This document shows positions 1 to 36,164 of a DNA stretch of 36,164 bases, one piece after another. The notes under the pieces were generated by a model. The model saw only the letters and a list, made by a program, of their open reading frames with translations, had not been told where the DNA came from and ran no database searches. A program made the translations under genes and the position numbers. This stretch comes from a bacterium. Its GTDB lineage: Bacteria; Pseudomonadota; Gammaproteobacteria; Burkholderiales; Burkholderiaceae_C. Numbering within the stretch: the stretch's first letter is position 1; each line of letters begins with the position of its first letter. The DNA is taken from contig JAVBXK010000078.1 of NCBI GenBank assembly GCA_030824555.1, positions 1 to 36,164 on the forward strand. Reading direction: 5' to 3'.

Positions 1-385
1 CGTCGTAGCCGCCGTCATCGCCGCCGCCCATGTTGCCGCCGCCCATGCCTTCGCGGCCGCCGAGCAGTTGCATTTCGGTGGCGATGATGTCAACCGTGTT
101 CTTTTCCACACCGGCCTGGTCGGTGTATTTGCCGTATTTCAGGCGGCCTTCCACATAGATGGGGCGGCCTTTTTTGACGTATTCACCGGCAATTTCGGCC
201 AGGCGGTCGTAAAACGTCACGCGGTGCCACTGGGTGTCTTCCACCGTTTCGCCGCTGTTGCGGTCTTTGCGCCGGCTGGTGGTGGCAATGCTGACGTTGG
301 CCACGGCTTGGCCCGATGGCAGGTAGCGGATTTCAGGGTCACGGCCACAGTTGCCGATGAGAATGACTTTGTTGACGGATGCCAT
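1..385 (-). CDS. ssb: Single-stranded DNA-binding protein, 3' end outside window
   Basis: SSB binds single-stranded DNA as a tetramer during replication, recombination and repair. The first 128 codons are visible. They begin MASVNKVILIGNCGRDPEIR, the typical start of the OB fold, and contain TQWHRV (Trp53, a stacking residue) and YVEGRLKYGKYTDQ. After residue 109 the protein passes into a glycine-rich linker (GGREGMGGGNMGGGDDGGYD). The acidic C-terminal tip that binds partner proteins lies beyond base 1. The ATG at 385 is the family start; no strong Shine-Dalgarno is seen before it. ssb lies downstream of the MFS gene on the same strand and close to uvrA, a familiar betaproteobacterial arrangement. 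Identity is certain; only the C-terminus is missing. Confidence 0.96.
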   Translation of the reverse strand, partial: MASVNKVILIGNCGRDPEIRYLPSGQAVANVSIATTSRRKDRNSGETVEDTQWHRVTFYDRLAEIAGEYVKKGRPIYVEGRLKYGKYTDQAGVEKNTVDIIATEMQLLGGREGMGGGNMGGGDDGGYD

Positions 386-430
386 GAGGGTCTGCCCGGT
401 GAGGTGAAAACAATGGACCGATTGTGCCGC

Positions 431-465
431 AGCGGCCCGGCATCATGAAAAAACGCCGGGCCGCT
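431..465. terminator. Perfect 11-bp hairpin between MFS gene and ssb
   Basis: AGCGGCCCGGC (431-441) and GCCGGGCCGCT (455-465) are exact reverse complements around a 13-base loop. The loop holds a run of six T on the minus strand, but no T-tract follows the stem, so it is not a classical intrinsic terminator. It lies between the end of the MFS gene (524) and the start of ssb (385), so it may attenuate read-through into ssb or stabilise an mRNA end. The function is inferred. Confidence 0.45.
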
Positions 466-523
466 GGCCGGTTTTCTCTGCTCCCTCGGGGGCTTGGCGG
501 CCTGCGACAGGTCTGGGGCGCGC

Positions 524-1801
524 TCAGTGCGTGGCAGGGGACAGGTCGCCCGGCGCAGCGGGTACCACCTTGGCCACAGGTGGGGGCACTTTCAGGCCCC
601 AGCCCAGCACCAGCCACACGAAAACGGCCAAGCCACACAACACGAACAGTGCCTGTGAACCGCCAAATTTCACCACCCAACCACCCAGTGCACCGCCCAC
701 GAAGAAGCCTACCGATTGCAAGGTGTTGTACACACCCAGCGCCGCACCGCGCGAAGCGACCGGGGCCAGCCGCGACACCAGGCTGGGCTGGCTGGCTTCC
801 AAAATATTGAAGCTGACGAAAAACAGGAACAACCACCCGCCCAGTGCCCACAGGCTCAGCGTGCCCGATGCCTGCCACAGGAAACCCGCCTGCACCACCA
901 GCAACAGTGCCACCGCCGCGCGCAGCACCCAGCCCAGGTAACCCCGGCGCTCCAGCGCAAACAGCCCACCCATGAACACGAACGACCCCAGCACCGCCGG
1001 CAAATACACCTGCCAGTGGCTGGCTGCGGGCAGCCCGGCCTGGGTCAGCATGGCGGGCACGGCCATCCACATGGCCAGTTGCACGGCGTGCAGCACAAAC
1101 ACACCCAGGTTCAGGCGCCACAGCGAGCCGTGCCACAGCACGTCGCGCAGGCGGCCACGCGGCGCGGTGGTGTTGCTGGCGGGCTCGGGCGGGGTCCAGT
1201 ACAGCACCACGGCCATGCCAGCCAGGGCCAGCAAGAGGGTGAGGCCGAACACGCCGGGCAAGCCCAGTGCGCCTGCCAGTGGCGGTGCCAGCACCAGCGA
1301 GAGGGCAAACATCAGCCCGATGCTGGCGCCGATCAGGGCCATGCCCTTGGTGCGGACCTCGTCGCGTGTCAGGTCGGCCAGCAGGGCAGTCACGGCGGCT
1401 GATATGGCACCTGCACCTTGCAGTGCACGGCCCACCAGCAGCCATTTCACGGTGGGGGCCCAGGCCGCCACGCCGCTGCCCAGCGCAAACAAGGCCAGGC
1501 CCAGCACGATGACGCGCTTGCGCCCGAAGCGGTCGCTGGCCAGGCCCAACGGCATTTGCATGAAGGCCTGCGTCAGCCCGTAAGCGCCCATGGCCATGCC
1601 CACGAGCGCGACGTCGTCACCGCCGGGGTATTGGCGTGCCTCCAGCATGAACACGGGCAGCACCAGAAACAGCCCCAGCATGCGCAGCGCAAACACCAGT
1701 GCCAGCGAGAAGCTGGCCTGACGCTCCGGCGCGGTCATGGCTGTGGCGGCGGGTGCTGGGGTGGCTGACGCGGGGCCAGCCGATTGGGGAGTCGGGGTCA
1801 T
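524..1801 (-). CDS. MFS transporter (drug/metabolite efflux type)
   Basis: Major facilitator superfamily inner-membrane transporter of 425 residues with about 12 hydrophobic segments. The loop-2/3 motif A is clear: GLASDRFGRKR at residues 86-96. The gene sits between ssb and uvrA, as in many Burkholderiales, where it is usually annotated as an MFS or YajR-like transporter; the C-terminal domain of E. coli YajR is not evident here. The substrate cannot be read from sequence. I chose the ATG at 1801. A GTG at 1825 would add eight residues and an internal Met (MTAPERQ) would remove 21; the residues before MTAPERQ are low-complexity Ala/Pro/Ser, so the true start is uncertain. It is transcribed divergently from uvrA across about 200 bp. 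Confidence 0.88.
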   Translation of the reverse strand: MTPTPQSAGPASATPAPAATAMTAPERQASFSLALVFALRMLGLFLVLPVFMLEARQYPGGDDVALVGMAMGAYGLTQAFMQMPLGLASDRFGRKRVIVLGLALFALGSGVAAWAPTVKWLLVGRALQGAGAISAAVTALLADLTRDEVRTKGMALIGASIGLMFALSLVLAPPLAGALGLPGVFGLTLLLALAGMAVVLYWTPPEPASNTTAPRGRLRDVLWHGSLWRLNLGVFVLHAVQLAMWMAVPAMLTQAGLPAASHWQVYLPAVLGSFVFMGGLFALERRGYLGWVLRAAVALLLVVQAGFLWQASGTLSLWALGGWLFLFFVSFNILEASQPSLVSRLAPVASRGAALGVYNTLQSVGFFVGGALGGWVVKFGGSQALFVLCGLAVFVWLVLGWGLKVPPPVAKVVPAAPGDLSPATH

Positions 1802-1928
1802 GAGGTGAGCGGTGGCGGGCTGCACGGGGCGCAGACCGCAGCAAATCGAGAGTCGGGCAAAGCCGCGATTGTCGGTGATTGCCGATTTTGCTGCACAGCA
1901 GCACGTTGGGCGTGCCGCAGCCTACCCT

Positions 1929-1958
1929 TTGCGCCCGCACGGGCCTTGTCGCGATAAT
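1929..1958 (+). promoter_or_regulatory. Candidate sigma70-type promoter of uvrA
   Basis: TTGCGC (1929-1934) and GATAAT (1953-1958) are separated by 18 bases and lie 40 bases before the chosen uvrA ATG. The -10 is good and the -35 is weak. No convincing LexA box (CTGT-N8-ACAG) was seen between 1801 and 1999, although uvrA is SOS-controlled in many bacteria. If this promoter is used, the upstream in-frame starts at 1879 and 1957 are excluded as main starts. Confidence 0.35.
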
Positions 1959-1998
1959 GACCGGTTGCCCTTTTTGCGCGCCTGCCCCGCCGCTTGCC

Positions 1999-4900
1999 AT
2001 GACCCCTGATGCCAGTTTGCCCGCTGTATCCCTTGCTGCGCCCCTGGGTGCACCCCCCGCACAAGCCGTGCTCGTCCCACCTGGTGGGGCGTATCTGGCG
2101 TCGGCTTTGCGTCAGCAACGCATCAGCGTGCGGGGTGCGCGCACGCACAACCTGAAGAACATTGACCTCGACATCCCGCGCGACCAGCTGGTGGTCATCA
2201 CCGGCTTGTCGGGCTCGGGCAAAAGCAGCCTGGCGTTTGACACTTTGTACGCGGAAGGGCAGCGCCGCTATGTGGAGAGCCTGAGCGCCTACGCCCGCCA
2301 GTTTTTGCAGCTGATGGACAAGCCCGATGTAGACCTGATTGAAGGCCTGTCGCCTGCCATCAGCATCGAACAGAAGGCCACCAGCCACAACCCACGCTCC
2401 ACCGTGGGCACCGTGACCGAAATTCACGATTACTTGCGTTTGCTGTTTGCTCGCGCGGGCACGCCGCATTGCCCCGAACACGGTCAGCCCCTGGCCGCGA
2501 TGAGCGTGAGCCAGATGGTGGATACCGTGCTGTCGCTGCCCGAGGGGACGCGGATCATGGTGCTGGCGCCCATCGCGCGCGAGAAAAAGGGCGAGTTCCA
2601 CGACACCTTCGATGCCCTGATTGCCCAGGGCTACGTGCGGTTTCGGGTCAACGGCCAAACGTTTGAAAGTCACGAGCTGCCCGAGCTGGAAAAAACCCAC
2701 AAACACGACATCGACGTGGTGGTGGACCGCATCAAGGTCCGCGCCGCGCCATCCGCAGGTGAACCGGCCGACGACGGCCCCGCCAGCGAGGAGGCCAAAG
2801 CCTACCTGGCTCAGCGCCAGCGCCTGGCCGAAAGCTTCGAAGCCGCGCTGCGCCTGGCCGAAGGGCGTGCGTTGGTGGTGAACCTGGACGCTGCCGCCGC
2901 GCCCCACATCACATCCCATGCCTCGCAGGCCGATGTGGGAACTTCAGCAATAGCAAACTATTCAATACAGAAAAGCGGTGAAAGGCTTTTTTCTTCCAAA
3001 TTTGCTTGCCCGGTGTGCAGTTACTCGCTGGCCGAGCTGGAGCCCCGGCTGTTCTCGTTCAACTCGCCCTTGGGTGCCTGCCCCAGCTGCAATGGCCTGG
3101 GCCACACTGAGGTGTTCGACGCCACGCGCATCGTCGCCTTCCCGTCGCTCAGCCTGGCCAGCGGGGCCATCAAAGGGTGGGACAGGCGCAACGGCTACTA
3201 CTTCGCCATGCTGGAAAGCCTGGGCACGCACTTTGGTTTTGACGTGGAAGCCCCGTGGGAAGACCTGCCCGAGCAGGCTCGCCAGGTGCTGCTGTTCGGC
3301 TCGGGTGACGTGAACGTGGCGTTCCAGTACGTCATCGACTCGGGCAAAACCGCCGGGCGCAAGGTGACCAAAGAGCACCCGTTCGAGGGCATCGTGCGCA
3401 ACTTCGAGCGCCGCTACCGCGAAACCGACAGCGCCACCGTGCGCGAAGAGCTGGGCCGCTACCGCGCCACCCAGAATTGCCCCGATTGCTGCGGCTCGCG
3501 CCTGCGCAAGGAAGCCCGCCACGTGTTCGTGGGTGAGGGCGCTCAAAAACGGGCCATTTTTGATGTCAGCCACGTCACGCTGGGCGAAGCGCTGGCCTAT
3601 TTCAGCGCCCTGACGCTCAGCGGCGCCAAGGGCGACATTGCGGCCAAGGTGGTGCACGAAATCCGCCAGCGGCTGAAGTTTTTGAACGACGTGGGCCTGA
3701 ACTACCTCAGCCTGGAGCGCAGCGCCGAATCTTTGAGCGGTGGCGAAAGCCAGCGCATCCGGCTGGCCAGCCAGATCGGCGCGGGCCTGACCGGCGTGAT
3801 GTACGTGCTGGACGAGCCCAGCATTGGTCTGCACCAGCGCGACAACGACCGCCTGATTGCCACGCTGCAACACCTGCGCGACCTGGGCAACACCGTGCTG
3901 GTGGTCGAGCACGACGAAGACATGATCCGCACCGCCGACCACGTGATCGACATGGGGCCGGGGGCGGGTGTGCACGGTGGCCGCGTCATGGCCCAGGGCA
4001 CCCCGGCCGAGGTCATGGCCAACCCCAATTCCCCCACCGGCGCGTACCTGAACGGCACCCGCAAAATTGCCGTGCCCACCGAGCGGCACGCCCCGTGGGA
4101 CTGGGTGACCGTGGTCAACGCCACCGGCCATAACCTGAGGGGCGTGACCGTGCCCTTCCCCATCGGCTTGCTGACTTGTGTGACCGGCGTCAGTGGCTCG
4201 GGCAAAAGCACCCTGGTCAACGACACGCTGTACACGGCCGTGGCCAAGCACCTGTACCGCGCCCACGAAGAGCCCGCACCGCACGACGAAATCCAGGGGT
4301 TGGAGCACTTCGACAAGGTCATCAACGTTGACCAGAGCCCCATTGGCCGCACCCCACGCAGCAACCCGGCCACCTACACGGGGCTGTTCACCGCCATCCG
4401 CGAGCTGATGGCCGAAACCAATACCGCCAAAGAGCGCGGCTACGGCCCCGGGCGCTTCAGCTTCAACGTCAGCCAGTCCAGCGGCGGCGGGCGCTGCGAG
4501 GCCTGCCAGGGCGACGGTGTGGTGAAGGTGGAAATGCACTTCTTGCCCGACGTGTACGTGCCCTGCGACGTGTGCCACGGCCAGCGCTACAACCGCGAAA
4601 CGCTGGAGGTGCAATACAAAGGCAAGAACATTGCCCAGGTGCTGGACATGACGGTGGCCGAAGCCGCCGCCTTTTTCAGCGCCGTGCCGTCCATCCACCG
4701 GAAACTGCAAACCCTGCTGGACGTGGGCCTGAGCTACATCCGCCTGGGGCAGAGCGCCACCACCCTGTCAGGCGGCGAAGCGCAGCGCGTGAAGCTGGCG
4801 CTGGAACTGAGCAAGCGCGACACGGGCCGCACGCTCTACATCCTGGACGAGCCGACCACCGGCCTGCACTTTGCCGACATCGAACTGCTGCTGAAGGTGC

Positions 4901-5103
4901 TGCACCAGTTGCGTGACGCGGGCAACACGCTGGTCGTGATTGAGCACAACCTGGACGTCATCAAAACCGCCGACTGGCTCATCGACATGGGGCCGGAGGG
5001 CGGCGCGGGCGGCGGCACGCTGGTGGCATCGGGCACGCCCGAAGAGCTGACCACGTGCGAGGCCAGCTTTACCGGGCGGTATTTGCGGCGGTATTTGAAG
5101 TAA
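1999..5103 (+). CDS. uvrA: Excinuclease ABC subunit A
   Basis: UvrA is the damage-sensing ATPase of nucleotide excision repair and works as a dimer with UvrB. All hallmarks are present: Walker [10 protein letters not shown] (about residues 69-77) and GVSGSGKST (about 730), ABC signatures SLSGGESQR (about 578) and TLSGGEAQR (about 921), and zinc-binding cysteines CPVC/CPSC (from 337) and CEAC/CDVC. At 1034 residues it is longer than the usual ~940. Part of the excess is an N-terminal extension if the ATG at 1999 is right. The rest is an Ala/Glu-rich stretch around residues 255-315, followed by an AT-rich repeat-derived peptide (318-335) directly before the first zinc cysteines. In-frame alternative starts are 1957 (ATG) and 1879 (TTG). 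A small HTH gene follows after 11 bases. Confidence 0.97.
2943..3000 (+). repeat. AT-rich TAGC-N18-AAGCG element, copy in uvrA
   Basis: TAGC at 2951-2954 and AAGCG at 2973-2977 are separated by 18 bases, then GTGAAAGGC and a run of T. It is translated in frame as [18 protein letters not shown] (UvrA residues 318-335). The base composition is sharply lower in GC than the surrounding gene. The final LFSSKF part may be native UvrA sequence, because LFS..FACPVC is usual before the zinc cysteines, so the exact right border is uncertain. Confidence 0.75.
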
Positions 5104-5114
5104 AGAGCGGCAGC

Positions 5115-5402
5115 ATGACACCTGAGCAATTCACACAGGCACTGTCCCAGTTGGGGTTGAAGCAGGCCGACTACGCGCGGCTGATCGACGTCAGCCAGAA
5201 AACCATCTGGATGTGGGTGTCGGGCCGCACCCCCGTGCCCAAGCTGGCCAGCGAGCACCTTGGCTTGTTGCTGGCGCTGAACGACTTGCACAGCCGCTAC
5301 CTGGGTCGCCGCAGCACGGTGGGTGCAGAAGCCGTGCCGTCACCGAACGCTGAGTTGCCGGACGATTGGCCTGATCAGGCTGTCGATTCCACCCATCCTT
5401 GA
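5115..5402 (+). CDS. Small helix-turn-helix protein, function unknown
   Basis: A 95-residue protein whose N-terminal half (MTPEQFTQALSQLGLKQADY, then ARLIDVSQKTIWMWVSGRTP) has the pattern of an XRE/YdaS-like helix-turn-helix, with the recognition helix near QKTIWMWVSG. The C-terminal 30 residues are acidic and probably disordered. It starts 11 bases after the uvrA stop, so it is probably co-transcribed with uvrA. The ATG at 5115 is chosen because an upstream in-frame start would overlap the end of uvrA. No target is evident; it could be an autonomous regulator or a relic of a mobile-element repressor. Confidence 0.72.
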   Translation: MTPEQFTQALSQLGLKQADYARLIDVSQKTIWMWVSGRTPVPKLASEHLGLLLALNDLHSRYLGRRSTVGAEAVPSPNAELPDDWPDQAVDSTHP

Positions 5403-5446
5403 TTTCGCTCAACGCCGCATGCACAGGGGCCGCCTAGACTGCCCCG

Positions 5447-6142
5447 ATGACTGTGTTGCCTGCTGCCGTTGCCACCCAAACCTGCCTGGTGCTTGCACTG
5501 TGTTTGCTGGGCATGCCAAGCCGGGGCGCCAGTTTGTGCGATACGGGTAAGCAGCAGTCGCCCATTGACATCCGCGACACCCAGCGGCGGGCGTTGCCCG
5601 CGTTGGCATTTGCCTACCAGCCAGCGCCGCTCAAAATTGCCAACGACGGGCACACCGCACGGGTGCGTCTGCCCACCGGCAGCACGCTGAAGATCGGCCA
5701 GCAGGTTTACCGGTTGCAGCAACTCCATTTCCACACGCCCGGCGGCGACCAGATTCAGGGCGAAGGCTTTCCCATGGCCGTGCATTTGCTGCACAAAAGT
5801 GCAGCCGGTCAGTTGCTGGCCGTGGTGGTGCTGGTGCGCACGGGCGCCGAAAATGCCGCCTTGGCGTCGCTGCTGCCCCATGTGCCAGCCAGCGCTGGAG
5901 GTGACCAACTGCACCCCGCTGTCAGGGTGGACCCCAACCAATTCTTGCCTGCCCAAGCCGGTTACTACCGCTACCCCGGTTCGCTGACGTCGGCACCCTG
6001 TACAGAAGGGGTGGACTGGATCGTCCTCAAAACGCCCATTGAAGTGTCGGTCGCACAGCTGGCGCGATACCGCCAGACCTTTGCCGACAACGCCCGCCCT
6101 GTTCAGCCCCGCCACCAGCGAACGGTGCTGGAGAGCCTGTGA
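5447..6142 (+). CDS. Exported alpha-carbonic-anhydrase-like protein, active site altered
   Basis: Alpha-class carbonic anhydrases hydrate CO2 in the periplasm using a zinc held by three histidines. Family marks are SPIDI (38-42), the two zinc histidines in LHFHTP (His94, His96), the third in AVHLLH (His113), and GSLTSAPCTEGVDWIVLKTPI-like sequence with Thr181 at the gatekeeper position. Cys31 and Cys185 could form the conserved disulfide. Residues 1-28 look like a signal peptide. Two features are odd. The segment after HFHTP reads GGDQIQG where the family usually has SEHT..G, so the glutamate equivalent to Glu106 is Gly100, and the residue equivalent to Glu117 is Ala111. The N-terminal part before SPIDI is also shorter than usual. 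The fold assignment is firm, but activity is doubtful. The next gene on the same strand starts 74 bases later. Confidence 0.87.
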   Translation: MTVLPAAVATQTCLVLALCLLGMPSRGASLCDTGKQQSPIDIRDTQRRALPALAFAYQPAPLKIANDGHTARVRLPTGSTLKIGQQVYRLQQLHFHTPGGDQIQGEGFPMAVHLLHKSAAGQLLAVVVLVRTGAENAALASLLPHVPASAGGDQLHPAVRVDPNQFLPAQAGYYRYPGSLTSAPCTEGVDWIVLKTPIEVSVAQLARYRQTFADNARPVQPRHQRTVLESL

Positions 6143-6216
6143 GGCGGCCCCTCTGACTCTCTGATGTCGGCCCGCCTGTGTGCCCTTTGTTTTTTCCTTT
6201 TGTTGTTTGACACCAC

Positions 6217-7380
6217 ATGTCTAAAAAAACCATGAACACACGCTCCCATCACCTGTCGGTACTCGGCGGTTGCCTGTTGCTGGCTGTGGCTGGCACCTGC
6301 GTGCAAGCGTCACCCACAGCCAAAAAGGGTGCACCCGGCGACGGGGTGGAAGTCAAGGTCACGCCGGAAATGATCGGTGCCGGTCAGGTGTCCAGCGGCG
6401 TGGCGTTGCCGCCCATACCGCCTGTCACGGGCAGCCGGTCAAAACCGGTTGCATCGTGGGGCAAGCCGCTTCCTTACCCGATATTGATTGCCGATCGGCG
6501 CAACAACCGCCTCATTCAAGTGGCGCCTGACAAGTCAATTTTGTGGGAGTTTGCCTCGCCCAACCTCAAGGTGTACCGGGGCAATGAAGACGTGAACTTC
6601 TCTGCCGACGGCAAGCTGCTGGCTGTCAGCGAGGAGGACAACTACGACCTGCACATCATCGACTACGAGGCCCGCGCCATCACTTGGACCTACGGCATGC
6701 CTGACACGCGGGGCAAGAAAGACGGGTTGCTGAACTACCCCGATGATGCCCATTTGCTGGCCGATGGCACCTTCCTGACAGCCGACATCCGTAACTGCCG
6801 GGTGCTGATCATCGACCCCAAAGACAGCAAAATCGTCACGCAATGGGGCACGCCCGGCACATGCAAGCACAACCCGCCGAAGGAACTGGCGTTCCCCAAC
6901 GGGGCCACGCCGCTGGACAACGGCGACATCCTGGTGACCGAAATTGTGGATGCCAAAATTTCGCGCTTCACCCGTGCGGGCAAGGTGCTGTGGACCGTGT
7001 CGGCCCCCAACATCCGTTACCCGTCCGACGCATTCCCCACGGTGGATGGCAAGCAGGTCATCGTGGCCGACTTTTTCAAGCCGGGGCGAGTGGTGATTTT
7101 TGACCCCGCCACGCGCAAGATCAGCTGGGAATACTTTTTGAAAGACGGGGACAGCAGCCTCGATCACCCGTCCATTGCCCGCGAACTGCCCGACACGGGC
7201 GACATCCTGATCGTGGACGACCTGAATGACCGCGTGATCGTCGTGGACCGCCAGACGAAGAAAATCATCTGGCAATACGGCGAGAAGGGCAAAAAAGGGC
7301 ATGCGCCCGGACTGCTCAACTACCCTGACGGCGTGGACATCGACGTGTACCGCGACTGGAAGTCGGTGAGCACCAAATAG
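6217..7380 (+). CDS. Exported beta-propeller protein (PQQ/NHL-like repeats)
   Basis: A 387-residue protein with a Sec signal peptide (hydrophobic stretch about 14-30, ending CVQAS). The rest consists of repeated propeller blades of the form PILIADRRNNRLIQVAPDKS, LHIIDYEARAITWTYG, VLIIDPKDSKIVTQWG, ILVTEIVDAKISRFTRAGKV and ILIVDDLNDRVIVVDRQTKK. The blades recur about every 45-50 residues with Trp-containing outer strands (ILWEF, ITWTYG, VTQWG, ISWEYF, IIWQYG). Such proteins are six-bladed propellers related to NHL, PQQ-like or arylsulfotransferase-like families; no catalytic motif of a known enzyme is clear. ATG 6217 is taken; ATG 6232 is equally possible. It follows the carbonic-anhydrase-like gene, so the two may be co-expressed in the periplasm. 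Confidence 0.8.
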   Translation: MSKKTMNTRSHHLSVLGGCLLLAVAGTCVQASPTAKKGAPGDGVEVKVTPEMIGAGQVSSGVALPPIPPVTGSRSKPVASWGKPLPYPILIADRRNNRLIQVAPDKSILWEFASPNLKVYRGNEDVNFSADGKLLAVSEEDNYDLHIIDYEARAITWTYGMPDTRGKKDGLLNYPDDAHLLADGTFLTADIRNCRVLIIDPKDSKIVTQWGTPGTCKHNPPKELAFPNGATPLDNGDILVTEIVDAKISRFTRAGKVLWTVSAPNIRYPSDAFPTVDGKQVIVADFFKPGRVVIFDPATRKISWEYFLKDGDSSLDHPSIARELPDTGDILIVDDLNDRVIVVDRQTKKIIWQYGEKGKKGHAPGLLNYPDGVDIDVYRDWKSVSTK

Positions 7381-7390
7381 CTGTCGGAAC

Positions 7391-7414
7391 AGCGGTTGCT
7401 TGCTTGCAACCGCT
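7391..7414. terminator. 9-bp perfect hairpin between convergent genes
   Basis: AGCGGTTGC (7391-7399) and GCAACCGCT (7406-7414) pair perfectly around a six-base loop. The hairpin lies 10 bases after the stop of the beta-propeller gene and 6 bases from the stop of the convergent hydrolase gene. There is no T-tract on either strand, so termination would be imperfect. Its placement between convergent stops supports a transcript-end role. Confidence 0.5.
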
Positions 7415-7420
7415 GGGCGG

Positions 7421-8800
7421 TCAAGCCGTCACCAGCTTGACCGCCAGCGCCTTGCCTGTGGCAACAATCTCCAGCAGCCGGTCGATGTTGGGGTGACTGC
7501 CGGGGTGGGTGCGGGCCGTTTCAGTGTGCTCGGCAAACAGTTGCAAGCCTTCTTCGGCTGCCGCCGTGTCGATGCTGCCGTGCTTGGCCGCCAGCGCGGC
7601 ATACACGGCCAGCGAACCGGCCTTGCCGGGTTTGTTCTCGATGGTGGCCACCACCTTGCCTGCTGGATCCAGCAGTTGCAGCTCGGCCAGGTGGGTCACG
7701 GGGGGCAGTTGAGCCAGGTTGTCTGCAAAGGTCATGGTCGTTTTTCCGTCGGGTGTCAAAGTGGGCGGCATTGTGCGGCAGGCTGCGCGCGCAAACCGCA
7801 CCACCGTCACGCCAGCTTGGGCCTGCCGCACCGATGGCATGACCAGCACGCAGTCGTCATGCGGTGTGGTCACCGCTTCGCCGATGCCAGGGCCGTCGTG
7901 GTGGCCGATGACGGTGCCCGCCAGGGCAATGGTTTCCAGCCCCTGGTAGGGCTCGACGAAGCAAAACCGCTCGTTTTGCGCCACGGCTGCGCCGGTCACG
8001 GTCAGCTGGGTTTGCTGGGGGGCATCGGGCAGCCGCCAGCCGGGCAGCAGGCGCTGACAGTCGGCAGCGCTCAGCGCGCCGGCAGTCGCCAGGAAGCGTG
8101 CGCACATGTCGTGTGCCACGTCGCGGCTGCTGAGGTCGCCGTGGAAGCCGCATTCGATCAGCAGCGAGCGGCAGTCGCCCGCCTGTTCGTCGGGCAAGCC
8201 GAAGCGCCCGAAGTCGCGCATGCGCACACCATCGGCATGGCCCGCATCCACCACAACATGGGCTGGGTTGCCCAATGCCTGGGCCAGCGCCACGTTGCGT
8301 GGGTGCAGCCCCGTCAGCAGCAGTGGCGCGGCGCGTTCGTGCATGCTGTGCAGGTCCAGCAACCAGTCGGCCTGTTGCACGAACGGACGCAGGGCGATGG
8401 CCCGTTGCAGGTCTGGGGTGAGTGGTGCGCCAGGTGTGGTGGTCAGCCGTTCGGCGCTCCACTGCCTGTTCATGTCTTCGGCCACGCAACGCGAGGCATC
8501 GTGGTTGCCGGGGTCAAACCGGTCGAACGCGGCCAGGTTGCAAAAGGCGAGCGTCAGCACGCCTTGCTGTGGGCGCACACCGGCTTGCAGCAGGCCCAGC
8601 AGCGCCCAAGCGCCGCAAAGCTCGTTGCCATGGACCAGTGCGGTGATCAGCACGTGCCGACCGGGCACGCCAGAGTCGAATTGCCAGACGCCTTCGGTGC
8701 CGGTGTTGCCCGCCCGCCAGGGCCCCAGGTCGGGGCAAGGCAGGGTAAACGTAAGGGCCGATGCCGGGGTAGAGGTTGCTGCGGGGCGTGTTGCCGTCAT
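7421..8800 (-). CDS. Succinylglutamate desuccinylase/aspartoacylase-like hydrolase fused to DUF2322-like domain
   Basis: Residues about 1-335 match the AstE/aspartoacylase branch of zinc carboxypeptidase-like hydrolases, which cleave N-acyl amino acids. The marks are HGNE (His57, Glu60), EDMNRQW (the DxNR motif) and LDLHS (His151), the usual zinc and substrate residues. From Met356 a second region (MTFADNLAQLPPVTHLAELQ to the end, 104 residues) has the length and features of the stand-alone DUF2322 family (ENKPGKAGSL, FAEHT...HPNIDRLL). The two are joined by about 17 residues with no stop codon. The ATG at 8800 overlaps the stop of the binding-protein gene as ATGA, so the two genes are translationally coupled. 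Substrate unknown; an N-acylated amino acid is inferred. Confidence 0.83.
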   Translation of the reverse strand: MTATRPAATSTPASALTFTLPCPDLGPWRAGNTGTEGVWQFDSGVPGRHVLITALVHGNELCGAWALLGLLQAGVRPQQGVLTLAFCNLAAFDRFDPGNHDASRCVAEDMNRQWSAERLTTTPGAPLTPDLQRAIALRPFVQQADWLLDLHSMHERAAPLLLTGLHPRNVALAQALGNPAHVVVDAGHADGVRMRDFGRFGLPDEQAGDCRSLLIECGFHGDLSSRDVAHDMCARFLATAGALSAADCQRLLPGWRLPDAPQQTQLTVTGAAVAQNERFCFVEPYQGLETIALAGTVIGHHDGPGIGEAVTTPHDDCVLVMPSVRQAQAGVTVVRFARAACRTMPPTLTPDGKTTMTFADNLAQLPPVTHLAELQLLDPAGKVVATIENKPGKAGSLAVYAALAAKHGSIDTAAAEEGLQLFAEHTETARTHPGSHPNIDRLLEIVATGKALAVKLVTA

Positions 8801-9807
8801 TCCTGGATGCTCGCGAACTCGACAATCTTTTTGTACTTGGCGGTTTCGTCTGCCAGGAACTTGGGCATATCGACATTCAGCGGCGCGATGGCCGAACCCG
8901 AATCTTCCAGCTTCTTGCGCAGCTCGGGCGATTGCAGCGATTCGGCCAGCGCTTTTTTCAACTTGGCCACCACGGGCTCGGGCAGCTTGGCCGGGCCCAT
9001 CAACGCGAACCAGCTGGCGATGTCGATGTTTTTCAGGGCCGGGTGTTCTGACAGGGCGGGCACGTCGGGCGTGGCGGCGGCGCGTTTGCGCTCGGTGGTG
9101 CCCAAGGCTACTACTTTGCCCGCCTTGATCTGGGGCAAGCCGCTGGAGAGCACGTACACCGCGAACTCAAGGTTGTTGCCCAGCAAGTCGTTGGTCAGGG
9201 GGGCCACGCCGCGGTAGGGGATGTGCGTCATGAACAGGCCGCCCTGGTCCTTGACCATTTCACCGGCCAGGTGCAGCGCCGTGCCCACGCCCGAGCTGCC
9301 GTAGCTGTACTTGCCGGGGTTGGCTTTGGTCAGTTTCATGAACTCGGCCAGGTTTTTCACGCCTGTTTTGGGCGATGCCACCAGCACCATGGGCTGAGAG
9401 GCAATCAGGCCCAGCGGCGTGAAATCTTTGGCCTCGTACTTGACGGTGGCGGGCGACACCAGGCGCTTGATGGCGATCTCGTTGTTGGCCCCCACCAGCA
9501 GGGTGTAGCCATCGGGTGCGGCGTTGGCCACTTTCTGTGCGCCGATGGCACCGCCTGCACCACCGACGTTTTCAATCACGACGGCCACGCCCAGTTTTTT
9601 GGCCAGTTCAGCCCCCAGCACGCGCCCGGTCAGGTCGGTGCTGCCGCCGGGTGGGTAGCCCACGACCAGGGTGATGGGTTTGCTGGGGTAGGCATCGGCC
9701 TGGGCGAAGGCGGGCATGGCGGCCAGCCCGGCAATGCCTGTGAGCAGGCTGAGCAGCCCGAAGCGGCGGAGAGAACTGACGGAACGCGGTGTGCAAGGTG
9801 GGCGCAT
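8797..9807 (-). CDS. Bug/TctC-family periplasmic substrate-binding protein
   Basis: Tripartite tricarboxylate transporter receptors (Bug proteins) bind small carboxylates in the periplasm and are greatly expanded in Burkholderiales. After a signal peptide (hydrophobic core LLSLLTGIAGLAAMPAFAQA) comes the typical start YPSKPITLVVGYPPGGSTD, then VENVGGAGG-type sequence (VIENVGGAGGAIGA), APDGYTLLVG, GKYSYGSSGVGTALHLAGE and HIPYRGVAP. The 336-residue length is normal. I chose the ATG at 9807 because the sequence upstream of it lacks protein character. No TctA/TctB membrane genes are nearby, as is common for orphan Bug proteins. It overlaps the following hydrolase gene by four bases, suggesting import or sensing of that enzyme's substrate or product. 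Confidence 0.92.
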   Translation of the reverse strand: MRPPCTPRSVSSLRRFGLLSLLTGIAGLAAMPAFAQADAYPSKPITLVVGYPPGGSTDLTGRVLGAELAKKLGVAVVIENVGGAGGAIGAQKVANAAPDGYTLLVGANNEIAIKRLVSPATVKYEAKDFTPLGLIASQPMVLVASPKTGVKNLAEFMKLTKANPGKYSYGSSGVGTALHLAGEMVKDQGGLFMTHIPYRGVAPLTNDLLGNNLEFAVYVLSSGLPQIKAGKVVALGTTERKRAAATPDVPALSEHPALKNIDIASWFALMGPAKLPEPVVAKLKKALAESLQSPELRKKLEDSGSAIAPLNVDMPKFLADETAKYKKIVEFASIQE

Positions 9808-9898
9808 GGAGGTCTTTCGTGGTGTGGGGCCATTGTGGTCGTGCAGCGCAGACGATTTGTGCCATTTCAGCACGGACTTGTGCTTTTTGGGTTGCAGT

Positions 9899-10810
9899 TC
9901 ACCTGCCAGGTTGGGTGGCTTGCCAGATGGCCTCGGCCAGTGGACTCAAGGGGCGTTTGGCGCGGTACAGGCGCACTTCAAAGTCAACCGACAGGGCATC
10001 GCTGCCCAGCACGCACAGTTGACCCGCGCGGCAGGCAGCACCGGCCAGTGACCACGGCAACCAGGCCACACCCAAGCCCTGCAGGGTGTATTCCAGCAGG
10101 GCATCGGCCGAGTCGCAATCCACCACGCGCCGCAAAGGTGGTGCCTGAGGGTGGTTGGCCAGGTGGTCACCCAGTAACCGCCCCAGGGCCAGGTTGCTCG
10201 CGTAGGCCAGCCAGGGCAGTGGGGCACCGGGTTGGGCGGGGTGCCAGTGGTGGGTGGGTTCGCCCAGTGCGTCGCAGCGTGTCAGCGGGACCAGCCTGTC
10301 CTGGGCCAGCGTGCGGTGGCTGTACTGGCGGCCATTCAAACGCACGGCCAGCAGCGGGTGGTGGTAGGTCAGCATGAAGTCGGCCTCGGCCTGCTCCAGC
10401 ATCAATTGGGTTTCGCTCAGCGAGCGGGTGCGCACCACGATTTCGCCTTGCGCCGATGTCAGCAGGGGCTGCAGTTGGCGCAGCCAGTCGGCGACCAGGG
10501 TGCGTGCCAGGGTACGGCCTGTGGCGAGGGTGACGGTGCACTGCTGGCGGCCCGCTGCGCCTTGCAGGGCGTCACGGGCATGGGCCAGTGTTCGGGTCGT
10601 CTGTTGCGCGTGTTCCAGCAGGCTGTGGCCTGCGGCGGTGAGTTGCACCGGGCTGCTGCCACGCTCCAGCAAGGGGGTGCCTGCCCAGTCTTCCAGCGCT
10701 TTGATGCGGCGGCCGAAGGCGGGGTGGGTGACGTGCCGCAGCTCGGCCGCACGGCTGAAGCTGCGGGTGTCGGCCAGGGCCACAAAGTCTTCCAGCCACT
10801 TCAGTTGCAT
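9899..10810 (-). CDS. LysR-family transcriptional regulator (HypT/YjiE-like subgroup)
   Basis: A 303-residue regulator with an N-terminal winged HTH (MQLKWLEDFVALADTRSFSR, AAELRHVTHPAFGRRIKALE) and the LTAAGHSLLEHA end of the linker helix, followed by a substrate-binding-like effector domain. The opening KWLEDFVALA...FSRAAELRHVT.PAF.RRI is most like the HypT/YjiE subgroup; this is from memory of family patterns. Its ATG is at 10810. It lies 91 bases upstream of the Bug gene on the same strand, so it may regulate, and partly be co-transcribed with, the Bug-hydrolase pair rather than being divergent as is usual for LysR regulators. A repeat element occupies its 5' region. Confidence 0.92.
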   Translation of the reverse strand: MQLKWLEDFVALADTRSFSRAAELRHVTHPAFGRRIKALEDWAGTPLLERGSSPVQLTAAGHSLLEHAQQTTRTLAHARDALQGAAGRQQCTVTLATGRTLARTLVADWLRQLQPLLTSAQGEIVVRTRSLSETQLMLEQAEADFMLTYHHPLLAVRLNGRQYSHRTLAQDRLVPLTRCDALGEPTHHWHPAQPGAPLPWLAYASNLALGRLLGDHLANHPQAPPLRRVVDCDSADALLEYTLQGLGVAWLPWSLAGAACRAGQLCVLGSDALSVDFEVRLYRAKRPLSPLAEAIWQATQPGR

Positions 10811-10839
10811 GGTGGGTGCAGGGGCAAGGGGTGGCTAGA

Positions 10840-10895
10840 TTGAAAGCTTTTTTGGCCGCTACCGCTTGTATGGTGTGATTTATTTGCTATGCCAT
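10840..10895 (-). repeat. TAGC-N18-AAGCG element between pyrF and lysR
   Basis: On the minus strand TAGC (10889-10886) and AAGCG (10867-10863) are 18 bases apart, followed by GTAGCGGCC and an A-run instead of the usual T-run. The TAG of TAGC is the stop codon of pyrF. The element fills most of the 76-base gap before the lysR start. Confidence 0.75.
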
Positions 10896-11711
10896 TGAGG
10901 CGTTGAGCACGTCGCGTGTTTTGAGCGCTTCGCGCCTTGCTGCATCGGCAAAGTCGGCGCCGTTGCTCGCGTACAGGATGGCGCGGGACGAGTTGACGGA
11001 AATCAGCCCTTGTGCGGTCAGTCCCGCCTGCACGGTGGCGTGGGCATCGCCACCTTGTGCGCCCACGCCGGGAATCAGCAACGGCAGGGTGGGGGCGATG
11101 TCGCGCACACGCGCAATTTCAGCCGGGTAGGTGGCACCCACCACCAGGCCGAGTTGGCCGTTCACGTTCCAGGGGCCTTGGGCCAGGCGGGCAATGTGCT
11201 CGTACAGCAGGGGTTGGCCGTCCACGCTGGCCAGGCGCTGGCTTTGCAGGTCGTCGCCACCGGGGTTGGACGTGCGACACAGCAGGTAGGCACCCTTGCC
11301 CTCGTACTTCAGGTAGGGCAGCACCGAGTCAAAGCCCATGAAGGGCGACAGCGTGACGCAGTCGGCCTGGTAGCGCTCGAAAGCCTCTTTGGCGTACTGT
11401 TCGGCGGTAGAGCCAATGTCGCCGCGCTTGGCATCCAGAATGACCGGCACGTTGGGGGCCACGCGGCGCATGTGGACCATCAGCTTTTCAAGCTGGTCTT
11501 CGGCGCGGTGGGCAGCGAAGTAGGCAATTTGTGGCTTGAACGACTGTGCGATGTCGGCGGTGGCATCGACGATGGCAGCGCAGAAGTCAAAAATTTTGCT
11601 GGCATCGCCCTGCCAGGCACCGGGGAAACGGCTGGGCTCGGGGTCCAGGCCCACGCAGAGCAGGCTGTTGTGTTGCGCTGTGGCCGCGCGGAGCATGTCG
11701 GTGAAGGTCAT
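10887..11711 (-). CDS. pyrF: Orotidine 5'-phosphate decarboxylase (type 2)
   Basis: PyrF catalyses the last step of UMP synthesis, decarboxylating OMP. The 274-residue length is that of the longer type 2 (archaeal/actinobacterial/beta-proteobacterial) form. LCVGLDPE is at the N-terminus and the catalytic core [12 protein letters not shown] has Asp93, Lys95 and Asp98. [11 protein letters not shown] forms the phosphate-binding loop near the C-terminus. The ATG is at 11711. Its TAG stop falls inside a repeat element. It lies downstream of udg on the same strand, separated by about 250 bp that hold a long inverted repeat. Confidence 0.95.
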
Positions 11712-11767
11712 GCAGCATTGTAGAAAGCCAGGCTCACGGGTCTACCCTTCACGCTGCGCACGGCGGG

Positions 11768-11938
11768 GCTGAGAGGCTGAGAGTTTTTCGCCCATGCCCG
11801 CTCACCACCCCAAAACGCACCCGCTCGGCGTTGCAAATGCGCGCCATAGCCCGAGCTTTTGGCTTGCTTTGCGCCTTGATCTGGCCTGTTTTGGTGCGCT
11901 GCTCGGGCACGCCCAAAAAACTCTCAGCCTCTGAGCGC
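11768..11938. repeat. About 170-bp imperfect inverted repeat between udg and pyrF
   Basis: Left arm from 11768 (core AGAGGCTGAGAGTTTTT, followed by a GCCC-rich segment ending TGCCCG) is matched by the reverse complement of the right arm ending near 11938, where AAAAACTCTCAGCCTCT is its mirror. The 17-base core is exact. Pairing continues inwards with mismatches: CCAAAAC near 11810 against GTTTTGG near 11890, and GCAAA near 11838 against TTTGC near 11870. The whole stretch could fold into one long hairpin in the transcript from udg towards pyrF. It may be a MITE-like element or a dispersed repeat; no clear target-site duplication was found. Confidence 0.65.
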
Positions 11939-11960
11939 CTTCGGAGCGGCCGGGCGACGC

Positions 11961-12881
11961 TCATGCAGTGGGGGTGTACCCCTCCAGCGGGTTGTACCCC
12001 AGGTGGGCCATGGCCAGGCACAGGTCAGCCCACACCTTGCCCTTTTCGGCAGGGCTGCGCAGCAGGTAGGCGGGGTGGTAGCTGACCACCACTGGCCGCC
12101 CGTTCATGTGGTACACCTGCCCGCGCAGTTTGCCCAGGGGCAGCTTTTCGATGTCGGGCACCACGTTGGCCAGCACGGTTTGGGCGGCGAAGCGGCCCAG
12201 GGCCAGGATAAGGTCGGGCTGCACCAGCTCGATCTGGCGCTGCAGGAAGGGCGCGCACTGCGCCACCTCGGCGGGTTCGGGGTTGCGGTTGTGCGGTGGG
12301 CGGCACTTGATGACGTTGGCGATGTACACGTCTGCCTCGCGGGTCAGGCCCATGGCGGCCAGCATGGCGTCCAGCAACTGCCCGGCAGGGCCCACAAAGG
12401 GCAGGCCTTGCTTGTCTTCCTGCTCGCCCGGGGCTTCGCCCACGATCAGCCAGCGTGCCCGCGGGTTGCCCATGCCGGGAACAGCCTGTTTGCGGCCCTG
12501 GCACAGGCCGCAGGCGGTGCACTGCTGAATGGCTTCGGTCAGCGCTGGCCAGTCCAGCGCGGCCAGCGTGGATGTGGCATGGGCTGTTGATGGCGCATTT
12601 TCTGAATCAAAAACGGCTTTACCGCTTTTGTTGATTGAATGGTTTGCTACCGATCTTGGAGGCGGTGACGGCGCTGCTGGGGCCACACGGGGAGGTGTCA
12701 GGCTGGCGGCCGGTTGCGCGAGGGCCGCAACGGTGGCCGTGTGGCTGACTTCGGTGCCCGTGTCGGTGCCTTTGCCGGTTTCGGTCGCGTTCTCTGGCCA
12801 CCAGTAGGTCACACCCATGGCTGCGAGCATCTCGCGCTGGCGTGTGTCCAGGTTCAGGCTGTGGTCTGCGGGTGTCGTCAT
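11961..12881 (-). CDS. udg: Uracil-DNA glycosylase, family 4 (Fe-S)
   Basis: Family 4 UDGs remove uracil from DNA and carry a 4Fe-4S cluster. The four cluster cysteines are visible as Cys121, Cys124, Cys193 and Cys209. Motif 1 is GEAPGEQED (148-156), followed by QGLPFVGPAGQLLD; motif 2 is YHPAYLLR (268-275). The first ~105 residues form a variable, Pro/Ala/Thr-rich linker before the catalytic domain. That linker contains a peptide encoded by a repeat element (residues 78-95). ATG 12881 overlaps the stop of rimI as ATGA, making tsaB-rimI-udg a coupled operon. Confidence 0.94.
   Translation of the reverse strand: MTTPADHSLNLDTRQREMLAAMGVTYWWPENATETGKGTDTGTEVSHTATVAALAQPAASLTPPRVAPAAPSPPPRSVANHSINKSGKAVFDSENAPSTAHATSTLAALDWPALTEAIQQCTACGLCQGRKQAVPGMGNPRARWLIVGEAPGEQEDKQGLPFVGPAGQLLDAMLAAMGLTREADVYIANVIKCRPPHNRNPEPAEVAQCAPFLQRQIELVQPDLILALGRFAAQTVLANVVPDIEKLPLGKLRGQVYHMNGRPVVVSYHPAYLLRSPAEKGKVWADLCLAMAHLGYNPLEGYTPTA
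12600..12657 (-). repeat. TAGC-N18-AAGCG element, copy in udg
   Basis: On the minus strand TAGC (12649-12646) and AAGCG (12627-12623) are 18 bases apart, followed by GTAAAGCC and TTTTT. It is read in frame in udg as VANHSINKSGKAVFDSEN (residues 78-95), in the same frame as the uvrA and cnoX copies. It lies in the variable linker of Udg. Confidence 0.75.
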
Positions 12882-13444
12882 GGTGTTTCTGCCCCTGCCG
12901 CCGACCTTGCCGTTGCACCGGCTGCGCGCAGGTTCAGGCTCATCACGATGGCGTCCTCGCGCTGCCCCTGGTCTGCCGGGTAGTACTGTTTGCGCACGCC
13001 CACGGGCAGGAACCCCATCTGTTCGTACAACGCCTTGGCAGGCGTGTTGCTAGTGCGAACCTCCAGCCAGAGCCAATGGGCACCGTCGGCCAGGGTGGCT
13101 GCCGTCATGGCTTGCATCATGGCCCGCGCCCAGCCTTGGCGCCGGTGTTCGGGTGCCACGGTGATGTTGAGCACGTGGGCCTCGTCCACGCCGTTCATGG
13201 TCACCCAGTAGCCAAGCAGCATGCGGCCACTGGCCGTGAGCTGTGGCGGGTGGTCGCCGGGCAGCAGCGGTGTGGTCAGCAAGCAGGCCGGGTACCCGGT
13301 GGCCAGTGAATCACTGAAATTGCCCAGTGACCACGGGTGAGGGTTGGCGCGTTGCTCGGTGGCCGCCACCAGTGCCAGGTCGGCGGCGGTCATGGGCTCG
13401 AAGAACAGTGCCCGCTCGGTGCTCGGGGTCGGTGCGGTGGTCAT
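12878..13444 (-). CDS. rimI: Ribosomal protein bS18-alanine N-acetyltransferase
   Basis: RimI is a GNAT acetyltransferase that acetylates the N-terminus of ribosomal protein S18. The sequence shows the GNAT pattern: LNITVAPEHRRQGWARAMMQ (acetyl-CoA loop R/QxxGxA), LEVRTSNTPAKALYEQMGF and VGVRKQYYP. At 188 residues it is longer than the usual ~150, with extra N- and C-terminal tails. Position between tsaB and udg with 4-base overlaps at both ends is the common arrangement and supports the assignment over a generic GNAT. Confidence 0.92.
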   Translation of the reverse strand: MTTAPTPSTERALFFEPMTAADLALVAATEQRANPHPWSLGNFSDSLATGYPACLLTTPLLPGDHPPQLTASGRMLLGYWVTMNGVDEAHVLNITVAPEHRRQGWARAMMQAMTAATLADGAHWLWLEVRTSNTPAKALYEQMGFLPVGVRKQYYPADQGQREDAIVMSLNLRAAGATARSAAGAETP

Positions 13445-14313
13445 GCGTGGGTGTGTGCGGATTGACCAGCCGCAGCCGCTTGGCTGGCCGCACGTTCCAG
13501 CGTGGTTTGGGCCACCTGGTCGCGCACGTAAACGGGTTGGGCGCCGGCGGCGTGGGTTGCCAGCCCTGCTGCCAGCATGGCGGGTGCCAGGCGCAGCAAC
13601 GCGGTGGCGGAAGGCCAGCAGGTGAGCTGCCGGGGGGCGCTTTGGGGTGGTTCGCCTGCATCTGTGCCTGTTTCGTGGGGCTGCAGCACCGGCAACCGGG
13701 GGCCGTAGGCCTCGAATGCATTGCCAGCCAGCCAGCCCGTGTGGGCCGCAGGGGGCAGCAGATCGGCCAGTGCGTCGGGTTTGGTCAACCAGGGGCCTGC
13801 CAGCAGCTGCGCAGCGGGGCTGGTGGCATCGGCAAACACGTAGGTGGCGGCGTACAGCTCGTCCATGCGGGCGTCCAGCAGCGCGGTGATGACGCAGGGG
13901 ACGTCGGCAAACTGACCCGCCGTGTGCAGCGCATGCCGGGCGTCTTCGGCCACGGCCAGCAGCGTGTCGATGCCCAGCACCGGCAGACCGTCTGGGTGCC
14001 GTGGCGAGCGCGTGCCATAGGCCAGCCCTTGCACCACAGCCGTGGCCGTGCGCAGGCCGGTGAACGCGCCGGGGCCGCGTCCGAACACGATGGCATCCAG
14101 ATCGGACAGCGTCAGTCCGGCATGCGCCAGCATCTCCATTACCAAGGGAATGAGCGACGCCGAGGCCTGTGCGCCGCCCTCGCCATCGCGCAGGTGAGCG
14201 CTGTCGGGGGATGCGCGCGACACCACGCCGACCGACAGCCGGTGTGTGCTGGTGTCGATGGCCAGCAGGTTCAAAGGAGAGGCCGTGTTCAGGTTCAATG
14301 CGGTATCGGTCAC
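13441..14313 (-). CDS. tsaB: tRNA threonylcarbamoyladenosine biosynthesis protein TsaB
   Basis: TsaB is the scaffold partner of TsaD and TsaE in making t6A37 in ANN-decoding tRNAs. LLAIDTSTHRLSVGV (ASKHA phosphate-1-like loop) and FGRGPGAFTGLRTATAVVQG are diagnostic. At 290 residues it is longer than E. coli TsaB (231). The only plausible upstream start is a GTG at 14313, giving about 14 residues before the conserved LLAIDTS. A start nearer to this motif, such as a TTG, cannot be excluded. It is the first gene of the tsaB-rimI-udg operon. The 249 bp upstream separate it from divergent dacB and hold AT-rich sequence near 14490-14515, plus a small CCCC-TTCG-GGGG hairpin near 14450. Confidence 0.92.
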   Translation of the reverse strand: MTDTALNLNTASPLNLLAIDTSTHRLSVGVVSRASPDSAHLRDGEGGAQASASLIPLVMEMLAHAGLTLSDLDAIVFGRGPGAFTGLRTATAVVQGLAYGTRSPRHPDGLPVLGIDTLLAVAEDARHALHTAGQFADVPCVITALLDARMDELYAATYVFADATSPAAQLLAGPWLTKPDALADLLPPAAHTGWLAGNAFEAYGPRLPVLQPHETGTDAGEPPQSAPRQLTCWPSATALLRLAPAMLAAGLATHAAGAQPVYVRDQVAQTTLERAASQAAAAGQSAHTHA

Positions 14314-14562
14314 AGGGTGTGGGGCGTTTGTCCGGTCAAATCAAAGGCAGTTCAGCAGGGCTAACTGGCGCGCAGCACACCCGGTTTGGGGTAGGCTTGC
14401 TGCTCACGCTCATGGGCAAACGCCGGGCTGCGCCCACGTTTTCTCATCCCCTTCGGGGTGCCTGGGGCGCTCTTTGGCAACCTTGTTCAGTTTCAATATG
14501 TATGCTTTTTTGATGGCTTGGATACCTGCCAATCGTAGCGGCCCCGTGGCCGCGTGCCCAGC

Positions 14563-16035
14563 ATGAGGGGCGTTGCAACCGTCTGGTGGATGTGCGCCCT
14601 GTGCGCTGCCGCGCCGGTGGCGGCCCAAACCATGTCAAACATGCCCGAGCCGGTGCGGCTGGCGCTGAAAAAAGCGGGCATTCCCCCCGACGCCGTGGCG
14701 CTGGCTGCCGCACCGCTGCTGCGCGACGCGGCCCCCCGTGTCCGCGTGGGGGCAGACAAGCCGGTCAACCCGGCATCGGTCATGAAGCTGGTCACCACCT
14801 ACGCGGCGCTGGATGTGTTGGGCCCCGCATTCACCTGGCACACCCAGTTCCTGACGGACGGTGTGGTCAGTGATGGCTTGCTGCGCGGCAACCTGTATGT
14901 GCGCGGTGGCGGCGACCCGAAGTTCGTGATGGAGCGCATCGCTGCCGCCCTGCAGGCGGTGCACGACGTCGGCATCAGTGTGGTGCACGGTGACATGGTG
15001 CTCGACCAAAGCGCTTTTCAGCTGCCCCGGACCGACCCTGCCGCCTTCGATGGCGAGCGGCTGCGCCCCTACAACGCGTCGCCCGAGGCTTTGCTGGTCA
15101 ACTTCAAGTCGGTCATTTTGAAGGTGGTGCCCGATGCGGCTGCGGGGCTGGCCCGCATCACGCACGAGCCCCCGCTGGCCGGTGTGGCCGTCGATGCGGC
15201 CGTGCCCCTGACGCCAGGCCCCTGTGGCGACTGGCGGACGGGTTTGCAAGCGCGGTTCGACCAGCCGGGGGCTATCCGCCTGACCGGTAAATACCCGGCT
15301 GCCTGTGGTGCCCGCGAATGGCCTGTGGCCTATGTGGACCCCGATTCCTACGCCGAGCGTGCGCTGGAGGGCATGTGGCGCACCGGCGGCGGCCTGTTGA
15401 CCGGGCGGGTGCGAACGGGTGCGGCATCGGTTGCCGCCCGGCTGGTGCACGATGCCCCGTCGCTGCCGTTGGCGGACATCGTGGCCGACATCAACAAATT
15501 CAGCAACAACGTCATGGCGCAGCAGCTGTTCCTGACTTTGGGGCGGTTGCCTGCCGAGACCACGGCTGGCACGGCTGCAAACACCCTGGCAGGGGTGGCC
15601 ACGTTCGAGCGCTCGCGCGCGTGGGTTGGACGGTGGTGGCAGGCGCGGTTCGGGGCAGCTGTGCCTGGACCGTCTCTGGAAAATGGTTCGGGCTTGTCCA
15701 GAGAAGAACGCATCACCGCCGATGCCCTGCTGGTCTTGCTGCGAGATGCCGCAGCACACCCGGTGGCCGGGCCGGTGCTGATGCAATCGCTGCCCGTGGC
15801 AGGGGTGGACGGCACCGCCACCCGCATGGGCGAGCGTGGCATCATGAAAACCGCTTTGGGCAACGCCCGCATCAAGACCGGGTCGCTGCGCGACGTGGTG
15901 GCCGTTGCCGGGTACGTGCAGACGCTGGGTGGCACGCCCTGGGCGGTGGTGGGGATCGTCAACCACGCCAATGCGTCCCAGGCTCGCCCGGCACTCGATG
16001 CCTTGCTCGAATGGGTGGCCAGCCAGCCGCGCTGA
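14563..16035 (+). CDS. dacB: D-alanyl-D-alanine carboxypeptidase/endopeptidase (PBP4, family S13)
   Basis: DacB trims or cleaves peptidoglycan cross-links in the periplasm. A short signal peptide (about 1-22, ending APVAAQ) is followed by the three active-site motifs: SVMK with nucleophile Ser72 and Lys75, SNN at Ser314, and KTG at 438-440. The 490-residue length and the large insertion between the first two motifs are typical of S13 enzymes. ATG 14563 is chosen; a GTG nine bases upstream is less likely. A SemiSWEET gene follows after 26 bases on the same strand and is probably co-transcribed. Confidence 0.95.
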   Translation: MRGVATVWWMCALCAAAPVAAQTMSNMPEPVRLALKKAGIPPDAVALAAAPLLRDAAPRVRVGADKPVNPASVMKLVTTYAALDVLGPAFTWHTQFLTDGVVSDGLLRGNLYVRGGGDPKFVMERIAAALQAVHDVGISVVHGDMVLDQSAFQLPRTDPAAFDGERLRPYNASPEALLVNFKSVILKVVPDAAAGLARITHEPPLAGVAVDAAVPLTPGPCGDWRTGLQARFDQPGAIRLTGKYPAACGAREWPVAYVDPDSYAERALEGMWRTGGGLLTGRVRTGAASVAARLVHDAPSLPLADIVADINKFSNNVMAQQLFLTLGRLPAETTAGTAANTLAGVATFERSRAWVGRWWQARFGAAVPGPSLENGSGLSREERITADALLVLLRDAAAHPVAGPVLMQSLPVAGVDGTATRMGERGIMKTALGNARIKTGSLRDVVAVAGYVQTLGGTPWAVVGIVNHANASQARPALDALLEWVASQPR

Positions 16036-16061
16036 CCACCTCACCGCACACCGCCATACAC

Positions 16062-16316
16062 ATGAATGTCGCAGATCAGATCGGCTTCGCTGCCGCCATC
16101 CTCACCACCGTGAGTTTCGTGCCACAAGCTTGGCACACGTTCAAAACCAAAGACGTGAGCGGCATTTCGCTGGGCATGTACAGCGTGTTCACGGTGGGGG
16201 TGGCGCTGTGGCTGGTGTACGGCCTGTTTTTGCAGGCATGGCCGGTGGTCATTGCGAATGCCGTGACGCTGGCATTGGCCAGCGCCATCCTGACCATGAA
16301 GCTGGTCTACCGCTGA
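16062..16316 (+). CDS. SemiSWEET sugar transporter
   Basis: An 84-residue protein with three hydrophobic helices, the size and layout of bacterial SemiSWEETs, which dimerise to move sugars across the inner membrane. The PQ motif lies in the first helix (SFVPQAWHTFKTKDVSGIS), followed by GMYSVFTVGVALWLVYG and a third helix ending in LTMKLVYR. The ATG at 16062 is the only start that gives the complete first helix. It follows dacB by 26 bases, so an envelope- or cell-wall-sugar role is possible but unproven. Confidence 0.9.
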   Translation: MNVADQIGFAAAILTTVSFVPQAWHTFKTKDVSGISLGMYSVFTVGVALWLVYGLFLQAWPVVIANAVTLALASAILTMKLVYR

Positions 16317-16383
16317 GCACCCTGCCTGCTTGGTGTAAACCCTCTGGCACGGCCCAGCATCGCAGGCATAGCATGATCGGTGA

Positions 16384-16405
16384 AAATAGAACGGTCGTTC
16401 TATTT
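16384..16405. promoter_or_regulatory. Perfect 10-bp inverted repeat, TetR-type operator candidate
   Basis: AAATAGAACG (16384-16393) and CGTTCTATTT (16396-16405) are exact reverse complements separated by GT. The size, AT/GC pattern and central spacing resemble operators of TetR-family repressors. It lies 36 bases before the start codon of the SGNH lipoprotein gene. No TetR gene is in the window, so the regulator would act in trans. Confidence 0.6.
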
Positions 16406-16441
16406 GTGTGCATCTGAATCTGATTGTTTACCGGGGGAACC

Positions 16442-17581
16442 ATGAACCTGAAATTTCGACTTCTTGCTGTGGCAGCCGCCGCCGTGCTGGCCTCTTGTGG
16501 TGGTGGCGTGGACACCACGGCCGTCAGGGTGGTGGGTGACAGCCTGGCCGACAACGGCACCTTTGGCTTCAAGTTCACGGTTCAGGGCTCGGCCACTGCG
16601 CCACATCACATCTGGTCCGAACTGGTGACGTCGGCTGTGGGTGCCCCTGCGCTGTGCTCGCGGTATGTGGCCACCAGCGCCAGCACGGTGGCATTGAACC
16701 CGGCCGCCGCTGCGTGCACCAGCTACGGCGTCGGCGGTGGCCGTGTCAACCCCATGGGCACGGCGGGAGATGCCTCACCCTTTTCGATCGTCCAGCAGTT
16801 GAAAGACATGGCAGCTGCAGGCAACTTTGGCAGTGAGGAATTGCTGCTGGCCGATGGCGGTGGCAACGACATCGCCGACCTGGTGGGCGCATTCCTGGGG
16901 GCCAGCACCGATGGCGGTGCGGCCTATGTGGGGCTGCTGGGTGAGTTGCTGACACCCGCACAGGTGGGTGCCGCTGCGGCCGGTGGGCAAGCAGGTTTGG
17001 TGGCCGGGGGTGCCCAGTACGCGACGGCGTTGGCCAACGTGTTTGCCGATGCCCTCTTCACCCATGCGCTGAACAAAGGGGCCACGCGTGTTGTGGTCGT
17101 CAACGCGCCCAATGTGGTCAAAACACCGCGCTTCCAGGCCGTGTTGGCCGGTGTGTCTGCGGCCAGTGGCGGTGGTGCGACGGGTGCAGCGGCTGCAGCC
17201 GGTGTGGCGGCCATTGCCGACGGTTGGGTGCAGGCCTTCAATGCGCAGGTCAAGGCGCGCTTTGCCAGCGAAAGCAAAGTGGCTGTGGTGGACTTCTACA
17301 GCGAGTTGAACAAGTGGTTGGCCACGCCAACCACCTACGGCCTGACCAACACCACCACGCCTGCCTGCCCGGTCACCGGGCAGGAAAGCAACGGTTTGCC
17401 GTCGTACACCATCGCCACGTGTACAGCCCCCAGCCTGTCTGTCGCACCTCAGCCGGGTACCAACGGCGCTGACTGGTGGAAAACCTATGTGTTTGCCGAC
17501 AATTTCCATGGCACCCCACGCACCAACCAGCTGATGGCCGATCTGGTCTCATCCACGCTGACCGCCAAAGGCTGGAAGTGA
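16442..17581 (+). CDS. SGNH/GDSL-type esterase, lipoprotein
   Basis: An exported 379-residue SGNH hydrolase-like protein. The start (MNLKFRLLAVAAAAVLASC) is a lipoprotein signal with lipobox LASC and lipidated Cys19. The catalytic blocks are block I VGDSLADNG (Ser34), block III GGGND (Asn142) and block V ADNFH (Asp353, His356). The gene has a strong Shine-Dalgarno (GGGGGA) before ATG 16442. Its middle is rich in Ala/Gly and contains Cys pairs. Substrate unknown; lipids, acyl esters or acylated polysaccharide are possible. It faces the second SGNH gene across a shared terminator, and a TetR-like operator lies upstream. Confidence 0.86.
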   Translation: MNLKFRLLAVAAAAVLASCGGGVDTTAVRVVGDSLADNGTFGFKFTVQGSATAPHHIWSELVTSAVGAPALCSRYVATSASTVALNPAAAACTSYGVGGGRVNPMGTAGDASPFSIVQQLKDMAAAGNFGSEELLLADGGGNDIADLVGAFLGASTDGGAAYVGLLGELLTPAQVGAAAAGGQAGLVAGGAQYATALANVFADALFTHALNKGATRVVVVNAPNVVKTPRFQAVLAGVSAASGGGATGAAAAAGVAAIADGWVQAFNAQVKARFASESKVAVVDFYSELNKWLATPTTYGLTNTTTPACPVTGQESNGLPSYTIATCTAPSLSVAPQPGTNGADWWKTYVFADNFHGTPRTNQLMADLVSSTLTAKGWK

Positions 17582-17625
17582 CCTGACCGGTCAACAGCGG
17601 AACGCCTGGTGCAAGGCGTTGCCAC

Positions 17626-17653
17626 AAAAAAGCCGACTTCGAGTCGGCTTTTT
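17626..17653. terminator. Bidirectional intrinsic terminator between the two SGNH genes
   Basis: AGCCGACT (17631-17638) pairs with AGTCGGCT (17642-17649) around loop TCG, with an A-tract on the left and a T-tract on the right, so it works on both strands. It lies 45 bases after the plus-strand stop and 20 bases from the minus-strand stop. A second, weaker hairpin (AACGCC/GGCGTT, 17601-17620) precedes it. Confidence 0.9.
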
Positions 17654-17672
17654 GCATGCTGAGCGGCTTGGT

Positions 17673-18656
17673 TTACCAACGGCCGTGCAATTGGTCGTAA
17701 GCGTAGTCGCCCAGCTGCTGGTGGCCATTTGGGGTCAGGTGGATGCTGTCGGCAAACAGATATTGAATTTTGTTGGCACTGGCAAGCAATGTGCTGTCGG
17801 TACACGTCAGCGCGGTGGGTGTGGTGCAGATGGCCGTGTTGCTGTTCACAAACCCCCAGTTGGGCCCGTATTGCACATTGCGGTTGACCAGGTAAGCCGC
17901 ATCCACGAACAGCACGTTGGTGCCCAGTTTGACCACCTCGATCTTGAACGAGTCATTCAGATGTGTGACAGCGGTGCTGGATTTCTGAACATCGGACGTC
18001 AGCAAGTTGGGCACGTTCAAGGCAATGCCGTAAGGCGAACGGCCCACGTCGTATGCACCGGTCACCACGATGTACTTGGCACCCGCAGCGATCAGGCGCT
18101 TGACCTGTGCCGCGAACGCCACGCCACTGGCGGCAATTTGCTGCAGTGCGGCGGCGTCGGTCAGGGTGCCGGTTTTCACGGCGGTGACCGGGCCCAGCAC
18201 GTACGACAGTGGGATGTTCATCAGCACCACGTCGCTGCTGCCAAACGTCTGGTTCACCAGAAAGGCATCGATCTGGGCTTCGATGCTGCGTGGCATGGCA
18301 TCGGTGGCAGCGTGGCCCTGCGCGTAGCCCAATCCGCCGACGGCCTGGGCCGTCAGCGTCTTGCCGTAGCGGCTGGCCAGGCGGTCGGCCCAGGTGTTGA
18401 CCGTGCCGTCATTGATGGTGTAGCGGGCGCCGCTTTGGCCCAGGTCGCTCAGGCCATCACCGAATGAAATGAACCGGCTGGGTTGCAGCGCCGACACGAT
18501 GTCGCCCGACCCGCACGCGCTCAGCAACCCGGCCGCCCCCGTTGCTGCCAGCGCACCTGACACGGCCCCCATCCGTAGCACCGACCGTCGTGTGAGTGGC
18601 GACGCGTGGGTGGTGGGGTCGATGGCAGAAAGGGCGTTGCGGTTGGCGGCGGTCAT
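17673..18656 (-). CDS. SGNH/GDSL-like lipoprotein lacking the catalytic serine
   Basis: Same fold family as the convergent neighbour, 327 residues. The N-terminus has a twin-arginine motif (LTRRSVLRMG, Arg23-Arg24) followed by a lipobox (LLSAC, Cys48), so it is probably a Tat-exported lipoprotein. Block I reads FGDGLSD: the nucleophile Ser is Gly68 (codon GGC, one base from AGC). Where block III should have GxND the sequence is LMNIPLSY. Block V, FADSIHLTP, keeps Asp303 and His306. The protein therefore looks like an SGNH pseudoenzyme. The reading frame is intact, which argues for a retained non-catalytic (binding?) role rather than decay. ATG 18656 has a GGAG ribosome site 8-10 bases upstream. 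Confidence 0.84.
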   Translation of the reverse strand: MTAANRNALSAIDPTTHASPLTRRSVLRMGAVSGALAATGAAGLLSACGSGDIVSALQPSRFISFGDGLSDLGQSGARYTINDGTVNTWADRLASRYGKTLTAQAVGGLGYAQGHAATDAMPRSIEAQIDAFLVNQTFGSSDVVLMNIPLSYVLGPVTAVKTGTLTDAAALQQIAASGVAFAAQVKRLIAAGAKYIVVTGAYDVGRSPYGIALNVPNLLTSDVQKSSTAVTHLNDSFKIEVVKLGTNVLFVDAAYLVNRNVQYGPNWGFVNSNTAICTTPTALTCTDSTLLASANKIQYLFADSIHLTPNGHQQLGDYAYDQLHGRW

Positions 18657-18855
18657 GGGCACTCCAGGGCGTGGTGTCGGGTATCGGTGGGCGCTGCTTC
18701 GGGGCGGGCGCGTGTCGAGCAAAAGGGTACAGGCAGGTGTGCCCGTCCATTTGGTGTCAACCGCATATCTTAGTGTCACAGGGCGGCCGGGAGTTGGGTG
18801 CCGCTGTCGCCGGTGCGGGCCACTGCCGTTGTGGTGGTCGGATCATGCGCCCGCA

Positions 18856-20037
18856 TCAGGCCGCTGCGCGTTGCAGGCGGTCGCGCACACCGTCCCAATC
18901 GGGGTGGTCTGGCGGTGTTTCCACCCAGATGAGCCTGACACCCAGTGCATCGAAATCGCGCAGCACGGCAAACAGCTCATGGGCGCAGGCACCGGGCGCG
19001 CCGGGCATGGCGTGCCAGACGACCGGCTCAGGTTGACCGGTGCGTGCGGTGGGCAGCAACTGGGGTGGACGCTGGCGCGAGTACACCGCCAGCAGCGGCT
19101 GTGTGGCGGTGGCGTCGTTGCCAGCAGGCGTGGATGCTGACGTGGCCAACAGGCTGTCCAGCGCGGTGTGCAGGGTGGTGGCGTCCATCAGGCGCACCGT
19201 GGCGTTGGGGGCGTAGTGCGATGCCAGCGTGCCCGATGCGCGCGGTGCGGGCGCTGCCAGGGCGGCCTGCGCAGGGTCGTGCACCGGCATGCCGCACACG
19301 GCTTCAAGTTGGGCCGTGGTGACCATGCCAGGTCGCAGCAGCACGGGCACGCCACGCGTGGCGTCGACGATGGTGGACTCGATGCCCACGTCGCATGCGC
19401 CACCGTCTAGCACCACCAGCGCATCGCCGTCGAGCGATTCGAACTCAGCCATCACGTGTGCCGCCGTGGTCGGGCTGACCCGGCCAAAGCGGTTGGCACT
19501 GGGGGCCGCCACGCCTTGCACACCCAGCGCCTGTGCAGCCTGCAAAACCGCTTGGGCCGTAGGGTGCGCGGGGCAGCGCAGCCCGATGGAACCTTGGCCA
19601 CCGGCCGCCGCGTCGGCCACGCCCGCGCGGCGCGGCAGGATGAGTGTGAGCGGCCCGGGCCAGAACGCACGCATGAGCCGCCATGCGAACGCGGGCACGG
19701 TGCCGTTCGGGGCATCAGACGGGAGGCCGCCCGGCGACACGTCAGCGGGCATGTCAACGGGCCGCTCAGCCCCCGTGTGGTGTGCCACGCCAGGTGCCCA
19801 GTCGGGCGGCAGGTGGACGATCAGCGGGTGGTCAGCGGGGCGGCCTTTGGCTTCGAAAATACGTTGCACCGCCTCGGGCTGGCCTGCGTCGGCAGCCAGG
19901 CCGTACACCGTTTCAGTGGGCAGGCCCAGCAACGCGCCGCGTGCCAGTTGCTCTGCGGCCTGTTGTACAGCGGGGTCCGCTGCCCACTCGGTGGCGGAGG
20001 CCGTGGTCAGGCAGTGCGGGGTCAACAGGCGGGGCAT
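18856..20037 (-). CDS. L-threonylcarbamoyladenylate synthase, Sua5 type
   Basis: Makes threonylcarbamoyl-AMP from threonine, bicarbonate and ATP for t6A tRNA modification. The TsaC core shows LPTETVYGLAADA (40-52), KGRPADHPLIVHL (64-76), GSIGLRCPAHP and PSANRFGRVSPT. At 393 residues it is longer than TsaC and continues past a Pro/Ala linker (AAPAPRASGTLASHYAP) into a Sua5-type C-terminal domain. The ATG at 20037 is 8 bases after the purK stop, so purE-purK-sua5 is likely one operon. With tsaB this gives two t6A genes in the window. Confidence 0.92.
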   Translation of the reverse strand: MPRLLTPHCLTTASATEWAADPAVQQAAEQLARGALLGLPTETVYGLAADAGQPEAVQRIFEAKGRPADHPLIVHLPPDWAPGVAHHTGAERPVDMPADVSPGGLPSDAPNGTVPAFAWRLMRAFWPGPLTLILPRRAGVADAAAGGQGSIGLRCPAHPTAQAVLQAAQALGVQGVAAPSANRFGRVSPTTAAHVMAEFESLDGDALVVLDGGACDVGIESTIVDATRGVPVLLRPGMVTTAQLEAVCGMPVHDPAQAALAAPAPRASGTLASHYAPNATVRLMDATTLHTALDSLLATSASTPAGNDATATQPLLAVYSRQRPPQLLPTARTGQPEPVVWHAMPGAPGACAHELFAVLRDFDALGVRLIWVETPPDHPDWDGVRDRLQRAAA

Positions 20038-20045
20038 GGGGCGTC

Positions 20046-21266
20046 TCAGAACGGCGGAAGGCCCAGCAGGGCACAAGCCTGCAATGCCGTGGCACGGGCA
20101 CCTTCGGGTGTGGCGGCCGTGATGTTCAGGTGACCCATTTTTCGGCCATGCCGGGCATCGAGCTTGCCGTACAGGTGCAGGTGCGTACCGGGCAAAGCCA
20201 GCACAGCATCCCAGGCGGGCGAGCGTTGGCTGCCGTCGGCCGCAAACCACAGGTTGCCCAAGATGTTGAGCATGATGGCCGCGCTGTGCAGGCGCGGCTG
20301 CACCAGTGGCAAACCGGCCATGGCACGCACTTGCAGCTCGAATTGCGACACCGTGCACGCGTTCTGCGTGTAGTGGCCGCTGTTGTGCGGGCGGGGAGCC
20401 ATTTCGTTGACCACCAGCGCCCCGTGCGCACTGCCGTCATCGACCACAAAAAACTCGACGCACAGCACACCTACATAGTTCAGATGGGTTGCAATGAACT
20501 TTGTAGCTGCTATCGCTTTTTCTGAAAGCGCTGGAGCCATGTTTTGTTCATAAACTTCAGTCACGGCCAGGATGCCGTCTCGGTGCAGGTTGCGCTGCAC
20601 AGGGAAGTTCACGCACGCACCGTCTGCACCGCGCGCCACGATGACCGAGCACTCGGCCACCAGGGGCAGCATTTTTTCCAGCACGCAGGGCACGCGCCCC
20701 AGCGTGTCCCAGGCGGCGGCCAGTTCGTCACGGTTGCGCACGCGCACTTGGCCTTTGCCGTCATAACCCAGGCGGGCCGTTTTCAGGATGCCGGGCAGCA
20801 GGTCTGCCGGCACGGCGGCCAGCAGCTCGGGGGTGGTGATGGCCGCGTAGGGTGCGGGGAACACGGCCTGGTCAGGGTGGGCCTGGGCCACGTCCACGAA
20901 CAGGGCTTTTTCTTTCACGCGGTCCTGCGCCACGGCCACGCAACTGGCGGCAGGGGCCACCGGTCGGTGCGCGCCCAGCGTCAGCAGTGCGGGGGCGGGC
21001 ACGTTTTCAAACTCGGTGGTGATGGCGTCGCAGCGTTGCATCAGCTGCGCCAAGCCCTGCTCGTCGTCGTACGCAGTCTGGATGTGGTAATGGCTGACGC
21101 GCCCGGCGGGGCTGGCCGGATCGGGGTCCAGCACCGCCGTGAAGTAGCCCATGGCCTGTGCCGCGTGGACGAACATGCGGCCCAATTGGCCGCCGCCCAT
21201 CACGCCCAGCGTGAGTTGCTGGCCACGGGCCGATGTGCTGCCGGGGAGAAGCGCGGTTGAAGTCAT
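20046..21266 (-). CDS. purK: 5-(carboxyamino)imidazole ribonucleotide synthase
   Basis: PurK uses ATP and bicarbonate to carboxylate AIR to N5-CAIR in purine synthesis; PurE then isomerises the product. It is an ATP-grasp enzyme of 406 residues: MGGGQLGRMF at the N-terminus, TARLGYDGKGQ, VEFFVVDDG and NEMAPRPHNSGHYT are diagnostic. The ATG at 21266 is the family start. An antisense-oriented repeat element falls at the loop reading YEQNMAPALSEKAIAATKF, still in frame. The 81-base gap after purE contains a run of nine G (21288-21296 on the plus strand). Confidence 0.96.
   Translation of the reverse strand: MTSTALLPGSTSARGQQLTLGVMGGGQLGRMFVHAAQAMGYFTAVLDPDPASPAGRVSHYHIQTAYDDEQGLAQLMQRCDAITTEFENVPAPALLTLGAHRPVAPAASCVAVAQDRVKEKALFVDVAQAHPDQAVFPAPYAAITTPELLAAVPADLLPGILKTARLGYDGKGQVRVRNRDELAAAWDTLGRVPCVLEKMLPLVAECSVIVARGADGACVNFPVQRNLHRDGILAVTEVYEQNMAPALSEKAIAATKFIATHLNYVGVLCVEFFVVDDGSAHGALVVNEMAPRPHNSGHYTQNACTVSQFELQVRAMAGLPLVQPRLHSAAIMLNILGNLWFAADGSQRSPAWDAVLALPGTHLHLYGKLDARHGRKMGHLNITAATPEGARATALQACALLGLPPF
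20497..20560 (+). repeat. TAGC-N18-AAGCG element, antisense copy in purK
   Basis: On the plus strand TAGC (20504-20507) and AAGCG (20526-20530) are 18 bases apart, followed by CTGGAGCC and a T-rich stretch. It starts TAGCTGCT, the variant it shares with the cnoX copy, and contains a small hairpin CGCTTT/AAAGCG. Because purK is on the minus strand, the element is read from its complement, without a stop. Confidence 0.72.
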
Positions 21267-21347
21267 GTGTGCAGTCGGTGGGTCAATGGGGGGGGGCAAT
21301 GGGCGGACCGGTTCGCGTGAGGCGGTGTGCAAAAGGCGATCGGCGTT

Positions 21348-21872
21348 TCAGGCCACAGGTGGCACGACCATGGCGCGCGCGGCCTCGGTCTGTGCTGCAC
21401 GGAAAGCCTGCAGTTGCTGCTGCAGCGCCGGGTCGTGCGCGGCCAGCATGGCCACGGCAAACAAGGCTGCGTTGGCCGCTCCGGCCGTGCCGATGGCAAA
21501 CGTGGCCACCGGGATGCCCTTGGGCATCTGCACGATGCTGTGCAACGAGTCCACCCCTTGCAAATGGCGGCTGGCCACGGGCACGCCCAGCACGGGCACG
21601 GTGGTTTTGGCAGCCAGCATGCCGGGTAGGTGGGCGGCACCGCCAGCACCGGCAATGATGGCCGTCAGGCCGCGGGGGCTCGCGCTCTCGGCATAGGCAA
21701 ACAGGTCGTCGGGCATGCGGTGGGCTGACACCACGCGGGCTTCATGGGCAATGCCGAATGTTTTCAGGATGTCCACCGCGTGTTGCATGGTGTCCCAGTC
21801 GCTGGACGAACCCATCACCACACCCACCTGGATGGCGGGAAGGGAGGCTGCAGGTGTGGTGGTGTGGGGCAT
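21348..21872 (-). CDS. purE: N5-carboxyaminoimidazole ribonucleotide mutase
   Basis: PurE class I converts N5-CAIR to CAIR. The 174-residue protein has [26 protein letters not shown] (catalytic His region), [15 protein letters not shown] and [24 protein letters not shown], all family signatures. ATG at 21872. It is the first gene of the purE-purK-sua5 group and is divergent from cnoX across about 150 bp. Confidence 0.96.
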
Positions 21873-22024
21873 GGCTGGCGTGGAATGGGGGTTGAAATGG
21901 GCACTGAAACAGGCGAGGTGGGTGCCGGTGCAGGGCCTTCCGGTACAGTTCGCATTCTACTTTTCGGGTCGGTATGGCCCGCAAAGCCCCTGCTTTGTTT
22001 GAATTTGTTTGCCAGGTACCCGCC

Positions 22025-22933
22025 ATGACAGATGTGACCGTTGCCAATTTCGAAGCCGAAGTCGTTGAAGCCTCTCTCCACACCCCCGTTCTGGTCGATT
22101 TCTGGGCACCGTGGTGCGGCCCGTGCAAGTCGCTGGGCCCCGTGCTCGACAAGCTGGAAGCCGACTACGGTGGCCGCTTCAAGCTGGTGAAGGTCAATTC
22201 CGACGACGAACAGGAGCTGGCCGGTGCATTCGGCATCCGCAGCATCCCCACCTGTGTGCTGATGGTGGGCGGCAAGCCGGTGGACGGCTTCATGGGTGCG
22301 CAGACCGAGGGCCAAGTGAAAGCCTTTTTGGACAAGCACGTGCCCGCCGCCGACGAACTGGAAGCCGAATCGGCAGAAGACGCGGCCCTGGATGCCCTGG
22401 CCGATGGCGATGTGGCGGGCGCGCTGGGCAAGTTGCAGCTTGCCGTGGACACCGACCCTGAAAACGACGATGCCCGCTTCGACCTGGTCAAACTGCTGTT
22501 GCAGCAAGGTTTTGAAGACGAGGCCAAGGTGGCGTTTGCCCCGGTCATCGCCAAATCGGCGGGTGTGCGCAGGCTTGACGCGCTGAACCATTGGATCAAG
22601 GCTATTGATTCGGTAGCTGCTCACGCTGATGCAGAAAGCGCTGAGGCCGATTTTCATTCAAAAATTGCAGCCAACAAGCGCGATTTCGAGGCCCGCTTTG
22701 GCTTGGCCCGCCTGCGCATGGCCCAGCAGCGCTGGACCGACGCCATGGACGAGCTGCTGGAAATCCTGATGCGCGACAAAGCCTGGAGCACCGACCTGGC
22801 GCGCAAGACCTACGTGGCCATCCTGGACATCATCGAGCCGCCCAAACCCAAGGTGGCCGAGGGCCAGATCCCGCCCGAAGACCCGACCGTGGTCACGTAC
22901 CGCCGCCGCTTGTCGAGCGTGGTGCTGAGCTGA
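22025..22933 (+). CDS. cnoX: Thioredoxin-domain co-chaperone (CnoX/YbbN-like)
   Basis: An N-terminal thioredoxin domain (about 1-108) with an intact WCGPC active site (Cys31, Cys34) is joined to an alpha-helical C-terminal part with TPR-like repeats (ALDALADGDVAGALGKLQLA, FEARFGLARLRMAQQRWTDA). This is the architecture of CnoX (YbbN), a holdase that hands clients to GroEL and DnaK and protects cysteines from over-oxidation. E. coli CnoX has SxxC; this one keeps CxxC and could still reduce disulfides. Length 302. The ATG at 22025 gives the standard start. A repeat-derived peptide lies at residues 197-214, between TPR helices. A strong terminator follows. Confidence 0.9.
   Translation: MTDVTVANFEAEVVEASLHTPVLVDFWAPWCGPCKSLGPVLDKLEADYGGRFKLVKVNSDDEQELAGAFGIRSIPTCVLMVGGKPVDGFMGAQTEGQVKAFLDKHVPAADELEAESAEDAALDALADGDVAGALGKLQLAVDTDPENDDARFDLVKLLLQQGFEDEAKVAFAPVIAKSAGVRRLDALNHWIKAIDSVAAHADAESAEADFHSKIAANKRDFEARFGLARLRMAQQRWTDAMDELLEILMRDKAWSTDLARKTYVAILDIIEPPKPKVAEGQIPPEDPTVVTYRRRLSSVVLS
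22603..22665 (+). repeat. TAGC-N18-AAGCG element, copy in cnoX
   Basis: TAGC (22614-22617) and AAGCG (22636-22640) are 18 bases apart, followed by CTGAGGCC and a T-rich stretch. It is read in frame as VAAHADAESAEADFHSKI (residues 197-214), the same frame as the uvrA and udg copies. It belongs to the TAGCTGCT variant with the purK copy. Confidence 0.75.
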
Positions 22934-22952
22934 TTCGTCAGCGCATTCAAAC

Positions 22953-22978
22953 AAAAAGGGGCCGTTTGGCCCCTTTTT
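22953..22978. terminator. Bidirectional intrinsic terminator between cnoX and purC
   Basis: AAAAAGGGGCC (22953-22963) pairs perfectly with GGCCCCTTTTT (22968-22978) around loop GTTT. T-tracts follow the stem on both strands, so it serves both convergent genes; the stops are at 22933 and 23012. Confidence 0.93.
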
Positions 22979-23011
22979 GCGTTCAGCCCCAGTTGAGGGG
23001 ATGGACCGCTT

Positions 23012-23920
23012 TCAGCCCACCAACCGCGTCAGCGCTTCCTGGTATTTGGCGGCCGTTTTGGCGATCACGTCATTGGGCAAATGGGGCGCGGGGGCCGTTT
23101 TGTCCCAGCGCACGCCGCCATTGGAAGCGGTGTCGAGCCAGTCACGCAGAAACTGCTTGTCAAAGCTGGGTGGGTTGCTGCCTGGCGCGTAGCTGTCGGC
23201 AGGCCAGTAGCGTGAGGAGTCGGGGGTCAGCACCTCGTCCATCAGCACCAGCGTGCCGTCGGTGTCCAGGCCGAACTCGAACTTGGTGTCGGCAATGATG
23301 ATGCCCTTGGTCAGCGCGATCTCGGCGGCGGCGCTGTACAGGCGGATGCTGATGTCGCGGATGCGGGTGGCGAGGTCGAGGCCGATCATCTCTACCGTGC
23401 GCTCGAACGTGATGTTCTCATCGTGCTCGCCCATGGCCGCTTTGGCCGCAGGGGTGTAAATGGGTGCAGGCAACTTGCTGGCATTGATCAGCCCTTCGGG
23501 CAAGGGCACACCACACACGCTGCGGCTGGCCTGGTATTCCTGCCAGCCACTGCCGGCCAGGTAGCCGCGCACCACCGCTTCCACGGGGATGGGCTGCAGG
23601 CGCTTGACCAGCATGGACCGGCCCGTCACCTGGGGCACTTCGGCGGGTGTCACCACGCTTTCGGGTGCGTCACCGGTGAGGTGGATGGGGCAAATGGCCA
23701 AGCCGTTGGGGCCGAGTTTGTCGAACCAGAACAGCGCCATTTTGGTCAGCAGCTCGCCCTTGCCGGGAATGGGTTCGCCCATGATCACGTCGAACGCGCT
23801 GATGCGGTCGGACGCCACCATCAGGATGCGGTCATCGCCCACTGCGTAGTTGTCGCGGACTTTGCCTCGGGCCAACAAGGGCAGCGAGGTCAGGGCAGAG
23901 GTGTGCAGGGCAGCGTTCAT
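23012..23920 (-). CDS. purC: Phosphoribosylaminoimidazole-succinocarboxamide synthase
   Basis: PurC joins CAIR and aspartate using ATP to form SAICAR. The 302-residue protein shows [66 protein letters not shown] and [12 protein letters not shown], all SAICAR synthetase signatures of the ~300-residue yeast-like type. ATG at 23920 is the family start. It stands alone, not in the purEK operon. The promoter region (23921-24023) is AT-rich around 23990-24000 but has no clear -35; no PurR box was seen. Confidence 0.96.
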
Positions 23921-24023
23921 GTCGTTGGGGTCGGTGTGGCCATGGGTCTGACACTGGAGTCGTGGCAGTTCGGGCGGTTGAACATAACAGTGCAGTTTAT
24001 CGCCTTGAGGGCGCGAACGCGCT

Positions 24024-25115
24024 TCAGGTACAGACGGGCTGTGTGGTGCCGCTGAGCAGCATCTTGCGGCTGCGAGAGGTGGACTTGTCGAGGTACTGAG
24101 CGTGATCGGTGCGTTCAAGCCAATGGTCATGGTCTCTCAGTTCCTTGTGAGCGGCCACACAGCCTACGGACAGTCTGAGTTGCATGCTTGGGGAGCTTGC
24201 TCGCAGCATGTCGTCAAGCGCGGTCTGCACGCGTGTGGCATATCCCATGGCTTGCGCTTCATTGGCATCGACGAGCAGGACGGCAAACTCATCACCTCCC
24301 AGGCGTGCCACCACATCGCCTCCTCGGGCGCATGCGCTCAGTGCTTTGCCAACGGCCACGATCACGCGGTCACCCACGGCGTGGCCATGGCTGTCGTTCA
24401 CCGATTTGAAATCGTCCACGTCACACATCAACAACGTCACTTGGCGTGGATGCCGTAGAAACTGGCTGAAGGTCTGCGCCAGGCAGCGGTCAAAATAGCG
24501 GCGGTTGTGCACGCCAGAGAGTGCATCGTGCTCGCTCAGGTGCCGCAACTCCCGGCTGCTGACCTTGAGTCGGGTGGCCAGCGTGAACAGGATGTGGCCC
24601 ATCAGCAGGGCATACCCCATGACCAGCACGGCGGAGCCCAGTTGTGCGTTGAGGTCGCTGGCGAGCCGGATGTCCCAGCCCCACACAACCGCGCCCAACA
24701 GCAAGCCAGCCAGAATGCCTGTCAAACCCATGCCCAGAAACCGCAGGCCGCCCACCGTGATGTTGTTCAGGCACACGGCCATGGCCAGCGCGACGGAAGG
24801 CACCAAGCTCATGTGAATGGCAACCATCCAGAACCCCGCGTGGAGCGAGTCGAGCCAGAGGTTGATCAGTTCGGCCCGCAGCGGATGAGCGGAACGCATT
24901 GCCCAGTGGTACGCCAAGTGGGGCCACACCAGCATGAAATACGGGGCCAGAATCCAGTGAAGGCTGTCGTAGGGTTGGGACGACACCGCACAGATGAGGC
25001 ATATGCCGCACAGCAACACACCCACGATGCGAGGCATGTAATTGCGCCTGACAAGGTAAGTTCCCCTCAATGTCGTGGGGAAAGCTTCAGATGGGGTGGC
25101 TGGTAGCAGCGCCAT
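24024..25115 (-). CDS. MASE2-GGDEF diguanylate cyclase
   Basis: Makes the second messenger c-di-GMP. Residues about 20-180 form a membrane domain of several helices that begins [15 protein letters not shown], the pattern of MASE2, as in AdrA/DgcC. The GGDEF domain (about 190-345) has [33 protein letters not shown] and an intact active site RLGGDEF (GGDEF at 273-277). An RxxD inhibitory site (RGGD, 264-267) lies five residues before it, so product inhibition is expected. ATG 25115. It lies downstream of fba but behind a strong terminator, so it is probably a separate transcript. Confidence 0.92.
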
Positions 25116-25150
25116 GACGTCATGCTAGGCGGTGCAGCGACCCGGCAATC

Positions 25151-25184
25151 GTGAAAAAAGCCACACAAAGGTGGCTTTTTTCAC
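25151..25184. terminator. Strong intrinsic terminator after fba
   Basis: GTGAAAAAAGCCAC (25151-25164) and GTGGCTTTTTTCAC (25171-25184) form a 14-bp perfect stem around a six-base loop, with T-runs within the stem on both strands. It lies 17 bases after the fba stop on the minus strand and separates it from the diguanylate cyclase gene. Confidence 0.9.
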
Positions 25185-25200
25185 GAAAAAGACCGCAGGA

Positions 25201-26265
25201 TCAGTTGACCACCTGGGCCAGCTTGCCCTGCGCATACAAGTCGGTCATGGTGGCCATGCTCAGACCTTTGATTTTGCTGCCCTGTCCTTCGCAGCCAAAC
25301 TCCAGGTAGCGTTGTTTGCACACGGCCTTGGCAGCTTCGCGGGCCGGTTTGAGCCATTCGCGGGCATCGAATTTTTCGGGGTTTTCGGCCAGAAATTTGC
25401 GCACCGCGCCGGTCATGGCCAAGCGGATGTCGGTGTCGATGTTGATTTTGCGCACACCGTGCTTGATGGCTTCCTGGATTTCTTCCACGGGCACGCCGTA
25501 GGTTTCTTTCATTTTGCCGCCGTACTGGTTGATGATGGCCAGCAAGTCTTGCGGCACGCTGGAAGAGCCGTGCATCACCAGGTGGGTGTTGGGGATACGG
25601 GCGTGGATTTCTTTCACGCGGCTGATGGCCAGGATGTCGCCCGTGGGCTTGCGGCTGAACTTGTACGCGCCGTGGCTGGTGCCGATGGCAATGGCCAGCG
25701 CGTCGAGTTGCGTGGCCTTCACGAACACGGCGGCTTCTTCGGGGTCGGTCAGCATCTGGCTGTGGTCGAGTTTGCCTTCTGCGCCCACGCCGTCTTCTTC
25801 GCCTGCGTCACCGGTTTCCAGGTTGCCCAGGCAGCCCAGTTCGCCTTCCACCGTCACGCCCACTTTGTGCGCCATGGCCACCACTTGTTTGGTGACCTCG
25901 ACGTTGTAGTCGAAGTTGGAGGGGGTTTTGCCGTCGTCGCGAAGCGAGCCGTCCATCATCACCGAGCCGAAACCCAGGTCGATGGCCCCCTGGCAGATTT
26001 TGGGGCTGGTGCCGTGGTCTTGGTGCATCACCAGCGGAATGTGGGGGTAGGCTTCGCAAGCAGCCTGAATCAGGTACTTGATGAAATGCTCGCCCGCATA
26101 TTTGCGCGCGCCTGCGCTGGCTTGCAGGATGACGGGTGCACCCACCTCGTCGGCAGCGGCCATCACGGCCTGCACCTGTTCCAGGTTGTTGACGTTGAAT
26201 GCCGGAATGCCGTAGCCGTTGACCGCCGCGTGGTCAAGCAATTCGCGCATGGAAACGAGAGCCAT
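25201..26265 (-). CDS. fba: Fructose-bisphosphate aldolase, class II
   Basis: Class II (zinc) aldolase of glycolysis and gluconeogenesis, 354 residues, of the Calvin-type (type B) subgroup. It shows [29 protein letters not shown] (zinc His), [34 protein letters not shown] and [15 protein letters not shown]. Start ATG 26265 has an AGGGGA ribosome site seven bases upstream. It is transcribed in the same direction as pyk, with about 110 bp between them that contain its own likely promoter. Confidence 0.96.
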
Positions 26266-26283
26266 CAAAATCCCCTAAAAAAT

Positions 26284-26315
26284 TTGGTAACCGGTTGGTA
26301 ACTCCCGGAATTTTA
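26284..26315 (-). promoter_or_regulatory. fba leader: -10 hexamer and 11-bp-spaced direct repeat
   Basis: On the plus strand TTGGTAAC occurs twice (26284-26291 and 26295-26302), 11 bases apart, about one helical turn, with the palindrome AACCGGTT between the cores. A -10-like TAAAAT lies just upstream on the coding (minus) strand (plus 26310-26315); the -35 is weak. Direct repeats just after the -10 could form an operator for a repressor of fba. The function is inferred. Confidence 0.4.
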
Positions 26316-26372
26316 GCGAGACCTGGCTTGCGTGGGCTTGACGCACGTCAGCCACTGGCGTGGACGGAATGG

Positions 26373-27800
26373 TCAGCTGGCGCGGCAGATTTTCAGCATG
26401 TTGGTGCCGCCTGGCGCGCCCATGGGCTCACCGCAGGTGATGGCGTAGAGGTCGCCAGTTTTGATGCTGCCTTTGCCTTTGAGGCTGTCCTCGGCCTGGG
26501 CCAGGGCGGTGTCGCGGTCGCTGCTGGTGTCCATCAGCAGCGGGCGCACATTGCGGTACAGGGTCATTTTCCGTTGGCTGGCCAGCGAACCGGTCAGCGC
26601 GTAAATGGGCATGCCCACGTTGTGGCGGCTCATCCACAGCGCGGTCGAGCCCGATTCGGTCAACGCCACGATGGCCTTGGCACCCAGGTGATAGGCCGTG
26701 AACAACGCCCCCATGGCAATCGACTGGTCGATGCGTTTGAAGGTTTTACCCACGAACGACGCGTCCAGGTTGCGGTCACTGGCCTGTTCGGCCATCTGGC
26801 AGATGTTGGCCATTTCCTTCACGGTTTCAAGTGGGAACCTGCCTGCAGCGGTTTCGGCACTGAGCATCACGGCATCGGTGCCGTCCAGCACGGCATTGGC
26901 CACGTCGCTCACCTCAGCACGGGTGGGCACCGGCGCGAGGATCATCGACTCCATCATCTGCGTGGCCGTGATGGCCACTTTGTCGTGCTCTCGGGCCAGC
27001 TTGATCATGCGCTTTTGCAGCGCGGGCACGGCGGCGTTGCCGACTTCAACGGCCAGATCGCCCCGCGCCACCATGATGCCGTCGCTGACGCGCAGGATGT
27101 TTTCCAATTCGGGAATGGCTTCGGCGCGCTCGATTTTGGCAATCAGGCCAGGGCGGTGACCGTCGGAGCAGGCCACGTTGCAAAGCTGGCGGGCCAGTTC
27201 CATGTCGGTGGCGTTTTTGGGGAAGCTCACGGCCACGTAGTCGGCCTTCAGGGCCATGGCGGTGCGGATGTCGTCCATGTCCTTGGCTGTCAGCGCCGGG
27301 GCCGTCAGGCCGCCGCCTTGCTTGTTGATGCCCTTGTTGTTGGACAGTTCGCCACCCATCACCACGGTGGTGTGTACCGCTGCACCTTTGACGGCAACGA
27401 CTTTCAGTACGATCAGGCCATCGTTGAGCAACAACGTGTCGCCCGGCTTCACGTCGCGGGGCAGCTCCTTGTAGTCCAAGCCCACACCTTCGGTGTCACC
27501 GGGTTCGGTGCGGGCAGCGTCCAGCACGAAAGGGGTGCCGTTTTCAAGTTGCACCTTGCCGTTGGCAAACTTGCCCACCCGGATTTTGGGGCCCTGCAGG
27601 TCGGCCATGATGGCCACTTCGGTGCCCGCGCGCTGTGCCGCTGCCCGAACCATGTCTGCGCGGTCGATGTGGTCTTGTGCCGTGCCGTGTGAAAAATTCA
27701 GCCGTACCACGTTGACGCCCGCGCGGATCATGGCCTCCAGGATGTCGGGCTGGCTGGACGATGGGCCAAGGGTGGCAACGATTTTGGTGGCGCGAGGCAT
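26373..27800 (-). CDS. pyk: Pyruvate kinase
   Basis: Last step of glycolysis, converting PEP and ADP to pyruvate and ATP. The 475-residue protein begins MPRATKIVATLGPSS and has RLNFSHGT, IMADLQGPKIRVG, ISVSFPKN-like AVSFPKNATD, LIAKIERAEAIPEL, MVARGDLAVEVG and AITATQMMESM, all pyruvate kinase signatures, followed by the C-terminal allosteric-type domain. ATG 27800 is chosen because the 23 codons before it lack similarity to the family. Confidence 0.96.
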   Translation of the reverse strand: MPRATKIVATLGPSSSQPDILEAMIRAGVNVVRLNFSHGTAQDHIDRADMVRAAAQRAGTEVAIMADLQGPKIRVGKFANGKVQLENGTPFVLDAARTEPGDTEGVGLDYKELPRDVKPGDTLLLNDGLIVLKVVAVKGAAVHTTVVMGGELSNNKGINKQGGGLTAPALTAKDMDDIRTAMALKADYVAVSFPKNATDMELARQLCNVACSDGHRPGLIAKIERAEAIPELENILRVSDGIMVARGDLAVEVGNAAVPALQKRMIKLAREHDKVAITATQMMESMILAPVPTRAEVSDVANAVLDGTDAVMLSAETAAGRFPLETVKEMANICQMAEQASDRNLDASFVGKTFKRIDQSIAMGALFTAYHLGAKAIVALTESGSTALWMSRHNVGMPIYALTGSLASQRKMTLYRNVRPLLMDTSSDRDTALAQAEDSLKGKGSIKTGDLYAITCGEPMGAPGGTNMLKICRAS

Positions 27801-27839
27801 GGGGTGAAGTCTCCGGTTGAGGGCTGTCAGGCACACCGT

Positions 27840-27869
27840 TTGTAGCCTGTCGATGTAATTTGGTTTCAA
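27840..27869 (-). promoter_or_regulatory. Candidate sigma70 promoter of pyk
   Basis: On the minus strand TTGAAA (plus 27864-27869) and CTACAA (plus 27840-27845) are 18 bases apart, about 40 bases before the pyk ATG at 27800. Both hexamers are moderate matches in an AT-rich patch of otherwise GC-rich DNA. Confidence 0.45.
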
Positions 27870-28001
27870 TTATGGGCTGAAACAGTTACCGCTCGGGTAC
27901 CGTGAAAACGCGGGCACGGCAGGGATGTCAAAATGTGACCCAGGCCGCTTTGAGTGGCTTTGATTGCTCACGTACACAACCCCGGTTTTTGCAGGATAGC
28001 C

Positions 28002-28364
28002 ATGACCGCCACACCTTCCGATGCGACGCCTCTTCTGGACATTGACGCGCTCAATGACCTGAAAGACATGTTGGCCGAAGCCCTGACAGAGATCGCCGAT
28101 ACGTTCCTGGACGGACTCGATGCCGAGGTCGACGCCGTGGGGGCTGGCATTCTGGCGGGCGGGCCAGCCGCTCGTGCGGCAGCGCATTCGCTCAAGGGCA
28201 GTGCAGGCAACCTGGGTGGACGCGCATTGGCTCTGCAGGCGTCTGCCATTGAAAAGGCCGCTGTGGATGGTGACCTGGCGCGCTGCCAGGCGCTGTTCCC
28301 GGCGTTGCAGGCACTGGCCGGGCAAACCCGCGACGCGTTGAGGGCCTACTTGGCACAGCCCTGA
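28002..28364 (+). CDS. Histidine phosphotransfer (Hpt) domain protein
   Basis: A stand-alone 120-residue Hpt protein, a relay for phosphate between histidine kinases and response regulators. The phosphorylation site HSLKGSAGNLG is clear, with His62. The rest is the expected four-helix bundle (DALNDLKDMLAEALTEIADT at the start). ATG 28002 follows a good AGGA ribosome site. It is convergent with the REC-GGDEF-EAL gene; a role in phosphorylating that receiver is a reasonable inference. Between the two stops, hairpins CAACC/GGTTG and CCCCC/GGGGG (about 28397-28431) may end both transcripts. Confidence 0.88.
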   Translation: MTATPSDATPLLDIDALNDLKDMLAEALTEIADTFLDGLDAEVDAVGAGILAGGPAARAAAHSLKGSAGNLGGRALALQASAIEKAAVDGDLARCQALFPALQALAGQTRDALRAYLAQP

Positions 28365-28477
28365 TTCGGCGGCAGACGGTGACCAGAGAGCGCCCTCAAC
28401 CCTGGTTGTGCCAGGTCCCCCGAAGAGGGGGCACCGTTCTTGGGGCGGCCCGGCGAACGACTTGAGCTTGAGCCCGG

Positions 28478-30568
28478 TCACTCGCCCGGTGTGTGTCGGA
28501 AATGCGTCACCATGGCCACCAGCTGGTCCTTGGGCAGTGGCTTGCTGATGAAGTAACCTTGAATTTCACTGGCTCCCAGTGCCTCCATGAAGTCGCACTG
28601 GCGCTGGGTTTCCACCCCTTCTGCGATGGTGGTCAATTGCAGTGACTGGGCAATGGCCGTGATGGCCCGGATGACCGCACGGTCGGTTTCGGTTTCGGTC
28701 ACGCGCATCACGAAGGCACGGTCGATCTTGATGGTGTCGATCGGGAAGCGCAGCAGGTATTCCAGCGACGAGTGGCCGATGCCGAAGTCGTCGATGGCCA
28801 CCTTGAAGCCCCCGCTGCGCAGCTTGTTGAGCAGCTCGATGGCCCGGTCCGGGTCCTGCATGGCCAGGCTTTCCGTGATTTCCAATTCGATCAGGCTGGG
28901 CTCGACACCGCTGCGCTGCACGGCATCGACAATCAGGTCGTACAGGTCATTCGCCATGAACTGCCGAGGCGACAGGTTGATGGCCACCCGCAGTGGCATG
29001 CCCGCATCGGCCCATTCCTTGGCCTGGCGGCACGCTTCGCGCAGCACCCATGCGCCCACTTCGTGGATCAAGCCCATGTCTTCCAGCAGTGGGATGAATT
29101 GGACCGGTGGCACGGTGCCGCGTGTGGGGTGCTTCCAGCGCAAAAGCGACTCTACTCCTACGATGCGGCTGCCGCGCAATGCCATTTGGGGCTGGTAATG
29201 CAGCTCGAACTGGTTGTTTTGCAAGGCACGACGCAGGTCGAGTTCGACGTCAAGCGACGCAAAGTGACGTGAACCGGTGGTGGTGCCGTCGTATTTGCTG
29301 GCTTTGAAGCCTTGCGCTCGCGCGTGGAGTTGGGCATCTTTGGCCAGGGTGAGCAGTTGCTCTGACTCGTTGCCATTGAGCGGATGCATGGCTGACCCTG
29401 CGCACGCGGATACGAACACCTCCTGCCCGTTGATGGCAAACGGCACATCCAGCGATTGCAGGATGCGCACCAGCTTGTCGTCAGTGTCGGCTTCGTTGCG
29501 GCCACGCAAGGCCAGGGCGAATTCGTCGCCGCCGACCCGGGCCAGGCCCACCACGCCAGTGGTGGCGCTTTTCAGGCGCTGCGCCACTTGCACCAGGAGC
29601 GCATCGCCCGCCAGCTCGCCCAGGGCTTCGTTGACGCGGTGAAAGCGCGCCAGGTCGATCCAGCTGACCAGCAGCACGTCGGTGCCGAGTTCGTTTTCAG
29701 TGATGGCCTCACGCACCTGCCTGACGAACATGCGGCGGTTGGCCAGCCCGGTCAGTTCGTCGTGCAGGGCCAGGTAATCGACCATGGCCTGCGTGCGGCG
29801 CGAATCGGTCACGTTCTGGAACGCGCCGAACACCCTGGCCTGCTGGCGCTGGGCGTTGTCTTCGCCCCACTCGCCGGTCATGGTGATGATGCGCTCTGAT
29901 GCTGTGGCGCGGTCGTGCAGGCGGAACTCGAGGTCGAGCCGGTCACCCGCTGCGGCCATGGCGCGGAATGTTTGCTGCACACGCAGGCGGTCAGAGGGGT
30001 GAATGAGCGCGAGCAACTGGTCCAGGTGGCCGGGTGGCGATGTAGGCAGCCCCAGCAACCCAGCGCCGTCTTCCGACCACTCCATGGCGTCGGTCTTGCT
30101 GTCCCAGTCCCAGAAGCCCAGGCCCGCGATGCGTCGGGCTGAGGCCTGGCGCTGGCGGGTGCTGCGCACCTCGCGGTTCAGCTCGCTGCTGCGCAGTGCG
30201 TAGCGCACACGTTGTGCCAGCAGCGGAAAGTTGATGGGTTTGGTGATGAAGTCGGTGGCGCCGGCCATGAAGGCGCTTTCAATCGACTCCAGGTCTTCGC
30301 TGCCCGTCAGCATGATGATGGGGGTGCCATCGGCATCGACCTTGCGGATTTCGGTGCAGGCACCGAAGCCGTCCAGCTCGGGCATCTGCACGTCCATCAG
30401 CACCAGATCAGGGCGGTGCGCCAGGAATGCCTTGACACCCTCGACACCGTTCTCGGCCACCAGCACTTTGTAGCCCTGCTTGCCCAGCACGGCCTGCACC
30501 AACCGCCGTGTGGTGGGGTCGTCGTCAACGGCCAACAGGGTCAGCGAAGCGGGGCTGTGCGGGGTCAC
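28478..30568 (-). CDS. Response regulator with REC, PAS, GGDEF and EAL domains
   Basis: A 696-residue bifunctional c-di-GMP regulator. REC: residues 9-125, with acidic cluster DDD15-17, phosphoacceptor Asp59 (LVLMDVQMPELDG) and Lys110. A PAS domain follows (about 145-260). GGDEF domain about 262-430: the motif VGGDEF is intact (346-350), but the substrate loop reads RVNEALGELAGD instead of the usual INDxxGHxxGD. EAL domain about 440-690: EAL appears as ESL (473-475), and the catalytic residues are kept in NLSPRQF, EITESL, DDFGIGHSS, IKIDRAFV and AEGVET. Phosphodiesterase activity is therefore likely; cyclase activity is less certain. Start is GTG 30568. The nearby Hpt protein may feed the REC domain. 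Confidence 0.92.
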   Translation of the reverse strand: MTPHSPASLTLLAVDDDPTTRRLVQAVLGKQGYKVLVAENGVEGVKAFLAHRPDLVLMDVQMPELDGFGACTEIRKVDADGTPIIMLTGSEDLESIESAFMAGATDFITKPINFPLLAQRVRYALRSSELNREVRSTRQRQASARRIAGLGFWDWDSKTDAMEWSEDGAGLLGLPTSPPGHLDQLLALIHPSDRLRVQQTFRAMAAAGDRLDLEFRLHDRATASERIITMTGEWGEDNAQRQQARVFGAFQNVTDSRRTQAMVDYLALHDELTGLANRRMFVRQVREAITENELGTDVLLVSWIDLARFHRVNEALGELAGDALLVQVAQRLKSATTGVVGLARVGGDEFALALRGRNEADTDDKLVRILQSLDVPFAINGQEVFVSACAGSAMHPLNGNESEQLLTLAKDAQLHARAQGFKASKYDGTTTGSRHFASLDVELDLRRALQNNQFELHYQPQMALRGSRIVGVESLLRWKHPTRGTVPPVQFIPLLEDMGLIHEVGAWVLREACRQAKEWADAGMPLRVAINLSPRQFMANDLYDLIVDAVQRSGVEPSLIELEITESLAMQDPDRAIELLNKLRSGGFKVAIDDFGIGHSSLEYLLRFPIDTIKIDRAFVMRVTETETDRAVIRAITAIAQSLQLTTIAEGVETQRQCDFMEALGASEIQGYFISKPLPKDQLVAMVTHFRHTPGE

Positions 30569-30664
30569 GGGGGGCTTTCTTGCAGATAGGCGTACTTGGA
30601 TTTCAAACCATTGTAGGCACTGCTCGGGCTGATCAGTCAGGTTCGTGGGACCTGTGCCGACAGG

Positions 30665-31372
30665 TCACACGGGTATGCCAGATGGTTGGCGTGGTGGCGG
30701 CCGCCACGTCAGCGTGTGCACGACTGCTGCGGTGGCCCAGCACAGCCAGGCTGTCCACAGGGTGTGGCTGAAGAAATGTGCGCCGCGCGCCTGCTGTGCC
30801 CAACCCAGCACCATGCCGACCAGCAGCACGGCCGCCCAGGCCCATGCCCCGGCACGGGGTGACACAGCCTGAAGCCAAACGGCCAGCGCCACGAACGCAA
30901 AGCCGGTGGAGGCGTGCCCGGCCGGGAAGCAGTGCCCACCGCCGCCGTCACGCACGCCCCAGGCCCAGTGCGACACGTGTTGCGCGGTGCCACCGAAGGC
31001 CGTGAGGTCCCACGGGCAGCTGGTTCGGCTGACCCCTTTGATGGCCACCACCACCAGCAAGGCGAGCAGCACGGTTCCCACCATCCATGCGCGTTCGCGG
31101 CGGCTCAGGTGCTTGAGTGCGCCCACCGGCCACCAGATGCATGCCGTCAGCAGGGCCAGCACCACCCAGCCGAGCTTGCGAGCGCCTTCGTGCAGCCAGG
31201 CTGACAGGAACGGGTGGTGTTGCAGGGGGAACCCGTCTGCCGTGCCGAACCAATGCGCCAGTGGCAGGTCCAGCCCGCTGGCATCCCACAGCCACAACAG
31301 TGGCAGCACCGCACAGACACCTGCAAGTTTTTTCCAGCGTTGGCGCAGTACAGCGGGATGTGATTCATGCAT
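30665..31372 (-). CDS. PAP2-family membrane phosphatase
   Basis: A 235-residue inner-membrane PAP2 (acid phosphatase superfamily) protein with several hydrophobic helices. The three catalytic blocks are KGVSRTSCPWDL (variant of KxxxxxxRP), FPAGHASTGF (the PSGH block, with the active-site His) and ARGAHFFSHTLWTAW (the SRxxxxxH block). Substrates of the family are lipid phosphates, such as undecaprenyl pyrophosphate, phosphatidic acid or lipid A phosphate. It lies 50 bases after eptA and is probably co-transcribed, which favours lipid A or a related lipid phosphate. ATG 31372 is chosen; a GAAGG ribosome site eight bases upstream belongs to a repeat element. Confidence 0.88.
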   Translation of the reverse strand: MHESHPAVLRQRWKKLAGVCAVLPLLWLWDASGLDLPLAHWFGTADGFPLQHHPFLSAWLHEGARKLGWVVLALLTACIWWPVGALKHLSRRERAWMVGTVLLALLVVVAIKGVSRTSCPWDLTAFGGTAQHVSHWAWGVRDGGGGHCFPAGHASTGFAFVALAVWLQAVSPRAGAWAWAAVLLVGMVLGWAQQARGAHFFSHTLWTAWLCWATAAVVHTLTWRPPPRQPSGIPV

Positions 31373-31420
31373 AAAAATGCCTTCACCGCTTGTTTGACGG
31401 TTGTTATTTGCTATCAATGT
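31366..31420 (-). repeat. TAGC-N18-AAGCG element in the eptA-PAP2 gap
   Basis: On the minus strand TAGC (31413-31410) and AAGCG (31391-31387) are 18 bases apart, followed by GTGAAGGC and TTTTT running into the PAP2 start codon. The GAAGG of the element is in the right place to be the ribosome site of the PAP2 gene. It fills nearly the whole 50-base gap between the eptA stop and the PAP2 start. Confidence 0.78.
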
Positions 31421-31422
31421 GA

Positions 31423-33090
31423 TCACTGTTTGGGTTGTCGACAGGTCCGGTAGGCATCGAGTGTGGGCTGGTACACGCTGGTTTGCACGTCCATCAACCC
31501 CAACACGCTGTGGAACAGGTTGTCGTGGCTCATGGCCAGGTCGGTCTGTTTGGCCAGGCAAGCGGGGTTGAGTGCCAGCCGTTGTTGCATGGCGGGCGAC
31601 AGCCAGGTCACCCAGGGCACGTGCTTCTGTTCTTGCGGGGCCAGCGCATAGGGCAGGCCATGCAGGTACAGGTTGTTTTCACCCAGCGATTCGCCGTGGT
31701 CGGACACATACAGCAGCGACGTGTCGGCCTGCTGGGCCCCCAGCCAGGCCACGGCATCGGCCAGGAAGCGGTCTGTGTAGCGCAACGAGTTGTCGTAGGC
31801 GTTGATCACGGCTTCCTGTGAGCAGCTTTGCAGCGCCGTGCTGGTGCATTCAGGTTGGAAGGCCTTCAGGCTGTCTGGCGACCGCTTGTAATAGGCTGGC
31901 CCGTGGCTGCCCATCTGGTGCATCACCACCACGGTGCCACGGGCGCGGCGTTCGGCGCTCAGGCCGTCGAGTTGCGACTTCAGTTCTTTGAGCATGATGC
32001 CGTCCAGGCACTCGCCATCGGTGCACAGCGCGGGGTCGGTCAGGTCGCGGGTGACGGTGTTGGGCACCCGGTCGCACACGCCTTTGCAGCCAGACTGGTT
32101 GTCCAGCCACACCACGGCCAACCCGGCGTGCTGCAGCACGTCGAGCAGGTTTTCGAAGCGACCGGATTTGCTTTCATGCACCTCTTTGCCATGGTGCGAG
32201 AACATGCACGGCACAGATGCCTGCGTGTTGGTGCCGCACGAGCGGACGTTGCCGAACCACACGAGGTTGCCTGCTTTGGCCAGCGCCTGAAGCTGCGGGT
32301 TGGTGTCGCGGCCGTAACCGGCCAGTGAAAAGTTGGCCGCCCGGGCCGTTTCACCTACTACCAGAATCAGCATGGGTGGGCGCTTCTGGTCGGCATAGCT
32401 GGGGCCCGGCTTGGCATCGGTGCCAATGGCCTGCAGCGGTTGCTGCGCGCGCGGCACGGCATCGGCCACCAGGCGGCCCAGCGCGTAGACGCTGTTGAGT
32501 GGGTTGATGCGGTAACGCACGTCTTTGTGGTTGCGCATGATGGACGCGAAGTCCTGAAATATCAGGAACAGCGACAGCGCGGCCACCACAAGGGCCACGC
32601 CCAGCGTGGCCAGGTTCTGCGTCACCCGCCGCACCCAGCTGAGCGGCTGCAACGGGGTGGTGGGTTGGCGCAACAGCCACCAGGCAGGTGCGATGCCCAC
32701 GGCCAGCATCGTGACGGCAAACCCCACCGACATCAGGTCTGCAGCTTCTTTCGGGTCGGTGTGCAGCACGTTGAGCAGCATGCTGCTGTCGATGACCACC
32801 GAGTACGCCAGCATGAAATGCGTGGCACTGGCCGCACTGAGCAGCAGGAACACGGCCACCGGCTTGAGCACCCTGGGCCATGCCAGCAGCGCCAGCAAAG
32901 CGGTCAGGATGGCTGCAACGAACGTGCCGAAGCCCAGCATGAACAGCGTGCCGCGCAGGCCGGTCACTTCGGGCAGCGCGTTCAGCGCTTTCCACAAAGC
33001 GATGTTGCCCACGACGGCCAGCCAGGTAGCGGTGACCGTGGCCAGCAGCCACAAGGGCCAGGGGCTGCGGTTGGCAGAGAAAAAGCTCAT
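31423..33090 (-). CDS. eptA: Phosphoethanolamine--lipid A transferase
   Basis: EptA (PmrC) adds phosphoethanolamine to lipid A phosphates at the periplasmic face of the inner membrane, lowering negative charge and affinity for polymyxin and other cationic peptides. The first ~180 residues hold five membrane segments. The periplasmic sulfatase-fold domain follows, with VVGETARAANFSLAGYGRDT (metal Glu247), SCGTNTQASVPCMFS (catalytic Thr in the 287-289 pair), DNQSGCKGVCDR, and VSDHGESLGENNLYLHG (metal Asp/His). Length 555 is standard. It is followed by a PAP2 gene and preceded by a PmrA-like box. This is an intrinsic chromosomal form, not a plasmid mcr gene by context. Confidence 0.95.
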   Translation of the reverse strand: MSFFSANRSPWPLWLLATVTATWLAVVGNIALWKALNALPEVTGLRGTLFMLGFGTFVAAILTALLALLAWPRVLKPVAVFLLLSAASATHFMLAYSVVIDSSMLLNVLHTDPKEAADLMSVGFAVTMLAVGIAPAWWLLRQPTTPLQPLSWVRRVTQNLATLGVALVVAALSLFLIFQDFASIMRNHKDVRYRINPLNSVYALGRLVADAVPRAQQPLQAIGTDAKPGPSYADQKRPPMLILVVGETARAANFSLAGYGRDTNPQLQALAKAGNLVWFGNVRSCGTNTQASVPCMFSHHGKEVHESKSGRFENLLDVLQHAGLAVVWLDNQSGCKGVCDRVPNTVTRDLTDPALCTDGECLDGIMLKELKSQLDGLSAERRARGTVVVMHQMGSHGPAYYKRSPDSLKAFQPECTSTALQSCSQEAVINAYDNSLRYTDRFLADAVAWLGAQQADTSLLYVSDHGESLGENNLYLHGLPYALAPQEQKHVPWVTWLSPAMQQRLALNPACLAKQTDLAMSHDNLFHSVLGLMDVQTSVYQPTLDAYRTCRQPKQ

Positions 33091-33171
33091 GTGCAGGGAT
33101 CCCGCTCGCAGGCAGGTGTGTGTGACGTGATGGGCAAAACCGTGGGTTGCGACCGACGGTAGCAGTCTTGT

Positions 33172-33188
33172 GTTAACCCAGTCTTAAG
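33172..33188 (-). promoter_or_regulatory. PmrA (BasR)-like box upstream of eptA
   Basis: The minus strand reads CTTAAG-ACTGG-GTTAAC: two TTAA half-sites with an 11-base period, close to the PmrA consensus YTTAAK-N5-YTTAAK. It lies about 80 bases before the eptA ATG and close to the azlD stop. PmrAB control of eptA is well known in enterobacteria; its use here is inferred. No pmrAB genes are in the window. Confidence 0.5.
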
Positions 33189-33199
33189 TGAGCAGGGCC

Positions 33200-33541
33200 T
33201 CACAACCCCCAACCCAGCCCTAAGCGCAGCGCCAGGTAAATGGCCATGCCGATGACGATGGTGCCCAGCACATCCTTGCGCCAGAAGAACCACGCTGCAC
33301 CGGCCGCTACCGCGAACAGTCGGGGCTCCTGCCAGGTATGGATCAGCGCGCCCTGCGTCATCACCACCTCGGGGATGACGACCGCGCCCAGCGCCGCGAT
33401 GGGTGCATATTGCAAGCCGCGCTGCGCCCAGTGCGGCAGTGTCCATGGTTTGTCTGACAGGAAAAACAGGCACCGCGTGAGCACGGTGACCCCCGCGAGC
33501 AGCACGATGGTGAACAGCGTCCAGGCGTCCGTTTCAGTCAT
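33200..33541 (-). CDS. azlD: AzlD-family branched-chain amino acid exporter small subunit
   Basis: A 113-residue, four-helix membrane protein of the AzlD/YgaH family, the small partner of AzlC in exporting branched-chain amino acids and analogues. Signatures are the opening LFTIVLLAGVTVLTRCLFFL and YAPIAALGAVVIPEVV. The ATG at 33541 lies eight bases inside the end of azlC, so translation is coupled. Confidence 0.9.
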   Translation of the reverse strand: MTETDAWTLFTIVLLAGVTVLTRCLFFLSDKPWTLPHWAQRGLQYAPIAALGAVVIPEVVMTQGALIHTWQEPRLFAVAAGAAWFFWRKDVLGTIVIGMAIYLALRLGLGWGL

Positions 33542-34283
33542 GTTTGCCTCCGTGGGGAGCCGGTGCGCGCTGCGCATCGATGATCAGTGCCAAGGTCACG
33601 GCCACGGCAATGGCCACCACGATGTTCAGCTTGAGCGGCAGGGCCCACGCCGTGACGGCCGCCATGCCTGACACTGCCATGGACACGGTACGCAGCGGCG
33701 AGGTGGCCAGCGACAGCATCACCCCCAGCAACGCCAGGATGCCCGCAAACCCCAGCCCCCAGTGCGTGGGGATGACGTTGGCCAGCGCGATGCCCGTCAG
33801 GCTGGCGCCCATCCAGGCCACGTAATTGACCGCGCAGTTGCCCATCAGGTAGGCCTGCTGGGCCTGCAACTCGCTGGCAGGGGTGGCCGCATCGGGGTGG
33901 TGCGGGAAGCGCCTTGAAAAAAACACGTAGCTCAGGTCGGCGGTGAGGTAGCCCGTGACCAGGCGTTCGCGCAGCGGCATGTGCATGACGTAAGGACGCA
34001 AGTGGGCCGAAAACACCACGAACCGCAGGTTGACGCAAAAAGCCGTGGTCAGGATGACCCACAGTGGTGCCCCGGCCGCGATCAGCGGTATGGCCGCCAG
34101 TTGCGCGCTGCCAGCAAACACCAGCAGGGTCATGGCCACAGCCTCGACGGCGCTCATGCCCGAGTTGATCATGGCCACACCGGTCATCAGCCCCCATGCG
34201 CCGATCCCTGTGGCCACACTGGCCAGGTCGCGCACGCCAATGCGGAATTCCGGGTGGCGGTAGTAGGCGGGTCTCAGGAACAT
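33534..34283 (-). CDS. azlC: AzlC-family branched-chain amino acid exporter large subunit
   Basis: A 249-residue membrane protein with about six to eight helices. Family marks are GIGAWGLMTGVAMINSGMS, LLVFAGSAQLAAIPLI, FCVNLRFVVFSAHLRPYV, GYLTADLSYVFFSRRF and MGNCAVNYVAWMGAS. AzlC with AzlD exports branched-chain amino acids and analogues such as 4-azaleucine. ATG 34283 lies seven bases after the fmt stop, so it is likely the third gene of a def-fmt-azlC-azlD operon. An earlier in-frame start would run through the fmt tandem repeat and is rejected. Confidence 0.92.
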   Translation of the reverse strand: MFLRPAYYRHPEFRIGVRDLASVATGIGAWGLMTGVAMINSGMSAVEAVAMTLLVFAGSAQLAAIPLIAAGAPLWVILTTAFCVNLRFVVFSAHLRPYVMHMPLRERLVTGYLTADLSYVFFSRRFPHHPDAATPASELQAQQAYLMGNCAVNYVAWMGASLTGIALANVIPTHWGLGFAGILALLGVMLSLATSPLRTVSMAVSGMAAVTAWALPLKLNIVVAIAVAVTLALIIDAQRAPAPHGGKHD

Positions 34284-34290
34284 GGGCGGA

Positions 34291-35352
34291 TCAGGCGCGG
34301 GTGCCTGGCGTTTCAGCCAAGGCACCACCCAGTACATCACCCAACACGTCGCCCAGCACGTCACCCAGCACGTCACCCACGGCCACGGGGCAGCCGCGCA
34401 GGAAGTCGGCTGCGGCCAGGCGCTTGCCGCCTGCGCGTTGCAAATGGGTGAGCGTCAGCACGCCCTGCCCGGTTTGCACCGTGATACCAGTCTCATTTAT
34501 ATGTAAAACAGTGCCATTTCGCTTTTCTGTATTGAAAACTTTGCTATCAATTGAGTGCGATTCCTCGGTGAAGGGCTGTGCGCCCCATATTTTCAGCGTG
34601 TCACTCCGCCAGTGGGTGCTGGCACCGGGGAAGGGGTCGAACGCGCGCACGCGCCGTGCAATGGCTGTGGCGCTGTCAGCCCAGTTGATGGTGCTTTCAG
34701 CTTTTTCTATCTTGTGTGCGTAGGTCACGCCTTCTGCCGGTTGGGGTGTGCGGGTCAACCCGCCACAGGCGGCCAGCTCCAGCGTTTCCACCATCAGGCG
34801 CCCCCCCAAGGCTGCCAGCCGGTCGTGCAGGGTGGTGGTGGTGTCCGTTGCAGAAATGGCCAGCCGTTCGGTCACCAGCATGTCGCCCGTGTCCAGCCCG
34901 GCGTCCATTTGCATGATGGTCACACCGGTTTCGGCATCGCCCGCTTCAATGGCCCGGTGGATGGGGGCAGCCCCCCGCCAGCGTGGCAGCAGCGAGGCGT
35001 GGATGTTCATGCAGCCCAGGCGTGGCAGGTCCAGCACCCACTGCGGCAGGATGAGGCCGTAGGCGGCCACCACCAGCACGTCCAGTCGCGCGTCCAGCAG
35101 TGCCTGGCGGGCAGCAGCGGCCTCGTCAGGGTATTTGCCGTCCAACCGCAGGCTGTGGGGTTGTGCCACGGCAATGGCATGGACAAGCGCCCATTGCTTG
35201 ACGGGCGAGGCCTGCAACTTCATGCCGCGACCGGCGGGGCGGTCGGGTTGGCTCAGCACCAGTGGTACGTCGAACCCGGCGGCATGCAATGCGGCCAGTG
35301 CCGTGCAGGCAAATTCCGGGGTGCCAGCAAAACCCACGCGCAACGTGGCCAT
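34291..35352 (-). CDS. fmt: Methionyl-tRNA formyltransferase
   Basis: Fmt formylates initiator Met-tRNA using 10-formyltetrahydrofolate. The N-terminal domain has [20 protein letters not shown], and the catalytic set [15 protein letters not shown] (Asn116, His118) with DAGLDTGDM. The C-terminal OB domain has [19 protein letters not shown] and LQRAGGKR. At 353 residues it is longer than the usual ~315. The excess comes from a repeat-derived loop (about 266-280: [15 protein letters not shown]), roughly ten residues longer than the matching loop in E. coli Fmt, and from a C-terminal tail with four GDVL units. The ATG at 35352 shares a base with the def stop (TGATG). Confidence 0.96.
34330..34377 (-). 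repeat. Four 12-bp tandem units at the 3' end of fmt
   Basis: Four consecutive 12-base units (34330-34341, 34342-34353, 34354-34365, 34366-34377). The last two are identical (CAGCACGTCACC on the plus strand); the first and second each differ from that unit at two positions. They encode [17 protein letters not shown] in Fmt residues 326-342. The number of units could vary between strains without changing the frame. Confidence 0.9.
34490..34560 (-). repeat. TAGC-N18-AAGCG element, copy in fmt
   Basis: On the minus strand TAGC (34546-34543) and AAGCG (34524-34520) are 18 bases apart, followed by AAATGGC and a T-rich stretch. It shares a run with the uvrA copy (TTCAATACAGAAAAGCG). It is read in a different frame from the uvrA, udg and cnoX copies, as [13 protein letters not shown]. 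Confidence 0.75.
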
Positions 35353-35888
35353 CAGTAACGACCTTTGGCCGATGGCGCATTGAGTTGTTCTTCGCGTTCC
35401 TCTTTCAGCAGTTTGGTCTTGATGCGGTTGCGCTTCAAGGGGGACAGGTATTCGACAAACACCTTGCCCATCAGGTGGTCCATTTCGTGCTGGATGCACA
35501 CGGCCAGCATGCCCTCGGCTTCGATGGTTTGCGGGTTGCCGTGGCGGTCAAGCGCTGTCACCGTGACCGCAACCGAGCGTTCCACGCCGTCGTAAATGCC
35601 TGGCACCGACAGGCAACCCTCTTCACCCTTCTGGCGCTCAGGGCTGGCCCAGGTGATGTCGGGGTTGATGAGCACCAGCGGCGCAGGCGTTTCGTCACCC
35701 GTGTCAATGACGATCAGGCGCTGGTGCACATCGACCTGCGTCGCGGCCAAGCCGATGCCTTTGGCCTCGTACATTGTGGCAAACATGTCGTCGATCAGGG
35801 GTTGCAGGGCATCGGTCACGGCCGGTATGGGGGCTGCAACCTTGTGCAGGCGGGGATCGGGGTAACGCAAAATGGGGAGCAGAGGCAT
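35352..35888 (-). CDS. def: Peptide deformylase
   Basis: Def removes the formyl group from nascent proteins, reversing the step started by Fmt. All three metal/active-site motifs are present: [21 protein letters not shown] (metal Cys) and QHEMDHLMG (metal histidines and catalytic Glu). Length 178 is normal. ATG 35888. Its stop overlaps the fmt start (TGATG), so the two are translationally coupled. The 172 bases upstream hold no gene and separate it from a divergent ORF. Confidence 0.97.
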
Positions 35889-36060
35889 GACAGTGGCGCG
35901 GTTGCGAGGGGGAGAATGTCGTTATTTTCGCCACTTTTGCGTCGGCCCCTGCGTCGCACGTGTCAACGACGTTGCCTCGTCAAGGGCTTGCGCGCAAAAT
36001 CGAAAGCCGTTTGTCAAGATACCGGGGTCTCGCTGTCCCGGTTTTCCAATGCCAGTCCAC

Positions 36061-36164
36061 ATGAAACACCCGCATCGCGCATCTGCTGTCACACCCTTGT
36101 CCTGGCTGGCCGCGTCGGTCAACGCACCACATGGTGGGTGGGGCCTTGCCTGGGGGCGTGCATG
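36061..36164 (+). CDS. Start of a gene cut by the window edge, possibly a LysM protein
   Basis: An open frame begins at ATG 36061 (MKHPHRASAVTPLSWLAASV) and runs 34 codons to the edge without a stop. In many Burkholderiales the gene divergent from def-fmt encodes an exported LysM peptidoglycan-binding protein followed by dprA, and the position fits. The visible residues only weakly resemble a signal peptide, so the identity rests on context alone. A start further downstream beyond the window cannot be excluded. Confidence 0.4.
   Translation, partial: MKHPHRASAVTPLSWLAASVNAPHGGWGLAWGRA

Follow-up and report, generated by a model that had tools for sequence, protein, structure and literature searches.

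A DNA element of ~63 bp, in which TAGC and AAGCG stand exactly 18 bases apart, recurs throughout the genome of a bacterium of the Comamonadaceae type and could well be an uptake-signal-like self marker kept by molecular drive, a reading proposed here tentatively and from sequence analysis. The window (the whole 36,164-nucleotide stretch of DNA that was analysed) contains seven copies of the exact TAGC-N18-AAGCG pattern (Table 1), as the original prediction had it, against a mean of 0.02 after shuffling, with 0/100 shuffles reaching seven. Genome-wide, 465 matches (229 and 236 on the two strands) were found against 28 (16 and 12) for the reversed pattern, an excess over control whose absence had been named as grounds for dismissing the motif. 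The same spacing was also expected in many copies, and the 18-base gap does occur 95 times in 826 kb of the window's own genome, where each of twelve alternative spacings (12-17 and 19-24 bases) occurs 0-5 times.

Anatomy and distribution of the element

The unit extends from -10 to +52, counted from the T of TAGC, and consists of TAGC, AAGCG(G/C)T and GGC set between phased A/T tracts, two of which lie ~11.5 bp apart beyond the core AAAGCGGT. Each site carries nearly 48 bits. The information resides in the A/T tracts and the short GC words, and correlations in the own genome are mostly between neighbouring columns, which agrees with the earlier suggestion of a protein site. Two details of the initial description had to be revised: the GGC or GCC placed five to nine bases after AAGCG lies 4 to 6 bases after it in the window copies, and the two variants that had been distinguished do not split cleanly. 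A profile matched 79 places at 18 bits or more in the 436 kb used for training (0 in reversed sequence) and 73 in a further 390 kb (control, 1), including a few overlapping matches such as L043 16483/16500. The resulting 152 matches in 826 kb, or one per 5.4 kb, accord with the anticipated density of about one per 5 kb and extrapolate to about 900-950 copies in the genome. Degraded copies are few, since the 436 kb hold 86 matches of at least 12 bits (control, 5) compared with the 79 of at least 18 bits.

Table 1. Copies of the element in the window, with profile scores; gene names marked as presumed are the authors' assumption
Site	Unit	Exact core	Strand	Location	Score (bits)
1	2941..3003	2951-2977	+	inside uvrA, sense, hypervariable linker	60.8
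2	10837..10899	10863-10889	-	pyrF 3' end	48.4
3	12597..12659	12623-12649	-	presumed uracil-DNA glycosylase gene, sense, N-terminal linker	60.9
4	20494..20556	20504-20530	+	inside purK, antisense	51.8
5	22604..22666	22614-22640	+	presumed cnoX (name as in the original prediction), cnoX-like thioredoxin/TPR gene, sense	49.2
6	31361..31423	31387-31413	-	start of minus-strand gene or just upstream	42.6
7	34494..34556	34520-34546	-	inside presumed fmt, sense	53.3

At site 2 the TAG of the motif doubles as the pyrF stop codon, and at site 4 the length of the PurK protein is unchanged by the site. The gene at site 6 has an uncertain start codon, with a home-made gene caller placing the site inside. 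As had been noted for the window, copies lie on both strands, within and between genes. Plus and minus matches on six contigs number 10/11, 28/23, 12/21, 11/11, 8/10 and 3/4, and by gene calls from the home-made codon-usage caller 107 of the 152 matches are intergenic or overlap a gene end, while 45 lie wholly within genes (24 sense, the one in uvrA among them, and 21 antisense). Spacers between convergent genes are over-used (27 vs 13.4 expected) and divergent ones under-used (10 vs 26.8).

Spacing is more even than random, with a gap CV of 0.671 vs 0.921 (0/10,000 simulations), and on two contigs also more even than random intergenic positions (0/5,000 simulations); gaps below 300 bp were merged beforehand for the observed sites and for the uniform simulation, and left as they were for the random intergenic positions. 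In 400 kb there are two cases each of tandem copies at a distance of 61 bp and of head-to-head pairs at 56-57 bp. In the G120 genome sites run along the entire chromosome, and significant clustering is absent from its 61 forward sites. An apparent run of plus-strand sites was judged an effect of the listing, which covers 100 of 117 places and those on the reverse strand only to 2.33 Mb.

Orthologous loci and dialects

Same-genus comparisons covered sites 1-5, with sites 6 and 7 outside their range, and found the site in place in 13 of 15 cases and absent in 2. Site 1 is in place in five of five genomes (G302, G301, G117, G280 and G300). Site 2 is present in G301, G280 and G117 and absent from G300, and site 3 is present in G300 and G117 and absent from G280. 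Sites 4 and 5 are present in G117, G300 and UBA2334, degraded in CALMMY and absent from UBA7470. Two same-genus relatives thus lack a site outright, an observation that speaks against an uptake signal. Identity between orthologous copies is 81% at informative vs 58% at uninformative positions, a difference that is partly circular because the orthologues were picked with the profile itself. Persistence at orthologous places, along with the exact spacing, bears out the view that the pattern is something other than drift.

In purK, the site region is gap-free in 80 of 80 loci, with or without the site, and also against 4izo. The site (at least 15 bits) is found in 17 of these loci, where A/T at third positions is 0.64 inside vs 0.146 elsewhere in the gene, compared with 0.18 vs 0.139 in the 58 loci scoring below 0 bits; these classes are partly circular, as the score itself rewards A/T. 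In cnoX, readable in 70 of the 80 loci, the site occurs in 9/70 and is gap-free in 9/9, with third-position A/T of 0.68 inside vs 0.216 elsewhere (0.199 vs 0.184 in the 60 loci below 0 bits). Conserved genes thereby bear the mark of the sites in their codon usage. The purK score also tracks the genome-wide strict count (Spearman 0.71 in 47 genomes, taken from the 80 loci as all higher-scoring and part of the site-free ones, 48 in number, minus L085), which suggests that individual sites answer to a factor acting across the genome.

Origin by substitution fits the gap-free purK and cnoX loci, but the alignments around 14 of the 31 intragenic sites are mostly gapped; the other 17 are mostly gap-free, vs 784/1058 control windows, in a set of 31 in which purK, cnoX and the glycosylase recur as orthologues and some reading frames are uncertain. 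This higher frequency of gaps at intragenic sites than in neighbouring windows also runs against the uptake reading. One length difference, of 17-20 residues in a G015 gene that we take to encode uracil-DNA glycosylase, is near unit size. A mobile unit with clean presence and absence had been envisaged; presence and absence were both seen, yet no clean unit-length empty site was seen at the orthologous places, and relatives without the site show substitutions in place, another linker or a spacer that has diverged. Around comEC, site-rich and site-poor species of one genus share few alignable sites, the site-poor species differing so much in their spacers that neither gain nor loss can be traced there, and a syntenic anchor on contig C13 proved to be a multi-copy gene family that yielded no orthologous comparison.

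A strict form reaches high numbers in the window's own family only, which upholds the suspected link to Comamonadaceae. Many species of this family have other dialects or no sites, and scarcity or a change of dialect is seen even within a genus. An AAGGG dialect reaches at least 10 strict copies in 28 of 299 genomes, with 0 in each of three own-genus genomes drawn, and in a Comamonas MAG most copies among the matches listed have GCCC.../AAGGGC. The CALMMY genome, a near relative, has 3 strict copies only, and its purK and cnoX copies are weak but in place, at 15.4 and 10.7 bits with the own profile and 30.2 and 16.5 bits with a general profile. Sites are scarce in viral contigs, seven of which have one match each in a scan for the strict hairpin variant, as distinct from the A-rich variant of the own genome.

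Candidate functions and rival explanations

If the element is an uptake signal, it would be recognised by a DNA receptor on the cell surface, part of the type IV pilus/competence machinery, which would contact TAGC, AAGCG(G/C)T and GGC while the phased A/T tracts bend the duplex, and DNA carrying the site would be imported. Recombination of the imported DNA would then restore and spread the chromosomal sites, a form of molecular drive. Substitution and small indels would account for most of the origin and upkeep of sites, in tolerant places and on either strand. Drive would be expected to produce even spacing, a change in the receptor a joint shift to a new dialect, and loss of the receptor decay in place. 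We infer that one protein reads the site, that this protein is the uptake receptor and that drive maintains the sites. ComEC (PF03772) was considered as a discriminator of site-rich genomes and is uninformative, being carried by 60 of 61 genomes, site-rich or site-poor alike.

The phased A/T tracts and the mostly neighbouring correlations suggest a bent, protein-wrapped duplex, and would equally suit an architectural site at which a lineage-specific nucleoid- or chromosome-organising protein bends the DNA about every 5 kb, with even spacing as the function itself. Occurrence on both strands and along the whole G120 chromosome and persistence in place also fit such a role, which we consider on balance unlikely, though worth serious attention. 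Nearly 48 bits per site far exceeds what a protein needs to find ~900 sites and would be a heavy load unless renewed, scarcity across whole genomes or a change of dialect within a genus would be odd for a chromosome organiser, and there is no candidate protein. The chromosome-wide distribution of the sites, their scarcity in viral contigs (for the variant scanned) and their joint loss or change would also suit another kind of self marker or a site for recombination, similar to Chi or recognised by a defence system, and kept because it protects or processes the cell's own DNA. The element is long and strand-unbiased, whereas known sites of the Chi type are short and show a strong strand bias, and this explanation appears improbable. 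The preponderance of intergenic and gene-end matches, with convergent spacers over-used and divergent ones under-used, could point to a role at the ends of genes, as an RNA element or transcription terminator; this is very improbable given the 24 sense and 21 antisense intragenic matches, arm pairing close to chance in the own genome and a window in which no Rfam covariance model matched above its gathering score.

A conserved structure had also been proposed, and pairing of the arms in the own genome turned out close to what independent columns predict. In other genera the unit holds the dyads GCTAY...RTAGC and GCGCTT...AAGCGC and a GTAG-like start, and 8 of 10 arm pairs are near column independence in 83 copies, with pair 11-25 clearly above it (67 observed vs 48.8) and pair 7-29 above it more weakly (39 vs 29.9). 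A hairpin in RNA or single-stranded DNA was set aside: the top 25 mutual-information pairs in the own genome are mostly neighbours (exceptions include 5/11 and -9/44), and the top far pair of the other genera, 11/25, reflects genus dialect, with 13 G-G mismatches in the 83 copies. Several distant pairs that no stem would bring opposite each other (35/48, -11/4 and others) score nearly as high as 11/25, and genus structure therefore confounds the covariation test. The dyads, the GTAG-like start and the two elevated arm pairs nevertheless recall a mobile element of the REP or MITE kind, in which a single-copy RAYT (TnpA-REP) or some other transposase would move a short repeat that later decays. 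Y1_Tnp accompanies the sites in 27 of 30 site-rich genomes, but it is missing from the site-rich G269, G196 and G141 and present in 23 of 31 others, a 30/31 split, shared with the ComEC comparison, that is imperfect because the site-poor class was defined on AAGCG only (G178 is AAGGG-rich and G255 intermediate). A profile match lies past the 3' side of the Y1_Tnp gene in 9 of 13 site-rich loci, a count that leaves out the IS200-like RAYT loci L182, L186 and L187; among the others 2 of 14 have such a match. L031 has a further 3' site by eye, to which the profile is blind because its spacing is 17, and in L205 the site is 5' of the RAYT gene, outside the 3' count. The own genome has by eye a copy with 17-base spacing 3' of a RAYT-like gene. 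This recurrence of a site 3' of RAYT-like genes counts against the uptake reading. Tandem and head-to-head pairs, presence and absence within the genus and the near-unit length difference would likewise be in line with mobility. Set against this are the gap-free purK and cnoX loci, the even spacing, the few degraded copies, the 45 of 152 matches wholly within genes, where REPs are extragenic, and own-genome pairing near chance, where a REP has a palindrome paired in each copy, so that mobility of this kind is distinctly unlikely.

Earlier reports and comparison with known systems

A literature search, mostly at the level of titles and abstracts, gave a single earlier sight of the motif, in a paper reporting GCTTAT(N)5AAGCG in Acidovorax ebreus and ATAGCT(N)22CAAAAG in Polaromonas naphthalenivorans as two separate potential novel motifs (PMC5217627). 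Both are described there as mostly intergenic and often between convergent genes, and the one of A. ebreus is seldom flanked by divergent genes (PMC5217627). The former is in register with element positions 11-26 and the latter with -1 to 32; they appear to be fragments of the present unit. They are listed there without function or evolutionary analysis (PMC5217627). The search found no paper pairing "DNA uptake sequence" with "Comamonadaceae" and no third family with uptake signals, and a 2006 statement has uptake signals unknown outside Pasteurellaceae and Neisseriaceae (PMC1626085).

REP/RAYT elements of the GTAG superfamily resemble the element in its RTAG start and dyads in some genera, and in a single-copy RAYT-like gene with a 3' site. 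The element differs in being longer, in pairing near chance in the own genome, in its many genic copies and in a mismatched distribution of Y1_Tnp; a word search of two REP papers for a set of Comamonadaceae genus names found none. BRE, a repeat of Bordetella and Comamonadaceae with some genic copies, was compared by its printed description alone and set aside on composition and copy number, being ~90 bp long, 69% GC in Bordetella, tandem and variable in number, with at most 29 copies (PMC3110155).

It is possible, if a shade more doubtful than the self marker itself, that the element represents a third, independently evolved uptake-signal system, in Comamonadaceae-type Betaproteobacteria, with a 60-70-bp site, two contact regions, phased bends, many genera and several dialects. 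Each dialect would then record a change of receptor and form a genetic barrier between related species. A soil and freshwater case would open a new branch on which to test why uptake signals exist, with gains, losses and changes of dialect occurring naturally within single genera. Should the function be another, a genome with ~950 such sites, each 63 bp long, would still present a very large class of uncharacterised DNA sites.

As in DNA uptake sequences, the motif is lineage-specific and highly over-represented, with a strong consensus, no strand bias, a chromosome-wide distribution and evenness above random, and there are family-wide dialects, site-free genomes and weak in-place copies where sites are few. 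Uptake sequences measure ~10-30 bp and recur about once per kb, and the present unit is twice as long as the known ones and about five times sparser. The DUS of Neisseriaceae is likewise a family-wide marker with species dialects (PMC3630211), on both strands and in a betaproteobacterial host, with a known receptor, ComP (PMC3868556). By eye it has no sequence resemblance to the element, and the Neisseria DUS is described as a 10-mer without flanking motifs (PMC1626085). The USS of Pasteurellaceae (Apl type ACAAGCGGT, Hin type AAGTGCGGT) has an (AC)AAGCGGT resembling the core found here, with two A/T segments following downstream about a helical turn apart (~12 in the Hin type; PMC1626085). 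Its A/T tracts are read by shape and it arises largely by substitution (PMC1626085, PMC7811141). Unlike the USS, at ~30 bp and about one per kb, the element spans ~63 bp at one per 5.4 kb in another bacterial class, has an upstream TAGC half at an exact 18-bp spacing and is gapped more often than its surroundings when intragenic. Both have a strong consensus, lie on either strand in genes and spacers, are relatively evenly spaced and differ in type between subclades (PMC1626085, PMC7811141).

The unit, its copy number and its placement

The seven TAGC-N18-AAGCG copies described in the window by the original prediction were recovered by pattern matching and are real. The claim of an exact spacing was also borne out, since the 18-base spacing yielded 95 copies and none of twelve alternative spacings yielded more than 5 (range 0-5), making the former the sole enriched spacing, and a few 17-base versions look real as well (table). 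Alignment of the window copies and of 53 exact matches in a 436-kb portion of the source assembly (the own genome) outlines a unit with sharp edges at about -10 and +52 relative to the T of TAGC. From left to right, it comprises an A/T tract, R-TAGC-W and a loosely A-rich interior with C12-A13, then an A-rich run into AAGCG at +22 followed by (G/C)T-RR-A-G-(G/C)-C, and finally TTTT or AAAA (+37 to +40) and AA-WWW (+48 to +52). The iterated profile holds 47.8 bits and, in the same 436 kb, gave 79 matches vs 0 in the reversed sequence at >=18 bits and 86 vs 5 at >=12 bits, while a held-out 390 kb with no use in training gave 73 matches vs 1 control at 18 bits. The own-genome total of 152 profile matches per 826 kb extrapolates to a whole-genome number of ~950 sites.

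These 152 matches are balanced between strands and lie within genes in sense (24) or antisense (21), over a gene end (51) or between genes (56). Leaving out four matches at contig edges, convergent-gene spacers are over-used (27 vs 13.4 expected by length), co-oriented spacers hold 66 vs 62.8 and divergent ones are under-used (10 vs 26.8). Spacing is evener than random, with a gap coefficient of variation of 0.671 (126 gaps, six contigs) vs 0.921 simulated, a value reached in none of 10,000 simulations. The observed evenness was not reached either when intergenic positions on two contigs were drawn at random 5,000 times. G120 is a one-contig genome with 62+55 matches to a strict pattern; 61 of its forward sites were analysed and showed no significant clustering.

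Individual sites, site pairs and related loci (L, extracted sequence stretches)
Feature	Location	Observation
uvrA site		present in 4/4 same-genus comparisons
pyrF site		present in 3/4 same-genus comparisons
udg site	window 12597-12659	present in 2/3 same-genus comparisons
purK site		present in 2/2 same-genus comparisons
cnoX site		present in 2/2 same-genus comparisons
TAG of site as pyrF stop codon	window 10887-10889	arrangement seems kept in relatives L164, L168, L171
Site in presumed uracil-DNA glycosylase gene of G015	L176, ~3112	different place in the protein from the window site
Site 3' of Y1_Tnp gene	L190, L192, L193, L196, L197, L199, L204, L207, L210; also L191, L208	
17-base version 3' of own-genome RAYT-like gene	L031, about 1040-1090	seen by eye
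17-base version	L033, 10803	looks real
Tandem pairs	L041 10779/10840; L049 18946/19007	exactly 61 bp apart, diverged sequences
Head-to-head pairs	L032 13441/13498; L039 11109/11165	56-57 bp apart, diverged sequences
ComEC match in three pieces	G003, C1:1836740-1837544	gene possibly broken or mis-sequenced

Persistence in relatives and in conserved genes

Five window sites had orthologous flanks in relatives, and the site was present in 13 of 15 same-genus comparisons. The two exceptions are G300, which lacks the pyrF site and has a different spacer and next gene there, and G280, which lacks the udg site and has another linker at that position. The uvrA site is kept in all five other same-genus genomes compared (G302, G301, G117, G280 and G300), within a linker that is itself unalignable. 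Identity among the copies found was 81% at informative positions (679/837) vs 58% at uninformative ones (398/682), a contrast partly built in because the copies were located by the same profile. Among other relatives, UBA2334 carries both the purK and cnoX sites and UBA7470 neither; CALMMY, whose PurK is 89% identical and whose genome contains just 3 strict copies, has weak in-place copies of both (15.4 and 10.7 bits by the own profile, 30.2 and 16.5 by the general profile).

The purK site occurs at the same codons in Polaromonas, Curvibacter, Rhodoferax, Diaphorobacter and Comamonas records and is missing from those of Limnohabitans and Hydrogenophaga (except L119, 16 bits). Its region is gap-free in 80/80 aligned loci, as it is in the alignment to the PurK structure 4izo, presumably a Burkholderia protein. 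Third-position A/T reaches 64% in the site vs 15% in the rest of the gene in the 17 of 80 purK loci scoring >=15 bits, and 18% vs 14% in the 58 scoring <0 bits; the corresponding values for cnoX are 68% vs 22% in the 9 of 70 loci with the site and 20% vs 18% in the 60 scoring <0 bits. This within-gene difference at the sites is large, three- to fourfold, and partly built in, as the score itself rewards A/T. Genome-wide strict counts are independent of that reward, and the purK score tracks them (Spearman 0.71, 47 genomes): genomes scoring >=40 have 9 to 164 strict copies (11 genomes), those from 10 to 40 have 0 to 22 (7) and those <10 have 0 to 3 (29). One exception is a Polaromonas (L122) with both purK and cnoX sites yet zero strict copies, which perhaps uses another dialect. 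One purK locus (L144, NZ_JAUOFB010000008.1) comes from a record named Hymenobacter sp. BT730, and its PurK shares 67% identity with the betaproteobacterial PurK of the window, which suggests that this assembly is contaminated.

Some results speak against an origin by substitution alone. Intragenic sites with site-free homologues, a set of 31 that includes orthologous repeats and some doubtful reading frames, were mostly gap-free in 17 cases and not in 14, vs 784/1058 gap-free neighbouring control windows. In one gene the site accounts for 7 extra residues, a third of the site's length, relative to a site-free homologue of ~86% identity, and a G015 gene, which we take to encode uracil-DNA glycosylase, differed by 17-20 residues, near the whole unit, in the three alignments shown. 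The gapped alignments indicate that sites occupy length-variable linkers and pick up small indels, and whole units may occasionally be inserted. The presumed uracil-DNA glycosylase gene carries a site in two genera, at different places in the protein (table). Spacers of site-poor congeners had diverged too far for gain or loss to be read.

Distribution, dialects and candidate trans factors

Of 299 family genomes, 37, from 21 genera, contain 50 or more copies of the exact AAGCG pattern and outnumber the reversed pattern at least twofold, with a wide spread within genera (568, 42 and 97 copies in genus g16; 174, 259 and 5 in g89). A strict AAGGG form reaches >=10 copies in 28 of the 299 (maximum 194), 15 of them outside the AAGCG-rich set, which brings the total rich in either dialect to 52. 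In a draw from the order, no genome outside the family exceeded a single strict AAGCG match, a level seen in 10 of 387 (50 families), vs 24 to 142 in 4 of the 12 family members drawn. A strict hairpin variant is matched once in each of seven viral contigs.

Among 30 site-rich and 31 other genomes, ComEC was found in 60 of 61; the match in site-rich G003 is split (table). The transposase domain Y1_Tnp was found in 27/30 and 23/31, respectively. A profile match lies 3' of a single-copy RAYT-like gene in 9/13 rich loci vs 2/14 others, about 320 bp past the Y1_Tnp match on the opposite strand and at a similar distance in several genera. This association need not be causal, since conserved places such as that in purK are common.

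Nature of the signal and comparison with uptake sequences

Mutual information in the own genome (computed without shuffles) peaks mostly between adjacent columns, above all within the T/A tract, which can read either TTTT or AAAA, and arm pairing is near the independent-column expectation. Together these points favour a duplex recognised via shape and short GC words rather than an RNA or single-stranded DNA hairpin. The consensus from seven other genera (83 copies), GCTAY-N-N-WWW-N-N-RTAGC-TGCY-N-GCGCTT-...-AAGCGC-T-R-GAGGCC-N-ATTT...AA, has a longer left side and greater symmetry than in the own genome. Eight of its ten arm pairs are near expectation; those above it are 7-29 (39 vs 29.9) and 11-25 (67 vs 48.8), the latter a genus dialect that includes 13 G-G copies. 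A maintained duplex recognition site, as opposed to a decaying insert or an RNA, is quite probable.

What recognises the site is a more tentative matter. Its strong consensus, lack of strand bias, even spacing, orthologous persistence, gap-free positions in conserved genes, shared dialects and scarcity across whole genomes suggest an uptake sequence. Much of this evidence could also fit an architectural protein. Drive would account for the upkeep of nearly a thousand long sites without individually important function, and an uptake-signal-like site kept by drive is the reading towards which our analysis leans, at somewhat less than even confidence.

Parts of the element may already have been recorded. 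Potential novel motifs are listed in PMC5217627 for Acidovorax ebreus, with 114 copies, and for Polaromonas naphthalenivorans, with 125; judged from their register, these would be two fragments of the present unit. Among all genomes of that study, spaced pairs are most numerous in Rhodoferax ferrireducens. The combined features of the element match the profile of the uptake sequences of Pasteurellaceae (PMC1626085, PMC7811141, PMC1939737) and of the uptake-sequence dialects of Neisseriaceae (PMC3630211).
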